This document shows, piece after piece, positions 1-64,000 of a stretch of DNA of 64,000 nt. The stretch covers positions 124,001-188,000 of the forward strand of contig NZ_QZWD01000008.1 in assembly GCF_003602005.1 (NCBI RefSeq), given 5' to 3'. The notes under the pieces were generated by a model. It was not told the DNA's origin and did not search any database. It worked only from the letters and a program-made list of their open reading frames with translations. The position numbers and the translations under genes are program-made. This DNA is from Salinisphaera sp. Q1T1-3 (GTDB lineage: Bacteria > Pseudomonadota > Gammaproteobacteria > Nevskiales > Salinisphaeraceae). How positions within the stretch are numbered: position 1 is the first letter of the stretch; the number at the start of each line of letters is the position of its first letter.

Positions 1-511
1 CGCCGGTGATCTCGGCGAGTCGATACACGACATCGAACGGATTGATCGCGGCCTGCTGCGTCAAACTGCCCATGAGCGAGACCACGGACAGATCGGTACG
101 CTGCTCGCGGGGCATGCGTCGTGTCATTTCGGCCAGCGAACGCCCCCAGGACACGCCCAGCGACGTCACCTCGCCGCTGGCCAGGCGGCCATGGACATAA
201 CGCGCCGACGCAGCGCCGAGGGCCGCCAGGTTGCCGCCACGCTCGGCCTCGTCCTCGACGTCCGGCACGACCGTGCACTGCGTCAACGAGAAACGTCGGG
301 CGAGCCGATCCTCTTGGTCGACAAGCTGCTGCGGGGAACGATCGATGAAGACGTGCACATAGCCCGCCTTGTGCGCTTCGCCGATCAAACGATGCACCTT
401 GGCACGCGACAACGACAGACGCGTCGCGATCTCGGCCTGCGTATAGCCGCCCACATAAGACAGCCAGGCGACATAAATCGACAGGTCTCGAGAATCTTGT
501 GCAATCGTCAT
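1..511 (-). CDS. SorC/DeoR-family sugar-binding transcriptional regulator, N-terminal part
   Basis: The reverse strand reads an open frame from an ATG at 511 to the left edge, so the gene is cut by the window. The N-terminus holds a helix-turn-helix of the SorC type (YVGGYTQAEIATRLSLSRAK, about residues 18-37), followed by VHRLIGEAHKAGYVHVFID and the start of the sugar-phosphate binding domain (SLGVSWGRSLAEMTRRMP). Members of this family repress or activate sugar and polyol catabolic operons and respond to phosphorylated sugars. The ligand cannot be told from this fragment. The operon it controls probably lies outside the window. Confidence 0.8.
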   Translation of the reverse strand, partial: MTIAQDSRDLSIYVAWLSYVGGYTQAEIATRLSLSRAKVHRLIGEAHKAGYVHVFIDRSPQQLVDQEDRLARRFSLTQCTVVPDVEDEAERGGNLAALGAASARYVHGRLASGEVTSLGVSWGRSLAEMTRRMPREQRTDLSVVSLMGSLTQQAAINPFDVVYRLAEITG

Positions 512-681
512 GACACCGGCATCGAACATTTTTTCGGCAACCGAAAAAATTTACGACACGGGCTATCGGGATGTCATTGAGACCTTGGTGGGGGGCACGA
601 ATGGCGCATGCGCCGGAACAGGCCGGAGCGCCTGGCAGCGGACCGACAGGCGGCTTGATGCCGGCCTGTCGTCGCGCATAA

Positions 682-710
682 AAAAGGGCCGCCCTGTCGA
701 GCGGCCCTTT
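682..710 (-). terminator. Rho-independent terminator after tRNA-Ala
   Basis: On the minus strand a GGGCCGC...GCGGCCC stem is followed by six T residues just downstream of the tRNA-Ala 3' end. Confidence 0.8.
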
Positions 711-718
711 CTGCAATC

Positions 719-794
<76 letters not shown>

Positions 795-983
795 GAACAA
801 CGTCCGCCGCGGCGAACGAGCTGCGTATCATACCAACCTTGTCGGCGTTGCCAACCCCTTGTGCCTCTTCGATTCAGCAGCCGGGTCGTGAACGGCACCG
901 GCACCGTCGCAACCGGTGCCGATGTCCGGGTCGGCGCGCCTCGATGCAACAGCAGCTCGGGGCGCTGATAGACTGCCGCGGGC

Positions 984-1682
984 ATGGAGGATGCAATCAC
1001 CAAGCCTGTGTCGGTGCTGCTGTTCGTCAAGGCGCCGGTACCGGGCCGATGCAAGACTCGCCTGGCGCGTCACGTCGGCAACGTCCATGCCGCGCGTTGT
1101 CATCGCGCGATGACGGAACATGTGGTCCGACATCTCGCCGGCCTGCCCGACGTCCGATTGACGCTGATGTGCGCACCGGACACCCGACATGCGTTCTTTC
1201 GACGACTCGCGCGGCGTTATCGCTGCCGGCTCGAACGCCAGCATCGCGGCACGCTGGGTCAGCGCATGCATCACGCGCTGCGACAGGCAATCCGGCGTCA
1301 GGAACCGGCGCTTGTCATGGGCAGCGACCAGCCGGATCTGGCCGACCTGCCGCTCGCCGGGGTTCGCCAGGCACTCGATGCCGATCGCGCGGTACTGGCA
1401 CCGACGCACGACGGCGGTTACTGGTTCATCGCGTTGCCGCAGACCCAGGCACGCCTGTTCTGGGGCATCAGCTGGAGCACACCGCGAGTCGCACGCCAGA
1501 CCCGGACCGGATTTCGGCGCCTGCGCATGAGCTGGACCGAGTCGACCCCGCGCCGCGATGTCGATACGCACGCCGATTGGCGTGCGCTACCCCGTCGGAC
1601 AAGGCTTGCGCTCGGCCGAGCTGTGGTGATGCCGGGCCGAGCCGCCGCCAGGGGCGCTGCGCCCGACGACGAACCACGCTGA
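984..1682 (+). CDS. DUF2064 / TIGR04282-type glycosyltransferase-like protein
   Basis: 232 aa. Begins with VSVLLFVKAPVPGRCKTRLA, the nucleotide-binding-like opening of the family (compare MobA and GT-A nucleotidyltransferase folds), and has MGSDQPDLADLPL and LAPTHDGGYWFIAL, the conserved acidic and glycine motifs. No SD is obvious before the ATG at 984. The family is often called rSAM/selenodomain-associated transferase 1, but no such partner lies here. The substrate is unknown. Confidence 0.75.
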   Translation: MEDAITKPVSVLLFVKAPVPGRCKTRLARHVGNVHAARCHRAMTEHVVRHLAGLPDVRLTLMCAPDTRHAFFRRLARRYRCRLERQHRGTLGQRMHHALRQAIRRQEPALVMGSDQPDLADLPLAGVRQALDADRAVLAPTHDGGYWFIALPQTQARLFWGISWSTPRVARQTRTGFRRLRMSWTESTPRRDVDTHADWRALPRRTRLALGRAVVMPGRAAARGAAPDDEPR

Positions 1683-1709
1683 TCGGCGCTCCGCTGTCGG
1701 CGTCGTGGT

Positions 1710-2474
1710 TCAGCCGGCCGCCACGCTGTCCCGCCCCTCGCGACGACGCTTGGTCTCGACCGGGCAATCGTCGAGCGCCTCGGTCAGAAAGCCGTATGCG
1801 TCATCGACGTTCTCGGCCTCGTAGAACAGATCCAGATCGCTGCTGCTGATGAGACCGTGCTCCTCGAAAACCGAGAAATCGATCAGCCGGTCCCAGAACG
1901 CGCGACCATAGAGTACCACCGGTATCCGAGGCTGCTTGCCGGTCTGAATGAGGGTGAGCATCTCGAACAGCTCGTCCATCGTGCCGAAGCCGCCCGGGAA
2001 GATGATCAACGCCTTGGCGATGTTCATGAACCAGAACTTGCGCATGAAGAAGTAGTGGAAGTTGAAGTTCAACCGCTCATGCACCCAGGCGTTGGTGCCC
2101 TGCTCGTGTGGCAGCTCGATATTCAGCCCCATCGACAGCTCGGGATTCACGTCCGCCGCCCCACGGTTGGCCGCTTCCATGATGCCGGGCCCCCCGCCGG
2201 TGCAGACATAGTACTGCTCGCCTTCGGCATGGCTGTCCATGGTCCAGCGCACCATACGTGCCGCCAGCTCGCGTGCCTGACCGTAATAATCCACGGCATC
2301 GGCCACTTTCGGCCCCTGCGGCGAGTGCAGTCGTGCCGATCCCCAGAAGATCAGGCCGTTGTGTACATTCAGATTCATCAGCCGCGTGCGCGGCTCGATG
2401 TATTCCGACAGGATTCGCAGCGGACGGGCCTCGTCGCTGGTCATGAACTCCGCGTCGGTGTAAGCGTTCGACAT
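1710..2474 (-). CDS. LOG-family protein (TIGR00730-type Rossmann fold, nucleotide 5'-monophosphate phosphoribohydrolase-like)
   Basis: 254 aa from the ATG at 2474, which has a strong SD (GAGGAAGG) right before it; the open frame runs further upstream but without an SD. The two family signatures are present: GGGPGIMEAANRGA and PGGFGTMDELFE. LOG proteins hydrolyse the N-glycosidic bond of nucleoside monophosphates (cytokinin activation in plants, purine/pyrimidine nucleotide turnover in bacteria). Convergent with the DUF2064 gene, divergent from clpB. Confidence 0.85.
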   Translation of the reverse strand: MSNAYTDAEFMTSDEARPLRILSEYIEPRTRLMNLNVHNGLIFWGSARLHSPQGPKVADAVDYYGQARELAARMVRWTMDSHAEGEQYYVCTGGGPGIMEAANRGAADVNPELSMGLNIELPHEQGTNAWVHERLNFNFHYFFMRKFWFMNIAKALIIFPGGFGTMDELFEMLTLIQTGKQPRIPVVLYGRAFWDRLIDFSVFEEHGLISSSDLDLFYEAENVDDAYGFLTEALDDCPVETKRRREGRDSVAAG

Positions 2475-2554
2475 GGCCTTCCTCGGCGATTCGGTCACAG
2501 GGACAAACGAAAGCCGGGCAGTGTAGCAGCGCCATCGAGGGCGATCGCACGGCA

Positions 2555-2575
2555 TGTTTCAAACAATGGTTGAAA
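2555..2575. promoter_or_regulatory. Palindromic site upstream of clpB
   Basis: TTTCAA (2557-2562) and TTGAAA (2570-2575) form an inverted repeat with a 7-bp spacer, and TGTTTCAAACA (2555-2565) is itself a palindrome. The right arm is also the -35 element of the clpB promoter, so a bound regulator would block or reshape it. The shape resembles TetR/PsrA-like operators, but the owner is unknown. Confidence 0.45.
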
Positions 2576-2597
2576 TGTTTGTCTTTGCCTCTATAAA
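2570..2597 (+). promoter_or_regulatory. clpB promoter
   Basis: TTGAAA (2570-2575), 16 bp, TATAAA (2592-2597), about 60 bp before the clpB start. The -35 also fits the heat-shock sigma-32 -35 consensus, but the -10 is sigma-70 like (a CCCCAT-type -10 is not seen). Confidence 0.6.
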
Positions 2598-2657
2598 GAG
2601 AGATGAATCACGAAGGCCCCGGCAATCCGCCGAACGCACGCGAAAGGAATCAACGAT

Positions 2658-5249
2658 ATGCGAATGGATAAACTCACGAGCAAGCTTCAGCAGGCACTGG
2701 CGGATGCCCAGAGCCTGGCCGTGGGGCGCGACCACAACGAAATCCAGCCGGCCCACCTGCTGGCGGCCCTGCTCGATGCCGAAGGCGGCACCGTACGCCC
2801 GGTGCTCGACGGAGCCGGACTGGCCGTTCGCGACATCCGTAATCAGGTATTCAAGGCGCTGGACGACCTGCCGAAAGTCGGCAACCCGACCGGCGACGTC
2901 ATGCCCGGCCAGGCGCTGGTCCGGGTTCTGAATCTGGCCGACAAGCTCGCTCAGAAACGTAGCGATTCGTATATCGCCAGCGAGCTCGTGCTGCTCGCGA
3001 TGCTCGAGGACAAGTCCGAGGTCGGCAAGATCCTGAAGAACGCCGGGGCGACGCGCGACAAGATCACGGCCCAGATCGATGCCATCCGCGGCGGCGACAA
3101 CGTCGACGATGCCAACGCCGAGGAACAGCGCGGCGCGCTCGACAAGTACACCACTGATCTCACCGAACGCGCCGAACAGGGCAAGCTCGACCCGGTCATC
3201 GGCCGCGATGAAGAGATCCGCCGCGTGATTCAGGTGCTCTCACGCCGGACCAAGAACAACCCCACGCTGGTCGGCGACCCGGGCGTGGGCAAGACCGCGA
3301 TCGTGGAAGGTCTGGCCCAGCGCATCGTCAACAGCGAGGTGCCGGAGTCGCTGCGCGACAAGCGCGTGCTCGTACTCGATCTCGCCGCAATGATCGCCGG
3401 CGCGAAGTATCGCGGCGAGTTCGAGGATCGCCTCAAGGGCGTATTGTCCGACCTGTCCAAGCAGGAAGGCCGCATCATCCTGTTCATCGATGAGATCCAT
3501 ACGCTGGTCGGGGCCGGCAAGACCGAGGGCTCGATGGACGCCGGCAACATGCTCAAGCCGGCGCTCGCCCGAGGCGAGCTGCATTGCATTGGCGCCACCA
3601 CGCTCAACGAGTATCGCGAGAACATCGAAAAGGATGCGGCACTGGAGCGCCGCTTCCAGAAGGTGATCGTCGACGAGCCGGATCTGGAAGACACGATCGC
3701 GATCCTGCGCGGCCTGAAGGACCGATACCAGGTCCATCACGGCGTAGACATCACCGACGGTGCCATCATCGCCGCGGCCAAGCTGTCGCAGCGCTACATC
3801 ACCGATCGCAAGCTGCCTGACAAGGCGATCGATCTGATCGACGAGGCGGCCTCGAAGATCCGGATCGAGATCGACTCCAAGCCGGAGGAGATGGATCGCA
3901 TCGATCGACGCCGGATTCAGCTCAAGATCGAGAAACAGGCCCTGTCCAAGGAATCCGACGAAGGCTCCAAGGCACGCCTGGTTCGGCTGGAGGAGGAAAT
4001 AGCGGCCGCTGATCGCGAATACTCGGATCTGGAAGAAATCTGGAAGGCCGAGAAAGCCAGCGTCGAGGGCGCTGCCCACAAGCGCGAGGAACTGGAATCC
4101 GCCCGACGTGAACTGGAAGCCGCCCAGCGGGCGGCCGACTACGAGCGCATGGCCGAGATCCAGTACAGCAAGATCCCGACCCTGGAGCGCGAGCTGACCG
4201 AAGCCCAGGAAGCCGAGGCCACCCCGGCCGATCACAAGCTGCTGCGTGACAACGTCACCGATGAAGAAGTCGCCGAGATCGTCTCGCGCTGGACGGGTAT
4301 CCCGGTCAATCGCATGCTCGAGGCCGAGCGCGACAAGCTGTTGCGCATGGAGGATTCACTGCACGAGCGCGTGATCGGCCAGAACGAAGCGGTCTCGGCG
4401 GTTTCGGATGCGATCCGACGTTCTCGGTCCGGGCTGTCCGATCCGGACCGGCCGATCGGTTCGTTCCTGTTCCTTGGCCCGACCGGCGTCGGCAAGACCG
4501 AGCTGTGCAAATCGATCGCGAATTTCCTGTTCGACACGGAAAACGCGATGGTGCGCATCGATATGTCCGAGTTCATGGAAAAACATTCCGTCGCCCGGCT
4601 CATCGGCGCCCCACCCGGTTACGTCGGCTACGAACAGGGCGGTTATCTGACCGAAGCCGTGCGTCGTAAACCGTATTCCGTGATCCTGCTGGATGAGGTC
4701 GAAAAAGCGCATCACGACGTCTTCAACATCCTGTTGCAGGTTCTCGACGACGGGCGCCTCACGGACGGCCAGGGCCGGACAGTGGATTTCCGCAACACCG
4801 TCATCGTGATGACCTCAAACCTGGGCAGTCAGCTGATCCAAGAGCTCAACGACACGGGCTACGAGACGATGAAGGAATCGGTGATGGAAGTGGTCGGCCA
4901 GCACTTCCGGCCGGAGTTCATCAACCGGATCGACGAATCGGTGGTCTTCCACCCGCTCGATCAGGCCGAGATTCGCCAGATTGCACGTATCCAGATGCAC
5001 GAGCTTGAAGCCCGGCTGACCGAACGCGATCTGACGCTTTCGGTCACCGATGCGGCGCTCGACCGGTTGGCCGAGGCCGGCTTCGACCCGGTCTACGGGG
5101 CACGCCCGCTCAAGCGCTCGATCCAGACCCTGATCGAGAACCCGCTGGCCAAGCGGATACTGGCCGGCGACTTCGTGGCCGGGGATATCGTCACCGCCGA
5201 TGTGGCCGACTCGGCACAGCGCGAAATGGTCTTCACAACAGCGGCCTGA
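2658..5249 (+). CDS. clpB: ATP-dependent disaggregase ClpB
   Basis: 863 aa, the normal length of ClpB. Clp-N repeats cover about residues 1-150, the first AAA+ module has Walker [11 protein letters not shown] (about 208) and Walker [12 protein letters not shown] (about 277), the coiled-coil middle domain spans about 410-530, and the second AAA+ has [10 protein letters not shown] (about 612) with [12 protein letters not shown]. No ClpP-binding loop is expected or seen. ClpB works with DnaK to dissolve protein aggregates after heat or stress. Start at 2658 is preceded by AAAGGA; MDKLTSK at 2664 is a possible alternative. It is a single-gene unit with its own promoter and terminator. Confidence 0.98.
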
Positions 5250-5275
5250 AGCACACGGCCATCACCGATGGAAAA

Positions 5276-5303
5276 GCCCGCGACCCATATCGCGGGCTTT
5301 TTT
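5276..5303 (+). terminator. Rho-independent terminator of clpB
   Basis: GCCCGCGA-CCCATA-TCGCGGGC followed by TTTTTT, 26 bp after the clpB stop. Confidence 0.93.
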
Positions 5304-5334
5304 GCGCCTGAGCCGTAGCGTCAGACGCTCGGTA

Positions 5335-6427
5335 TCAATTCAAATAACGCCCGGCGTCGAAATCCGCGTCGTCGTTTGTCTCCGAACGCGCCCCCGGAAA
5401 GCGGCCGAGCGCCATCAACGGTGTGCGGTGCCCGGTCGCATCGATCCAGAGACGATCCGACGAATACAACGCTTCGTTATAGGCAATCTCGTTCAGCAGA
5501 CGATAACGGGCCGCTGTCTTCTCGGCACCGTCTTTGTCGGCGGGCTCGGCAAATGACGACGGCTGGTACCGATTGTGAATGCGGGCGACCGTCTCGATCG
5601 CTTCTCTTTCCCTGGCGACGTCCGAGCGGCCATAGGCGGCCAGCGCGTACAACATCGCCGGCAGCGCCATGCCCTGTGACTCGCCGAGCGCGGCGGACGC
5701 TCGCAATTGTGCCCAGGGATCAGCGTCATCGGGCGCGTTGCCCGGCACGGACAGCCAGACCACCGCCTCCAACGCTTTCGGTATGCCCCACCACTGTTGA
5801 TTATCCAGACAACGGGAGGCGCGGACCGGCCTTGGCCGCGATGTTCTGCGGCACGCCAACGCTGGAATTGGCCTGAATATCGTTCAACAGCCCCTGCACG
5901 CCGACGAGCAGCCCGGTCAGATAGACCAAGGCGTCCTGATCGGTGCCGATCTCATCGCGTACGGTCGAGCATTGCGCGCCGCCGATCTCGCCGAAGGCCT
6001 GTACGGTATCGCGATAGACCTGGTAACGCCGCAACGCCGTGATGCGCTCCCAGCGCTGGGCCGATATGCGATTGTCCCGGGCGACGTCCGTCTGCCCGTT
6101 GTACAGATTGCGCTGCACCAGCAGGTGGTATTTTTGGGCTCGGGCCTCGGAACAGAACGACGCCGTCGTGTTGGTCACGATCAGCAGCCGCGCCGGGCGG
6201 TCGATGACGCGAGAGAAACTGCCGACAAGCCGGGACAGCCCCATGCCGGTCCCACAGGCGGACTGGTCCAGATCGTCGCTTGCCAGCGCGTACGGCACGA
6301 CCTCGTCCAGCGCATAATGGTTCAACGTGTGGCCGACCGGCTTGTAGGCCAGACCACAGCCGGACATCAGCCCGGCCGCGACCGAAACGAAGACGAGTTG
6401 TCGGGCTCGCCTGATGCTGTTCTGCAT
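5335..6427 (-). pseudogene. Lipoprotein gene split by a frameshift
   Basis: The gene starts at 6427 with a strong SD (GAGGAGG) and a lipoprotein signal peptide ending LMSGCG (lipobox Cys about residue 24). Its frame runs to a stop at 5801 after NIAAKAGPRLPLSG. The protein then continues in another frame from about 5830 (DNQQWWGIPKALEAVVWLSV) to a stop at 5335. The two halves overlap by about 60 bp and together would make one lipoprotein of about 360 aa. I read this as one ORF broken by a one-base indel in the stretch about 5800-5840. It could be real decay, a sequencing error or, less likely, two overlapping genes. I do not recognise a family; it has no catalytic motif I can name. Confidence 0.65.
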
Positions 6428-6639
6428 TATCGTTTCCTCCTCGGGATCACCGCCGCCGGCGGCATGAAGGACCGATCACGGCGGCGCATGTCGCGCCAGG
6501 AGAGACAGCGCAGAGACACGCGTTGGCATGTCCGGTCAGAACCGATGCGTCACGGCCGAGCCCCCTTCCCGGCGCCCGTCGACACGAATGAAACCGCCGC
6601 CCCGCGGGCCGTTTCGTGCCGGACCGGACACATCGAACA

Positions 6640-6791
6640 GGCTATCGATGTGTGACATGTGCGAGCTACAACGCCGAATCTCAGGATATTGACCTGCGTC
6701 CCGATGCGCGTGCGCGTAGCGCCCGAAAATCCACCCGGCGGCCTCTCCCTTCGAGACAGGCGGACTCGCACGAAACCTCAACAGGCCCTAG
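6640..6791. repeat. CTAG-ended repeat, copy A (short, diverged)
   Basis: The right end CGAAACCTCAACAGGCCCTAG matches the ends of copies C and D, and the 20-25 bp inside it also match. The left end (about 6640, GGCTATCGATGTGTGACATG) is a diverged form of the opposite end. The CTA of the terminal CTAG is the complement of the stop codon (TAG) of the ompW-like gene. A separate 8-bp inverted repeat, ACACATCG...CGATGTGT, lies at 6628-6653. This repeat and its flank fill the 360-bp gap between the lipoprotein and porin genes. Confidence 0.6.
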
Positions 6792-7726
6792 AACCGCACG
6801 CCCATGGAAAGCTGATAGAGCACGGCACGGAAATGGTTCGTGCTGCTGATAGTGCCGACATTCACCGGACCGAGCGTATCCGAGAGATTCGGCGCATCGA
6901 CGACGACGTCGTTGAGCTTGGACTTGACCTCGGCGCAACCGATGTACTGGGCCTCGGCGCCGACAAAGAAGGTTTCGGTGATGTTGATATCCACGCCCAG
7001 CTTGCCGGTGCAGGCCCAGGGCTTGGAGACATACAGCGTCGGCTCGTTGACCGAGTTCAGCAGCTTGTTGCTGATGTCGGTGTCGTAGGTGTAGAGATAC
7101 ATCGCGCCCACGCCGATATAAGGCTGCACCCGCGTCTCGACGAACGGCCGATAGACGAAACTGATGTTCGGCGGCAGCGTCTTGAGCGTGCCGATATTGC
7201 GGCCCGTCGTCGGTACGCCCGTGGGAATCGTGTTGCCGGGGCCGTTACCCGACAGCGCATCGCCGGCAATCGATTGCGTCGCCGCCAGGCCCGATACCTG
7301 GAAGTCCAGTTTGATCGGCGCCGACAGGGTCACTTCTGTGGCCAGATGATGATTCGTCCGCGGGATATACAAACCGAGCGTACCGGAGGGCAACATCTTG
7401 TCACCGACCGAAGAACCGGAGTCGGCGATCTTGGACTCGCCCGGGCCGAAGGCCTGGGCTGCCAGTCCCTTGGCATTGTCGATCTGGAGCTTGGTGCTGT
7501 CGCCGTAGTAATCGAAATAGCCGGCACCGAAGCGGAAATACAGATTGTCCGACACGTAATGCAGCGCATTGCCGAAGATCGAGTCGCCGCCCTGATTCGC
7601 ATCGAGGTCCTGCATCTCGCCCTGGGCCGATGCGCTCGTCGTGGATAAAAGCCCGCCCAGCACTACCAGCCCGGCAGCCAGCCCGCGCCGATTGATGCGC
7701 GCGAATCCTTGTCTGCAGCTTGCCAT
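6788..7726 (-). CDS. OmpW-family outer-membrane beta-barrel protein
   Basis: 312 aa with a Sec signal peptide (GLAAGLVVLGGLLSTTSASA, cleavage after ASAQG about residue 35) and a barrel ending in the aromatic C-terminal residue of the BAM signal (LSMGVRF). Internal strands such as PNISFVYRPF and VQPYIGVGAMYLY are typical of OmpW (PF03922). OmpW is a small barrel for hydrophobic compounds; the E. coli protein is about 210 aa, so this one is longer, with extra loop sequence in the first half. Start at 7726 has SD AAGGGAGA. Its TAG stop coincides with the end of repeat copy A. Confidence 0.85.
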   Translation of the reverse strand: MASCRQGFARINRRGLAAGLVVLGGLLSTTSASAQGEMQDLDANQGGDSIFGNALHYVSDNLYFRFGAGYFDYYGDSTKLQIDNAKGLAAQAFGPGESKIADSGSSVGDKMLPSGTLGLYIPRTNHHLATEVTLSAPIKLDFQVSGLAATQSIAGDALSGNGPGNTIPTGVPTTGRNIGTLKTLPPNISFVYRPFVETRVQPYIGVGAMYLYTYDTDISNKLLNSVNEPTLYVSKPWACTGKLGVDINITETFFVGAEAQYIGCAEVKSKLNDVVVDAPNLSDTLGPVNVGTISSTNHFRAVLYQLSMGVRF

Positions 7727-8205
7727 CTCGATCTCCCTTGATCAGCGATATTGTTCTTGCTTGATGCGTCGCCAGCGCCAGACCGCTGCGACGTGCTTCC
7801 CCAACCGTTCACCAACGATCATCGCAGCAATTGGAAAATTTTCCTTGTTAGCTCGCGACAGGTCTAATTTATATGAAAGAGAAGGCGTTAGAAGCGCACT
7901 CGACTAAAGATTAAGGCAGCGACCTGCGCACTCCCGAGTTGCCCACGCCGTCATCGGCCGTCTCCTCGTGCACGACTTGATTATCGGCGAGGCAACACAA
8001 CACTCAATGAGTGTACGTTGAAGTTTGAATCCAGTAATCGGAACATGCTTTGGCGTCAGCGCTTTGTGATGGCCGTGAGACCGGCGCGGTCACCCCGAAC
8101 GCTGACCGGCAGGACGCTGCTTTCCAAGCGGCGCTCCATCACGCCCACCCCACGGGTGCGCCCTGTTTCGAGCTGAATCATCACCGGCCGAACATGGAAA
8201 TGACT
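7727..8205. other. Intergenic region between divergent ompW-like and aldo-keto reductase genes
   Basis: No gene seen. The part next to ompW is AT-rich for this genome (about 7820-7910) and probably holds its promoter. The part before the reductase holds the palindrome at 8000-8014. Confidence 0.5.
8000..8014. promoter_or_regulatory. Perfect 15-bp palindrome, likely operator
   Basis: ACACTCA-A-TGAGTGT, a perfect inverted repeat about 190 bp before the aldo-keto reductase start. Its size and symmetry fit a TetR- or MarR-type operator. No regulator gene lies next to it. Confidence 0.45.
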
Positions 8206-9036
8206 ATGCATCACGTCACTGCCAACGGCGCCAATATCGCGGCACTCGGTTTCGGCACGTTCGAGCTCGAGCCCGCCGATGCCGAGGCGATGGTCGAGCA
8301 CGCCATTCGGGCAGGCTATCGCCACATCGATACGGCCCAGATGTACAACAACGAAGAAGCTGTCGGCCGCGGCATCCGCAACGCCGGCGTCGACCGCGGC
8401 GATATCTTTCTGACCACCAAGGTCTGGACAGACCAGTTTGCCGACGGCGATCTCCAGGCTTCGGTACGCGACAGTCTCGAGCGACTCGGCACCGATTATC
8501 TGGATCTGGTGCTGCTCCACTGGCCGAACCCGGATATCTCTCTCAAGGAGACCATGGCCGCACTGAACGCCGTGCAGGAAGAAGGCCTGGTCCGCCATAT
8601 CGGCATCAGCAATTTCACGGCGGAACTGATTCACGAGGCCGCGTCGCTGTCGCGCGTGCCCCTGGCCACGAACCAGGTCGAATACCACCCCTATCTCGAC
8701 CAGCGACCGGTGCTCGACGCACTGGCCGAACACGGCATTTCGCTGACGGCCTATTGCCCGCTCGCCCGCGGCGCCGTCTTCAAGGACCCCACGCTGGAGC
8801 GGATCGGCAAGCGCTACGGCAAAAATGCCGGTCAGATCGGGCTGCGCTGGCTGGTTCAGCAGGACAATGTAATCGCCGTGCCGCGGTCATCGAAACCGGC
8901 CCATGTCAGCTCGAATCTCGACATCTTCGACTTTTCACTGACCGAGGAGGAGATGGCCGAAATATCGAAGCTGCACTCCGACGACGGCCGCATGATCAAT
9001 CCATCGTTCGCCCCGGCCTGGGATACGGCTGCGTAG
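8206..9036 (+). CDS. dkgB: Aldo-keto reductase, 2,5-diketo-D-gluconate reductase B (DkgB)-like
   Basis: 276 aa. AKR signatures are present: DTAQMYNNEEAVGRGI (Asp and Tyr of the tetrad), LTTKVW (Lys), LLHWP (His), and the C-terminal IAVPRSSKPAHVSSN NADPH-binding loop. The family reduces aldehydes and ketones such as methylglyoxal and diketogluconate with NADPH in the cytoplasm. ATGs at 8194, 8200 and 8206 are in frame; I chose 8206 because GGAAA stands 7 bp ahead of it. The stop TAG is the first part of repeat copy B. Confidence 0.88.
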   Translation: MHHVTANGANIAALGFGTFELEPADAEAMVEHAIRAGYRHIDTAQMYNNEEAVGRGIRNAGVDRGDIFLTTKVWTDQFADGDLQASVRDSLERLGTDYLDLVLLHWPNPDISLKETMAALNAVQEEGLVRHIGISNFTAELIHEAASLSRVPLATNQVEYHPYLDQRPVLDALAEHGISLTAYCPLARGAVFKDPTLERIGKRYGKNAGQIGLRWLVQQDNVIAVPRSSKPAHVSSNLDIFDFSLTEEEMAEISKLHSDDGRMINPSFAPAWDTAA

Positions 9037-9303
9037 GGCCGTTAACACATCCCGCGTGCGCCGCGCCGGCGATCATTTTTTACAAGAGCAAGGCATCGGG
9101 CGCTTACGGCCGTCATTCTGCCGTAGCGAACGACTACAACGGATTGCGGAAAATGACCGCCGTCCCGTCGGGTTGCGGCCAAAAACCGGCCAGGCAAGGC
9201 GGCAGGGCTTGACCTTGGTCATGCCAAGGTCAAGCCGTGCAACGCCGCATGGCCTGTTTTTGGGCGGCAACGCGGTCACGTGCGAAGTGTTCACAGGCCC
9301 TAG
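9033..9303. repeat. CTAG-ended repeat, copy B
   Basis: Starts at GTAGGGCCGTTAACACAT, a diverged form of the end seen at 43819, and ends CACAGGCCCTAG at 9303. Inside, the order of blocks is that of copy D: GTCATTCTGC, then GTCCCGTCGGGTTG, then a hairpin, then the right end. The central hairpin is TTGACCTTGG-TCATG-CCAAGGTCAA, a different sequence from copies C and D but fully paired. The TAG of the left end is the stop codon of the aldo-keto reductase gene. Confidence 0.72.
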
Positions 9304-9323
9304 GCAACAGCATCGCGATGACG

Positions 9324-9355
9324 TGATGCCCGAGCAATACGGCGCTCGGGCATCA
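9324..9355. terminator. Strong hairpin downstream of fadA
   Basis: TGATGCCCGAGC and GCTCGGGCATCA form a perfect 12-bp stem with an 8-nt loop, between the 3' end of fadA (minus) and repeat B. There is no T run, so it may protect the mRNA end rather than terminate. A further GC-rich hairpin, GCCCGG...CCGGGC, lies nearer the fadA stop at about 9397-9425. Confidence 0.45.
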
Positions 9356-9449
9356 GCCACGGCTCGAGCCGAGGCAGCGGCTCGACCGTCGTGCACCGAG
9401 CCCGGGCATGACGCCGGGCCGGCTTTCCTTGCGCCTTGGCGCGATGCGA

Positions 9450-10610
9450 TCAGCGCACGCGCTCGATCACGGTGGCGATCCCCTGGCCCATGCCGATGCA
9501 CATGGTTGCCAACCCGAGTGTGGCGTCCTTGTCTTCCAGAATATGCGCCAAGGCCCCGGTAATGCGCGCGCCGGACGTCCCGAGCGGATGGCCGAGCGCG
9601 ATCGCCCCACCCCGCACGTTGACGATGTCCTGACGCTCGGCGATACCGAGTTCCGTCAGCACGGCCAGGCTCTGTGCCGCGAACGCTTCGTTGAGCTCGA
9701 TGTAGTCGATGTCCGAGAGCGCCACACCGGCGCGCTCAAGGGCCTTGTGCGTCGCCGGCACCGGACCGCGCCCCATGACCGAGGGGTCACAGCCGGCCAC
9801 CGCCATGCCGCGTATCCGGGCCATGGGCTCCAGCCCCAGCGCCTTTGCCTTGTCGGCCGACATCACGAGCACCGCCGCGGCACCGTCGGAAATGGCCGAG
9901 GCATTACCGGCTGTCACGCTGCCACCCTTCGGGTTGAAGGCCGGCCGCAACGAACCGAGTGCTTCCATGCTGGCATCGGCCCGTACGACTTCGTCGGCGG
10001 CACACATGCGCGCGAAACCGTGCTCATCGACACCGGCCACCGGCACGATCTCGGCGGCGAACTCACCTTCGGTGTTGGCCCGATACGCGCGCTGATGGCT
10101 TTGCAGGGCGAACGCGTCCTGGCTGTGTCGATCAATCCCGTGGATCGTGGCCAGCATCTCGGCGGTCAGCCCCATCATTGCTGCCGGCCTGGCGACCTGG
10201 CGTGACAACGCCGGGGCGATATCGATGTTGTAGTCCATCGGCACGTGGCCCATGTGTTCGACGCCGCCACAGATGTAGACGCCGTCGATGCCGGCAGCGA
10301 TCGCGCCGACAGCCGAGTGGATCGACTGCATGGAAGAACCGCAGAGCCGGTTGACGGTCTGGCCGGCCACCGCATGCGGCAGGCCGGCCAACAGGGCAGC
10401 ATTGCGACCGATGTTGAGCCCCTGCTCCTTGGTCTGCTGGACACATCCCCAGATCACGTCCTCGATCTCGTTGGGATCAAGCGGGTTGCGGGCGACCAGC
10501 GCTTTCATCAGAGCCGCGGACAGGGCCTCGGCACGCGTATCGCGAAACATGCCGCCCTTCGAGCGACCCATGGCGGTTCTCACGGCATCGACGATCACGA
10601 TGTCTTTCAT
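9450..10610 (-). CDS. fadA: 3-ketoacyl-CoA thiolase FadA (beta subunit of the fatty acid oxidation complex)
   Basis: 386 aa, full length. Thiolase catalytic motifs are intact: NRLCGSSMQ with the acylated Cys (about residue 91), [23 protein letters not shown] with the active His, and CIGMGQGIA with the second Cys. It cleaves 3-ketoacyl-CoA with CoA to acetyl-CoA in the last step of beta-oxidation. It follows fadB by 49 bp on the same strand, the usual fadBA operon. Confidence 0.97.
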
Positions 10611-10659
10611 GACTTGTCTCCGAAAAGGAAGTGCAGATCACGCGGGCGCAGGGTTGCGC

Positions 10660-12810
10660 TCACGACATCTGGAAATAGGTCTCACCGCGGGCCGCCATCT
10701 CGCGCATCCGCTCGGTCGGCTCATAGAGCTTGCCCAATCGCGCATAGCGATCGGCCTTGTCGCAGACCGTCTGCAGCCCCTGGGCATCGGCATACTTGAA
10801 CGCGCCGCCACGGAACGGCGGGAAACCGAGGCCCATGATCAGGCCCATGTCGACCTCATTCGGCGTTTCGGCAATGCCCTCTTCGTAGGCCCGCGCAGCT
10901 TCGATGATCATCGGAATCATCATCCGATCGATGATCTCGTCGGCCTCGAAATCCTGCTTGTCGCGCTGAACCTGCTTGATCAGTTCGTAGGCCTTGGGAT
11001 CCTCCGACTTCTTCGGACGACCTTTCTTGTCCTTCTCATAAGCGTAGTAGCCGGCACCGGTCTTCTGACCCAGCCGATTGTTCTCGACCATCACATCCAG
11101 GGACGACTTCTCGTCCTGCTTCATCCGATCCGGATAGCCTGCGGCCAACACGTCCTCGACGTGCTGGGACGTGTCCATGCCGACCACGTCCGACAGATAG
11201 GCCGGGCCCATCGGCCAGCCGAACTTCTCCATGACCTTGTCGATATGCGCGAAGTCGGCCCCGTCGGCGATCAGCTGCTGGAACCCGAAGAAATACGGGA
11301 ACAGGATCCGATTCACGAGGAAGCCCGGGCAATCGTTGACCACGATCGGCGTCTTGCCGAGCTTGTGGGCAAAGGCCACGATCGTGGCCACGGCCTCGTC
11401 GGACGAGGCCTTGCCCCGGATGACTTCGACCAGCGGCATCCGATGCACCGGATTGAAGAAGTGCATGCCGAGGAAGTTCTCGGGACGGGACAGGCCCGTG
11501 GCGAGCTCGTCGATCGAGATGCTTGAGGTATTCGAGGCCAGAATCGTGGATTCGGAGACCGCGCCTTCGGTCTCGGCCAGAACGCTTTTCTTGATCTTCG
11601 GATTCTCGACCACGGCCTCGATCACGGCATCGACGTCACCGAAATCGGCGTACGACAGCGTCGGGCGAATCCGCGACATGCCGGTCGCCATGCCCTGCGT
11701 ATCGAGCTTGCCGCGCTCCACGCCCTTGGCGAAGTGCTTGGCGGCTTCTTCCAGCCCCTGATCGATCGCGTCCTCCTTGATGTCCTTCATCAGGGTCGGC
11801 ACGCCCTTGTAAGCCGACTGATAGGCAATACCACCCCCCATGATGCCGGCCCCCAGCACGGCCGCCTGATCGATCTCGTGTGCGATCTTGCCGGCCTGCT
11901 TGCCTTTCTTCTTGATCAACTGGTCGTTGAGGAAAAGCTGGATGAGGGCAGCGGCCTGCGGCGTCTTGGCAACCTTGATGAAGCCCTGTGTTTCCACCTT
12001 GAGCGCTTCGTCGCGCGACAGATGGGCCGCCTGCGCCATGCCATCGATGGCCGCGATGGGCGCCGGATAGTGGCCCTTGGTCGTACCGAGCACATAACCC
12101 TTCGCGGTCTCGAAGGTCATCGCTGCCTCGGTGCGGTTGAGCTTGAGCGGCCCCGTCTTGTCCGCGCGTCGGCCCGCCCAGTCGAACTCGCCGGCGATGG
12201 CGCGCGCCAGAAGATCACGGGCGGCCGCTTCGAGCCGGTCGTCGGCGACAACCGCATCGACCATGCCCACGGCAAGCGCCTTGCCGGCGTCACGGTTCTT
12301 GCCGTCGGCGATCCATTCGATGGCGTTGTCCGCACCGATCAGGCGCGGTGTACGCACGGTACCGCCGAACCCCGGATAAATACCGAGTTTCGTTTCCGGA
12401 AAGCCGATCTGGGCCTTCTCACCCATCACCCGATAATCCGTGGACAGACACATTTCCAGCCCGCCACCGAGCGCCATGCCGTTGATCGCAGTGACGCTGG
12501 GCATCGCCAGGTCCTCGATAGCATTGAATACCGCATGGCTGTCGGCCATGCCGCGCGCGAATTCGTCGTCGGGCAGCTTGAAGCGGGCGCCGAACTCCAT
12601 GATGTCCGCGCCGACGATGAACGCGGGCTTGGCCGACGTCACCAGCAGTCCCTGCACACCCTCGGACGCCACCAGAGCCGCAGCCGCCTCGCCCAGTTCG
12701 GCGACCGTGGCCTCATCGAACTTGTTGACCGAGGACTCGGCAGCATCGAAACACAGCACTGCGATGTCGCCATCGACAGTGACCGTGAGCTTTTTGCCTT
12801 CGTACAGCAT
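10660..12810 (-). CDS. fadB: Fatty acid oxidation complex alpha subunit FadB
   Basis: 716 aa, as E. coli FadB (729). The N-terminal half is an enoyl-CoA hydratase/isomerase (NGMALGGGLEMCLSTDYRVM, about 107-126), the middle is a 3-hydroxyacyl-CoA dehydrogenase with a Rossmann motif (AVLGAGIMGGGIAYQSA, about 316) and the catalytic HFFNPVHRMPLVEVI segment. Start at MLYEGKK (12810) has GGAG upstream; the frame stays open to 12876. With FadA it performs the hydratase, dehydrogenase and epimerase steps of beta-oxidation. Confidence 0.97.
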   Translation of the reverse strand: MLYEGKKLTVTVDGDIAVLCFDAAESSVNKFDEATVAELGEAAAALVASEGVQGLLVTSAKPAFIVGADIMEFGARFKLPDDEFARGMADSHAVFNAIEDLAMPSVTAINGMALGGGLEMCLSTDYRVMGEKAQIGFPETKLGIYPGFGGTVRTPRLIGADNAIEWIADGKNRDAGKALAVGMVDAVVADDRLEAAARDLLARAIAGEFDWAGRRADKTGPLKLNRTEAAMTFETAKGYVLGTTKGHYPAPIAAIDGMAQAAHLSRDEALKVETQGFIKVAKTPQAAALIQLFLNDQLIKKKGKQAGKIAHEIDQAAVLGAGIMGGGIAYQSAYKGVPTLMKDIKEDAIDQGLEEAAKHFAKGVERGKLDTQGMATGMSRIRPTLSYADFGDVDAVIEAVVENPKIKKSVLAETEGAVSESTILASNTSSISIDELATGLSRPENFLGMHFFNPVHRMPLVEVIRGKASSDEAVATIVAFAHKLGKTPIVVNDCPGFLVNRILFPYFFGFQQLIADGADFAHIDKVMEKFGWPMGPAYLSDVVGMDTSQHVEDVLAAGYPDRMKQDEKSSLDVMVENNRLGQKTGAGYYAYEKDKKGRPKKSEDPKAYELIKQVQRDKQDFEADEIIDRMMIPMIIEAARAYEEGIAETPNEVDMGLIMGLGFPPFRGGAFKYADAQGLQTVCDKADRYARLGKLYEPTERMREMAARGETYFQMS

Positions 12811-12883
12811 TGTTGACTCACTCCCAACGATTGAAGCGGCGTTCACGATCCGTGCACGCCGAATGGCCCGGAACAAAGCTGGT

Positions 12884-12901
12884 CAATACGGTAGCGTATT
12901 G
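12884..12901. promoter_or_regulatory. Inverted repeat upstream of fadB, likely operator
   Basis: CAATACG-GTAG-CGTATTG, a perfect 7-bp inverted repeat about 75 bp before the fadB start. On the minus strand it overlaps TTGACA (12905-12900), a good -35 hexamer, so binding would probably repress fadBA. Candidates from known biology are TetR-type fatty-acid regulators (PsrA or FadR_TetR); none is encoded here. Confidence 0.5.
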
Positions 12902-13050
12902 TCAATAGGCAGACAACGCGCTTCGCATGACGCTGAAGACAGCCTCGATCCCGCCACAGTCTTCATACGACACCCGACGGCTTGTTTTTGACAGGCCGGG
13001 GGCGGCATGATTATCTAGCGCCATTATCCGATGGTGGTGGAATCACTCGC

Positions 13051-14202
13051 ATGGCCCGCTCCAAGCATCACAATCCGATCACGCAGATTCGTGGCGATAT
13101 CGACAGCCTTCGGCGCAGCTACACGCAGGCGCTGGCCGGCGCGAACAAGGCCATCTACGACGGAATGGAACAGCTGGCCGAGCACGAGTTGAATGCGATC
13201 CGAACGCATTACAGCCAGGCCATGTCGACGCTCCAGTCGATCAAGAAAGGCGGCTCGCCGAGCGATATGGCACTGGCCCAGCTCCAGTTCCTTCAGGAAA
13301 CCATCGACCGCGTTCTTTCCAACGCGCGTCAGAGCCTGGCGATTCTCGACGGCACGCGCCGTGAGGTGACAAGCCAGTTCCGCGACGGCATGTCGGATGT
13401 GCCGGACACGGCAGAGGACGCCGGCAAGGCGGCCCAACAGGCCGCCGAGCGGGCCGCCGACAAGGCGCGCGCGCAGGCAAGCCGTTATGTCGACCAGACT
13501 GGTGCGGCGGCCGAATCAGCGGCACATCAGGCACGAGATCGGGCACAGGATGCGGTTGATTCCCCGGCCGAGGCAGTGCCCGGCGCCGCTGGCTCGGACA
13601 GTGAACGCGCGAGCCAGAGCACCGGCGAATCGGCCAGCACCGGCGCCGGTGGTTCCAGTACATCCCGTAAACGGACGAAATCGTCTTCGGCCAAGGCATC
13701 CGGCTCGAAATCTTCAACGACCCAATCCGGCTCGACCAAGCGCAGCACGAGCAAGGCAAGCAGCGCCAAGTCGTCGGCCCGATCCGGGGCGTCGAAATCG
13801 TCCCAGAGCAAGTCGGGTACGACGAAATCCAAGACAGCGAAGTCCAGTGCGTCCAAGTCGGGGGCCTCGAAGTCCACATCTGGCCAGTCGAGCGCGTCAA
13901 AGTCCGGTAGCACGAGCCAGTCGCGAACGACGAAGACGAGCGCGGGCAAGACCGCCGGCAGCAACGCTTCCGGCAAGACCCAGACCAAGCGCGGCAGTAC
14001 GTCCAAGACGAGCGGCAGCAAGAAATCGACGGCCAGCAAGAGCGGCACGAAACGCAAGACGGCTAGCAGCCGCAAGTCCTCGGCCAGCAAGTCCGCGTCG
14101 TCGACGAAGTCGTCGACTGGCGCTTCCTCGTCGGGTACGAGTGACAACAGTAATCAAAACAACAACAGCAGCGGCTCGAGCAACGGGACTGGCAACAGCT
14201 GA
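13051..14202 (+). CDS. Phasin-like protein with long Ser/Lys/Thr-rich tail
   Basis: 383 aa from MARSKHHNP. Residues about 1-120 are helical and phasin-like (TQALAGANKAIYDGMEQLAE, FLQETIDRVLSNARQSLAIL), about 125-190 are an Ala/Gln/Asp-rich helical linker, and about 200-370 are almost only S, K, T, G, A and R in KSS/SKS/TKS repeats, then a short Asn/Ser end. Phasins coat polyhydroxyalkanoate granules; Pseudomonas PhaF joins a phasin domain to a basic histone-H1-like tail that binds DNA. The tail here is basic and disordered but built on Ser rather than Ala-Pro. No PHA synthase is in the window. An ATG at 12982 is in frame, but 13051 fits the domain start. A terminator follows. Confidence 0.7.
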   Translation: MARSKHHNPITQIRGDIDSLRRSYTQALAGANKAIYDGMEQLAEHELNAIRTHYSQAMSTLQSIKKGGSPSDMALAQLQFLQETIDRVLSNARQSLAILDGTRREVTSQFRDGMSDVPDTAEDAGKAAQQAAERAADKARAQASRYVDQTGAAAESAAHQARDRAQDAVDSPAEAVPGAAGSDSERASQSTGESASTGAGGSSTSRKRTKSSSAKASGSKSSTTQSGSTKRSTSKASSAKSSARSGASKSSQSKSGTTKSKTAKSSASKSGASKSTSGQSSASKSGSTSQSRTTKTSAGKTAGSNASGKTQTKRGSTSKTSGSKKSTASKSGTKRKTASSRKSSASKSASSTKSSTGASSSGTSDNSNQNNNSSGSSNGTGNS

Positions 14203-14225
14203 CCGGACCGACAAGGCTGCATGTG

Positions 14226-14251
14226 GGCCGCTCTCGACGAGCGGCCTTTTT
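14226..14251 (+). terminator. Rho-independent terminator after the phasin-like gene
   Basis: GGCCGCTC-TCGAC-GAGCGGCC followed by TTTTTAT. Confidence 0.92.
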
Positions 14252-14294
14252 ATTGGATACGCTATCCCGTGCGGGCGGCGGCAAGCGACACGCG

Positions 14295-15227
14295 ATGCTC
14301 GATCTCGAATACAGCTCTCATCTGCTCCGCCTGCTCGCCGAGCCAACCCGGCTTCGCCTGTTGTTGCTGCTCGGCCACGAGTCGTTGACGGTCGCCGAGC
14401 TGACATCGGTGACGCAGCTCACACAGAGTCGTATCTCCACGCACCTGGCCCGCCTGCGTGAAGCCGGCCTCGTGCTCGATGAAGGCGTGGCCGGCAGCAA
14501 TCGCTATCGCGTCGATGCCAAACGCTGGCCGCACGATCTGCTGCCGCTATGGAATCTGTTGTCCGAACGCGTCGACGATGCCCAGATCGCCCAGGACCGC
14601 GAGCGGGCCGCCGAGATCGTGCGTCGACGCAGCCTGCGGGGCAGCTGGGCCGAATCCGTGGCCGGGCGCATGGAGCGTCAATACTCCCCGGGCCGCACCT
14701 GGGAAGCCGTCAGCCGCAGCATCATCGAATGCGTGGAGTTCGGCAACGTGCTCGATATCGGCTCGGGCGACGGCCTCCTGGCCGAGCTGCTCTGTGCGCG
14801 ATGCCAGCGATTCACGTGTCTCGATCTCAGCCCCGCGGTCATCGAGGCGGCACGGCAGCGTCTGGCTCCCTATCCCAACGTGGATTTCAAAGTGGGCGAC
14901 ATGCATGCGCTTCCCTTCGCCGAAGCCGCCTTCGATCAGGTATTCATGCTGCACGGCTTGAGTTACAGTGCCGATCCGGCACAGGCTCTGGCCGAGGCCG
15001 GGCGCGTGCTCCGGCCGGGAGGACGCGTTGTGGTCGCCACGATCGCCCGTCACGAGCATGCCGCGACCGTGGCCGCCTATGACCATGTCAACCTCGGCTT
15101 CACCCCGGACGAAATCGCCGATTGGCTGGCAGGCGCCGGGCTCGTGATTCGCGACTGCGACGAGCGTGCCCGAGAACGACACCCGCCCTATTTCCGCCTG
15201 ATCACTGCCAGCGCCGACAAGCGATGA
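14295..15227 (+). CDS. ArsR-family regulator fused to a SAM-dependent methyltransferase
   Basis: 310 aa. Residues about 5-85 are a winged helix of the ArsR/SmtB type (LLAEPTRLRLLLLLGHESLT, LTQSRISTHLARLREAGLV); no ArsR metal-binding CxC motif is seen. Residues about 135-310 are a class I methyltransferase with motif I VLDIGSGDGLLAELL and acidic CLDLS. Such fusions are common in proteobacteria; some are linked to methionine/SAM metabolism, but no such gene lies here. It overlaps the next gene by ATGA, so the two are translated together. Confidence 0.85.
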   Translation: MLDLEYSSHLLRLLAEPTRLRLLLLLGHESLTVAELTSVTQLTQSRISTHLARLREAGLVLDEGVAGSNRYRVDAKRWPHDLLPLWNLLSERVDDAQIAQDRERAAEIVRRRSLRGSWAESVAGRMERQYSPGRTWEAVSRSIIECVEFGNVLDIGSGDGLLAELLCARCQRFTCLDLSPAVIEAARQRLAPYPNVDFKVGDMHALPFAEAAFDQVFMLHGLSYSADPAQALAEAGRVLRPGGRVVVATIARHEHAATVAAYDHVNLGFTPDEIADWLAGAGLVIRDCDERARERHPPYFRLITASADKR

Positions 15228-15961
15228 GCCATACGCTGAAACGCCGCACCAAGCTTCGCATCATCGCCGGGTCGGTCTGGGCGGTCCTGTTCGGCGCGCT
15301 CGTGTGCTGGGTGCTTGCCCAGGGCCTGTCGGTGCGCGAGATCATGGCGCTGATCTATCACTACGTGGTCGACAACCCCATCGCGCCGCTGGTCTATATC
15401 ATCATCTATGCCCTGCGCCCGCTGACGTTCTTTCCCGCGATGTGGCTGACCATCGCCGGCGGCAGCCTGTTCGGTTTCGTCCCGGGACTGATCTTCGGCC
15501 TGCTCGGCGAGAACGCATCGGCCCAGACCGCCTATCTGCTCGCCCGTTTCTTCCGCACCGACATGGACGGCGACGGCGAGTCCGATCGCAATCCCAAGAT
15601 CGCCGCGTTTCGACGCCTGCTCACCGAACAGGCCTTTCCGACCGTGCTCGTGCTGCGCGCCTCGTTTCTGCCCTTCGACCTCGTCAACTATGCCTGTGGG
15701 CTGCTCCGCGTGCCCTGGCCGTCCTACACCGCGGGCAGCGTGATCGGCATGCTACCGCCGATGATCACGTTCGTCTCCTTCGGCGCGACGGTCAACCTGC
15801 CGAAACTGCTCAAGCAGCAGAGTTTCTCGCCCGAACAGCTCATCGACGGCAAACAGCTCGCCATTTCCGGCGGGTTGCTGGTCGCCAGCGCGATCATCGC
15901 CTACTTCGCGCACCGGCGTCGCAAGCGGCTGGCCGCCGGCAGCGCTCCGGATACAAATTGA
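15224..15961 (+). CDS. TVP38/TMEM64 (VTT/SNARE-associated Golgi) family membrane protein
   Basis: 245 aa. Six or so hydrophobic segments with the VTT-domain core RPLTFFPAMWLTIAGGSLFG, GENASAQTAYLLARF and ASFLPFDLVNYACGLLRVPW. The family (DedA-like) is tied to membrane homeostasis and lipid-carrier scrambling. Its ATG lies inside the stop of the ArsR-methyltransferase gene (ATGA), which points to a shared job, perhaps stress- or membrane-linked regulation. Confidence 0.85.
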   Translation: MSHTLKRRTKLRIIAGSVWAVLFGALVCWVLAQGLSVREIMALIYHYVVDNPIAPLVYIIIYALRPLTFFPAMWLTIAGGSLFGFVPGLIFGLLGENASAQTAYLLARFFRTDMDGDGESDRNPKIAAFRRLLTEQAFPTVLVLRASFLPFDLVNYACGLLRVPWPSYTAGSVIGMLPPMITFVSFGATVNLPKLLKQQSFSPEQLIDGKQLAISGGLLVASAIIAYFAHRRRKRLAAGSAPDTN

Positions 15962-16015
15962 CCCCGTGATCGCGCTTTTGTAACGTCGGGAGTCGTTGCT
16001 TAGCCGAGGGTTGTC

Positions 16016-16507
16016 GTGCGTCATCTTGTCGCGCTGATGTCGGGACTCGTCCTGTTGTGGCTCATTCTGTCCGGGCATTACACCCCACTCGTGCTGGCTC
16101 TCGGCGGTCTGTCCTGCGTGCTCGTGGCCTGGCTCTGCGCGCGCCTGGGGCTCGTCAGCCGCGAAGCCGTGCCGATCGCGCTGCTACCACGACTACCGTT
16201 GTACACCGTCTGGCTGCTGTTCCAGATCGCGCGCGCCAACATGAGCGTGACGTGGCGCCTGCTCGCGCCGCGCCGCTTCATCAAGCCGGGGCTCGTCGAG
16301 GTCGGACTCGGCCAGCGTAGCGATCTGGGTCGTGCCATCTTCGCCAATTCGGTTACGCTGACCCCGGGGACCGTGACTATCGGACTCGAGAACGGCCGCG
16401 CGATGATCCATTCGCTGACGCCGCTGGCCGACGACGATGTCACCGAGGGCGTGATGAACCGACGCGTCCGCTGGCTGGAAAGCAGGCACGCGAGGGCTGA
16501 ACCATGA
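16016..16507 (+). CDS. mnhE: Na+/H+ antiporter subunit E (MnhE/MrpE)
   Basis: 163 aa from a GTG at 16016 with GAGGG upstream. Two N-terminal membrane helices, then the MrpE soluble part with FANSVTLTPGTVTI and RRVRWLES. First gene of an operon in which almost every gene overlaps the next by 4-8 bp. MrpE is needed for assembly of the secondary cation/proton antiporter. Confidence 0.92.
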   Translation: MRHLVALMSGLVLLWLILSGHYTPLVLALGGLSCVLVAWLCARLGLVSREAVPIALLPRLPLYTVWLLFQIARANMSVTWRLLAPRRFIKPGLVEVGLGQRSDLGRAIFANSVTLTPGTVTIGLENGRAMIHSLTPLADDDVTEGVMNRRVRWLESRHARAEP

Positions 16508-16794
16508 TGTTGATCGCCGGCATTCTCGGCGTGGCCGTGACCATGCTGCTCATCCTCGTGCGCGTGTTGGCCGGACCGACCACCTACGACCGCATCCTGG
16601 GCATCAACCTGTTCGGGACCAAGACCGTGCTGCTGATCGCGCTGGTGGCCTTCATCACGGATCGCACGGATTATCTGGATCTTGCCCTGACCTACGCCTT
16701 GATCAATTTCATCGGTACGATCGCTGTACTCAAGTTCATGCAGTACGGCGACCTCGGCTGGGCGGGCGACGTCGAGGACGACACCGATGTCTAG
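16504..16794 (+). CDS. mnhF: Antiporter subunit F (MnhF/MrpF)
   Basis: 96 aa, three membrane helices with the family core GPTTYDRILGINLFGTKTV and TDYLDLALTYALINFIGT. Overlaps mnhE by 4 bp and mnhG by 8 bp. Homolog of MbhB. Confidence 0.92.
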   Translation: MMLIAGILGVAVTMLLILVRVLAGPTTYDRILGINLFGTKTVLLIALVAFITDRTDYLDLALTYALINFIGTIAVLKFMQYGDLGWAGDVEDDTDV

Positions 16795-17146
16795 CCTCGA
16801 TCTGCTCGATATCGTGGCCTGGCACGAGCTCGGACATCTGGCGAGCTGGTTTCTGATCGCAGCCGGCGCCGTGCTGAGCGTGGTCAGTGGCATCGGCATG
16901 CTGCGCCTGCCGGATCTCTATACCCGCATCCACGCCGCGTCGGTGGCCGATACCGGCGGCATGATCCTCATCCTGGCGGGCCTGATGATTCAGGCCGGGC
17001 TCGGCCTTGTGACCGCCAAGCTCGTGCTGATCGTTATCTTCCTGCTGATCACCAGCCCCACGGCCACGCATGCGCTTGCCCGGGCCGCGCGCCAGGACGG
17101 TGTCACCCCCGAATCGAACGCCCAGCGCACGAAGACGACGCGATGA
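16787..17146 (+). CDS. mnhG: Antiporter subunit G (MnhG/MrpG)
   Basis: 119 aa, three helices with the family core GIGMLRLPDLYTRIHAAS and FLLITSPTATHALARAA. Overlaps the DUF4040 gene by 4 bp. Homolog of MbhC. Confidence 0.92.
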   Translation: MSSLDLLDIVAWHELGHLASWFLIAAGAVLSVVSGIGMLRLPDLYTRIHAASVADTGGMILILAGLMIQAGLGLVTAKLVLIVIFLLITSPTATHALARAARQDGVTPESNAQRTKTTR

Positions 17147-17700
17147 CCGTATCCCTGTTGCTCAATTTCGGCCTGCTGGTCTTTCTTGTCGCCGTTGCTC
17201 TGGCACTGGCGCACTGGCGTCATCTGTTTCCCGTCGCGATGCTGACCGGCCTCTACAGCCTGCTGTCGGCGAGCCTGTTCACGGTATTGAACGCGCCGGA
17301 CGTCGCGTTGACCGAAGCCGCGGTCGGCGCCGGCATCACGACCGTTCTGTTTCTGGCGACCTTCGGCCTGACGCGGGCCCGGGAGAAACCGGTCAAGAGC
17401 TCGCGTCGTCTCATCGGGCTCGCGCTGACGGCGGTTACTGGTGCCATTCTGGTCTATGCCAGTCTGGACATGCCGCGCTTCGGGGCGCCGGACACCCCGG
17501 TTCAGACCCATCCGCTGCGCGATAAGTATCTGGTCGCTTCACAGGACGAGATCCATATTCCGAACACGGTGACGGCCGTGCTCGGCAGCTATCGCGGCTA
17601 CGATACGCTGGGTGAAGTCGCGGTCGTGTTCACCGCCGGCATGGGCGTGCTGATGCTGCTCGGACGTGGCCGACGCGGCCGCAAGCAGAATCCGGAGTAG
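17143..17700 (+). CDS. DUF4040 / MbhD-MbhE-like antiporter subunit (C-terminal MnhA homolog)
   Basis: 185 aa. The first half is DUF4040 (LFTVLNAPDVALTEAAVGAG), the second is MbhE-like (IPNTVTAVLGSYRGYDTLGE). In Bacillus Mrp these parts form the C-terminus of the large MrpA; in archaeal Mbh they are separate MbhD and MbhE. Here they are one small gene placed between G and B, as in the Mbh order. This gene replaces the C-terminal part of the full-length MnhA, which is absent. Confidence 0.85.
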   Translation: MTVSLLLNFGLLVFLVAVALALAHWRHLFPVAMLTGLYSLLSASLFTVLNAPDVALTEAAVGAGITTVLFLATFGLTRAREKPVKSSRRLIGLALTAVTGAILVYASLDMPRFGAPDTPVQTHPLRDKYLVASQDEIHIPNTVTAVLGSYRGYDTLGEVAVVFTAGMGVLMLLGRGRRGRKQNPE

Positions 17701-17703
17701 TCG

Positions 17704-18144
17704 ATGCGAGAACATACCGTGCTGCGTATCGTCACGCAGCTTGTCGTCGCGCCGATTCTGATCTTCGCCTTGTATGTGCAGTTTCACGGGGAATACAGCC
17801 CGGGCGGCGGTTTCCAGGCCGGCGTGATCTTCGCCAGCGCCATCGTGCTCTACGGCCTGATCTTCGGCGTCGAAGCCGCGCGCCGGGCCATCCCGCCGAC
17901 CGCGCTGCGCATCGGTGCTGCCCTGGGCCTGCTCGTGTTCGGCGGCACGGGGGTGGCCACGATGCTGCTGGGCGGCAATTTTCTCGAGTACGACGTGCTG
18001 CTACCCAAGCCCGAGAAGGGCCAGCACTATGGTCTGATCATCATCGAGCTGGGCGTGGGCATCACGGTCGCCTCCGTGATGATCGCGATCTTCTACGTGT
18101 TCGCCGGGCGCGGCCGTCATCGTGATGAGGACGAGCCGGCATGA
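17704..18144 (+). CDS. mnhB: Antiporter subunit B (MnhB/MrpB)
   Basis: 146 aa, four helices with the family signature FHGEYSPGGGFQAGVIFA and GLIIIELGVGITV. Overlaps mnhC by 4 bp. Confidence 0.93.
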   Translation: MREHTVLRIVTQLVVAPILIFALYVQFHGEYSPGGGFQAGVIFASAIVLYGLIFGVEAARRAIPPTALRIGAALGLLVFGGTGVATMLLGGNFLEYDVLLPKPEKGQHYGLIIIELGVGITVASVMIAIFYVFAGRGRHRDEDEPA

Positions 18145-18626
18145 TGGATTTCTTCAACGACACGGTCGCCGGGCTGTTCAACTACTGGATCGTGTTCGGG
18201 CTGATGATGATCGGCTTCTACACCGTGATCGCGCACGACAACCTGGTGAAGAAACTCATTGGGCTCAATGTCTTTCAGACCTCGGTGTTCATCCTCTATA
18301 TCAGCATGGGCGATATCCGCGGTGCCACGGCGCCGATTCTGATTGACGGTCAGGCGATCTATGCCCATCCACTGCCGCAGGTCCTGATCCTGACCGCCAT
18401 CGTGGTCGGTGTGTCCACCACCGCGCTCGGTCTGGCGCTGATCGTTCGTATTCACGAGGCCTACGGCGCGATCGAGGAAGACGACGTGCTGGCAGCCGAC
18501 TTCGCGACGCAGGATGCCGAGGACGCGACCGAGCAGGCCCGCAGCGCCCAGGCGCGTGCCACTGAACCCCATGCCCCGGCCGATGCCGACGACGGCGCCG
18601 AACGCGAGGAGTCCCGGCCGTCATGA
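18141..18626 (+). CDS. mnhC: Antiporter subunit C (MnhC/MrpC, NuoK-like)
   Basis: 161 aa. NuoK-like core: IGLNVFQTSVFILYISMG and HPLPQVLILTAIVVGVSTTA. The C-terminal 40 residues are an acidic, Ala-rich tail (DATEQARSAQARATEPHAPA) not found in short MrpC proteins. Overlaps the next gene by 4 bp. Confidence 0.92.
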   Translation: MMDFFNDTVAGLFNYWIVFGLMMIGFYTVIAHDNLVKKLIGLNVFQTSVFILYISMGDIRGATAPILIDGQAIYAHPLPQVLILTAIVVGVSTTALGLALIVRIHEAYGAIEEDDVLAADFATQDAEDATEQARSAQARATEPHAPADADDGAEREESRPS

Positions 18627-20119
18627 TCACGCATTTCTTCAACCAGATGCCGGCGCTCGTGGTGGTCGTGCCCATGCTGGCTGCCCCGCTGGTCGTGCTG
18701 GCCCATCGGCAGTGGGCGGCCTGGCTGATCTTCGTCGGCGCCTGCTGGGCGATCTTCGGCATGGCCTTTCTGTTGTTCGTCGAAGCCAAGATCGCGGGCC
18801 AGGTCAGCTATGCGGTCGGCGGCTGGGCGCCGCCGTTCGGGATTCAGCTGGTCATCGACCCGTTCAACGCGCTGGTCCTGCTGCTCGTGACCGGCGTGGC
18901 CGCGCTCACCTCGCTCTATGCGCGAGCGAGCATCGCGGCTGAAATCGTCGCCGAACGCGGTTATCTGGTCTATGCCCTGCTGTTACTGTGCATCGCCGGC
19001 CTGGTGGGCATCACGATCACCGGAGATGCCTTCAATCTGTTCGTCTTTCTCGAGATTTCGTCGCTTTCGTCCTATGCGCTGATCGCGATGGGCCCGAAAC
19101 GACGGGCACTGCTCTCGGCGTTTCAGTATCTGATCATGGGCACGGTCGGCGGCACGTTCCTGCTGATCGGCATCGGACTGGTCTTCATGATGACCGGTAC
19201 CCTCAATATGGCCGATCTGGCGTCGCGGCTGCCGCCGGTCGCCGATACCCACACGGTTCAGGCAGCCCTGGCCTTTATCGTCGTGGGCCTGAGCTTGAAG
19301 GCCGCGCTCTTTCCGCTGCACGTCTGGCTGCCAAACGCCTATACCTATGCGCCGTCGGTCGTTTCCGCCTTCATTTCGGCAACGGCGACCAAGGTGGCAG
19401 TCTATGCCGTGTTCCGTTTCGTGTTCACGGTCTTCGGCGTCGACTACGCCTTCGGCACGCTGCCGCTGGGCGAGGTGCTGCTGGTGCTGTCGGCGATCGC
19501 CATGATCGCGGCATCCCTGGCTGCTATCTTCCAGACCGATGTGAAACGCCTGCTGGCCTGGTCCAGCATCGCGCAGATGGGTTATATCGTGGCCGGCTTC
19601 GCACTGGCCACGCCGGACGGCATCTCTGCCGGTCTGGTGCACCTGCTCAATCACGGGCTGATCAAGGGCGCCCTGTTCATGGCTGTCGGCGCGCTGTTCT
19701 GGCGGCTGCGCGGCTCCTCGATCAACGACCTAGCCGGCATGGGGCGCGCCATGCCGGTGACTTCGGCCGCCTTCGTCGTGGGCGGTCTGAGCCTGATCGG
19801 GGTGCCGGCGACAGCCGGCTTCATCAGCAAATGGGTCCTGTTGTCGGCCCTGTTCGAAGCACATCGCTATCTGCTCGTCGCCATGCTGCTGCTGGCCTCG
19901 CTGTTGTCGATCATCTATGTGGGCCGCGTGATCGAGGCCCTGTATTTTCGCGCGCGCCCGGATGACGTGACCGAGCACGCCCACGGTGAGGCACCGCTCG
20001 GCATGCAGTTGGCAACCTGGGCGCTGATCGCAGCCAACATCGCGATCGGGCTGCACGCGACACCGGAACTCGGGGCCGCGCAGCGCGCCGCTGCCGGCCT
20101 GATGGGAGGTGGCACATGA
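18623..20119 (+). CDS. mnhD: Antiporter subunit D, first copy (MnhD/MrpD, NuoN/M/L family)
   Basis: 498 aa, about 14 membrane helices. Channel residues of the NuoL/M/N family are present: Glu in FVFLEISSLSSYALIA (TM5), Lys in LKAALFPLHVWLPNAY (TM7), Lys/His in HLLNHGLIKGALFM. Overlaps the second D gene by 4 bp. Confidence 0.93.
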   Translation: MITHFFNQMPALVVVVPMLAAPLVVLAHRQWAAWLIFVGACWAIFGMAFLLFVEAKIAGQVSYAVGGWAPPFGIQLVIDPFNALVLLLVTGVAALTSLYARASIAAEIVAERGYLVYALLLLCIAGLVGITITGDAFNLFVFLEISSLSSYALIAMGPKRRALLSAFQYLIMGTVGGTFLLIGIGLVFMMTGTLNMADLASRLPPVADTHTVQAALAFIVVGLSLKAALFPLHVWLPNAYTYAPSVVSAFISATATKVAVYAVFRFVFTVFGVDYAFGTLPLGEVLLVLSAIAMIAASLAAIFQTDVKRLLAWSSIAQMGYIVAGFALATPDGISAGLVHLLNHGLIKGALFMAVGALFWRLRGSSINDLAGMGRAMPVTSAAFVVGGLSLIGVPATAGFISKWVLLSALFEAHRYLLVAMLLLASLLSIIYVGRVIEALYFRARPDDVTEHAHGEAPLGMQLATWALIAANIAIGLHATPELGAAQRAAAGLMGGGT

Positions 20120-21582
20120 GCGGTTGGTGGCTGGTCGCGCTGGTGGCCTGGCCGGCGCTGATGGCGGCGCCGATCGTAGCCTGTGGGCGCTGGCCCAACC
20201 TGCGCGAGACGCTGAGCGTGATCACCGGCCTGGTCCTGCTGGCCGGCGTCATTCTCCAGATCGGGCCCCTCGTCGACGGCGGGCGCCCGGATATCCTGTT
20301 GTTCTCGATCCTGCCCGGGCTCGATCTGCATTTCGCGCTCGAGCCACTCGGCCTGATCTTCGCCCTGGTCGCCGCCGGGCTCTGGCCGTTGACCACGATC
20401 TATGCAGCCGGCTACATGCGCGGCAACCGCGAGCCGGACCAGACCCGTTTCTTCGTGTGCTTCGCGCTGGCGATCTCGGCGGCCATCGGCATGGCCATGG
20501 CGGGCAATCTCGTCACGCTGTTCGTCTTCTACGAGATGATGACGCTGGTGACCTATCCGCTGGTCACCCATCACGGCGATGCCGAGTCGCGCGAAGGCGG
20601 GCGCACCTATATCGGCCTTTTGATGACGACATCGATCGGCTTCTTCCTGCCGGCCATCGTCATCACCTGGCTGATCTCGGGCACTACCGATTTCACCGCC
20701 GGTGGCATTCTGGCCGGTACCGGCATCGGCAGCGTCGGCGCCATGGGCCTGTATGCCCTGTTCATCTACGGCATCGGCAAAGCCGCGGTGATGCCGGTCC
20801 ATCGCTGGCTGCCGGCGGCCATGGTCGCCCCCACTCCAGTCTCGGCGCTGCTGCATGCCGTGGCCGTGGTCAAGGCCGGCGTGTTCGCTGTCCTCAAGAT
20901 CACGGTCTATGTCTTCGGGCTGGATTTCGCCTATCAGACCAGTGCGACTGCGCCTTTCCTCTGGCTGGCCTCGTTCACGATCATCGCGGCTTCCGCGGTC
21001 GCGATCTATTGCGACAACCTCAAGAAACGGCTGGCCTATTCCACGATCGGCCAGCTGTCCTACATCGTGCTCGGCAGCGCGATGGCCTCGAAGCTGGGGG
21101 CGGTCTCGGGCAGCCTGCATATCGTCACGCATGCCTTCGGCAAGATCACGCTGTTCTTCTGTGCCGGCGCGATCTATACCGCCTGTCATCGCAAGTACGT
21201 CTCCGAACTCAACGGACTCGGGCGTGCCATGCCGCTCACCTTCACGGCATTCACCATCGCCGCGCTGTCGTTGATCGGGCTGCCGCCGATGGCCGGCGCC
21301 TGGAGCAAGTGGTATCTGATGTCCGGCTCGGCCGGCGTCGAGGAATATGCGCTGCTGGGCGTGCTCGCGCTTTCCTCGCTGCTCAATATCGTCTACCTGC
21401 TCGATATTCCGGCGCGGGCTTTCTTCCTGCCCGGTGATGCCGAGACGCCGAAGGGCATCGCCGAAGCACCGGCGGCCTGCGTGATTCCGTTGTGCATCAC
21501 GGCCGCCGGATGCATCGCGTTGTTCTTCCTCGCGCATCCGATCATCGATTTCGTCGGCACCGCCCTGGGAGGCCCGGCATGA
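20116..21582 (+). CDS. Antiporter subunit D-like, second copy (NuoN/M/L family)
   Basis: 488 aa. Same family as the previous gene but clearly diverged: FVFYEMMTLVTYPLVTHHG (TM5 Glu), IGKAAVMPVHRWLPAAMVAP (TM7 Lys), HIVTHAFGKITLFFCAGA. A second proton-pumping-type subunit. Its stop overlaps the start of the next small gene (ATGA). Confidence 0.9.
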   Translation: MSGWWLVALVAWPALMAAPIVACGRWPNLRETLSVITGLVLLAGVILQIGPLVDGGRPDILLFSILPGLDLHFALEPLGLIFALVAAGLWPLTTIYAAGYMRGNREPDQTRFFVCFALAISAAIGMAMAGNLVTLFVFYEMMTLVTYPLVTHHGDAESREGGRTYIGLLMTTSIGFFLPAIVITWLISGTTDFTAGGILAGTGIGSVGAMGLYALFIYGIGKAAVMPVHRWLPAAMVAPTPVSALLHAVAVVKAGVFAVLKITVYVFGLDFAYQTSATAPFLWLASFTIIAASAVAIYCDNLKKRLAYSTIGQLSYIVLGSAMASKLGAVSGSLHIVTHAFGKITLFFCAGAIYTACHRKYVSELNGLGRAMPLTFTAFTIAALSLIGLPPMAGAWSKWYLMSGSAGVEEYALLGVLALSSLLNIVYLLDIPARAFFLPGDAETPKGIAEAPAACVIPLCITAAGCIALFFLAHPIIDFVGTALGGPA

Positions 21583-21881
21583 GTCGTCCCCCCGTCAATA
21601 CACCGCGGCTGCTGTCCGAGCGCGCCGCCCGGATCCCCGCCGCGGCCCTGCTCGCGGTGTGTCTGATGCTGGTGGGCGCGGAATTCGCCTACGAAAAACA
21701 TCCGTATTTCGGCTTCGACGGTTTCTTCGGCTTCTATGCGCTCGTCGGGTTCGCCACCGTGATCGTCGCCGTGCTGCTTGCTCGTCTCTTGCGCCCGATG
21801 ATCGGGCGGCACGAAAACCACTACGGCGAGGCCGATCCGGGGATCGCCGAGCTCGACTCCGAGGGACCGACCGATGAGTGA
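21579..21881 (+). CDS. Small membrane protein of the antiporter operon, unknown function
   Basis: 100 aa. Two hydrophobic helices (IPAAALLAVCLMLVGAEFAY and FYALVGFATVIVAVLLARLL) joined by a Tyr/Phe/Gly-rich turn (YEKHPYFGFDGFFGF), and an acidic C-terminus. It overlaps both neighbours (4 and 8 bp), so it is made with the complex and is likely a subunit or assembly factor. I do not recognise it as any standard Mrp subunit. Confidence 0.75.
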   Translation: MSRPPVNTPRLLSERAARIPAAALLAVCLMLVGAEFAYEKHPYFGFDGFFGFYALVGFATVIVAVLLARLLRPMIGRHENHYGEADPGIAELDSEGPTDE

Positions 21882-23577
21882 TTGGCTCGGTCAGGCGATC
21901 GCGAGCCCCGCACTGGCGCTCTTCTTTGCGGCACTCCTGGTGGCCGTGACACCACGCCTGCTGCACGGGCTGTGGCTGGTCGGTGTGCCCGCAGCGGCCC
22001 TGGCACTGCTGTTCGCCCTGCCCGAGGGTATGCACGGTACGGTCTCCATGTTCGGCCACGAACTGAGCACCCTGCGCGTGGACGGCCTGTCGCGACTCTG
22101 GGGCGCGATCTTTCTGCTCTCGGCTGCCTTGACCGGGTTGTACGGTCTCAACGTCAAGGACCGGCTCCAGCACGTCGCGAGTCTGCTCTACGCCGGCAGC
22201 GCAGTCGGCGCGGTTCTGGCCGGCGATCTGGTCACGCTGTTCCTGTTCTGGGAAGGCACGGCGATCTCGTCGGTGTTTCTGATCTGGGCACGGCGTACCG
22301 TGCGGGCGCATATCGTCGGCGTGCGATACCTGATCATCCAGGTGATTTCGGGCCTGCTGCTGATGGTGGGCACAATCATCCACCAGCGCGCCACGGGCTC
22401 GATCGCCTTCAACACGCTCGGACTGGATTCGGCCGGCGGCTGGCTGATCTTCCTGTCATTCGGCATCAAGGCCGGGTTTCCGCTGCTGCACAACTGGATT
22501 CAGGACGCCTACCCGGAAGCCACGGTCTACGGCACGGTGGTCCTGTCCATCTTTACCACCAAGCTGGCGATCTATGCGCTGGCGCGCGGTTTCGCTGGCA
22601 CCGATCTGCTGATTCCGATCGGCGCCGTGATGACGATCTTTCCGCTCATCTTCGCGCTCATCGAGAACGATCTGCGACGGGTACTGGCCTACTGTCTGAA
22701 CAACCAGCTGGGCTTCATGGTCGTGGCGATCGGTATCGGCACACCGCTCGCCCTGAACGGCGCGGCCGCCCACGCGGTGGCACACATTCTCTACAAGGGA
22801 CTACTGTTCATGACCATGGGCGCGGTGCTCTACCGCGTGGGCACGGTCAAGGCCAGTCAGCTCGGCGGGCTGTACCGAAGCATGCCTGCCACGACCGTGT
22901 TCTGCATCGTTGGCGCCATGGCCAGTTCCGCCGTGCCACTGTTTTCGGCATTCGTCAGCAAATCCATGATTCAGGGCGCGCTGGGCTACGAACACATGGC
23001 TGTCGTGTGGGTGGTGTTGCTGGTCGCCGCCGGCCTCGGTGCGATCGTACCCGGCATCAAGGTGCCGTTCTTCGCGTTCTTCCATCGGGACCGCGGCTAT
23101 CGCGTCAAGGAAGCCCCGTTCAATATGCAGCTGGCGATGGGCGCGACCGCGCTGCTCTGTATCGCGGTTGGCGTCTTTCCCGGCGCGCTCTATGCACTGC
23201 TGCCCTACGAGGCCACCTACAACGCCTATACGCTGTCGCACGTGATCAACCAGCTGCAGCTGCTGGCGTTCGCCGCGCTTGCCTTCGTACTGCTCTATGC
23301 CGCCCGGTTGTTCCCGGCCAACGTCCGTGGGCTCAATCTCGATACGGACTGGGCCTATCGACGCGCCCTGCCTGCGCTGGTGGAGCGCTTCCGCCAGAGC
23401 TCCGTCTCGTTGCGTGCCCGGGTCATGCATGTCTTCAGCCGCAACGGATCGCGGGCCGCGGACTGGCTGGCCAGTGCTTTCGGTCTGGGGGGCGCGATGG
23501 CCCGAACATGGACGACCGGCGTGATGCTCCTGTGGGTGATCGTGCTGCTCGCGCTCTATCTGGTCATCTACTACTAG
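21874..23577 (+). CDS. Antiporter subunit D-like, third copy (NuoL/MnhA-N-like)
   Basis: 567 aa, the longest of the three. FLFWEGTAISSVFLIW (TM5 Glu), IKAGFPLLHNWIQDAYPEAT (TM7 Lys) and HILYKGLLFMTMGAVLY are conserved. The extra C-terminal part (about 450-567) has an amphipathic stretch and a final membrane helix (MLLWVIVLLALYLVIYY), recalling the lateral-helix end of NuoL/MrpA. It may fill the place of the MrpA N-terminal part. The TAG stop is the first part of repeat copy C. Confidence 0.88.
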   Translation: MSDWLGQAIASPALALFFAALLVAVTPRLLHGLWLVGVPAAALALLFALPEGMHGTVSMFGHELSTLRVDGLSRLWGAIFLLSAALTGLYGLNVKDRLQHVASLLYAGSAVGAVLAGDLVTLFLFWEGTAISSVFLIWARRTVRAHIVGVRYLIIQVISGLLLMVGTIIHQRATGSIAFNTLGLDSAGGWLIFLSFGIKAGFPLLHNWIQDAYPEATVYGTVVLSIFTTKLAIYALARGFAGTDLLIPIGAVMTIFPLIFALIENDLRRVLAYCLNNQLGFMVVAIGIGTPLALNGAAAHAVAHILYKGLLFMTMGAVLYRVGTVKASQLGGLYRSMPATTVFCIVGAMASSAVPLFSAFVSKSMIQGALGYEHMAVVWVVLLVAAGLGAIVPGIKVPFFAFFHRDRGYRVKEAPFNMQLAMGATALLCIAVGVFPGALYALLPYEATYNAYTLSHVINQLQLLAFAALAFVLLYAARLFPANVRGLNLDTDWAYRRALPALVERFRQSSVSLRARVMHVFSRNGSRAADWLASAFGLGGAMARTWTTGVMLLWVIVLLALYLVIYY

Positions 23578-23850
23578 GGCCTGTTGAGGTTTCGTGCGAG
23601 CGCCTTTTCGTCGAGAGACCACAGCGTGTCCGGCAAGGCGCGAGTTGCCGATCGTGGCGTGCCACGACCAAGGCTCGCAACGCCGCCGGGCGGGATTTGT
23701 GGCCCAACCCTTCGGGACAGGTGCTGTTGTGCGGCAATCCCGCGCTCGAGCGCGCCGGTGCCGCGTCATGCGTGCGACGCGTCTCGTCGCCCATAACCTA
23801 TTGCCGACAGCACTTGGCGCGGACTCGCCCGACACACCAACAGGCTCTGG
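23574..23850. repeat. CTAG-ended repeat, copy C
   Basis: About 277 bp, the inverse of copy D: CTAGGGCCTGTTGAGGTTTC at the left and CACCAACAGGCTCTGG at the right. Inner blocks shared with D (as complement): GCAAGGCGCGAGTTGCCGAT, the hairpin TCGTGGC-GT-GCCACGA, CCCAACCCTTCGGGAC, and a palindrome CGCGCTCGAGCGCG where D has CCAGCG...CGCTGG. The TAG of the left end is the stop codon of the last antiporter gene. It fills most of the 459-bp gap to dnaQ; the remainder (23851-24036) shows nothing I recognise. Confidence 0.82.
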
Positions 23851-24036
23851 AACACGGGGCGATTGTCGAGATTCGACAGCGCACGGCACCGGCCAGCGGT
23901 ATCACGAAGCGCCGATAGCAGGCGCTGCCCCCGGCATCGAATCGACATCGACGCGGGCCACGGGATGGGCAGAACCGGTGCCCGCCGACGCGGCATTGAC
24001 GACAGGACCGGTCCATTGCCCGGCCGACGCAGGCTT

Positions 24037-24756
24037 TCAGCTATCCAGGCCCTGCCAGAGACAGCGATCGCCGCTGGCCTTGGCCAGCATGTCGAGATAG
24101 GCCTCGTGCGCCTGGCTGTCGTCGGCCGAGAGCTGCGAGACCCGCGGGCGCACGCCACGCGCCAGATATGACGCCAGATCGGAGCCCGCGAGCGCGTTGG
24201 TTTCGTCGTCGGCGTCGGCCAGCAGCCCGATGTCGATCTGGCCACCGGTCATCCGCAGATAGACATCGGCCAGCAGCTGCGCATCGAGCAGCGCGCCGTG
24301 CAGTTCGCGGTTGGTGTTGTCGATCTCGAAACGCTTGCACAGTGCATCCAGGCTATTGCGCTGGCCCGGGAAACGCTGTCGAGCGTCCACCAGCGTATCG
24401 ATGATCGACGAGGCTTCTTCAAGCGCCACGTGGGCAGTGTTCACCTGACGCATTTCGGTGTTGAGAAACGCCAGGTCGAAAGGGGCGTTGTGGATGACCA
24501 GCTCCGCCCCGTCGAGATAAGCCGCGAGATCGGCCGCAACTTCATTGAAACGGGGCCTGCCCTCGAGGAACTCGAGCGTGATGCCATGCACATCGATGGC
24601 GCCCTGATCGATATCCCGGTCCGGGTGCAGATACAGATGCAGATCGTTACCGGTCAATCGTCGATTGACCACCTCGACACAGCCGATCTCGATGATGCGA
24701 TGGCCGTTTTCGGGTTCCATTCCCGTGGTTTCGGTATCGAGTACGATTTGTCGCAT
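24037..24756 (-). CDS. dnaQ: DNA polymerase III epsilon subunit, 3'-5' exonuclease
   Basis: 239 aa. Exonuclease motifs: DTETTGM (ExoI, about residue 7), HNAPFDLAFLNTEM (ExoII) and HGALLDAQLLADVYL (ExoIII with the catalytic His/Asp). It proofreads during replication in the Pol III core. Next to rnhA, as in many gammaproteobacteria. Confidence 0.96.
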   Translation of the reverse strand: MRQIVLDTETTGMEPENGHRIIEIGCVEVVNRRLTGNDLHLYLHPDRDIDQGAIDVHGITLEFLEGRPRFNEVAADLAAYLDGAELVIHNAPFDLAFLNTEMRQVNTAHVALEEASSIIDTLVDARQRFPGQRNSLDALCKRFEIDNTNRELHGALLDAQLLADVYLRMTGGQIDIGLLADADDETNALAGSDLASYLARGVRPRVSQLSADDSQAHEAYLDMLAKASGDRCLWQGLDS

Positions 24757-24801
24757 AACTGCTCGCCGTTCAATGGACCAACGACCCGATACCGGGGTCG
24801 G

Positions 24802-25245
24802 TCACGATGTCGTCATCTCGTCAATGCCGCGGTTGGCCAGGGCATCGGCGGCTTCGTTGCCGGGGTCGCCGGCGTGCCCTTTCACCCAGTGCCATTCGAT
24901 TTCATGACGTTGGCAGGCCGCATCCAGCGCACGCCAGAGTTCGGCGTTCTTGACCGGTTTCTTGGCGGCGGTCTTCCACCCGTTCTTCTTCCAGTTGTGC
25001 ATCCATTGTGTGATGCCCTGGCGAACGTAGGTGGAATCGGTATGCAGGTCCACGCGACACGGTCGTGACAGGGCTTCAAGCGCCTTGATGGCCGCCGTCA
25101 GCTCCATCCGGTTGTTCGTGGTGTTCGTCTCGCCGCCGCACAGCTCACGCTGGTGCTCACCATAATGCAGGAGCGCGCCCCAGCCGCCCGGGCCCGGATT
25201 GCCGCGGCAGGCGCCATCGGTATAAATCACGACCGTCTTCGTCAT
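24802..25245 (-). CDS. rnhA: Ribonuclease HI
   Basis: 147 aa. Active-site carboxylates are all present: [16 protein letters not shown] (Asp), NRMELTAAI (Glu), HTDSTYV (Asp) and [10 protein letters not shown] (Asp), with the basic handle [16 protein letters not shown]. It degrades the RNA of RNA-DNA hybrids. I chose MTKTVV at 25245 because its ATG overlaps the stop of the upstream methyltransferase gene (ATGA); MRT at 25254 is possible. Confidence 0.95.
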
Positions 25246-25982
25246 CGTGCGCATGGTAGCCCAGAGGCGGGCGCACGCGCCAAACCGGGACGCGCCTTTC
25301 GAACCAGTAATTGCTTCCCGCCCGGCGGAACACGACGCAGTGCGCGCCGACGCGCCACGATAACGTAGCCACCGGCGGCCCAGGCAATCGGCGCCAGGCA
25401 TCGTGGACCGCGATCAGCCGACCAGCACCGCGAAAACAGCGGGAAACCGCTGCCGTAGCGTCGGCACTCGGTAGCCTCGAACTCGACCAGTCGCAGCCAG
25501 TCGATCAAGCGCGCCGCGCGCGGCGGTCGGCCACAGGGACAAAACCGATGACGTCGGCGCACAAAGACCTGCGTCAAGGCCCACCAGGACAATGGATTGA
25601 AGACCAGACACACGATCTGGCCCCGGTCGCTGAGCACCCGAGCACATTCACGAACGAGCTGATGCGGCTCGACCGTCAGTTCCAGCGCATGCCGCAGAAT
25701 CAGAACGTCGACGCTCTTGGAGGCCAGGGGCAGGCTCTGACCGTCGTAGACGAAATCGACATCCGGCCCGCCGCGCAGATCACCGTGCCACTGTCGCAAC
25801 GTCGCCCCGTTGCCGCGAGCCGCCCTCGTCGCGGCCGGCCCGAGTTCGACACAGCGATAACCGGTCAGCCGCGGCAGGATATCGGCCAGCACGACCGCCT
25901 CGCGGCGTTGCCACAGGCGCGCCGTCGGACCGTCGTGCCATCGGCGTGCCGTGTGCTTGTCATCGGCCAGTTCGCGGAACAT
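25242..25982 (-). CDS. Class I SAM-dependent methyltransferase (E. coli YafS-like position)
   Basis: 246 aa. Motif I region is [15 protein letters not shown]; later [28 protein letters not shown] contains the post-I acidic and motif II parts, then [19 protein letters not shown]. The glycine motif is weak. It lies between gloB and rnhA just as yafS does in E. coli. Substrate unknown. The frame extends to 26057, but 25982 leaves room for the gloB promoter. Confidence 0.8.
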
Positions 25983-26037
25983 CACGGGCCCTGTCGAAAG
26001 AATTGATTTTGACTCAAGCCATTGGCAACATTCGACG

Positions 26038-26814
26038 ATGCTCGAGCCAAATGCCATCCCTGCCCTGTCAGATAATTATATCTGGGTCCTGTCCCAGCGC
26101 GAACGCGACGCCGTGATCGTGGTCGACCCCGGGGAGGCGGCGCCGGTCCACGACTATCTGGCCACCCACGGCGGCCAGGTGGCGGCCTATCTGATCACGC
26201 ATCATCACGGCGACCATGTCGGCGGGCTGGCGGCAATGCTCGAAACCCATCCGGCACCGGTCTACGGCCCGGCAAGCGAAGCCGATCGAATCGGCCATAT
26301 CGACCATCCCGTCGCCGGCGGCGACACGGTGACGATCGACGCACTCGGGGCCACGTTTGACGTCCTCGACGTGCCCGGCCATACACTCGGCCATATCGCT
26401 TTCGTGACGGACGGTGTGCTGTTGGCCGGCGATGCCCTGTTCCGCGGCGGCTGTGGTCGTGTCTTCGAGGGCAGTCATGCGCAGATGCAGGCCTCGCTGG
26501 CTCGACTGCGCGACCTGCCGGACGACACGCAAGTCTGTGGCGGTCATGAGTACACCCAGAAGAATCTGGCATTCGCCAGCCGTGTCGAGCCGGACAACAC
26601 GGCCATCACCGAGGTGATCGCAGCGGTCGACGCGGCGCGCCGCGAGGGCCGGCCGAGCCTGCCCGGCCGGATCGCCGAAGAGCGCCGGATCAACCCGTTT
26701 CTGCGCTGGGACGACGCGACGGTGCGCGCCTCCGCCAGCGCCCATGCCGGCCGCGACTTGAATACGCCGGCTGAAATCTTCGGAGCCCTGCGCGACTGGA
26801 AAGATGCAAGCTGA
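26038..26814 (+). CDS. gloB: Hydroxyacylglutathione hydrolase (glyoxalase II)
   Basis: 258 aa. Metallo-beta-lactamase motif LITHHHGDHVGGLAAM, then DVPGHTLGHIAFV, LLAGDALFRGGCGRVFEG and CGGHEYTQKNLAFA (metal ligands), and RINPFLR near the end, which marks glyoxalase II. It hydrolyses S-lactoylglutathione to D-lactate and glutathione in methylglyoxal detoxification. Divergent from the methyltransferase; overlaps mltD by 11 bp. Confidence 0.95.
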   Translation: MLEPNAIPALSDNYIWVLSQRERDAVIVVDPGEAAPVHDYLATHGGQVAAYLITHHHGDHVGGLAAMLETHPAPVYGPASEADRIGHIDHPVAGGDTVTIDALGATFDVLDVPGHTLGHIAFVTDGVLLAGDALFRGGCGRVFEGSHAQMQASLARLRDLPDDTQVCGGHEYTQKNLAFASRVEPDNTAITEVIAAVDAARREGRPSLPGRIAEERRINPFLRWDDATVRASASAHAGRDLNTPAEIFGALRDWKDAS

Positions 26815-28567
26815 CCGAATGACGGGCCGCCGCGGCCAACCGATACGCCTCTACCCGCTCGTCGGCTGTCTTTTCGCCGCCGGCCTCGTCGCGGGCTGTG
26901 CCAGCACACCCGGCAACAACGCGCGGACCGCCGGCGAGACCAGCGAGGCGCGCATTTCGCGTTGGCAGGTCGAACCTCACCCGTCGACCGTGCCCGCGGA
27001 TGCCGAGGCTGCCATCCAGTCGACCGGTTCCAGCCAGGAACCAATTCCGGCCGAAAAGACCGATTACGTACCGCATCACTGGCCGAAACCGGACCAGGAC
27101 CTCTGGTCGAAGATCCGGGCCGGCTTCGAGCTCGATCCCAACAGCGAACGTCGCTCGGTGCGGGTATGGACCCAGTTCTATGCCACGCACACCGACCATC
27201 TGAGCGCGTCGTTGCAGCGCGCACGACCGTTTCTCTGGCATGTCGTCCAGCAGGTCGAAAAACGCGACATGCCCACCGAGATCGCGCTGCTGCCGATCGT
27301 GGAAAGCGGTTACAACCCGGCCGCGAAGTCGTATGTCGGTGCCAGCGGCCTGTGGCAGTTCATGCCCGGCACCGCCGACCACATGAGCCTGCCGCGCGAC
27401 TGGTGGTATGACGGACGCAACGATCCCATCGCCTCGACCGACGCCGCCCTGAACTATCTCCAGAACCTGAACGAGCGCTACAACGGCGACTGGATGCTGG
27501 CGCTCGCGGCCTACAACGCCGGCCCGGGCCGCGTGGACAACGCCATCGCGCGAGCCGAAGACGAAGGCAAGCCGACCGACTACTGGGACCTCGATCTACC
27601 GAAGGAAACCAGCGAATACGTACCGCAGCTGCTGGCGCTGCGCCGGATTATGATGGCGCCCTCGCGCTTCGGCGTGAACTGGCCGGCCCTGGCCAACGAG
27701 CCGCGCACGCGTGTGGTCAAGCTGCCCGGCCAGATCGATATGAAGATCGCGGCGCAGATGCTCGACATGTCGGAAGACAATCTGCGCAAGCTCAACCCCG
27801 GCATGCGGCGCTGGGCCAGCGATCCGAGCGGCCATGCCGAGCTGTTGGTGCCGGCCGCGCGGGCAGCCGCCTTCAAGAGCGAACTGGCGAGCATCAACCC
27901 GGCCAAGCTGATTCACAGCGAGCGTCATATCGTGCGTCGCGGCGATTCCCTGAGTCGCATCGCCCAGACATATCACGTCAGCGTGGCCAGCCTGCGTCAG
28001 GCCAATGGTCTATCGGGGAACCGGATTACGGTCGGCGAGAACCTGACCATCCCGAAACCCGGCAGCCCGGCGCGCGCGACATCGAGCGAACCCAGCCAGA
28101 CCTATGTGGTGCAATCCGGCGATACGCTCTGGCATATCGCGCAGCGTTACAGCGTCAGCGTCAGCGCCCTGAAGCAGGCCAACGGGCACAACGTCGCCAC
28201 GCTTCATCCGGGACAACAGATCGACATCCCCGGCGCCGCCAAACCGCCGGCCCCGACCACCGTCGTGGTGCAACGCGGCGACTCGCTCTGGTCCATCGCG
28301 CAGGCCAACGATGTCTCCGTGGCCGATCTGCGACGCTGGAACCGCATGGGCAGCAACAGCGCCCTGTCGCCGGGCACGACGATTTCTGTCGACGGCCCGT
28401 CGCAGTTGCCGGATTTCTACGAGGTCGAGCCAGGCGACTCGCTCTGGTCGATCGCTGACCGTTTCTCGATGCAGGTCAATACGTTGCGCAGCCTCAACGA
28501 TATGTCCTCGCACAGCAAGATCCAGCCCGGTCAGCGTCTGCGTCTGCAGCCGGCTGTCTCCGGCTGA
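26804..28567 (+). CDS. mltD: Membrane-bound lytic murein transglycosylase D with four LysM domains
   Basis: 587 aa. Lipoprotein signal with lipobox LVAGCAS (about residue 30), an SLT domain (IVESGYNPAAKSYVGASGLW holds the catalytic Glu; LAAYNAGPGRVDNAI), then LysM repeats at about residues 378-420, 438-482, 491-535 and 545-585 (each YxVxxGDSLWSIA-like). E. coli MltD has two LysM domains, so this one has a longer peptidoglycan-binding arm. It cleaves glycan strands at the inner face of the outer membrane. An in-frame ATG at 26819 is a possible start. Confidence 0.93.
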   Translation: MQADRMTGRRGQPIRLYPLVGCLFAAGLVAGCASTPGNNARTAGETSEARISRWQVEPHPSTVPADAEAAIQSTGSSQEPIPAEKTDYVPHHWPKPDQDLWSKIRAGFELDPNSERRSVRVWTQFYATHTDHLSASLQRARPFLWHVVQQVEKRDMPTEIALLPIVESGYNPAAKSYVGASGLWQFMPGTADHMSLPRDWWYDGRNDPIASTDAALNYLQNLNERYNGDWMLALAAYNAGPGRVDNAIARAEDEGKPTDYWDLDLPKETSEYVPQLLALRRIMMAPSRFGVNWPALANEPRTRVVKLPGQIDMKIAAQMLDMSEDNLRKLNPGMRRWASDPSGHAELLVPAARAAAFKSELASINPAKLIHSERHIVRRGDSLSRIAQTYHVSVASLRQANGLSGNRITVGENLTIPKPGSPARATSSEPSQTYVVQSGDTLWHIAQRYSVSVSALKQANGHNVATLHPGQQIDIPGAAKPPAPTTVVVQRGDSLWSIAQANDVSVADLRRWNRMGSNSALSPGTTISVDGPSQLPDFYEVEPGDSLWSIADRFSMQVNTLRSLNDMSSHSKIQPGQRLRLQPAVSG

Positions 28568-28781
28568 CATTCCCGGCTACCGCGGTGCGCCGCTGTCGCG
28601 GACCATCGGGCGGCCGCTGCCGGAACGACGATGGTCGGGCCGGTGGCACGCATGCGTGACATCGTGACGCAGCCGACCTAACGTAATCCGCGAAACGCCC
28701 ATCGCGCGGCCGCTAACGGCCGTGCGGCGGCGTCATCAAAGACCCATCAAAGACAACAGCCGACGACCATCAGGAGACGAC

Positions 28782-29573
28782 ATGGGGTTTCTCACCGGCA
28801 AGAAGGCGCTGATCACCGGCCTGGCCAGCGATCGATCCATCGCCTACGGCATCGCCAATGCCATGCGCGAACAGGGGGCCGAGCTGGTCCTGACCTATCA
28901 GGGCGACAAGCTGAAGTCGCGCGTGGAGAAGATGGGCGCGGATCTCGGTGCCACGGCCGTGCTGCCGCTGGATGTGGCCGAGGATGCCCAGATCGATGCG
29001 CTGTTCGAGTCGCTCGGCGCGCACTGGTCGGAGCTCGACATCCTGGTTCATGCGATCGGTTTCGCCCCGCGTGAAGCCCTGGCCGGCGGCTATCTGGACA
29101 GCATCTCGCGCGATGCCTCACGCATCGCGCACGATATCAGTGCCTATAGCTTCGCGGCGCTCGCCAAGGCGGCGCGGCCGATGCTCTCCGAGCATGCCTC
29201 GCTGATCACCCTGACCTATCTGGGCGCCGACCGGGTGATGCCCGGTTACAACATCATGGGCCCGGCCAAGGCCAGCCTTGAATCCAACATGCGTTTCATC
29301 GCGGCCGACCTGGGCGCCCAGGGTGTGCGCGTCAACGCCATCTCGGCCGGCCCCATCAAGACGCTGGCCGCGGCCGGTATCAGCGGTTTCCGCAAGATGC
29401 TGACCTACGCCAAGGACAGCGCTGCCCTCAAGCGCAATGTCACACAGGAAGAGATCGGCAACACCGCTGCCTTTCTGGGTTCTGATCTGGCCTCGGGCAT
29501 CACCGGCGAAGTCATCTACGTCGACGGTGGTTATCGCATCATGGGCATGGGGCCGATCGACACCGACGAATAA
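28782..29573 (+). CDS. fabI: Enoyl-[acyl-carrier-protein] reductase (NADH)
   Basis: 263 aa from MGFLTGKK, with SD CAGGAG. FabI motifs: ITGLASDRSIAYGIANAM (NADH-binding), HAIGFAPREALAGG, and the Tyr-x6-Lys pair in GYNIMGPAKASLE. The last reductive step of fatty acid elongation and the triclosan target. Convergent with ppiD, as I recall for Pseudomonas. Confidence 0.96.
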   Translation: MGFLTGKKALITGLASDRSIAYGIANAMREQGAELVLTYQGDKLKSRVEKMGADLGATAVLPLDVAEDAQIDALFESLGAHWSELDILVHAIGFAPREALAGGYLDSISRDASRIAHDISAYSFAALAKAARPMLSEHASLITLTYLGADRVMPGYNIMGPAKASLESNMRFIAADLGAQGVRVNAISAGPIKTLAAAGISGFRKMLTYAKDSAALKRNVTQEEIGNTAAFLGSDLASGITGEVIYVDGGYRIMGMGPIDTDE

Positions 29574-29601
29574 GGCCGAACGCCTTATCGCAGCCACTGC
29601 A

Positions 29602-29627
29602 AGCCACGCCCTCGGGCGTGGCTTTTT
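29602..29627 (+). terminator. Rho-independent terminator of fabI
   Basis: AGCCACGCCC-TC-GGGCGTGGCT followed by TTTT. Confidence 0.92.
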
Positions 29628-29751
29628 CATATCAGCTTGTCTGATGCGATGCCCCCGCACGGCCTTCGGGGCTGCGGCCACCGCCGACACCCGACGCCTC
29701 TGTGGCGATCGGGTCATTACGGCCGGGCGGCCACCGCATGACCGCCGGCAT

Positions 29752-31710
29752 TCAATCCGTGGCAGGATCCCCCTGGCCATTCTGGCCGGGGCTCTGGCGC
29801 AGGCTGTCCTTCTTGATCGAGACATCAGCCTGTTCACGGATGTAATTGTCGAGCGCGGCGTATTCGAGCGCGGCATTGTACTGGCGCTGCTGCTTGGCCA
29901 TCCGGTCGCGCTGTTGTGTCGTCTGCTTCCGGTCACCGCCGGACTGCACCCGCTCATCCTGCACGGCCACCAGAGCCACGCTGCCCTGATCGGTCGTCGC
30001 GATACGATAACCGGTCTTCTGCTGGCCGTCGGCGCCTGACAGCGGCACCGCGAACGCAGCCTTACTGACAGCGCTGGCCACGTTCGACCCGTCCCGACCG
30101 ACCCAGCCGGGCGAGGACAATTGTGCCGGCCCCTGACGCGCGATGTCCTGTAGATCGGCGCTCCCCTGCTGGAGCTTCGCCATGGCCGCCTGTGCCGCCG
30201 CGCGCGCCTTGTCCTGGGCCTTCTGTCGGACCAGCTGTCGGCGAATCGTCCCCGCAACCGCGGATTCCGGCTGCGGCTTGGCGGCCTGGTGGTCGGCGAC
30301 ACGCAGGACGATCTGTCGCTGCTCGCCCAGATTCACGACCTTGCTGTTGAGCTTGTCCTTGAGCACCGCGTCCGAAAAGGCGGCATCCCGCACCGCCTGA
30401 TACTGGCCGATGCCGCCGCCGTCCTGCTGCGTGATCCAGCCGGTGGTCTGGATCGGCAGATCGAGTTTCTTGGAAATCGTCTGCAGGTCGTTGGGCGCCT
30501 GGTAGGCCAGATCGCCGAGTGTCTGGGACTTGTTGTGGAATGTCTTGGCCTTGGCCTTCTGTCGCGCCATGGCCTTGAGCCGGTTCTGCACGACGGCATC
30601 ATCGAAGTCCGGATGATCGGCCGGTGTCACACCGGTCAGACGTGCCACATACCAGGCGTTGTCGGTACGCACCGGGTTGGAGAGCTGTCCTTTGTCCATA
30701 CCGAACAAGGCATTGCCCAGCGCAGTCGGCATTGCCGACTGGGCCTGCGCATCGATCTGCTCGAAACGGGCGTTGGCGTGCTTGCCGGCCTGCGCCTTCA
30801 ATGTCGACGAGTCCCGGCCTTTCATCGCGGCCGCGATTGCCTGCACGGTCTGCCGCGCCGCGTCGTCATCGCCATCAGTGATGGGAATCCGTACCACATC
30901 CGCCGAGCGTTTCTCGGGCGCGCCGAATTCCGTGCGATGCTGATCGTAGAGCGTGTGCAGCGTCTGTTCGCTGGGCGCGGCGTCGGTGGACAGCGTATTC
31001 GCATTCAGCGAGACGTAGGACAGCTTGACCTTCGCCGGCTGCATGAACTGCTGCTTGTGGGCGTTGTAGTACGCCTGTACGGCCTGGTCATCGACCGCGA
31101 CCTGGTCTTGATACGCGGACGGGTCGAAGTTCAATACGGCGATACGACGCTGTGCGTTGGCCGCCTTGAAACGCGCATCCACTTCCGGCGGTGCGGCAAA
31201 CGCGCCAGCGGCCACGATCTGTTCGAGTTGATTGCTGAGCAGGCTCTGGCGCAACCGCGCTTCGTATTGCGCGGGCTGGATGCCCGCCTGCGCGAGCAAT
31301 GTCTTGTATCGCTCGGTCGAGAACTGGCCGTTCTGCTGGAACTGTGGATTGCTGCGGATCGTGGCCAGCAGATTCGCGTCGCTGACCTGATAGCCGGCGT
31401 CCTTGGCGTACTGCTGGGTGACAGCTTCGTTGATCAAGCTGTCGAGCACGCGATGACGTATCTGACCGGGCGGAAACATGCTGGAGTCGAAGTTGTCGCC
31501 CATCATCTGGCGCAGACGCTGATAGCGCTGATCAAAAGCGCGTTGCAGCTGGGACTGCGTGATATCGGTATCGCCCGCCGAGGCGACCACGGGGTCGGCG
31601 GACGGCGTGAAATAGGACCCGATCCCCCAGACACCGAACACCACGGTAATCACACCGACGACAATATAAGCCAGCGGTCCGCTGGCACCATCCCGAATCT
31701 TCTGCAGCAT
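29752..31710 (-). CDS. ppiD: Periplasmic folding chaperone PpiD (SurA-N / parvulin-like)
   Basis: 652 aa from MLQKIRDGASGP. One N-terminal membrane helix (AYIVVGVITVVFGVWGIGSY), then the SurA-N-like chaperone domain (about 40-230, with QLQRAFDQRYQRLRQMMGDN) and a degenerate parvulin domain (about 265-370). PpiD is anchored at the Sec translocon and helps proteins emerging into the periplasm. The frame reaches 31878, but the membrane anchor sits at the right distance from 31710. Confidence 0.92.
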   Translation of the reverse strand: MLQKIRDGASGPLAYIVVGVITVVFGVWGIGSYFTPSADPVVASAGDTDITQSQLQRAFDQRYQRLRQMMGDNFDSSMFPPGQIRHRVLDSLINEAVTQQYAKDAGYQVSDANLLATIRSNPQFQQNGQFSTERYKTLLAQAGIQPAQYEARLRQSLLSNQLEQIVAAGAFAAPPEVDARFKAANAQRRIAVLNFDPSAYQDQVAVDDQAVQAYYNAHKQQFMQPAKVKLSYVSLNANTLSTDAAPSEQTLHTLYDQHRTEFGAPEKRSADVVRIPITDGDDDAARQTVQAIAAAMKGRDSSTLKAQAGKHANARFEQIDAQAQSAMPTALGNALFGMDKGQLSNPVRTDNAWYVARLTGVTPADHPDFDDAVVQNRLKAMARQKAKAKTFHNKSQTLGDLAYQAPNDLQTISKKLDLPIQTTGWITQQDGGGIGQYQAVRDAAFSDAVLKDKLNSKVVNLGEQRQIVLRVADHQAAKPQPESAVAGTIRRQLVRQKAQDKARAAAQAAMAKLQQGSADLQDIARQGPAQLSSPGWVGRDGSNVASAVSKAAFAVPLSGADGQQKTGYRIATTDQGSVALVAVQDERVQSGGDRKQTTQQRDRMAKQQRQYNAALEYAALDNYIREQADVSIKKDSLRQSPGQNGQGDPATD

Positions 31711-31836
31711 AAGTCTTGCTCTCGAACCCGTCACTCGCAAGGACAAGCCCTGCATTGTGCCTGCCCGGGCGGCTGGGCGCACCCGACGCGCTGCCGGGAC
31801 CGCGCAATCCAGCGCGCGTCGCGGATTCCGGGCAAA

Positions 31837-31864
31837 AAAAAGACGCTCCGAAGAGCGTCTTTTC
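31837..31864 (-). terminator. Terminator after the first tRNA-Asp
   Basis: On the minus strand AAAAGACGCTC-TTCG-GAGCGTCTTTT followed by more T residues; the UUCG loop makes it very stable. It separates the tRNA genes from ppiD. Confidence 0.88.
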
Positions 31865-31893
31865 GGTCTGATCGGCAAGTGCCGATAACAGAC

Positions 31894-31970
31894 TGGCGGA
31901 GCGGACGGGACTCGAACCCGCGACCTCCGGCGTGACAGGCCGGCATTCTAACCAGCTGAACTACCGCTCC
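31894..31970 (-). tRNA. tRNA-Asp (GTC), copy 1
   Basis: 77 nt with encoded CCA; acceptor GGAGCGG...CCGCTCC, anticodon loop CTGTCAC. Identical to the copy at 32084. Confidence 0.96.
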
Positions 31971-32013
31971 AAACATTGGACCCGAACGCCTCGCAGGCGA
32001 ATGGATCGCGATT

Positions 32014-32046
32014 AAAAAAAGAGAGCACCGTGAAAGCGCTCTCTTT
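32014..32046 (-). terminator. Terminator between the two tRNA-Asp genes
   Basis: On the minus strand AAAGAGAGCGC-TTTCACG-GTGCTCTCTTT followed by TTTT, directly after copy 2. Confidence 0.85.
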
Positions 32047-32083
32047 GTCCGGCTGATCAGGCATTCGCCTGATGATCAAACCG

Positions 32084-32160
32084 TGGCGGAGCGGACGGGA
32101 CTCGAACCCGCGACCTCCGGCGTGACAGGCCGGCATTCTAACCAGCTGAACTACCGCTCC
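32084..32160 (-). tRNA. tRNA-Asp (GTC), copy 2
   Basis: Base-for-base the same 77 nt as copy 1, with encoded CCA. Confidence 0.96.
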
Positions 32161-32175
32161 GTTGACCTTGACTTT

Positions 32176-32252
32176 TGGTGGGTGCTGACGGATTCGAACC
32201 GCCGACATTCGCCTTGTAAGGGCGACGCTCTACCAACTGAGCTAAGCACCCC
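32176..32252 (-). tRNA. tRNA-Val (TAC)
   Basis: Acceptor GGGGTGC...GCACCC, D arm AGCTCAGTTGGTAGAGC, anticodon loop CTTACAA, T arm GGCGG-TTCGAAT-CCGTC, encoded CCA. Lies 15 bp before tRNA-Asp copy 2 on the same strand. Confidence 0.95.
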
Positions 32253-32292
32253 GCCAAGACAGGAAATATGCTTCCCGCCTTGCGAAGGAGCG

Positions 32293-32565
32293 CTAGTTTA
32301 CAGCGTCTTTAAGTGCTTTACCAGCCTTGAAACCAGGAGTTTTACCCGACGGGATCTGGATCGACTGGCCGGTCTTCGGGTTGCGGCCCTGACGGGCGGC
32401 ACGTTCGCGCACGGAGAACACGCCAAAGCCCACCAGCGAAACCTTGTCACCCTTCTTGAGCGCATCGGTGACCGAGTCGATCATCGCGTCGACGGCGCGA
32501 GACGCGTCGGCCTTGGAAAGGTCTGCATCCGCAGCGACGGCATCGACGAGTTCGGTTTTATTCAT
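32293..32565 (-). CDS. hupB: DNA-binding protein HU-beta
   Basis: 90 aa. Full HU/IHF fold with the beta-arm motif [24 protein letters not shown]. Nucleoid protein, homodimer or heterodimer with HU-alpha. Between lon and the tRNA-Val gene. Confidence 0.97.
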
Positions 32566-32773
32566 AACGTTTTATCCCCTGATAAGGAATGAGAGATTTG
32601 CGATGGTCCGCCTGGCGAACCGGCCTTGGCGCTGAACTGCCGCGTCCGGCCTCCGGCCTACTGGAACGCTCACGCTGGCGTCGGCCGTCACGAGCGGAGA
32701 TTTATACCAAGGCGCCGATTCCAGCGTCAACAAAGGCTTGGCGCGGAATCGACGCCTGGCGTCGGATACACGA

Positions 32774-35161
32774 TCAGTGAGCGCGCAGCTCACCGGGTTC
32801 GCTCTTGCCGGGACCGTCCGTATTGGCCTCATCCGAGGCCAGCGGCTGGGGCGCCCGGGTGAGAGCGATCTTGAGCACTTCATCGATGCTCTTGACCGGT
32901 CGAATATCCAGACGGCTCTTGATGTTGGCCGGGATCTCGGACAGATCCTTCTGGTTCTCGTCCGGAATGACCACGATCTTGATACCGCCGCGGTGCGCCG
33001 CCAGCAGCTTCTCCTTGAGGCCGCCAATCGGCAACACATCGCCGCGCAGGGTGATCTCGCCGGTCATGGCCACATCGGCCCGCACCGGGATCTGTGTCAG
33101 CGCAGACACCATGGCCGTGCACATGCCGATGCCCGCCGACGGCCCGTCCTTGGGCGTCGCCCCTTCCGGTACGTGCACGTGCAGGTCCGACTTGGCCATG
33201 AAGTCGCGCTCGATGCCGAGCGCGGCCACACGCGACCGGATCACCGTCAGCGCCGCCTGGATCGACTCCTGCATCACATCGCCCAGCGAACCGGTGTTCA
33301 GCGGCTTACCCTTGCCCGGCACGGCGGCCGACTCGATCGTCAGCAGCTCGCCGCCGACCTCGGTCCACGCGAGCCCGACGACCTGACCGATGCTGTCATG
33401 CTCCTCGGCGCGACCGTAGCGGAATTTCGGCACCCCAAGGTACTTGTCCAGGTTGCGCTTGGAGACCTGCTTGGCATCGTGCGCCTTGTCGCTGATCAGT
33501 TCCTTGACCACCTTGCGGCAGATCTTGGCGATATCGCGCTCGAGATTACGCACCCCGGCCTCACGCGTGTAGCGCCGGATGATATCGGTCAGCGCGTTGT
33601 CGGAGATCGACAGCTCGTTTTCCTTGAGGCCGTTTTCCTGCATGGCCTTGGGCACGAGATAACGCTCGGCGATATTGACCTTTTCGTCCTCGGTGTAGCC
33701 CGACAGGCGGATCACTTCCATGCGATCGAGCAACGGCGCCGGGATATCCAGGGTGTTGGCGGTGCAGACGAACATGACCTGCGAGAGGTCGTAGTCGACT
33801 TCGAGATAGTGATCGCCAAACGTATTATTCTGCTCCGGATCGAGGACCTCGAGCAGCGCCGAAGCCGGATCACCGCGGAAATCGTTGGCCATCTTGTCGA
33901 CTTCGTCGAGCAGGAAGAGCGGGTTGCGTACGCCCACCTTGGCCATGTTCTGGATGATCTTGCCCGGCAGACTGCCGATGTAGGTTCGACGATGGCCACG
34001 AATCTCGGCCTCGTCGCGCACGCCACCCAGGCTCATGCGCACGAACTCTCGGTTCGTTGCCTTGGCGATCGAGCGCCCCAGCGAGGTCTTGCCCACACCC
34101 GGCGGGCCGACCAGACACAGAATCGGGCCCTTGATCTTCTTGACGCGGCTCTGAACCGCCAGATTCTCGATGATGCGCTCCTTGATGCGCTCCAGACCGT
34201 AGTGGTCCGTATCGAGGGTTTTCTGGGCCTTGGCGAGATCGATCTTGGTCTTTGAGCGCTTCTTCCACGGGATGTCGACCATCCAGTCGAGATAGTTGCG
34301 CACGACCGTGGCCTCGGCCGACATCGGCGACATGCTCTTGAGCTTGTTGAACTCCGTGGTGACCTTCTTCTTGGCCTCCTTCGGCATGCCGGCCTTTTCG
34401 ATCTTCTCTTCGAGCTCGTCGAGATCGTTCGGCGCGTCGTCGATTTCACCGAGTTCTTTCTGAATGGCCTTCATCTGCTCATTCAGATAATACTCGCGCT
34501 GCGACTTCTCCATCTGCTGCTTGACGCGACCGCGGATCTTCTTCTCGATCTGCAGCACCTCGATCTCGGCGTCGGTCTTGGCGACGACGTGTTCGAGTCG
34601 GGCCTGGGCGTCGGCGATTTCAAGCACGTCCTGTCGCTCTTCGAGCTTCAGGTTCAGATGCGCGGCCACGGTATCGGCGAGCCGACCGGCCGAATCCATG
34701 CTGGACAGCGACGGCAACAGCTCGGCCGGCACTTTCTTGTTGAGCTTGGTGTAGGACTCGAACGTCGAGACGGCCGAACGCATCAGCGCATCGATTTCGG
34801 CCGAGTCGTGTTCGTTCTCGTCGATATCGACATGCTCGGCCACGAGCCCGCCGTCGGCCTCGTGCAGATTCGACAGGCGTGCACGATTCGCGCCCTCGAC
34901 CAGCACCTTGACGGTGCCGTCAGGCAATTTGAGCAGCTGCAGGATGGAAGCCAGCGTGCCGACTTCGTAGATATCGCCTGCGCCGGGATCGTCGATATCC
35001 GCCGCTCGTTGCGCGACAAGAAGAATCTTCTTGTCCTCGGCCATTGCGGCTTCCAGCGCGGCAATGGATTTCTCGCGGCCCACGAACAACGGGATCGCCA
35101 TGTGGGGGAAGACCACCACGTCGCGAAGCGGAAGCACGGGTACCAGGGCGTTGTCTGCCAT
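32774..35161 (-). CDS. lon: ATP-dependent protease Lon
   Basis: 795 aa. LAN substrate-binding domain ([20 protein letters not shown]), AAA+ with Walker [16 protein letters not shown] and sensor region, and the protease domain with catalytic Ser in [12 protein letters not shown] and Lys in [10 protein letters not shown]. Degrades misfolded and short-lived regulatory proteins. SD GAGGG before 35161. Confidence 0.98.
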
Positions 35162-35181
35162 TCAGCCCTCGCTGACATAAA

Positions 35182-35204
35182 GCGGCCGGCAAGAGGCCGG
35201 CCGC
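35182..35204 (-). terminator. Hairpin between clpX and lon
   Basis: GCGGCCGGC and GCCGGCCGC form a 9-bp stem with TTTAT after it on the minus strand. A weak terminator or attenuator that would reduce read-through from clpPX into lon. Confidence 0.6.
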
Positions 35205-35275
35205 GTGGATTTCAGGAAAACGTTGAGGGCGCGCCCGCGGTTTTCAATCGCGAACGCGGCCGCAGATCGCCTGCC

Positions 35276-36553
35276 TCAGGCGCCGGCACGTTCCGCGTCG
35301 GCGTTTTCATAGACGATATAAGGCTGTGCGTCGCCGCGCACCACCGCTTCGTCGACCACGACCTTGGAGACGTTCTCCATGGCCGGCAGCTCGTACATGA
35401 CGTCGAGCAGAATGGATTCGAGCAGCGTACGCAGCCCGCGTGCGCCGGTCTTGCGCTCCATCGCCCGATGCGCGATTGCCCGCAGGGCATCCTCGCGCAG
35501 CTCGAGTTCGCAGTTCTCCATTTCGAAGAGCTTGGCGTACTGCTTGGTCAGCGCGTTCTTGGGCTCCTGCAGAATCGACATCAGGGCCGTTTCGTCGAGC
35601 TCCTCAAGCGTGGCCACCACCGGCAGACGGCCGACGAATTCCGGAATCAGGCCATACTTGACCAGATCCTCGGGTTCGACCGTCTTGAGCATGGCGCCCA
35701 GGCTGCGCTGGTCGGATGCGCCCTTGACCTCGGCCGAGAAACCGATGCCCGAGCGACCTTCACGGGTCTTGATGGTTTCATCAAGGCCGGCGAACGCGCC
35801 ACCGCAGATGAACAGGATGCCGGAGGTGTCGACCTGCAGGAACTCCTGCTGCGGATGCTTGCGTCCACCCTGCGGCGGAATCGAGGCCGTGGTGCCTTCG
35901 ATGAGCTTGAGCAGCGCCTGCTGCACACCCTCACCCGAGACATCCCGCGTGATCGACGGGTTTTCCGACTTGCGCGAGATCTTGTCGATCTCGTCGATGT
36001 AGACGATGCCGCGCTGTGCCTTGTCGACGTCGTAGTCGCACTTCTGCAGCAGCTTCTGGATGATATTCTCGACATCCTCACCGACATAGCCCGCTTCGGT
36101 GAGCGTGGTGGCATCGGCGATCGCGAACGGCACATCCAGCAGACGCGCCAGAGTCTCGGCCAGCAGCGTCTTGCCGCAACCGGTCGGCCCGATCATCAGG
36201 ATGTTCGACTTGGCCAGTTCGACGTCGTCCTCGCCCGCTTCGGCGTTCAACCGCTTGTAGTGGTTGTAGACGGCGACCGCCAGGATCTTCTTCGCCGATT
36301 CCTGGCCGATCACGTAGTCATCGAGCACGCGCCGGATCTCCTGCGGGCTCGGCAGGCCTTTCTTGGCCGGCTTGCTCGCCAGTTCCTCACGCATGATGTC
36401 ATTGCACAGGTCCACGCACTCATCGCAGATGAAGACCGAGGGGCCGGCGATGAGCTTGCGAACCTCGTGTTCGCTCTTGCCGCAGAACGAGCAATGCAGG
36501 GTCCGCCCGGAATTCTCCTTGGACCCCGTGTCGTTGTTGCCGTTGTCTGCCAT
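35276..36553 (-). CDS. clpX: ClpXP protease ATPase subunit ClpX
   Basis: 425 aa from MADNGNN with AGAGG upstream. N-terminal zinc-binding domain ([25 protein letters not shown]), AAA+ Walker [13 protein letters not shown] and Walker [12 protein letters not shown], pore loop GYVGEDVEN, and an IGF-type ClpP loop (SGIGFSAEV). Unfolds substrates and feeds them to ClpP. Confidence 0.98.
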
Positions 36554-36733
36554 GGATTGGGACCTCTTGAAACTCTTCAGTGTCCGATACGTCCTGTATG
36601 ACACACCGGACAAATAATTGTCACGCCATCGCCATGTGCCGCGGTCTCAGCAACGGCATGATGCAGGCCTTGCGCGGTGCATCGAGCACCATGGCTGCCA
36701 CCATTGTCCGCAAGCAAGGCATCGAACGCGGTA

Positions 36734-36765
36734 ACGCCCCGGCGCTCGTCGTACGCCGGGGCGTG
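36734..36765 (-). terminator. Hairpin between clpP and clpX
   Basis: ACGCCCCGGCG and CGCCGGGGCGT form an 11-bp stem with a 10-nt loop just after the clpP stop. No T run follows on the minus strand, so it may act as a processing or stability element that sets the ClpP:ClpX ratio. Confidence 0.5.
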
Positions 36766-36773
36766 ACGTTTCG

Positions 36774-37415
36774 CTACTTGTCCGCCTTTTCGGCCAGCGC
36801 CGCGCGCGACGACAGGATATCGTCGATAACGCCGTACTCGTTGGCCTCGTTCGCGCTCATGAAGAAATCGCGCTCGGTGTCGCGCTTGATCTTGTCCAGC
36901 GGCTGACCCGTGTGGTACGCAAGCACTTCGTTGAGCCGTTCACGCGCATGCAGAATCTCGCGCGCGTGGATCTCGATGTCGGTGGCCTGACCCTGGAAGC
37001 CGCCCAGCGGCTGATGGATCATCACGCGCGAGTTCGGCAAGGCGAACCGCTTGCCCTCGGCCCCACCGGCCAGCAGCACCGCGCCCATGCTCGCGGCCTG
37101 GCCGAGACACATGGTCGCCACGTCGGGCTTGATGAACTGCATCGTGTCGTAGATCGACATGCCGGCCGTGATCACGCCACCGGGCGAATTGATATACAGC
37201 TGGATGTCCTTGTCCGGGTTGTCCGACTCCAGGAACAGCAGCTGCGCGACGATCAGGTTGGCCATGTGATCGTCGACCGGGCCGACGCAGAAGATGACCC
37301 GCTCCTTGAGCAGGCGCGAATAGATGTCGAACGAGCGCTCGCCGCGGGCGGTCTGCTCGATGACCATCGGGATGAGCCCCAGATTCTGGGGCGCCATGCT
37401 GTCGTTGTCTGCCAT
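36774..37415 (-). CDS. clpP: ATP-dependent Clp protease proteolytic subunit ClpP
   Basis: 213 aa. Catalytic Ser in GQAASMGAV, His in [13 protein letters not shown], and the downstream Asp are present. Forms the 14-subunit peptidase that pairs with ClpX. Confidence 0.98.
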
Positions 37416-37494
37416 AACGTCTCGCTTGTCTGAGCCAACGAGGGCAAGCCGGCCGGCCCGGGTTGGCCGGCCGACCGGAACGATCTGCGCCTGA

Positions 37495-38817
37495 TCAGCC
37501 CTGGCTGTTGGCGTTCAAGAGCTCGTCGAGCTCGGTTTCCTTTTCGGTGACGGTGGCGCCGGCGAGCAGGTTATCAACCACCTGCTGTTCCATGACCATC
37601 GCCTGCAGACCCTGCATGAGCTGCGGGTTCTGCTGATAGTACTGCTTGACCTGTTCGGCCTGTTCGCCGTAGCCGGAGGCGACTTCGTCCATCTTCTCGT
37701 CGACCTTGGCCTGGTCGAGTTCGAGCTCGCGCTCCGAAATCACTTCCGCGATCAGCAGACCGAGCGCAACACGCTTTTCCGCCTGTTCGCGCAGTGCCTC
37801 GTCAGGCAGCAGCTGCTTGGCCTGTTCCGGATCCTGCTGCATTTCCTGTGGCATGCGCTGCATCGCTTCCTTGCGCATGCGATCGATTTCCTGAGCGACC
37901 ATCGCTTCGGGCACTTCGATCGTGTTGGCCTCGTGCAGCGCATCCATGGTCTGCGTCTTCATGCTCGTTTCGATCGCGTGCTTGAGCTCCTGCTCGAGCG
38001 ATTCGCGGATCCGTGCACGCAGGGCCTCTGCCGTACCCTCCTCGACGCCCATCTGCTGGATGAACGCCTCGTTCAACTCGACCGGCTTGGCCTCGGCGAC
38101 CGACTTCACCGTGATGGAGAACGTCGCGGTCTTGCCGGCCAGCTCTTCGGCGCCGTAGTCCTCGGGGAAGGCAACATCCAGATCGAAATCCTCGCCGGCC
38201 TTGCGACCGACCAGCCCGCGCTCCATGTCGGGCAGGAACTTCTGCTCGCCCAGAGTGATTTCCATGTCGTCGGCCGAGCCGCCCTCGAAGGCTTCGCCAT
38301 CGATGCGCCCGATGTAATCCACGGTGACCTGATCACCGTCGACGGACTCGCGCTCGACCGCCTCAAAGGTCTTATTCTGGTCGCGGATCCGCTCGAGGGT
38401 GTTGTCGACGTCGGCCTCGCCCACTTCGGCGACCGGCTTTTCGACGGTGATCGAATCCAGCCCCTGAAGCGTGATTTCCGGATAGACCTCGATATCGGCC
38501 GTGAACGACAGCGGCCCGTCTTCCTCGAACGAATCGAGCTGGATCTCCGGCTGACCCGCCGGGTTGAGCTCGGATTTCTCGATCGCTTCCGGATACGTCT
38601 GCTGAATCAGTTCGCTGACCACTTCCTGGCGCGCCTGGGCGCCATAGCGCTGATAAAGCACCTTGGCGGGCGCCTTGCCCGGACGAAAACCCGGAATGCG
38701 CGCATTCTGCCCGACGCGCTTGACCTTTTCGTCCACCGCGCCGTTAACACGTTCGGCCGGGATCTGGACCTTGAGCCGTCGTTTCAGACCGCCGGGATTT
38801 TCTACGGAGACGTCCAT
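37495..38817 (-). CDS. tig: Trigger factor
   Basis: 440 aa. Ribosome-binding tail with GFRPGKAP signature (about residue 44), FKBP-type PPIase domain ([20 protein letters not shown], about 160-180) and the long C-terminal helical domain. First chaperone for nascent chains. Start of the tig-clpP-clpX-lon-hupB run. Confidence 0.98.
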
Positions 38818-38862
38818 TGGTACCTCAATCGAAACTGATCTTGTTTATCTAAAGACAATAAC

Positions 38863-38888
38863 GAGGCGATGCCCGAAGGCATCGCCTC
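38863..38888 (-). terminator. Hairpin after the aldo-keto reductase gene
   Basis: GAGGCGATGCC-TTCG-GGCATCGCCTC on the minus strand, an 11-bp stem with a UUCG loop, then a T-rich stretch. It ends transcripts entering the tig upstream region. Confidence 0.7.
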
Positions 38889-38923
38889 AATCGACCAACC
38901 AGTATAACAACCAGTCAATCGTT

Positions 38924-38941
38924 GGCGCCCGCGCGGGCGCC
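38924..38941. repeat. 18-bp perfect GC palindrome
   Basis: GGCGCCCGC-GCGGGCGCC, 11 bp after the aldo-keto reductase stop; it can form a hairpin only with a very tight loop or act as a protein-binding site. Confidence 0.5.
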
Positions 38942-38952
38942 CCGCTCAGTGC

Positions 38953-39948
38953 TCACCCCTCGCGCGCCGGCGGCGCCATGAACTCCGGCCCGACCGGGTC
39001 GGTGACATGGCGATTCACGATGGCCTCGATTTCCGCCCGAGCATCGTCATCGAGATGCCAACCGGGCACGTTGGCGACCGCATCGAGCTGATCGGGCGTG
39101 CGTGCGCCCCACAGCGCAAAAGCATGGTCGTACTGATCGAGCAACCAGCGAATCGCCAGATCCAGCACGTGCTTGCCGTAGTGTTCCTGCGCGAAGGCTT
39201 CCAGCGCATCGACCGCCGCCAGGTACTGCCCGAAGCGCGGCTGCTGGAATTTGGGGTCGCTGTTGCGCAGGTCGTCACCCGGAAATTCTCGATCCGCGTG
39301 CATGCGCCCGGACAACAGCCCCCGGCACAGGGCGCCGTAGGCCAAAAGGCGTGTATTGTTATCACGCGCCCATGGCAGCACGTCGTTGTCGATTTCGCGC
39401 TCGAACAGGTTATAGGGGTTCTGCGCAACATCGATGGCCACGATCTCCTGGAACGCGTCCATCTGCGCGGGCGTGAAATTCGACACGCCGACCGCCCGTA
39501 TCTTGCCGGCCGACTTCAGCTCGGCCATGGCCTCGGCAGTTTCGCGTATATCGACCTGCGGATCCGGCCAGTGCACCTGGAGCAGATCGATCGTATCGCT
39601 GCGCAGCCGGCGGCGCGAGTCGTCCGCCTCCTTGAGAAGGCGCTTCTTGCTGGCGTTTCGACGTACGTTGCCGTCGTCGTCCCACTCCAGCGCGCATTTG
39701 GTCGCCAACACCACCTGATCGCGCATGCCGCCCTGTTCGACGGCCTTGCCGACGATTTCCTCGGATCGGCCGAACCCGTAGACGGGCGCGGTATCGATCA
39801 GGGTTACGCCGCGATCGGGCGCGCTCTGGATGGTGTGAATCGATTCTTTTTCGTCGGTGCCGCCCCACATCCAGCCACCGATGGCCCATGTGCCGAGGCC
39901 GATCCGGGATGCGTCGAGGCCGTTACCGTTGAGATCGCGTGTTTCCAA
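38953..39948 (-). CDS. Aldo-keto reductase (AKR11/12-like, MFS-independent cytoplasmic oxidoreductase)
   Basis: 331 aa from a TTG at 39948 (ETRDLNGNGLDASRIGLGTW), which has GGAGAG 5-7 bp ahead; an ATG at 39975 is in frame but has no SD. Catalytic tetrad: LIDTAPVYGFGRSEE (Asp, Tyr), LATKCALEW (Lys), LLQVHWPDP (His). Cofactor loop near the C-terminus. Substrate unknown; not close to the DkgB-like gene at 8.2 kb. Confidence 0.85.
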   Translation of the reverse strand: METRDLNGNGLDASRIGLGTWAIGGWMWGGTDEKESIHTIQSAPDRGVTLIDTAPVYGFGRSEEIVGKAVEQGGMRDQVVLATKCALEWDDDGNVRRNASKKRLLKEADDSRRRLRSDTIDLLQVHWPDPQVDIRETAEAMAELKSAGKIRAVGVSNFTPAQMDAFQEIVAIDVAQNPYNLFEREIDNDVLPWARDNNTRLLAYGALCRGLLSGRMHADREFPGDDLRNSDPKFQQPRFGQYLAAVDALEAFAQEHYGKHVLDLAIRWLLDQYDHAFALWGARTPDQLDAVANVPGWHLDDDARAEIEAIVNRHVTDPVGPEFMAPPAREG

Positions 39949-40040
39949 CCAGTCTCTCCACGTGACGAATGCCATGGAGGTGGGGTGCGATCACGACGCA
40001 TTCAAGCGTGGATGCTCGAAACGTCGGGAAAAGGAGAGGA

Positions 40041-40115
<75 letters not shown>

Positions 40116-40122
40116 GCCGGGA

Positions 40123-40199
40123 TGGGGTGGACGATCGGACTCGAACCGACGACGACCGGAATCACAATCCGGGGCTCTACCAACTGAGCTACGCCCACC
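40123..40199 (-). tRNA. tRNA-His (GTG)
   Basis: Includes the extra G(-1) opposite C73 that marks histidine tRNAs; anticodon loop TTGTGAT, T arm GTCGG-TTCGAGT-CCGAT, encoded CCA. Seven bp upstream of tRNA-Lys on the same strand. Confidence 0.94.
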
Positions 40200-40388
40200 A
40201 CCGACAGATCACTCGTCAGCCGGGCATCCCGCCTAACGAGCGGCGTATTCTAGCGGGCTTGTCAGCGCTTGCCAACAGCCGATCGCATCATCGCCCTACG
40301 CGCCCCGCCGCCAGCGGTGTTGAAAGCGCATGCCACTGCGCCCGACGAGTTGCAGCATGCCTTGGCCAGCCTTGATAATACGCACGCT

Positions 40389-40464
40389 GCGCTCGTAGCT
40401 CAGGGGATAGAGCAGCGGTCTTCTAAACCGCTGGTCGCTGGTTCGAATCCAGCCGGGCGCACCA
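40389..40464 (+). tRNA. tRNA-Arg (TCT)
   Basis: 76 nt with encoded CCA; acceptor GCGCTCG...CGGGCGC, anticodon loop CTTCTAA, T arm GCTGG-TTCGAAT-CCAGC. Opposite strand to tRNA-His/Lys. Confidence 0.95.
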
Positions 40465-40498
40465 TCCTCATCCACGACAAGCCGCCTTCGATGAACCG

Positions 40499-40521
40499 CG
40501 CCCGCAGCGCGGGCGGGCTTT
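40499..40521 (+). terminator. Terminator after tRNA-Arg
   Basis: CGCCCGC-AGC-GCGGGCG followed by GGCTTTA; the T run is short. Confidence 0.6.
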
Positions 40522-40730
40522 ACCAGGGCGCCTCACCAGGGCGCCTCGTCACGAGATAGGCAAGTCGTGAGCCTCGTCGCGCTTTTCCACCGGTATTGCA
40601 AGGCCCTTGCCACGATCGACGACGGCCCCCATTGCGAGTCGTCATTGCTGCGAACGACAAGCGGTCGGCACCGCATCGAGACCGCGCCGCCAGTCTCACC
40701 ACGACTCTTGCCAGCCCGGTGGCTACGGTC

Positions 40731-41486
40731 TCACGCGACCCGGACCAGCGCCATCCAGGCCCCCTTCGACAGCAGGATGATCGACAGGGCGAAAAGCATG
40801 ATTTCAATCATGCGCCGGTACGTGGTTTCGGACAGCCATTGCGCGATCCGACGGCCGATCACGGTGCCCACGATGCCGGTGGCGACCAGCCCCAACGTCA
40901 GCTGCCAGCTCAGGCCATGGAGCTTGTCGAGCCACCAGTAGGCCGGGAGCTTCGCGAGATTGCAAAAGGCAAACGCAATCGCGATCGTGCCGGCGAATTG
41001 CAGCTTGGGCAGCCGCTGTGGCAACAGATACGCCTGGGCCGGCGGGCCGCCCGAATGCGTGATGAAGCTGGTAATGCCGGTGATCGTGCCCCAGAACACG
41101 CCCTGCGGCACCGCCGCCTCCGTGGCCGCCCCCTGGCCTCGGCCAAGCCAGGTCCGCAGGCAATACCAGAGCCCGATCAAGCCGGTGACGATCAGCAACA
41201 GGCTTTCCGGCGTATACGGCGTGACGACGGTCGCGATCGTCACGCCAACCAGCATCGACGGGATCAGAATCGCCAGATTGCGCTTCGAGTGATCGCGACG
41301 ATAGAGCGACACGGCGACCCAGTCGGTCACGATATAGACCGGCAACAACAGGGCCGCGGCCTGAATCGGATTCATCACCAGCGCCAGCATCGGCACCGAA
41401 ATCGCGGCCGCCGAGGCCAGACCGCCCTTCGACATGCCCACAATCAGGGCAGCGATCAGCAGCAGAACGATATGCGTTGTAAGAAT
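40731..41486 (-). CDS. TauE/SafE-family (sulfite exporter-like) permease with probable ATT start
   Basis: 251 aa if begun at an ATT codon at 41486, or 236 aa from a GTG at 41441. The GTG start would cut the first membrane helix (LTTHIVLLLIAALIVGMSKG) in two, while the ATT has AGGA 7 bp upstream and completes the helix; no in-frame ATG, GTG or TTG exists between the upstream stop and the GTG. Family motifs: GMSKGGLASAAAISVPML and SFITHSGGPPAQAYLLP (the two halves of the repeat). Exports sulfite, sulfoacetate or similar organosulfur anions in characterised cases; the substrate here is open. Confidence 0.8.
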   Translation of the reverse strand: MLTTHIVLLLIAALIVGMSKGGLASAAAISVPMLALVMNPIQAAALLLPVYIVTDWVAVSLYRRDHSKRNLAILIPSMLVGVTIATVVTPYTPESLLLIVTGLIGLWYCLRTWLGRGQGAATEAAVPQGVFWGTITGITSFITHSGGPPAQAYLLPQRLPKLQFAGTIAIAFAFCNLAKLPAYWWLDKLHGLSWQLTLGLVATGIVGTVIGRRIAQWLSETTYRRMIEIMLFALSIILLSKGAWMALVRVA

Positions 41487-41835
41487 GCGCCGATCCTGTT
41501 GCGACGGACAATATTCAGCGATTCGCCGTGAGGCCCGAGCACGCGGCGGTCGCGCGACACTTTAATCGAGCCCCGACCAAGCGTCGAGACGGTCTGCAAC
41601 GACGCAGGAACGGCCGCCGATCAGAAGCAAGACGCGCCCGGCCGCAATGTCGACACACGACCACCGAATAGAAGCACGCGTGTTGTCTTGCTGGCTTGCG
41701 CGCCGCTGGATCGGCAGCCCGATTCCCGGTCGCCCGGGGCCAAGGCGCTTACGGCCCGCGTGGCACAGCAAAGCCGAGACGGCAGACACGAAACCAGCCT
41801 TGAATACCGCGCCACACTACAATCCGTATGCGCGC
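41487..41835. other. Gap between ABC exporter and TauE-like gene
   Basis: No gene, RNA or clear terminator recognised; only short unsupported frames. Confidence 0.4.
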
Positions 41836-43608
41836 TCAGGCCGCGAATTGCAGCCGCGCCAATTCCGCATACAGGCTGCTCTCGCGAAGCAGGCTGTCAT
41901 GGGTGCCCTGGGCGACGATGCGGCCTTTGTCCATGACCACGGTGCGATCCGCGCGCTGGACAGTGGACAGCCGGTGGGCCACGACCAGCGTGGTACGTCC
42001 GACAGCCAGTCGGGCGAGGGCCTGTTGAATCGCGGCCTCGGATTGCGCGTCGAGCGCGGACGTCGCCTCGTCCAGCAACAGCAGCGGCGCATCACGCAGG
42101 ATCGCGCGAGCGATCGCCAGACGTTGTCGCTGACCGCCGGATAACCCCACGCCGCGCTCGCCGATACGTGTGTCGTAGCCCTCGGCCAGCGCCGCGATAA
42201 ACGTGTGTGCCTCGGCAGCCTGCGCAGCCGCCCGCACCTCGGCATCCGTGGCCGTCGGCCGGCTGAAGCGAATATTGTCGGCAACGCTCGCCGCGAAGAC
42301 GACCGTGTCCTGCGGCACCAGGGCAATCGATTGGCGTAGCATATCCACCGATAACGCTTTCAGATCGACCCCGTTCCATGTGATGGCGCCGGCAACCGGA
42401 TCGTGAAACCGCAACAGCAAGGCCAGCAACGTGCTCTTGCCAGCCCCGGACGGCCCGACGAGTGCCACGGTCTCGCCTGGCACGATTGCCAGATCGATAT
42501 CCTCGAGCACCGGCTGCGATGTGCGCGTCGGATACGCGAACGCCACCCGCTCGAAGCGGATCCGCGCCTGTCGAGGCGTCGGCATGGGCTCGGGCTCGGC
42601 CGGCGCCACGATGTGCGAACGCTCGGCGAAAAGATCGGCGATCCGCCCCATCGCCCCCGCAGCCCGCAGGACCGAGCCCCAGACGTTGCTGATCGAGCCG
42701 ACCGCGCTGGCAGCGAACACGGCATACAGCACGAACTGACTCAGGATGCCGACCTCGAGCGTGCCGGCAAGCACATCCAGCGCGCCGATCCAGAGCACCA
42801 GCGTGATCGCGCCGAACACCAGAACGACGACACCGGCGATCAGCGCGGCGCGCATGCCGATACGACGACGAGCGGTATGCAATGCCCGTTCGATCGCCTG
42901 GCCGTATCGCCGGCCTTCGAGATGCTCTCGACCATATGCCTTGACCGTCGCGACGGCATTCAATGTTTCGTGACTGATCGCACTGGCCTCGGCCAGCTGA
43001 TCCTGGCTGTGCCGCGACAATCGCTGGACGCGACGGCCGAAGACCAGAATCGGAACGACCACCGTCGGAATGATCAGGGCCGTCAGGCCGGCCAGCCGCG
43101 GGCTCGTCCAGACCATGGCCGCGCTGGCGCCCACCAGCATCACGATGGAGCGCAAGGCTGTGGATATGCTGGAGCCGATCAGCGTCTGCACCAGTTCAGC
43201 ATCCGTGCCCAGACGCGACATCAGCTCGCCGGTGCGACTGGTGTCGAAAAACGCCATGTCCAGCCCCACGAGATGGCGATACAACGCCCCGCGCAACGAC
43301 GCCAGCGCTCGTTCGCCCAGCAGCGTGATACAGAAATAGCGCAGCGCCATCGCCAGCGCGTAGACGAAAGCGACCAGAAACAGCGCGGCAAACGTGCGAT
43401 CGACAGCCGCGGCGTTATCGGCTGTGAACCCGCGGTCGATCATATGACGCACGGCGACCGGCAACACGAGGCTCGCCCCCGAAGACAACACCAACGCGAG
43501 CAGCCAACCCAGTGCCAGGCCACGGTGCGGCCGCAAGAACGGCCACAGACCGAACAGCGCTGAAAACCGATGATTGCGATTCCCGGAATCGACCGACGTC
43601 GTACGCAT
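41836..43608 (-). CDS. ABC exporter, fused permease and ATPase (MsbA-like)
   Basis: 590 aa. Six-helix exporter domain (about 20-320), then an ABC ATPase with Walker A GPSGAGKSTLL (about 385), Q loop VPQDTVVF, signature LSGGQRQRLAIARAIL, Walker B LLLLDEATSALD and H loop VAHRLST. A half transporter that works as a homodimer or with a partner; drug, lipid or peptide export. No dedicated partner is beside it, so the substrate is unknown. Confidence 0.92.
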   Translation of the reverse strand: MRTTSVDSGNRNHRFSALFGLWPFLRPHRGLALGWLLALVLSSGASLVLPVAVRHMIDRGFTADNAAAVDRTFAALFLVAFVYALAMALRYFCITLLGERALASLRGALYRHLVGLDMAFFDTSRTGELMSRLGTDAELVQTLIGSSISTALRSIVMLVGASAAMVWTSPRLAGLTALIIPTVVVPILVFGRRVQRLSRHSQDQLAEASAISHETLNAVATVKAYGREHLEGRRYGQAIERALHTARRRIGMRAALIAGVVVLVFGAITLVLWIGALDVLAGTLEVGILSQFVLYAVFAASAVGSISNVWGSVLRAAGAMGRIADLFAERSHIVAPAEPEPMPTPRQARIRFERVAFAYPTRTSQPVLEDIDLAIVPGETVALVGPSGAGKSTLLALLLRFHDPVAGAITWNGVDLKALSVDMLRQSIALVPQDTVVFAASVADNIRFSRPTATDAEVRAAAQAAEAHTFIAALAEGYDTRIGERGVGLSGGQRQRLAIARAILRDAPLLLLDEATSALDAQSEAAIQQALARLAVGRTTLVVAHRLSTVQRADRTVVMDKGRIVAQGTHDSLLRESSLYAELARLQFAA

Positions 43609-43818
43609 AAGGCGTCATGCCCGCACACATCGCGGACCGTAGCGATAAGGATTAACGCCCCAAGATACCGGAGCCAGTCTCGTGCCGGGCGCGCGCACTC
43701 CGGTAGAAAGAGATCACCGGATATCAGCGCCGCGCTAGAGTCCGAACGCCATCGAGACGAAACCGGGACACGGCTGATCAGTCGGCACGACGGAGGGGCG
43801 TCCACGGCCCGACTCGCG

Positions 43819-44121
43819 CTAGGGCCTGTTGATGTGTCGTGCGAGTCCGCGCCAAGTGCGCCCTGAAATTGACGATGGGCGGCAAGACGAGGCATAGCAC
43901 GCATAGCGTGTCATTCTGCGCCAGCGGGCTAGAACGCTGGATTGCCGTCGTGTTTTTGATTTTGGGGGCACTTGTCCCTTCGGGTTGGACTACAAATCTC
44001 GCCCGGCGGCGGCGTTGCGAGTCTGGATCGTGGCACGCCACGATCGGCAACTCGCGCCTTGCAGGACACACTGCGGCCTCTCGACGAAAAGGCGCTCGAA
44101 CGAAACATCAACAGGCCCTAG
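43819..44121. repeat. CTAG-ended repeat, copy D (best-preserved)
   Basis: 303 bp bounded by CTAGGGCCTGTTGATG and CATCAACAGGCCCTAG, a 16-bp perfect terminal inverted repeat including CTAG at both outer edges, which looks like a 4-bp target duplication. Inside: CCAGCG...CGCTGG hairpin, GTCCCTTCGGGTTGG mini-hairpin, and the main hairpin GATCGTGGC-AC-GCCACGATC. It carries no plausible protein. It sits upstream of the ABC exporter gene. Confidence 0.88.
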
Positions 44122-44361
44122 GACACCGGCCGTGTATGGCATGCGAGCGGCCCACTGCTCGGCCTGACTTGCATTGCCAAGCCTTGCGGCGCCGGCATCC
44201 CAACTGACAGGCAGCGAGCATGCGGAAAAATCCCACCAGCGTGCCATTGGGCTCGCGCATCTGCCCCCGATCGCAGTTTTTACAGGCGATGCCGTTCATG
44301 CCACATGCTTTTCACACCAAAGCGCCGGCGCGGCGCACGCGGCACGTGTCAACAGGCCCTA
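44118..44361. repeat. Possible diverged second copy abutting copy D
   Basis: GTGTCAACAGGCCCTAA at 44346-44362 is a further copy of the element's right end, and the bases after copy D (GTGTATGGCATGCGAG) faintly recall the left end. The inside has no clear match. It carries a 63-codon Cys-rich frame on the minus strand (see findings). Confidence 0.35.
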
Positions 44362-44431
44362 ACCCCGCCTTGATCAGGCGGATGCACGGGCGCGGACATC
44401 ACACAAGTTCACCCTGCCCGATTCGCATTCG

Positions 44432-45679
44432 TCATGAGGTGTGATCAGCGCCGCGGCCGTCGGTTTGGGGGCGCTGCCCACCACGAAAGCAGACGAAGAA
44501 TATGGCCATCACGGCCAGCGCGAACACCGCGGGAAAGAGCCAGATGTCTTGCCAGTCGTGTCGGGTGCCGCCGTCCAGTGAATAGTAATCGGTGATCGCC
44601 CCGGCCACCCAGAAGCCGATCAGCATCCCAAAACCATAGGTTGCCAGGGTGATCATGCCCTGCGCGGCGCTTCGAAAACGTTCGCCGGCCCGTTGATTGG
44701 TATAGATCTGGCCGGAAACGAAGAAGAAATCGTAGCAAAGCCCGTGCAACAGGATGCCCAGCAACAACATCCATACCTGATTGCCGCTATCGCCGAACGC
44801 GAACAACAAATACCGCACACCCCAGGCGAGCATGCCCAGAAGTAGCGTCTTCTTGATCCCGACCCGCTGGATGAACAGCGGCAACATCAACATGAAAAAG
44901 ACTTCCGAGATCTGGCCCAAAGTCATTTTTGCGGTCGGATCGGCCACACCGATCTCGGATAGAAAGGGGTTGGCATTCTGGTAATAGAAAGCCAGCGGAA
45001 TACAGATCAGGATCGAGGCGACGAAAAAGACCGCGTAATCTCGGTTCTTGAGCAGCTTCAACGCGTCGATACCGAGCCGTTCGCTCAGGCTCGCGCCCGC
45101 AGCCTCTCCGGCTTTCGGCGGTGTCGCGGGCAGCGTGAAGCTATAAATGCCTAGAACGAGAGACGCCACGGCACACATGAGAAAGGTGTAGCGCAGCGCG
45201 CCCGTCTCGATGGCTGCCGCGCCATCCCATGCAAAGACATAGCTGATGGCCAGCCCGGCCGCGATCCAGCCCAACGAGCCCCATACCCGAATCTTGCCGA
45301 ATTCCCGGTCCGGTTCGCGCAATTGCCGAAAAGCGACCGCGTTCACCAGCGCCAGCGTCGGCATATAAAGGATCATATACACCAGCACCGTGATGTAGAA
45401 CGCACTGAAATCCTGGGCAACAAAAAGCCGGTACATCAGCACCGCACCAACCAGGTGCAGGATGCCGAGAATACGCTCGGCGTTGAAGAATCGGTCGGCG
45501 ATGAGGCCGATGATGAACGGCGCCACGATCGCTCCCCACGACTGGGTCGCGAACGCCATGCCGATCTGCCCGTCCGAGGCGTGAAGCGTACTGCCCAGAA
45601 AGGTCCCCAGGGTGACGAACCAGCCGCCCCAGATGAAAAACTCGAGAAACATCATGATGCTGAGCCGAGCGCGAATCAT
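44432..45679 (-). CDS. MFS permease of the nucleoside:H+ symporter type
   Basis: 415 aa, 12 membrane helices. Opens FLEFFIWGGWFVTLGTFLGS, a hallmark of the NHS (NupG-like) family; GKIRVWGSLGWIAAGLA follows. SD AGGAGG before 45679. Last gene of the LacI-linked unit, so the cargo is more likely a sugar or polyol than a nucleoside. Confidence 0.85.
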   Translation of the reverse strand: MIRARLSIMMFLEFFIWGGWFVTLGTFLGSTLHASDGQIGMAFATQSWGAIVAPFIIGLIADRFFNAERILGILHLVGAVLMYRLFVAQDFSAFYITVLVYMILYMPTLALVNAVAFRQLREPDREFGKIRVWGSLGWIAAGLAISYVFAWDGAAAIETGALRYTFLMCAVASLVLGIYSFTLPATPPKAGEAAGASLSERLGIDALKLLKNRDYAVFFVASILICIPLAFYYQNANPFLSEIGVADPTAKMTLGQISEVFFMLMLPLFIQRVGIKKTLLLGMLAWGVRYLLFAFGDSGNQVWMLLLGILLHGLCYDFFFVSGQIYTNQRAGERFRSAAQGMITLATYGFGMLIGFWVAGAITDYYSLDGGTRHDWQDIWLFPAVFALAVMAIFFVCFRGGQRPQTDGRGADHTS

Positions 45680-45733
45680 GACTCCCCTCCTTGTTTATTC
45701 TTTAGAACGACGCCGCGCGCAGCCCGCGACGGA

Positions 45734-46810
45734 TCATTCGAGCCCGAGAATGCGTCGATTGCGTGACGGACTGGCTTCGACGCCCGCGAAATCGTCGAAA
45801 GACCGGCCGGCCCGCTGGATCAGATGACGGCGAATATGCGCAACGCCTTCCCGGGCGCCCTGGGCCGAATCCTTCAGACAACATTCCCACTCGAGAACGG
45901 CCCATCCGTCGTAGCCGTACTGGGTCAGCTTGCTGAAGATCGCCCCGAAATCGATCTGGCCATCGCCCAACGATCGGAACCGTCCGGGGCGATCCACCCA
46001 GGATTGGTAGCCGCCATAGACACCCGAACTGGCATTCGGCGTGAATTCCGCATCCTTGACATGAAACATGCCGATGCGCTCGTGATAGCGATCAATAAAC
46101 CCGAGATAATCCATCTGTTGCAGCAGTAGATGGCTGGGGTCGTACAGAATCCGGGCCCGCGGGTGGTGCTCGACCGCCTCCAGAAACCGCTCGAAGCTGG
46201 CGCCATCGTGCAGATCCTCACCGGGATGGATCTCGAAACACAGATCAACGCCCGCGTCTTCGAAGCTGTCGAGAATGGGTCGCCAACGCCGGGCCAGCTC
46301 GGCGAATCCTTCATCGACCAGACCTTCGGGGCGCTGCGGCCAGGGATAGAAGAACGGCCACAGCAAGGCACCGGAGAAGGTCGCGTGCGCGCTCAGCCCC
46401 AGACGGCGACTTGCTTTCGCGGCCAGATGCAGCTGCTCGATCGCCCACTGCGTTCGAGCTTCGGGGCGCCCACGCACCGAAGACGGCGCAAAATCGTCGA
46501 ACAATTCGTTGCAGGCCGGGTGCACGGCAACGAGCTGGCCCTGGATATGCGTCGAAAGCTCGGTGATGCTTACCCCGGCCGCTTCGCATCGGGCATTGAG
46601 CTCGTCGCAGTATTCCTGGCTTTCGGCAGCCAGCGCCAGATCCATGCAGCGCGGATCACCGCTGGGAATCTGGATGCCGGCATAGCCCAGGCCGCTCGCC
46701 CAGGCCGCGATGTCATCAAGCGTGTTGAACGGCGGTTCGTCCCCAAGGAACTGGGCCAGAAACAGGCCTGGGCCACGAATCGCGCTGTCGATGGATAGGT
46801 TGGCTTGCAT
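45734..46810 (-). CDS. Sugar phosphate isomerase/epimerase (xylose isomerase-like TIM barrel)
   Basis: 358 aa from MQANLSIDSA with SD GGAG. AP-endonuclease-2/TIM-barrel family motifs: LGYAGIQIPSGDP, CFEIHPGEDLHDG, ILYDPSHLLLQQMD, MFHVKDAEF (metal ligands). Found with Gfo/Idh/MocA dehydrogenases in inositol- and keto-sugar pathways; precise substrate unknown. 16 bp after the oxidoreductase gene. Confidence 0.85.
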   Translation of the reverse strand: MQANLSIDSAIRGPGLFLAQFLGDEPPFNTLDDIAAWASGLGYAGIQIPSGDPRCMDLALAAESQEYCDELNARCEAAGVSITELSTHIQGQLVAVHPACNELFDDFAPSSVRGRPEARTQWAIEQLHLAAKASRRLGLSAHATFSGALLWPFFYPWPQRPEGLVDEGFAELARRWRPILDSFEDAGVDLCFEIHPGEDLHDGASFERFLEAVEHHPRARILYDPSHLLLQQMDYLGFIDRYHERIGMFHVKDAEFTPNASSGVYGGYQSWVDRPGRFRSLGDGQIDFGAIFSKLTQYGYDGWAVLEWECCLKDSAQGAREGVAHIRRHLIQRAGRSFDDFAGVEASPSRNRRILGLE

Positions 46811-46826
46811 GAACACTCCGAATGAA

Positions 46827-47978
46827 TCAGGCCGCGGTCTTGAGCGCGACCCAGCGCTGGTGATCGCGATGGCTGCGCACGGCGGCTTCGATGAACGCCA
46901 TGCCCCGTAGACCCGCCTGAATACCGGGCACCCCCGCCGGCGTGCCCGCGGCCTGCTGATGAATCGCCTTGGCAAAATCGCGATAGAGATTGGCCAGAGC
47001 TTCTAGGTAGCCTTCCGGGTGCCCGCCCGGCAGGCGCAATCGCGCCTGGGCCACCGGATAAAGCCCGGGCCGGTCGATGCCGGCACGGAGACAGCGCTGG
47101 GGCGCATCGTGGCGGCGGTGGATCAAGCTATTCGGCGCCATCTGTTGCCATTCGAGGCCGCCGTATTCGCCGTAAAGGCGAATTTTCAGGCCGTTTTCTT
47201 CACCGGTGCAGACTTGGCTGGCGATCAACGTCCCGCTTACGCCCGTCTCGGTGCGAAACAGCACGTCGGCATCATCGTCGAGCTGTCGCGCGTCGGCATG
47301 GCGGCCCAGCGCGGCACAGACCTGATCGATCTTTTGCCCCGAGATGAACTCGGCCAGCGTAAAGGCATGCGTGCCGATATCAGCCAGACACCCACCGACG
47401 CCCGATTGGGCCGGGTCGGCCCGCCAGGCGCCAGCGTTGTCGCCTGCCTTCCCGAGCCAACCCTGCGGATATTCGACATGAATCTTGCGCAGTGCCCCGA
47501 GCGCACCCTGCGACACCATCTCCTGCGCCTGCCAGACGAGTGGATAGCCCAGATACGTATGGGCCAGCCCGTAGAGCGTCCCGCTACTGTCGAGCTGCGC
47601 GGCCAGCGCCGCGACCTCGCCCACATCGATACCGGCCGGTTTTTCGCTGAACACATGTATGCCTGCAGCCAGCGCGGCCCGAGCAATCGGCACATGTAGA
47701 TGATTGGGCGTGGCGATCACCAACAGCTGGACACGCTGATCCGCCGGTAGACGCTGCTCTTGTTCGATCAGCGTTTCCCAGTCGGCATAGGCCCGTGCCG
47801 ACTCGATGCCCAGTCCGTCAGCCGTTGCCTGGTTGTTATCGGCATTGCGACTGAAAGCGCCACACACCCACGCATAATCGCCGTCGAGTCGGGCCGCCAT
47901 GCGATGCACCTGGCCAATGAAGGCGCCCTGGCCACCGCCGATCATGCCCGCACGAATCGGCGGGAAGAGTTCTGCCAT
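46827..47978 (-). CDS. Gfo/Idh/MocA-family NAD(P)-dependent oxidoreductase
   Basis: 383 aa. Rossmann start AGMIGGGQGAFIGQVHRMAA, then the signature HVFSEKPAGIDVGEVAAL (catalytic EKP) and GVGGCLADIGTHAFTLAEFI. Oxidises or reduces sugar or cyclitol hydroxyls. First gene after the LacI operator, with AGAGG before the start. Confidence 0.9.
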   Translation of the reverse strand: MAELFPPIRAGMIGGGQGAFIGQVHRMAARLDGDYAWVCGAFSRNADNNQATADGLGIESARAYADWETLIEQEQRLPADQRVQLLVIATPNHLHVPIARAALAAGIHVFSEKPAGIDVGEVAALAAQLDSSGTLYGLAHTYLGYPLVWQAQEMVSQGALGALRKIHVEYPQGWLGKAGDNAGAWRADPAQSGVGGCLADIGTHAFTLAEFISGQKIDQVCAALGRHADARQLDDDADVLFRTETGVSGTLIASQVCTGEENGLKIRLYGEYGGLEWQQMAPNSLIHRRHDAPQRCLRAGIDRPGLYPVAQARLRLPGGHPEGYLEALANLYRDFAKAIHQQAAGTPAGVPGIQAGLRGMAFIEAAVRSHRDHQRWVALKTAA

Positions 47979-48000
47979 CGTTGACCTCTGATTTCACGAA

Positions 48001-48014
48001 TGTAACCGGTTACA
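48001..48014. promoter_or_regulatory. LacI-type operator
   Basis: TGTAACCGGTTACA, a perfect 14-bp palindrome with the central CG of LacI/GalR-type sites. It stands 23 bp before the oxidoreductase start and about 110 bp before the divergent lacI-like gene, so one site can control both. Confidence 0.8.
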
Positions 48015-48126
48015 TGTCGATAAAGTATCAAGCATGTGCAGTCGATCAATTGGCGCAAAGTCGGAGACGACCGCAACGCGCGGGCAATTGTCTTATGCTG
48101 CTCGTTTTGCACTCGAGGGCCGCGTT

Positions 48127-49122
48127 GTGTCGAGTATCCGCGAGGTCGCGCGGTTGGCGGGCGTCTCTGTCGCAACCGTTTCGCGGACGCTGAAGAAACC
48201 GGACGTCGTCTCGCCGAAGACCCGGGAACGCGTTCTGGCCGCCGTGGACAAGGCGGATTACCACCCCAACCGCACAGCAATACAGTTTCGGGCACAAAAG
48301 ACACAGAGCCTGGTCGTGCTCGTGCCCACGATCGCCAATACGTTTTATGCCCGAGTCATCAGCGGCATCCAGCAAGCCGCACAACGCTTTGGCTATGCAG
48401 TCTTGTTGTGTCACACACAGGGTGATGAACAGGTCGAGGCCCGTTACGCCGCGCTTGTCAGCGCACGCCAGGCCGATGGCGTCATCCAGCTCCGAGCGCA
48501 CGATCCCTTCCCGGCAACGGCCACCTCGCAGCGCTGGCCGATGGTCAATGCCTGCGAAGTGCTGGACGACCCACCCTGCCCGTCGATTCGGCTGGACAAC
48601 CGCACGGCCGCCCGTGAAATGACCGAACATCTCATCGCGCTCGGCCACCGACACATCGCGATGATCAAAGGGCCGCGCCGCAGCCCGCTGACACGGGATC
48701 GGGCCGACGGGTATCGCGATGCCCTGGCCCGGGCCGGCATCACCCATAACCCGTCATGGATCCAACCTGGCGATTTCACACCCCAATCCGGCTATGCGGG
48801 CGCTCGAGCGCTGATCGAGCGGACCGACCGGCCCACCGCCCTATTTTGTGAAAGCGACGAAATGGCGATCGGCGCGCTGCATTACCTCAAGCATGCCGGT
48901 CTGCGTGTGCCCCATGACATCTCCCTGGCCGGCTTCGACGATATCGAGTTCGCCCGCTACTGCGACCCACCCCTCACGACAATCAGCCAACCCGCCGAAG
49001 CGTTCGGCGAAGCCGCCGTCGAAATGCTGATTGCGACGATCGATGGCCAAGAAATCGACACATCCCACCGTACGATGCCCCATCGATTGCTGATACGCGC
49101 AAGCACGGGGCCAGTCGGCTAG
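48127..49122 (+). CDS. LacI-family transcriptional regulator
   Basis: 331 aa from a GTG at 48127 (VSSIREVARLAGVSVATVSR), with GAGGG upstream; an ATG at 48034 would add an unrelated 31-aa leader. LacI helix-turn-helix and hinge, then the periplasmic-binding-like domain (SLVVLVPTIANTFYARVISG, GFDDIEFARYCDPPLTTIS). Probably represses the divergent oxidoreductase-isomerase-permease unit through the palindrome at 48001 until its sugar or polyol inducer binds. Confidence 0.92.
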   Translation: MSSIREVARLAGVSVATVSRTLKKPDVVSPKTRERVLAAVDKADYHPNRTAIQFRAQKTQSLVVLVPTIANTFYARVISGIQQAAQRFGYAVLLCHTQGDEQVEARYAALVSARQADGVIQLRAHDPFPATATSQRWPMVNACEVLDDPPCPSIRLDNRTAAREMTEHLIALGHRHIAMIKGPRRSPLTRDRADGYRDALARAGITHNPSWIQPGDFTPQSGYAGARALIERTDRPTALFCESDEMAIGALHYLKHAGLRVPHDISLAGFDDIEFARYCDPPLTTISQPAEAFGEAAVEMLIATIDGQEIDTSHRTMPHRLLIRASTGPVG

Positions 49123-49307
49123 CCTGCAAACTCATCCAGGCCAGAGACACCTCCCCGCGGTATCACTGAGGCGGCCGTATTCACTTGATGCAATGAAGGG
49201 TGAAATCACACTTTGCGCAATCGAACACGCTCACCTACCGGAAAAGGCCCGCAGTCGTTGTCTGTCGAGTTTTGGATTCGCCGGAAGACTCCGCCCTTGG
49301 AAGAAAA

Positions 49308-50409
49308 GGGGACAGCCCCTGAGGTTTAACCGAAATTATTCATCCTTTAACAGATATTTAGCGTTATTCGAGGGGTGGCCAGAAGGGCGTGCATGACGGA
49401 TAGTACCCTTCGTATCGACCAAAATGCGGAGGCCGTCATGCACGCGAGTGCGGTAGTGCAGACGTGTCTCGGGTCTGTCTTTTCCGAGATCGATCAACGT
49501 AACGCCCACACCACATCACAGGCCGTGTGTGCCTGCCTGATCGGCCAACGCCTGACGCTCTTGGCGCTTGCACGCCATTGGCCGGCGTCTCGTCAGATCG
49601 CAGCGCCTCTCAAGCGGCTGGATCGATGGCTGAGCAATTGCGCGATGCAGGCGCATCGCCAAGCGTTCTATCGCGCCAGCGCACAGTGTCTGGTGACGCA
49701 GGATCGCCCCGTCATTATTGTCGATTGGAGCGAATTGCCGCGGGATGGCCGATGGCAACTCTTGCGGGCGTCCATTCCGCGGCGAGGTCGGGCATTAACG
49801 TTGTATGAGGAAGTACATCCGCAGCGAGATCTGAATAGCCGGGCTGTACACGATCGATTTCTCGAGCGCTTACAATCCGTGTTGCCGGCCACCTGTCATC
49901 TGGTGCGTACACGCCGGCGGCCCAGGGGCGCCATCAAACGTGACGAGATCAAAAGCGTACCGGGGGCGGTAAAGCCGAGAAGATGGCACGACGGTATCGT
50001 GAGCCCTGGGTGCTGGCTGCCTCTTGTGGCCTGGCTCGAGAGAGCGCGAACGAAATCGCAAGGCGCTACGGCGTACGCATGCAGATCGAGACGGCGCTTC
50101 GGGATCTCAAATCGCATCAGTATGGCTGTGCGTTCGAGGACACTCAGACGCGTGTGGGCGCCCGACTCGAGTGTTATTGCTGATTCATATGCTGGCAACA
50201 CCCGTGGCCTGGCTGGCGGCTCTGGCCACACGATCAGAGCACGAGACACGATTCCGGATCGCGTTGCTGAATCGGGGATGGGCGCTGTTACGACAAACCA
50301 TGCAGCGCATACCCAACGTCAAAAAACCGCCCTGGCAAGCGCTAAAAGCCGATCTGTATTGCTATCCCATATCAACCTGATTTGTGGGGAACCCTCAGAG
50401 TATGTCCCC
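49308..50409 (+). mobile_element. Decayed IS4-family insertion sequence
   Basis: Imperfect terminal inverted repeats: left GGGGACAGCCCCTGAGGTTT (49308-) and right, read inward, GGGGACATACTCTGAGGGTT (ending at 50409), both leading into ...AAAT. About 1.1 kb, one transposase frame broken several times. No clear target duplication. Confidence 0.75.
49393..50380 (+). pseudogene. IS4-family transposase, frameshifted
   Basis: The first frame (49393 to about 49950) reads SQAVCACLIGQRLTLLALAR, VDWSELPRDGRWQLLRASIP (first DDE Asp) and RALTLYEEVHPQRDLNSRAV. The match then moves to another frame (49983-50183, MQIETALRDLKSHQYGCAFE, the YREK-like region) and to a third (from about 50171, MLATPVAWLAALATRSEHET). 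At least two indels make it inactive. Confidence 0.82.
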
Positions 50410-50534
50410 CCTATTATTCGGTCAGGACGATACCGCCCAGACCTGTTATCAGGTGGCGCCCGACAATCGCGTTTAACCGGCTGACGACCGGGCGTGCAAC
50501 CGCCACCGCTGAGCCACCGGTGGCCGGCGGCCGC

Positions 50535-51680
50535 TCAGTTCAGATCGTCGACCACGACGTAGCCCAGACGCGGGCCATCGGCGGACGCATACACGGCAAC
50601 CCAGCCGCGCTCGGCGTCGCTTACCGGCCAGACCGTCGCCCCGACGTTCAACGCGACATAGCCGGCAGCATCGGCTTCAGGGGCCTCGCGCAGCACGGTC
50701 TCGGTGGCCACGCGGCGCTGTTCCAGCTTCTTCAGCTGCTCATCCAGCACATCCTGTGCGGATGGGACGTCGTCGATCGCTGCGATGGCGTAGTTGATGA
50801 CCGCTTCACGCGCATCGCGTGCAACGCCTTTGCCTTCGGAATAGAGATGGCCCAGATTGAGATTGGCCAGCGCATAACCCTGCTCGGCAGCCATACGATA
50901 GTATCGCGCGGCCGCCGCGTAATCGCGCTCGACTCCGTCGCCCATATGGTAGAGCTTGCCGATGTTGATCTGGGCCGGCCCGTAGCCGTGATCGGCCGAG
51001 ATCTTGTACCAACGCGCGGCCCTGACCTTGTCGATCGGAATCCCCATGCCTTGTTCATAGGCTAATCCCAGCGCGGATGCCGAGATCGGGTCGTCGGCGG
51101 CCTCGGGTTGGAGCAGAGCGATCGCCCGTTCCGGTTCCGCGGCACCGCCCTGGCCATTGATGAGCATGAGCCCGAGATTGCGGCGCGCGCCCGCGTTGCC
51201 GACCGCAGCAGCGCGCTCGAAGAGCGCGCGGGCACGCGTGAAATCCTCGTGGCGCTCGTCGAACAAGCCAGCGTAGATCTCGCCCAGTAGGTTGGTCGCC
51301 CGCGTGTAGTCCTGAGCGTCGGATTTCTCGAGCAGCGCGATGGCCCGATCAATATCCTGCGGCACGCCTTCACCATTGGCATAGGAATATGCGAGCCCAT
51401 ACTGGCCCTGCGGGTCGCCCTGGGCAGCGGATTTTTCGTACCACGCCGTCGAACCGGCCAGATCCTGGGGCATGCCCTGGCCGAGCGCCATCATGCGTGC
51501 ATATTGGGCTTGCGCGCGCGCATCACCCTGCTCGGCCAAACCGCGATACTGCTCGAGTGCTTCGCCGTAGTCGCCGCGCTCGTATGCCTGATTGCCGATT
51601 GCCAGGTTTGCCGCCGATACCGGCCACATCGCCACGCACAACAACGCCGCGAGCCACTTCTTCATCACCTTGGAATTCAT
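50535..51680 (-). CDS. Sel1-repeat (TPR-like) secreted protein
   Basis: 381 aa from MNSKVMKKW, with a signal peptide (WLAALLCVAMWPVSA, cleavage near ASAANLA). About eight Sel1-like repeats of 36 aa (for example AQAQYARMMALGQGMPQDLA, GQYGLAYSYANGEGVPQDID, AQINIGKLYHMGDGVERDYA) and a short C-terminal SH3-like end (VGATVWPVSDAERGWVAVYA). Sel1 proteins are scaffolds for signalling or envelope complexes. It is flanked by IS remains. Starts at 51701 or 51665 are possible. Confidence 0.82.
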   Translation of the reverse strand: MNSKVMKKWLAALLCVAMWPVSAANLAIGNQAYERGDYGEALEQYRGLAEQGDARAQAQYARMMALGQGMPQDLAGSTAWYEKSAAQGDPQGQYGLAYSYANGEGVPQDIDRAIALLEKSDAQDYTRATNLLGEIYAGLFDERHEDFTRARALFERAAAVGNAGARRNLGLMLINGQGGAAEPERAIALLQPEAADDPISASALGLAYEQGMGIPIDKVRAARWYKISADHGYGPAQINIGKLYHMGDGVERDYAAAARYYRMAAEQGYALANLNLGHLYSEGKGVARDAREAVINYAIAAIDDVPSAQDVLDEQLKKLEQRRVATETVLREAPEADAAGYVALNVGATVWPVSDAERGWVAVYASADGPRLGYVVVDDLN

Positions 51681-51874
51681 CGACTCTTGCCCTGATTGCA
51701 TCCCGGCACGACGCCATTCATGAGGCCACGCCCACGATCGGATGACAATGGAATCGAAACCAATCCGCGGACCGGCGCGCCTCGGTCGTGTCGGATATTC
51801 AGTCGCCTCGTCGCGACTCTCAGCGCGGTATTATCGACCAAGCTCTTGTCGATTTCCATCGAGACGCGATCCGG

Positions 51875-51899
51875 TTGTCGGGAACCCTCGGGGAGAGAC
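51875..51899. repeat. Solo IS4-type end
   Basis: TTGTCGGGAACCCTCGGGGA closely follows the right end of the IS4 element at 50381-50400 (TTTGTGGGGAACCCTCAGAG). No second end was found nearby, so this is a relic or a cross-insertion scar. Confidence 0.5.
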
Positions 51900-51928
51900 C
51901 ATTATTTTTAGCGTTTTGAAGCTTTGCT

Positions 51929-52433
51929 TTGAACAGAAACCGTGGTAAGGCCCCTATTATTTCCCGTCGGCTGTGTTACATCGGCCACGTACTGACCGAC
52001 AACCGGCATGCCCTGGTCGTGGATGCCGAGACCACACAGGCCAGTGGCACCGCCGAAGTCGATGCGGCGCTGACGATGCTCGACCGAAGGCCGGGCAAGC
52101 GCCGACTGACCGTCGGCGCCGACAAGGGCTGCCGACAAGGGCCATGACCAGCACCGCCTTGTCACCGGCGCACGCCAGGCGAACGTGACGCCGCATGTCG
52201 CTCAGCACACGCATCGACGACGATCCGCCGTCGATGGCCGCACCACACGCCATGCCGGCCACGCGAAGTCAATCAACGCCCGCCATCGGGTCGAGACGCC
52301 GTTCGGCTGGGGCAAGTACGCCCGGCCGCTCAAACAGACCATGCGGCGTGGTCTCGATCGTGTCGCCGCCCAGGCCAGGCTGGTCTTCGCCAGCTACAAC
52401 CTGGTGCGGATGGCCGCATTGGAGGCGGCATGA
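51929..52433 (+). pseudogene. IS5-family transposase remnant
   Basis: The first frame reads TDNRHALVVDAETTQASGTA and LTVGADKGC (DDE region); a second frame, starting about 52185, reads VTPHVAQ, VDGRTTRHAGHAKSI, VETPFGWGKY and VFASYNLVRMAALEAA. This is the C-terminal two thirds of an IS5-type transposase, missing its N-terminus and broken by at least one indel. Confidence 0.8.
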
Positions 52434-53082
52434 GCGCGTCCCGTGGCCGGACTGCGTCTGGAATCCGGAATTCGAACCTTATCAGCCCGAAAAATGGACA
52501 GAAAATGATCAATGGCCCGCGAATACGCTTGGCTGGCCGGGCTTCGCATCGAGATTTGGGCGCTATTTCAGCAGCGCCTTAGTGCCGTTCTGGCCGGGCT
52601 GCAGATTGAGTCGCGTTTCCAAGATCGCTCTCCCCCCCAACGTCTTGATGATTCGACGTTAGCGAACACGGTGGTTTCGTCAAGGCATGCCCAACAACAC
52701 GGCCCGTTGCGCACACGTAGGTACTCGCGTGGCCTATTTTTTCTTCTGTTGGGCTGGCAACCGACGCGGCTGGCACATGAAGCGCCCTGCGCGCAGAGAA
52801 ACGCCGCCGACGGTCCAATAGGCCTTAAAGCCAGAATTATCGATTGCCGCTCGTCTTGGCTTGAAGACGGCCAAATTGTCTTCGTCTGGCCGCCTGCTGA
52901 TCGGCGACGACGTTATGGGTATAGCGGTGTTGAGATCGCGCTGACGCGCGGCATCTTACCCTCGATTAGGCTGGTTGAACCGGCCGCGATGAGCGTATCG
53001 TCTGGCGCCCGCCGGATCACAACCGCTGCGCGCCGCGATGGGTAATGCCGGCATCGCGCCGGCCTCGGCTGCCGTATTTCGG
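52434..53082. other. Gap between IS5 remnant and nitrate cluster
   Basis: No gene supported. A 177-codon frame at 52512-53045 shows no family motif, and its composition looks like chance. Probably decayed DNA next to the IS remains. Confidence 0.45.
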
Positions 53083-54651
53083 TCAATACACGTCTCGTAG
53101 ATATCGGCCGTTTTCGGACAGCGTCGTGACATATCGTGCCGCTGCTTTCTCGTCCATAGCGCCCTGTTCGGCCACGATTCGGTGCAACGCGTCGTCCACG
53201 TCCTTGGCCATGCGTGAGGCATCGCCGCAGATGTAGATGACCGCGCCGGCCTGCAGCCAGGCCCAGAATTCCCAGGCCTGTTCGAGCATGCGGGTCTGGA
53301 CATAGACTTTTTCGTCCTGATCGCGCGAGAAGGCGAGTGTGAGGCGGCTGATAAGGCCCTGCTTGCGCCAGGCATCGAGCTGGTCGCGATAGATATGGTC
53401 CCGGGCGGATTCGGGGTTGCCGAAGAACAGCCAGTTCCTGCCGGCATGGCCGAGCGCTTCGCGTTCCTGCAGAAAGGCCAGGAACGGGGCGATGCCGGTA
53501 CCCGGGCCGATCATGATCGCCGGGTGGTCCGGGTCGGCGTTGACGCGGAATTCGTCGGATTTCTGGATATAGATTGGCACCTCGCCGTGGCGTGAGAGCC
53601 GCTTGGCGAGATAGGTCGAGGCCACGCCCTTGTAGCCGCGACCGTAGACGGCGGTCTTCACGACGGCGACGGTGGTATGGATTTCGTCCGGATATTGCTT
53701 TGATGACGAGGCGATCGAGTAGAGCCGCGGCTGGAGCGGGCCCAGTTCGTCGACGAGTGCTTGCACGGTCGGCCGCGCGCTCGGATAGACGCGGACGAGT
53801 TCCAGCAGCGTCTGGCCTTCTTCGGCACCCCGGCCGGCCAGCATCTTCAGGTCTTCGGCCTCGTCCGCATCGGCTGCGTGCTCGGCCAGCAGCGCGATGA
53901 CTTCGTCGGACGGCTTGGTGACGTCGCGGTCCTTGAGCAGGGCCTGACGGAACAGCCGTTCCTCGCCATCCACGGTGACGGTCTCGCCGCCGGAGACATC
54001 CAGGTCGGCGAGGATGGCATCGACGGTGCGCGGGTCGTTTTCGGGAAAGATGCCCATCGAGTCGCCGGCGGTATATGCCACGCCGGAGCCACCGAGATCG
54101 ATGACGACGTGGCGGGTGTCCTTGGTCGAGCCTTCCGCGTTGAGTGGCGTACTGGATTTGAGTTTGGCCATGAGCGGGTTGTCGCGCGTGCCGAGCGGCG
54201 CGGCCTTCTTCGGCTGGGGCGCAGGCTTTTCCTCGGCGTCGTCGTCCGTCGCGCTGGCGGCGCTTTCGGCCTTGTGCTCGGCGGCAAGTGCCTTGAGCTG
54301 GCGCTCGGTTTCCTTGGCGCCGGGCACACAGCGATTGAGCGCTTCGCCGTCGAAGGCGATCGCTTCGGCGTAGGTCTTGCAGAGATAGCCACACTGGCCA
54401 CAGTCCAGTTGCGCCATGGCGGCCATGAGCTGGCGTTCGTAGGGTTTGCCTTCGGCCAGCGCCATACGCTCGTCGAGGGCCATCGCCGGGTCGTGCCAGG
54501 GAAAGGTTTCCTTGGCCTCGCCCCCGCCCTGCTCCGCGCCGCCGAGCGCGCCTTCCCAACCCGCGAGTGCCGCGATCAGGCCATTGAGCCATTCGCGCTG
54601 GCCGTCGTCGAACGGGGCGTCTTCGGGGATGAGATTGACTGGTGTGGACAT
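53083..54651 (-). CDS. CysJ-like flavoprotein reductase with N-terminal [4Fe-4S] motif (sulfite reductase alpha subunit-like)
   Basis: 522 aa from MSTPVNLIPEDAP. Instead of the N-terminal flavodoxin of CysJ, residues about 80-110 carry CGQCGYLCKTYAEAIAF with a later Cys in NRCVPG, the pattern of the RnfB/CODH-type FeS domain (PF04060-like). A linker rich in Ala/Glu follows, then the FAD domain (RLYSIASS, about 305) and the NADPH domain (MIGPGTGIAPFLAFLQ, YICGDASRMAKDV). It should take electrons from NADPH via FAD to an iron-sulfur centre, and the neighbouring siroheme reductase is the likely acceptor. Proteins of this layout are often just called sulfite reductase alpha. Confidence 0.82.
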   Translation of the reverse strand: MSTPVNLIPEDAPFDDGQREWLNGLIAALAGWEGALGGAEQGGGEAKETFPWHDPAMALDERMALAEGKPYERQLMAAMAQLDCGQCGYLCKTYAEAIAFDGEALNRCVPGAKETERQLKALAAEHKAESAASATDDDAEEKPAPQPKKAAPLGTRDNPLMAKLKSSTPLNAEGSTKDTRHVVIDLGGSGVAYTAGDSMGIFPENDPRTVDAILADLDVSGGETVTVDGEERLFRQALLKDRDVTKPSDEVIALLAEHAADADEAEDLKMLAGRGAEEGQTLLELVRVYPSARPTVQALVDELGPLQPRLYSIASSSKQYPDEIHTTVAVVKTAVYGRGYKGVASTYLAKRLSRHGEVPIYIQKSDEFRVNADPDHPAIMIGPGTGIAPFLAFLQEREALGHAGRNWLFFGNPESARDHIYRDQLDAWRKQGLISRLTLAFSRDQDEKVYVQTRMLEQAWEFWAWLQAGAVIYICGDASRMAKDVDDALHRIVAEQGAMDEKAAARYVTTLSENGRYLRDVY

Positions 54652-54935
54652 ATCCTGGGCCTCGTTGTGGCAGGAGAAACATTTTTTTTCTGATCCGCAG
54701 ATTTCACCGATGACGCTGCGTGGCCGCTTGCCGGGGCGTCGCCGTATGCAACGGCGCCCACAGGTTTTCCGCTTCAAGCCCGGTCGCCATTTCGACGGCT
54801 TTTTTATCGATCAGACCCGCTCGGAAGGCCGATGGTGGTGGCCATGCCGCCCCGCCGTGCTCTGGGTGATCTGTGGCGCAAAGGCGTCGCCTGCATGGCC
54901 CCGGTGTCATCGCTGGCGTCTGCGGATTGTCTGCT

Positions 54936-56888
54936 TCAAGCCGCGTTGGTCTGGTCGTCGTCATCGTCTTCGCCGCGTTCGGCGTCGGCGTTCGGTGGGT
55001 TCTGCCCGGGCTCGGCATCGGATTCGACGGTCGGCTCGAGCGCGGTCCTGGCGCCTTCCGGCGTGTCGGCATCCGTCGCCGGGGCTTGCTCTATCGCGGT
55101 CTGGGCCTCGGCGGCGGCCGTCGAGCGTTCGGCCAGGCGTTCGCGCAGGTCGGCGAGATCCTGACGGCGGGCCCAGACCACAAAGGATTCAGCCTCGTCG
55201 CGATCGTCCAGATAAAGCCCAAGTAAGGTTTCGATATAGGTCGGCATGCGGGCCGCCGGCACGCTGGTCGCCAGCTCGCGAGCGATGCCTTCGGTGTCTT
55301 CGTAGCCGCCGCCGATGAACACATGGAAACCGTCGACCTGATCGGCTTCTTCCGGGTCGTGGGCGTCCGGATCATCCACGCGGGCACCGAGCAGGCCGAT
55401 ATCGCCGATGTAATGCTGGGCGCAGGAGTTCGGACACCCCGTGACATTGAAATTGATGGGCTGGTCGAGTGCGAGCGTGGACTCGATATGCGCGACGAGT
55501 TTCATCGCATTGCCCTTGGTTTCGGCGTTGCCGAACTTGCAGCCCCAGCTGCCGGTACAGGCAACCATGCCGGTCCGCGCGGGGCTGGCCTCGACGTGCA
55601 GGCCGGCTGCCTCGATGGCTTGGCGCACGTCGTCGAGATCGGCACGGCCGATGCCGCCGAGCACGATGTTCTGCCAGACCGTGGCACGGAGCTTACGGTC
55701 GCCGTAGCGATCGGCGATATCGGCCAGCGCGTGCATCTGGGCAACCGACAGCCGGCCGACCGGGCAGATGACGCCAACGTAGTGCATGCCCTCCTGCCGG
55801 GCGTCATGCACGCCCATATGGCCGTCGCGAACGACGGGTGCGCGGGGCGCGCAGCGGGCCAGGTCGTACCAGCGCAGCGGAAAATCCAGCTCTTTCTGGA
55901 CGGCGCGCATGAATTTGTCGAAACCCCAGCGATCCAGCACGTATTTCAGCCGGGCCTTGTCACGATCGGTGCGATCGCCGTTCATGAGGAAGACCTTGAG
56001 CACCGCATGGGCGACCGGTACGCATTCCTCGGGTTTGAGCATGACGCCGGTATCGCGGGCGAAGTCCTGGTGGCCGGTGATGCCGCCCAGCCCAAGCCGG
56101 AAGTACGGCTTGCGCGGCAGCGGGCCATCGGCCCTGGGCAGCACGGCAGAGAAGCCGATGTCGTTTGTGCCTTGAAGCGCGCTGATGCGCCCCCCGCCGT
56201 CGAAGGCGATATTGAACTTGCGCGGCAGGCCGTAGAGCTCGCGGTGGTTGAGGATGTGATGATGCATCGCCCGACAGTACGGCGTGACGTCGATCAGCTC
56301 GTCCGGGTCGATGCCGGCCAGCGGCGAGCCCGTGATATTGCGGATGTTGTCGCCGCCGGCCCCGCGGTTGTGCACGCCGATATCGGCCAGGCCCATCGCC
56401 ACGTTGAGCGGGTCGCGGGGGCCGATCTCGCGGATCTGCAGATTGGCGCGGGTGGTCACATGCGTGTAGCCGCCGCCGTAGGCCTGGGCCAGCTCGGCCA
56501 CGCCGCGGACCTGATGGCTCGACCAGATACCGCCCGGCATGCGCAGGCGGCACATGTAGCTGTCCTGATTCGGCGCGACATAGAACAGGCCGTTGCCTTT
56601 CATGAGAAAGACATCGTCGCCCTTGGGATATGCGCCGTTGGCCGCGAGGGCGGCCATTTCGTCCCACATATCAAGCGGGTTGAGCTCGGCCTTGGCGTCT
56701 TCCTGGCTGGCCAGCGTGCCGCCGGCGGCCTCGGCGCGGATCCGGGCCTGGGCGTGCCAGTCGTCCGGGCGTAGCCGCTTGCCGGCAGTCAGCCCTGTCA
56801 TGCCGGGCACGCCACGGGCCAGATGCAGCCCGGCCGTCACGCCCTTGAGATAGCGTTCCTGCTCGTCGGTAAAACGGTTATCGGTCAT
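54936..56888 (-). CDS. NirA-family siroheme nitrite (or sulfite) reductase
   Basis: 650 aa. Two ferredoxin-like half domains (MPGGIWSSHQVRGVAELAQA, TTRANLQIREIG) and the siroheme/[4Fe-4S] ligands ACTGSWGCKFGNAETK (about 443) and GCPNSCAQHYIGDIG (about 484). CPNSC and the setting among nitrate genes favour nitrite as substrate. The last 55 residues are a disordered acidic tail ending GEDDDDDQTNAA, absent from plant NirA. Stands between nasA and the CysJ-like gene on one strand. Confidence 0.87.
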   Translation of the reverse strand: MTDNRFTDEQERYLKGVTAGLHLARGVPGMTGLTAGKRLRPDDWHAQARIRAEAAGGTLASQEDAKAELNPLDMWDEMAALAANGAYPKGDDVFLMKGNGLFYVAPNQDSYMCRLRMPGGIWSSHQVRGVAELAQAYGGGYTHVTTRANLQIREIGPRDPLNVAMGLADIGVHNRGAGGDNIRNITGSPLAGIDPDELIDVTPYCRAMHHHILNHRELYGLPRKFNIAFDGGGRISALQGTNDIGFSAVLPRADGPLPRKPYFRLGLGGITGHQDFARDTGVMLKPEECVPVAHAVLKVFLMNGDRTDRDKARLKYVLDRWGFDKFMRAVQKELDFPLRWYDLARCAPRAPVVRDGHMGVHDARQEGMHYVGVICPVGRLSVAQMHALADIADRYGDRKLRATVWQNIVLGGIGRADLDDVRQAIEAAGLHVEASPARTGMVACTGSWGCKFGNAETKGNAMKLVAHIESTLALDQPINFNVTGCPNSCAQHYIGDIGLLGARVDDPDAHDPEEADQVDGFHVFIGGGYEDTEGIARELATSVPAARMPTYIETLLGLYLDDRDEAESFVVWARRQDLADLRERLAERSTAAAEAQTAIEQAPATDADTPEGARTALEPTVESDAEPGQNPPNADAERGEDDDDDQTNAA

Positions 56889-57075
56889 GTCGGGATCCGA
56901 TCGGTTTGATCATGAGTCGATTTCTGGGAAACAGCCCGGCGACGTGCGCCGAGCAACCGCACCCGCCGCGGCTGCGTCGCCGCACCAACGGGTTCAAGGC
57001 AAGCCCACGTGTGATGAGGCGGCGCGTTGGCGCGCACTCGGCCGCGCATCACATCGTTTCCGAGTCGTGCCCGGT

Positions 57076-59748
57076 TCATGTCTTCTCAGCCAGCAGCTCG
57101 GCGATTTCGGGCTTGCAGGAGCCGCAGTTGGTGCCGGCATCCAGCGCACGGCCGATGGCTTCCACGGAGTCGAGGCCGTCGTTTTCGATCGCGCGCCGGA
57201 TGGTCTGACGGCCGACGCCGAAACAGGAACAGACCTGCGGGCCGGTGTCGGCGCTTTCATCTGGCGGCCGGCCGGCCAGCACGGCAGCGCGTTCGGCCTC
57301 AGCCATCGGCTGGCCCGTGAACAGCCCGGCCAACCAGCGGCGTGCCGGCAGACGCGCCGGCTCGGGGGCGATGAATACCGCGGCTTCGAGATGGCCGGCG
57401 TCGACGTGGGCTGCACGATAGGTGCCAGTGGCGGGGTCGGCGGCTTCGAGCCAGTCGACGTCGCGACCGGCCACGCCGAGCCAGCGACGCGCCGCGGCCG
57501 CGATGTCTTCGAGTGTTGCCGTGCCGGCGATTTCGTGACGGACGAAACGGGTGCCGGGCACCTTGGTCCACCAGTCGATGCCGGCGGCCGCGCGCAGGCG
57601 CAGTGGGCGCGCGGCATAGATGAAGCCGTGCCAGGCGGGGGCGAACGGTGCGATGGCTGCCGGCGTGTGCTTGAACTCGGGCTCGCCGGAGATCGGGCAG
57701 ACAGCCGGGTTCGCCGCCGCGCCGATCCGGGCGCTGGAGGCGAACTGATCGTTCCAGTGCATGGGCGCGAACAGGCTGCCCGGGCGCTGGCGATCGGTGA
57801 CGATCACGCGCAGCGTGGCCGTACCCCACGCCGTGATGATCGTGGCCAGCCCGCCGTCGACGATGGCCCGTGCTGCGGCATCCTGCGGATGGATTTCCAC
57901 GAACGGTTCGGGGATATGGGCAGCCAGCCGCTCCGATTTGGCGGTACGCGTCATCGTGTGCCAGTGATCGCGGATGCGCCCCGTGTTGAGCGCCAGGGGA
58001 TAGTCGGCCGTGGTGTCGTTGGTCGGCCCGCGCGGCGTGACGGGAACGAGATGCGCGCGGCCGTCGTCGGTCGGGTAGACGCCGTCGATAAAGAGCTGAT
58101 CGACGTTTTGTCGGGCCGGCATGGCGCCGGCGGCGCGCAGCGGTTCGCGGGCCGGCACCGGCCAGCGGGTGGGTACGAGCCGGTCGTAATCGGCGTCGCT
58201 GATCGCCGCGAACCCGCCGAGGTCGAGCACGCGCTCGCCGGTGTTCTCGAACGCCGTCAGGCCAGCGTGTTCGCGAAAGATGGCGGCCGGGCCGTCGTAG
58301 GCAAAGGCGTTGCCGTGGCCCATCCGCGCCGCGACGTCGCAGATGATCTGCCAGTCGGCCCGGGCCTGGCCCGGCATCGGCAGGAAGGATCGCTGGCGCG
58401 AGATCATGCGCTCGGAGTTGGTCACGGTGCCGGATTTCTCGGCCCAGGCCGCCGCCGGCAGGAGCACATTCGCATAGTCGGCGGTATCGGTATGGCGCAT
58501 GACGTCGGAGACGACGACCAGCGGGCATTGCGCGAGCGCGGCGCGGGCCGAATCGGCATCCGGCAGACTGACGAGCGGATTGGTCGCCATGATCCAGACG
58601 GCCTTGATCTGCCCGGTCGCGATCGCCTCGAACAGCTCGACCGCTTTCAGCCCCGGCGTGCCGGCGATGGCCGGCGAGTCCCAGAAGCGCTGCACGGTAT
58701 CGGCCCGGTCGAAGCCCATGTGCGCGGCCAGCGTGCTCGCCAGCCCGCCGACTTCGCGCCCGCCCATGGCGTTGGGCTGGCCGGTGATCGAGAACGGACA
58801 GGCGCCCGGCTTGCCGATCCGCTCGGTCAGCAGATGACAGTTGATGATGGCGTTGACCTTGTCTGTACCGGCCGAGGATTGGTTCACGCCTTGCGAGAAC
58901 ACGGTCACCGTGCGCTCGGTCGCCGCGAACCACTCGAAGAAGGTCGCCAGATCCGCTGCCGGCACGCCCGCGGCGTCGGCCACGGCCGCGATATCGCCGC
59001 CCTGCCCTGCGGCAGCGATCGCCTCGGCGCCGCCGGGCAGCTCGGTGGCAAAGCCGGCCTGGGCGAGATGGGCCAGCAGGCCGTTGAACAGGGCGACATC
59101 CGCACCGGGCGCGACCGGCAGATGCAGATCGGCGCCGTCAGCGGTGGCCGTACGGCGCGGGTCGATGACCACGAGTTTCTTGTTCGGGTTCGCTTGCTGC
59201 GCGGCGACGATGCGCTGGTAGACCACCGGATGACACCAGGCCATATTCGAGCCGACCAGTACCACGAGATCGGCGGTTTCGAGATCGGCGTAGCAGCCGG
59301 GCACGGCGTCCTCGCCCAGCGCCCGCTTGTGGCCGGCCACCGCCGAGGACATGCACAGCCGCGAGTTGGTATCGATGTTCGCCGAGCCGATATAGCCCTT
59401 CATCAGCTTGTTGGCGATGTAATAGTCCTCGGTCAGCAGCTGGCCGGAGACATAGAAGGCGACCGCATCCGGCCCGTGCCGGGCGATGGTCTCGGCAAAG
59501 CCGTTGGCCACCCGATCCAGCGCGGTATTCCAGTCGGCGCGCACGCCGTCGATCATCGGGTGCAGCAGCCGATCAGAAAGCCCGACCGTATCGGCCAGCG
59601 CCGTGCCCTTGGAGCACAGGCTGCCCCGGTTCGACGGATGGTCGGCATCGCCTGCGACCGAGAGCGTGCCCTCGGCGCTGACCTGGGCATTCACGCCACA
59701 GCCCACACCGCAGTAGGGACAGGTCGTATGCGTGGTCGCAGACGTCAT
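57076..59748 (-). CDS. nasA: Assimilatory nitrate reductase catalytic subunit with C-terminal [2Fe-2S] domain
   Basis: 890 aa from MTSATTHTT with SD AGGAGG. N-terminal [4Fe-4S] motif CPYCGVGCGV...GSLCSKG, the Mo-bis-MGD domains with DTNSRLCMSSAVAGHK (about 128), and molybdopterin-binding C-terminal part. Residues about 835-890 are a BFD-like [2Fe-2S] domain (QVCSCFGVGRQTI, NCGSCKPEIAELL) as in Klebsiella-type NasA. Reduces nitrate to nitrite in the cytoplasm. Overlaps the FAD oxidoreductase gene by 4 bp (ATGA). Confidence 0.94.
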   Translation of the reverse strand: MTSATTHTTCPYCGVGCGVNAQVSAEGTLSVAGDADHPSNRGSLCSKGTALADTVGLSDRLLHPMIDGVRADWNTALDRVANGFAETIARHGPDAVAFYVSGQLLTEDYYIANKLMKGYIGSANIDTNSRLCMSSAVAGHKRALGEDAVPGCYADLETADLVVLVGSNMAWCHPVVYQRIVAAQQANPNKKLVVIDPRRTATADGADLHLPVAPGADVALFNGLLAHLAQAGFATELPGGAEAIAAAGQGGDIAAVADAAGVPAADLATFFEWFAATERTVTVFSQGVNQSSAGTDKVNAIINCHLLTERIGKPGACPFSITGQPNAMGGREVGGLASTLAAHMGFDRADTVQRFWDSPAIAGTPGLKAVELFEAIATGQIKAVWIMATNPLVSLPDADSARAALAQCPLVVVSDVMRHTDTADYANVLLPAAAWAEKSGTVTNSERMISRQRSFLPMPGQARADWQIICDVAARMGHGNAFAYDGPAAIFREHAGLTAFENTGERVLDLGGFAAISDADYDRLVPTRWPVPAREPLRAAGAMPARQNVDQLFIDGVYPTDDGRAHLVPVTPRGPTNDTTADYPLALNTGRIRDHWHTMTRTAKSERLAAHIPEPFVEIHPQDAAARAIVDGGLATIITAWGTATLRVIVTDRQRPGSLFAPMHWNDQFASSARIGAAANPAVCPISGEPEFKHTPAAIAPFAPAWHGFIYAARPLRLRAAAGIDWWTKVPGTRFVRHEIAGTATLEDIAAAARRWLGVAGRDVDWLEAADPATGTYRAAHVDAGHLEAAVFIAPEPARLPARRWLAGLFTGQPMAEAERAAVLAGRPPDESADTGPQVCSCFGVGRQTIRRAIENDGLDSVEAIGRALDAGTNCGSCKPEIAELLAEKT

Positions 59749-61028
59749 GCGGCCTCCTGATCCGAGGCATCTTCGTCGGTTGCGTCGTTTCCGGCCTCGA
59801 CAAAGGCCTTGCCGAAGACCAAAAGATCGCGGCAGGCAGACATATCCGTACCGGCCTGCAAGTGCTTGAAATACCAGCCGCCGTCGCGGGTATCGCCGTA
59901 GAGCACCACGCCCGTGATGCGATCGTCGCGCAGCACGATGCGCTTGTAGACGCCGCGACGAATATCGGCATAGGTCAGCGTTTCGGTGTCTGCGTCGGCG
60001 GCGAAATCGCCGGCCGAGTACATATCGATGCCGGTGACCTTGAGCTGGGTCGCGGTGACCGAGCCGTCGTAGTGGCTGTGGCCACGCCAGGCCAGATGAT
60101 TGGCACACACCCTGGCCTGATCCCAGAGCGGCGCGACGAGGCCATAGACTGCCTTGCGATGCTCGACGCATTCGCCGACGGCATAAATCCGCGGATCAAA
60201 AGTCTGCATCGTGTCGTTGACGACGATGCCCTTGTCGCAGTGCAAGCCCGCCGATTCCGCCAGCGCGATATTCGGCCGGATACCGACCGCCATGACCACC
60301 AGATCGGCATCCAGCGTGGAATCGTCCGCGTCCTTGAAACGCAGGCCGGTGACGCGCCCATCCGCATCGCCGGTAATGGCGGCCGTCTCGGCTTCCATCC
60401 GGAACGACAGGCCACGCTGGGCCAGCGAATGCTGCAGGAGTGCCGCGGCCTGCGCATCGAGCTGGCGCTCCATGAGCTGGTTGTTGAGGTGAACGATCGT
60501 GACCTGCATGCCGCGCTGGTGCAGGCCGTAGGCGGCTTCCAGGCCGAGCAGCCCGCCGCCGATGACCACCGCCCTGCCGCCGTTCTCGCTGGCGTCGACC
60601 ATCGCGTTGACGTCGCCAATGGCGCGAAAGCTGATCACGCCGTCGAGATCATGCCCCGGCACCGGGATGATGAACGGCCTCGAACCGGTCGCGAGCACGA
60701 GCCGGTCATAGCCGACTTCGCGGCCCGTGTCGGAAATCACCATGCGCCGGCGCCGGTCGATGGTCTCGACCGCCTCGCCGGTATAAAGCGTGATGCCGTT
60801 GTCGTCGTACCAGTCGCGATCGCGCGTCTGGATCTCGGCGAATGCCTTGTCGCCGGCCAGCACCGGCGAGAGCATGATCCGGTTGTAGCTGGCGTGCGGC
60901 TCGGCGCCGAACACCGTGATGCGGTAGCGCTCGGGCGCCATCTCGAGCAGATCCTCGAGCACGCGCAGGCCGGCCATGCCATTGCCAATGACGACCAGAT
61001 CCAGTTTCGGCTGATAGGCCTCGCTCAT
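59745..61028 (-). CDS. FAD-dependent NAD(P)H oxidoreductase, NirB-N-terminal/NasB-like
   Basis: 427 aa. FAD motif DLVVIGNGMAGLRVLEDLLE, NAD(P)H motif AVVIGGGLLGLEAAYGLHQR, and the FAD-ribityl end RIYAVGECVEHRKAVYGLV. It matches the N-terminal two thirds of NirB but has no siroheme domain. Overlapping nasA, it most likely passes electrons from NAD(P)H to the [2Fe-2S] domain of NasA. SD AGGA before 61028. Confidence 0.88.
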   Translation of the reverse strand: MSEAYQPKLDLVVIGNGMAGLRVLEDLLEMAPERYRITVFGAEPHASYNRIMLSPVLAGDKAFAEIQTRDRDWYDDNGITLYTGEAVETIDRRRRMVISDTGREVGYDRLVLATGSRPFIIPVPGHDLDGVISFRAIGDVNAMVDASENGGRAVVIGGGLLGLEAAYGLHQRGMQVTIVHLNNQLMERQLDAQAAALLQHSLAQRGLSFRMEAETAAITGDADGRVTGLRFKDADDSTLDADLVVMAVGIRPNIALAESAGLHCDKGIVVNDTMQTFDPRIYAVGECVEHRKAVYGLVAPLWDQARVCANHLAWRGHSHYDGSVTATQLKVTGIDMYSAGDFAADADTETLTYADIRRGVYKRIVLRDDRITGVVLYGDTRDGGWYFKHLQAGTDMSACRDLLVFGKAFVEAGNDATDEDASDQEAA

Positions 61029-61052
61029 GTCGATCCTCGTCGGCTTTCGGGC

Positions 61053-61205
61053 TCAGTGGCCCGGAAAGCCACCCGAGCCGGTGAAGGCCATGAACAGCGA
61101 ATAGCCGCACACGCAGATGGCAATGCCCATCTCTGCGAACAGGAACGTCACGCCGTACTTGTACCAGCCGTCGTGCTCGGTCTTTTCAGCGGCTTGTTGT
61201 GCCAT
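61053..61205 (-). CDS. 50-aa single-span membrane protein in the nitrate operon
   Basis: 50 aa from MAQQAAEKTEHDGW with SD GGAG 7 bp ahead. One hydrophobic helix (YGVTFLFAEMGIAICVCGYS) and a short C-terminus ending GGFPGH. It lies 24 bp before the oxidoreductase gene on the same strand. I do not know a family for it. Confidence 0.65.
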   Translation of the reverse strand: MAQQAAEKTEHDGWYKYGVTFLFAEMGIAICVCGYSLFMAFTGSGGFPGH

Positions 61206-61455
61206 TGCAAACTCCGTTTTCACCGGACAAAGAAAGAAGAAGAAAAACGTGGGCGGATGCGTGCGGATAAACGCCAAACAAGCTGAGTCAGGCGCACTTT
61301 CGACGGCTGATGCTCGGGTGGCACATCAATAACGCCGACCGAAAAACGCTTCCCGAGCCGCTGTGTCGATCGGCGTGTATCCGCGGACGAACCGTTGGCA
61401 TTCCGACATAGCCCCCGTGTTCGCTTGCGGACTCATCGCCGGCGCGCGCCGGCGA
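61206..61455. other. Gap between small membrane protein and nitrate transporter genes
   Basis: 250 bp without a gene; possibly an internal promoter of the operon. No clear site recognised. Confidence 0.35.
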
Positions 61456-62760
61456 TCAATCGGCCGCCGGCTTGAACTCGCCGATGCCGTGCTCGGCGGG
61501 CGCCCGCTCGTAGCGCGCGGCCCAGAAGAAGAACAGGACGAACGGAATGAACAGGAAGATGGCGGTATAGGCATAGCCCATATGGATGTTCGACCCGCCG
61601 GCGAACATCAGCGGATAGACGATGCCGCCGGTACAGGACACGCCGCCGATGAAACCGGCCGCGACCCCGGGCCGGTCCGGGAACAACAGCGGCACGAGCG
61701 CGAACGTCCCGCCGGTACCGAAGCTGATGAACAGCCCGAGGGCCACGAGCGCAATCACCGACAGCGGTAACAGGCCGGCGAGCCCGGCCAGCGTGAGCGC
61801 GAGCATGGCCAGCGTGATCAGGATCAGGGCGATGCCGAGCCAGTGCAGGCGTGGCGCGTAGGGCAGGCTCTTGGCCACGATCGGCAACGGCGTCCAGCCC
61901 TTCTTCTGAAAGGTGTCCGACATGAAGCCGGCAAACGGCCGGAACAGCGACGCCATGAAGGATTGCACCGCCGCGAACGTGCCGGCGGCGACCTGCATGC
62001 CCGCCACGGTCGTGAACCCCAGGGCTGCGAGCTCCGTCTTGAATCCTTCCGCGAAATAGCTCGACAGCCAGGAGTTGAGCGCGATCTCCAGGCCGAAGGA
62101 CATGGCATAGGCCAGCATCAGCGCGATGGCGATATAGCGGCTCCACACGAAGACCGTGCCGCGCCAGTCGGTCGCGCCCTTCGAGGTCCGCTCTCGGGTT
62201 TCGACGTCGCGCGCGGCCTCGCCGCGCCAGAGGTACCAGGCCGCCAGCAGCAGCGCGACGACGCCGAGAAAGATGAAAGCGCTCTGGTAATCGATGCCGA
62301 ACACGCGCGGCAAGAGCAACGCACCGACGCCGGCGCCGACGTTGCCGGTGCCGGCATACAGACCTTCGGCGGTGCCGATCTCGTCGCTGTCGAACCACTG
62401 CGCGACGTGCTGGATGCCGACCACGAACGATACCCCGGCGATCGCCACGATCACCCGCTCGATGAACAACAGCGTGTAGTTGGTGGTGAAGCCGGAGGCG
62501 ATCGAGACCAGTCCACACACCGCCAGAATCACCGCGAAGGTACGCGGCGCGCCGAAGCGATCGGCCGTCCAGCCGGCGATGATGCGCCCGATCGGCGCCA
62601 TCCACAGCGCGGAGCTGGCCAGCAGGCCGAGAGCGGCAATCGACAGCCCGTAATGGTCGGCGATGCTCGGCGAGAATGCGGCTGTCGAGAACCACATCAG
62701 AAAACACCAGAAGAAACCGATCGTCGCGATGACGAGTTGCTCCACCTTGTGAGTCTTCAC
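61456..62760 (-). CDS. Nitrate/nitrite transporter, NarK/NNP family MFS
   Basis: 434 aa from a GTG at 62760. 12 membrane helices with the nitrate signature GLYAGTGNVGAGVGALLLPR in TM5 and the second, weaker motif FIGGVSCTGGIVYPLMFAGG in TM11; GRIIAGWTADRFGAPR is the MFS loop. Imports nitrate for assimilation. Overlaps the NasS-like gene by 4 bp (GTGA). Confidence 0.9.
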   Translation of the reverse strand: MKTHKVEQLVIATIGFFWCFLMWFSTAAFSPSIADHYGLSIAALGLLASSALWMAPIGRIIAGWTADRFGAPRTFAVILAVCGLVSIASGFTTNYTLLFIERVIVAIAGVSFVVGIQHVAQWFDSDEIGTAEGLYAGTGNVGAGVGALLLPRVFGIDYQSAFIFLGVVALLLAAWYLWRGEAARDVETRERTSKGATDWRGTVFVWSRYIAIALMLAYAMSFGLEIALNSWLSSYFAEGFKTELAALGFTTVAGMQVAAGTFAAVQSFMASLFRPFAGFMSDTFQKKGWTPLPIVAKSLPYAPRLHWLGIALILITLAMLALTLAGLAGLLPLSVIALVALGLFISFGTGGTFALVPLLFPDRPGVAAGFIGGVSCTGGIVYPLMFAGGSNIHMGYAYTAIFLFIPFVLFFFWAARYERAPAEHGIGEFKPAAD

Positions 62761-64000
62761 GGGCGCACTCCTTCAGAAGATTCGGAACGGGACGAACAGA
62801 CAGACGGGCCGGCCGTCGGATCGAAGACACCGCCGTCGAAGAATCGGTCCGCGCCGAGCGTGATGCCGGGCCCCATGTCGGCGGCCTGCCACGGGCCGGC
62901 GTGCGTGCCTTCGGTCTTGTGATCGCGGGCGGGTGCGACCAGCCCGAGGTCGTCGCAGACCCGGCGATAACGATCGGGCCGATAGACCGCATCCACGGCC
63001 GCGACGACATCGCTGGCCGCGTGGAGCTGCGCGCTGCGCTGCATGCGCCGGGCAAACCAGAGACCGTGCGATCGCCAGGGGAAATTGACGTGGCGGCGGG
63101 CAAACACCAGATGGTCGGGCGCGGCCTCGACCGGCCCGCCCGGATGCCGCTGGAGCCGACCGGCATAGACATCGGCCAGCACTTCGGTGGGGCAATCCAC
63201 GACCGCCGGATCGGCCATCAGCGGTGCCAGATCCGACCGCCCCTGGTCGGCATCAAGCCGATGACAGGCACGCAGCAGCGCCCGCAGCACCGCGCGATGC
63301 GTATTCGGATAGGCCTCGGCCCAGTCGGCGGCGACGCCAAAGACTTTTTCCGGCGCGTTGTTCCAGAGTTCGTAACCGGTCATCGGGATATGGCCGATGC
63401 CTTCGGCTACCGCGAGCTCGCTCCACGGCGCACCGACGCAGAACCCCGCAATCCGCTCGGCGCGCAGGTTGGCCAGCATGCGCGCCGGCGGCACGACGAT
63501 CAGGCGCACATCGCGATCCGGGTCGATACCGGCGGCTTCAAGCCAGTAGCGCAGCTGATAATGATGCGACGACACGGGGTGCACCATGGCAAACGTCAAT
63601 GGCGCCAGCCCCGCCGCCCGATCCTCGGCGATCACGCGCGCCAGCGACGAGGCATCGGCCGGCCCGTTTGTTTCGCCTGCGCCCTCGGCTCGCATGCGTT
63701 GCCAGAGCGCATCGCCGACACAAATGGCATTGCCGTTGGCGCCCAGCGCCAGGCTGGTGGTCATCGGCATGGGCGTGCTGCCCAGGCCCAGCGTCGCCGC
63801 CAGCGGCAGACCGGCCAGCATGGCCGCGCCGTCGAGCCGGCCGATGACCACATCGTCCCGGATCGCCGCCCAGGAGGCACGACGCGCGAGCGTGACGTCC
63901 AGGCCCTCTTCGGCGAACAGGCCGTCGCGTTCGGCCACGACCAGCGGCGCGCTGTCGGCCAGCGCGATGAAACCGAGGTGCAGTCGCGTCCTTTCCGGTG
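62757..64000 (-). CDS. NasS/NrtA/CmpA-family nitrate-binding protein, truncated by the window edge
   Basis: The frame is open to the right edge (LHLGFIALADSAPLVVAERDG), so the true start lies outside. CmpA/NrtA-family body with LDGAAMLAGLPLAATLGLG and MVHPVSSHHYQLRYWLEAAG. The part in view begins as a mature NasS would. In the NasS-NasT system the cytoplasmic NasS senses nitrate and frees the antiterminator NasT; a transport role as NrtA is the alternative. Position at the head of the operon favours NasS. Confidence 0.8.
   Translation of the reverse strand, partial: PERTRLHLGFIALADSAPLVVAERDGLFAEEGLDVTLARRASWAAIRDDVVIGRLDGAAMLAGLPLAATLGLGSTPMPMTTSLALGANGNAICVGDALWQRMRAEGAGETNGPADASSLARVIAEDRAAGLAPLTFAMVHPVSSHHYQLRYWLEAAGIDPDRDVRLIVVPPARMLANLRAERIAGFCVGAPWSELAVAEGIGHIPMTGYELWNNAPEKVFGVAADWAEAYPNTHRAVLRALLRACHRLDADQGRSDLAPLMADPAVVDCPTEVLADVYAGRLQRHPGGPVEAAPDHLVFARRHVNFPWRSHGLWFARRMQRSAQLHAASDVVAAVDAVYRPDRYRRVCDDLGLVAPARDHKTEGTHAGPWQAADMGPGITLGADRFFDGGVFDPTAGPSVCSSRSESSEGVRP

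What the first reader, a model, noticed from the sequence alone, without database searches (positions are those of the whole stretch)
6640..44121. Repeat family with CTAG ends and hairpins that change sequence but keep pairing
Four copies (about 6640-6791, 9033-9303, 23574-23850, 43819-44121) and a loose end at 44346-44362 share ends of the type CTAGGGCCTGTTGA. In copy D the central hairpin is GATCGTGGC-AC-GCCACGATC, in C TCGTGGC-GT-GCCACGA, and in B TTGACCTTGG-TCATG-CCAAGGTCAA: unlike sequences at the same position, all fully paired. A second hairpin also varies (CCAGCG...CGCTGG in D, CGCGCTCGAGCGCG in C, GTAG...CTAC in B). Compensatory change points to selection on structure, either as RNA or as a site for a transposase or other protein. 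The ends and the 4-bp CTAG look like an IS5-type MITE (inference).
Basis: partly seen in the sequence, partly recalled or inferred. Interest (0 to 1): 0.82.

Follow-up and report, generated by a model that had tools for sequence, protein, structure and literature searches.

The report
Salinisphaera mini-transposons nested at stop codons
The repeats are a large family of short jumping DNA elements, apparently moved by an ordinary bacterial transposase, that often sit exactly on gene stop codons and whose hairpins seem to stay paired partly because one arm gets copied from the other.

Summary
The repeats are real: an abundant IS5-type MITE system of the genus Salinisphaera. The own genome has 192 exact copies of the 11-base end motif (2 for the reversed control). 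A 42% sample held 77 paired elements: 76 short ones and one 864-bp autonomous IS with an open IS5-family transposase and the same CTAG-flanked ends. A held-out, phylogeny-aware test shows variants keeping their pairing in the terminal repeats (across species) and in one internal arm, but not in the arm holding the cited hairpin. The genus's autonomous ISs carry the same two end types as the repeats. Inside, snapshots show one arm rewritten to match the other (3 of 90 family-1 copies; also window copy B) and whole arms inverted (1 of 101; 2 of 7): signatures of template switching. New observation: elements prefer CTAGs that are TAG stop codons; in the sample 66 of 274 TAG-ending genes end on an element-like end. 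Copies at stops are no better conserved or folded than others, so a host function is not supported.

The parts
6640..6791 (-). Copy A, degraded/deleted family-1 element; recognisable family-1 similarity only at 6732-6791 (end CTCGCACGAAACCTCAACAGGCCCTAG)
   Evidence: blastn of D against the region: 32 bp 94% and 60 bp 80%
6788..7663 (-). OmpW-family gene whose TAG stop codon (6788-6790) is the TAG of copy A's CTAG end
   Evidence: gene call, Pfam OmpW, sequence
8050..9036 (+). Aldo/keto reductase gene whose TAG stop codon (9034-9036) is the left edge of copy B
   Evidence: Pfam Aldo_ket_red; orthologues end at the corresponding codon without an element in the 3 informative of 13 congener loci
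9033..9304 (+). Copy B, family-2 MITE (ends GGGCCGTTAACAC / GGGCCTGTGAACACTTCGCACGTGACCG)
   Evidence: fold -149.6 kcal/mol, z -8.85
9206..9236 (+). Perfect hairpin of copy B; lies in an arm that is inverted relative to 5 of the 7 family-2 copies compared, and whose left side alone has been rewritten to the complement of its right side
   Evidence: 7-copy alignment and arm-orientation scores
21874..23577 (+). Proton_antipo_M gene (NADH:quinone oxidoreductase/Mrp antiporter type) whose TAG stop (23575-23577) is the left edge of copy C
   Evidence: in 13 of 13 congeners no element at the stop codon, 12 of 13 stop after the same residue
23574..23850 (-). Copy C, family-1 MITE, opposite orientation to D
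   Evidence: 75% identity to D over 301 bp on the minus strand; alignment A1
23652..23667 (-). Hairpin TCGTGGC-GT-GCCACGA of copy C: reverse complement of D's hairpin
   Evidence: sequence, alignment
43819..44121 (+). Copy D, family-1 MITE, reference copy; intergenic, not at a stop codon
   Evidence: fold -155.1 kcal/mol, z -7.2
44026..44045 (+). Hairpin GATCGTGGC-AC-GCCACGATC of copy D (inside arm 2)
44323..44362 (-).
   Evidence: 39-bp match 90% to the start of B

Best explanation
The copies are non-autonomous miniature elements (MITEs) of two families. Family 1 is moved in trans by an ~860-bp IS5-family insertion sequence (DUF4096 + DDE_Tnp_1 transposase) that shares its ends and duplicates CTAG (shared ends and CTAG flanks shown; movement in trans inferred; family 2 by analogy). 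Because CTAG contains TAG, an insertion into a gene's own CTAG stop leaves the stop codon intact, so stop codons are safe landing sites and are over-represented; insertions that interrupt genes are rare, presumably purged (pattern shown, cause inferred). Pairing is kept for two reasons. At the ends, both repeats must match the transposase, so they switch together between an A type (GTTGAKGTTTC) and a CCG type (GTTGCCGTTTC). Inside the element, the quasi-palindromic arms are now and then rewritten from each other or flipped, most likely by template switching during replication (products shown, process inferred). A host function is not required.
For: Copy number. Autonomous IS with the same ends; its ends match D's over 20-23 bp. 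Related ISs with A-type ends (own genome, S. hydrothermalis) or CCG-type ends (G002, G004, G006, several Pseudomonas; nearly so in Methylomonas), most of them in CTAG. End types of the repeats by species. Empty sites. Target bias: 35 of 76 non-genic elements at stop codons against 68 of 285 unoccupied non-genic CTAG sites (odds ratio 2.7, p 3e-4). Gene interruption: with the flanks joined, a coding frame crosses the site in 2 of 76 elements against 78 of 386 free CTAG sites (p 4e-5). Covariation held out between species. Arm correction: 3 of 90, copy B. Arm inversion: 1 of 101, 2 of 7.
Against: No movement was observed directly. Six of 14 Salinisphaera genomes gave no match to the own-type transposase, among them the one-contig genome G007 with 102 CCG ends, so the parent is missing or lost there. 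End type and IS type agree clearly only in the own genome and G004; G005 has A-type ISs but both kinds of repeat, G002 and G006 have too few hits to judge. Many copies have imperfect CTAG (both sides CTAG in 18 of 77, one side in 41, neither in 18). Arm correction is seen in few copies, so how much of the arm-1 signal it explains is unproven. The plain share of paired cells exceeds the null in arm 2 as well. I made no systematic search for an IS with family-2 ends.
Confidence: 0.8

Rival explanations
1. Selection keeps the structure because the transcribed element works as RNA (3' UTR stabiliser, RNase III site or terminator) at gene ends.
For: The three copies folded do far better than shuffles (z -7.0 to -8.9); arm 1 keeps pairing beyond a phylogenetic null in both held-out directions, and the plain share of paired cells exceeds the null in arm 2 too; elements are enriched on stop codons. 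Precedents: RNase III cutting of Correia elements in mRNA and ERIC effects at gene 3' ends (PMC10969869, passages).
Against: Full-length family-1 copies at stop codons are not closer to D, not better folded and do not have better ends than other copies (20 against 27, p 0.58-0.83); either end can face the gene (19 against 15); arm 2 shows no excess of pair-keeping changes; no terminator-like site was found inside copy D itself; arm-to-arm copying already produces kept pairing.
Confidence: 0.12
2. The folded single strand (DNA hairpin) is itself what a transposase or host protein recognises, as with REP/REPIN elements, so the inner arms are part of the transposition substrate.
For: Both families share a two-arm plan around the ends; REPINs show common compensatory changes (PMC3116915, passages).
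Against: The autonomous IS shares only about 20 terminal bases with D and no arms; short copies of 104-238 bp keep both ends, so full arms look dispensable for having transposed, unless the deletions came later.
Confidence: 0.1
3. The pairing is passive: sub-families diverged and inherited blocks give an appearance of covariation.
For: Many of the strongest covarying column pairs are unpaired neighbours, so haplotype blocks exist; only 5 of 102 pairs pass E < 0.05, and one of these (176-195) looks like an indel artefact.
Against: The null keeps the tree and the number of changes per column, and signal remains at the ends in the across-species direction and in arm 1 in both directions; paired columns share change branches more than unpaired columns of the same two strands (0.149 against 0.080, p 0.005 in arm 1).
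Confidence: 0.2

Closest known systems
MITEPsy1 of Pseudomonas syringae (PMC3189936, passages read)
   Same: IS5-like MITE, 18-nt terminal repeats, inserts at CTAG or YTAA and duplicates it
   Different: 100 nt, few copies; different end sequence; here mostly 270-325 nt with internal arms, 76 short elements in 42% of one genome, genus-wide
IS5 family, NCBIfam NF033580 transpos_IS5_3 (IS427-like by recall)
   Same: Transposase family, ~860 bp, CTAG flanks, ends that match family 1
   Different: The MITEs share only about 20 terminal bases with the IS
REPINs/RAYT (PMC3116915, passages read)
   Same: Extragenic palindromic repeats with compensatory changes, high copy number
   Different: Here two-ended elements with a DDE IS5-type partner and a target duplication
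Correia, ERIC, YPAL, RUP and Coxiella QMITE elements (PMC2229807, PMC5896051, PMC10969869, passages read)
   Same: Small mobile intergenic repeats that fold into hairpins and can lie next to gene ends
   Different: In the passages read no element used the stop codon itself systematically as its duplicated target; one QMITE2 insertion at a gene's 3' end extends the gene
Template switching that makes and maintains hairpins (PMC8794818, PMC8604942; search listing and start of abstract only)
   Same: Arm homogenisation and spacer inversion, the two products seen here
   Different: Described there for RNA hairpins and yeast genes; here in parallel copies of a bacterial MITE

Membership tests
IS5-type MITE | Short element in many copies | tested here: met
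   76 short elements of about 104-325 bp in 1.64 Mb; 192 exact ends genome-wide
IS5-type MITE | Terminal inverted repeats shared with an autonomous IS5-family element in the same genome | tested here: met
   family 1: IS at about C58:85628-86492, 20-23 bp shared with D; family 2: only the outer 11 bp shared
IS5-type MITE | Target duplication (CTAG) | tested here: met
   CTAG on both sides in 18 of 77, on one side in 41, on neither in 18; most related ISs also lie in CTAG
IS5-type MITE | Empty orthologous site | tested here: met
   copy C: no element at the stop codon in 13 of 13 congeners; copy B: none in the 3 informative of 13
IS5-type MITE | No coding capacity | not tested
   no protein search of the copies was run
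IS5-type MITE | Movement by the IS transposase in trans | not testable with these tools
   needs a transposition assay
IS5 family (the parent IS) | DDE transposase above the curated cut-off | tested here: met
   NF033580 248.6 bits, cut-off 110; DUF4096 and DDE_Tnp_1 above their cut-offs
IS5 subgroup IS427 | ISfinder subgroup assignment | not testable with these tools
   ISfinder not held; name from recall
REPIN/RAYT | Partner transposase of the RAYT (Y1) type | not tested
   no search for Y1 transposases was made; the partner with matching ends is a DDE enzyme
Structured RNA family | Match to an Rfam model | tested here: not met
   only 7 tRNAs in the window at gathering scores
Structured RNA family | Covariation beyond shared descent in internal helices | tested here: inconclusive
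   arm 1 yes, arm 2 no on pair-keeping changes; one credible internal pair at E < 0.05

The most novel reading that the evidence does not exclude
The genus has turned a parasite into a standard 3'-end part: elements that land on CTAG took over about a quarter of the TAG stop codons (66 of 274 in the sample), and the kept pairing of arm 1 reflects a working hairpin in the mRNA 3' ends, refreshed by arm-to-arm copying.
Probability: 0.1. Interest if true: 0.7.

Novelty: new member of a known kind. Interest (0 to 1): 0.4.

Why it matters
It is a caution: a look-alike compensatory change can come from reading a palindrome in the wrong orientation and from arm-templated copying, not only from selection on RNA structure. 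The family also offers many parallel copies in 14 species in which template switching, and the matching of MITE ends to transposase type, can be studied. Stop-codon-preserving insertion may explain how a MITE can reach high copy number with little damage.

Tried and rejected
Rejected: B as a diverged copy of D (different family). Rejected as an explanation of the covariation: widespread arm inversion in family 1 (1 of 101). A host role at stop codons was looked for through conservation, folding and orientation and not found. My first test of gene interruption (1 of 77 elements against 105 of 390 sites) was unfair, because an insertion splits the gene call; one search replaces it. RNAalifold on the own-species alignment alone gave a weak structure (28 pairs, covariation term -0.68) and was replaced by scripts. 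A small third helix (columns 268-280) looked supported on the full alignment but failed when held out. A loose first script for the arm comparison misplaced the hairpin in many rows and was replaced. My working note said that all four window copies sit on stop codons; that is wrong, it is A, B and C (plus the IS outside the window), not D. A plasmid search to name the organism gave nothing useful. Papers, from listings (titles and abstract starts): nothing on MITEs in Salinisphaera among the 5 of 5 papers listed and the 8 of 3,790; nothing on stop codons as the target of an IS5-type MITE among 3 of 3, 11 of 11, 12 of 808, 12 of 21 and 10 of 34. The library is open-access only, so this is weak evidence of absence.
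Full report
OBSERVATION. The window is C58:124001-188000 of a 3.87-Mb, 59-contig genome. GGGCCTGTTGA occurs 192 times exactly in the genome against 2 for the reversed motif. A DNA search with D scored 40 of 288 first-look candidates; of the 83 listed matches, 40 span nearly all of D at 85-100% identity, D itself included, the rest are parts. In a 1.644-Mb sample (42%) I paired ends and kept 77 non-overlapping elements (up to 5 mismatches in both ends together): 76 short ones and one of 864 bp. Simple scaling would give about 180 in the genome; that is extrapolation.

WHAT THE COPIES ARE. D and C are one family (family 1, mostly 270-325 bp) in opposite orientation; B belongs to a second family (ends of the GTTAACACTTCGCACGTGACCG / GTTAACACGTCCCGCGTGCGCC type), as does the fragment at 44323-44361. 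62 family-1 copies from the own genome align at 81% mean column identity. Because C is inverted, its hairpin TCGTGGC-GT-GCCACGA is D's TCGTGGC-AC-GCCACGA read on the other strand. The sequence has not changed, so this is no compensatory change.

PARENT ELEMENT. PF01609 was found at 8 places in the own genome. The one at C58:85990-86460 lies in an 864-bp element with ends CTAGGCCCTGTTGAGGTTTC and CTAGGGCCTGTTGATGTTTC and an open 267-aa frame that passes DUF4096, DDE_Tnp_1 and NCBIfam transpos_IS5_3. It too begins at the TAG of an upstream 274-aa open frame. A second copy is cut by a contig end. The IS and D share 20-23 terminal bases and nothing else convincing; with B only the outer 11.

DISTRIBUTION. 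D-like copies occur in 13 of 13 other genomes of the genus, in 1 of 3 genomes of other genera of the family, and in 0 of 24 of other families of the order. The genus is Salinisphaera, inferred from named loci: the nearest transposases (91-93%) are in S. hydrothermalis C41B8, and G005 holds transposases of the same identities. Species differ in end type. GGGCCTGTTGA ends dominate the own genome (192 exact 11-mers; 3 CCG-type hits) and are common in G009 (81 exact 13-mers). GGGCCTGTTGCCGTTTC with up to one mismatch has 112 hits in G001, 102 in G007 and 131 in G013. The searches used different patterns and mismatch limits, so the numbers are not strictly comparable. Autonomous ISs carry the same two types: own genome and G005 GAKG; G002, G004 and G006 (60-66% transposase identity) CCG. 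Agreement within a genome is clear for the own genome and G004 (13 CCG hits, 1 A-type 13-mer); G005 has A-type ISs and both kinds of repeat (35 CCG hits); G002 and G006 have too few. A script sought the ends of 20 IS loci (19 of the 66, and G006); it failed or misplaced them in at least three (L167, L169, L192), and some relatives (Nitrosomonas, metagenome bins) have other types such as GACAATTC. G003, G007, G008, G009, G010 and G013 had no match to the own transposase.

STOP CODONS. In the window, copies A, B and C lie with their TAG on the stop codon of a gene; D does not. Genes were called by my own codon-usage script: 1,363 genes, 84% of the sample, so single gene ends are uncertain. Of 274 TAG-ending genes 66 are followed by GGCCTGTTGA with at most 3 mismatches, against 7 of 943 for TGA and 2 of 146 for TAA. 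By element: 35 at a stop codon, 41 intergenic, 1 overlapping a gene. By CTAG site free of element ends: 68 stop, 217 intergenic, 105 genic. Stop against intergenic: odds ratio 2.7, p 0.0003; restricted to regions downstream of a gene 2.6, p 0.001. Of 42 solo ends with at most one mismatch, 16 were at stops. The genic counts are not comparable as they stand, since an insertion splits a gene. With the flanks joined, a coding frame crosses the site in 2 of 76 elements (one lay too near a stretch end) against 78 of 386 free CTAG sites (p 4e-5); the test finds 67 of 105 genic sites and fires at 4 of 214 intergenic and 7 of 67 stop sites, and both positive elements had been counted as stop-located. 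Orthologues of the gene before C were read in 13 congeners: none shows an element at the stop codon in the bases printed after it (one, G006, runs into Ns), 12 of 13 stop after the same residue and G007 one codon later. For B only 3 of 13 were informative (L289, L290, L301), all stopping at the same codon without an element; L291 hit an early stop in the frame read, and in 9 loci the gene was not in the fetched stretch. So at C and B the stop position was there before the element.

STRUCTURE. D, a short-arm copy and B fold at -155.1, -149.0 and -149.6 kcal/mol with z of -7.2, -7.0 and -8.9: a terminal stem and two arms. I aligned 62 own copies with 39 of 40 fetched congener copies (L237 dropped for a broken left end): 101 rows, 315 of 358 columns kept. 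A covariation test with a null that keeps the tree and the number of changes per column (100 distinct rows, 40 simulations) found 5 of 102 pairs with E < 0.05 (null mean 0.1): three in the terminal repeats, 89-103 in arm 1, and 176-195, which looks like an indel artefact. Because the structure came from the same alignment, I repeated it held out. Structure from own copies tested on congeners: terminal repeats keep pairing in 62% of variant cells (null 24%, 0 of 200), arm 1 42% (null 31%, 0 of 200), arm 2 15.5% (null 14.7%, 70 of 200), a small third helix 0%. Structure from congeners tested on own copies: arm 1 41% (null 28%, 0 of 200), arm 2 17% (null 20%), terminal repeats 31% (null 25%, 24 of 200), that is not significant within the species. 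Energy-only structures gave the same picture. Against a clean split, the plain share of paired cells exceeds the null in arm 2 too (0 of 200 in both directions), and paired arm-2 columns share change branches slightly more than unpaired ones (0.174 against 0.069, p 0.036, including the artefact pair). I take the pair-keeping measure as the fairer one. The cited hairpin lies in arm 2.

HOW PAIRING IS KEPT. At the ends the change is the A/CCG switch, which concerns both ends at once and is also found on ISs. Inside there are direct snapshots. Beside the arm-2 hairpin the two strands normally differ (in 85 of 90 copies at most 5 of 10 positions match). In L056 and L129 the left strand has become the complement of the right-strand type (10 and 9 of 10), and in G005 L235 the right strand has become the complement of the left type (10 of 10); each new strand occurs on that side in one copy only (11 of 101 copies lacked a recognisable hairpin and were left out; L056 and L129 may share one event). 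Copy B shows the same: the 31 bases of its right strand equal those of its nearest relative (C43), while its left strand has changed and pairs perfectly over the 13 bases next to the loop. Whole arms also flip: arm 1 in L103:2461-2749 (1 of 101) and the arm-2 hairpin in B and C43 (2 of the 7 family-2 copies that covered at least 200 of B's 272 bases). Homogenised arms and inverted spacers are the two products ascribed to template switching between inverted repeats (PMC8604942, PMC8794818; start of abstracts in the listing). That this is the mechanism here is inference.

FUNCTION. Full-length family-1 copies at stops (20) and elsewhere (27) do not differ in identity to D, folding energy per base or end mismatches; either end may face the gene (19 against 15). 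The stop codon bias is best read as a safe site for a CTAG-targeting element plus purging of harmful insertions.

VERDICT. A new, abundant, genus-wide MITE system of a known kind, with a notable stop-codon habit and a good natural record of arm-templated copying.

Noticed in passing
window 52131-52403: Remnant of another IS4/IS5-type transposase (DDE_Tnp_1, 24.7 bits, just over the cut-off of 23), with a similar match at C8:77020-77292; no GGGCCTGTTGA-type end within its fetched locus.
   Followed up: partly
window 42018-42028: An exact GGGCCTGTTGA inside a long minus-strand ORF (41836-43608) without CTAG; probably a chance match.
   Followed up: partly
own genome C22:317216-317590 and C33:214217-214563 (sample coordinates): A third end type, GGGCCTGTTATKAACCCGGCATAAAAAT, paired with a family-2 end: a further or chimeric MITE family.
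   Followed up: no
G007, one-contig congener: 102 CCG-type ends with at most one mismatch but no match to the own transposase and only a below-cut-off IS5_3 match: a MITE crowd whose parent seems to be gone.
   Followed up: partly
L283 (G007), orthologue of the gene before copy C: The stop reads TAGGGCCTG, one codon later than elsewhere, which could be chance or a leftover of an old element end.
   Followed up: no
contig ends of G000 (C7, C14, C43) and G009: Element ends lie within tens to hundreds of bases of contig ends, so these repeats probably break the assemblies and copy numbers are underestimates.
   Followed up: no
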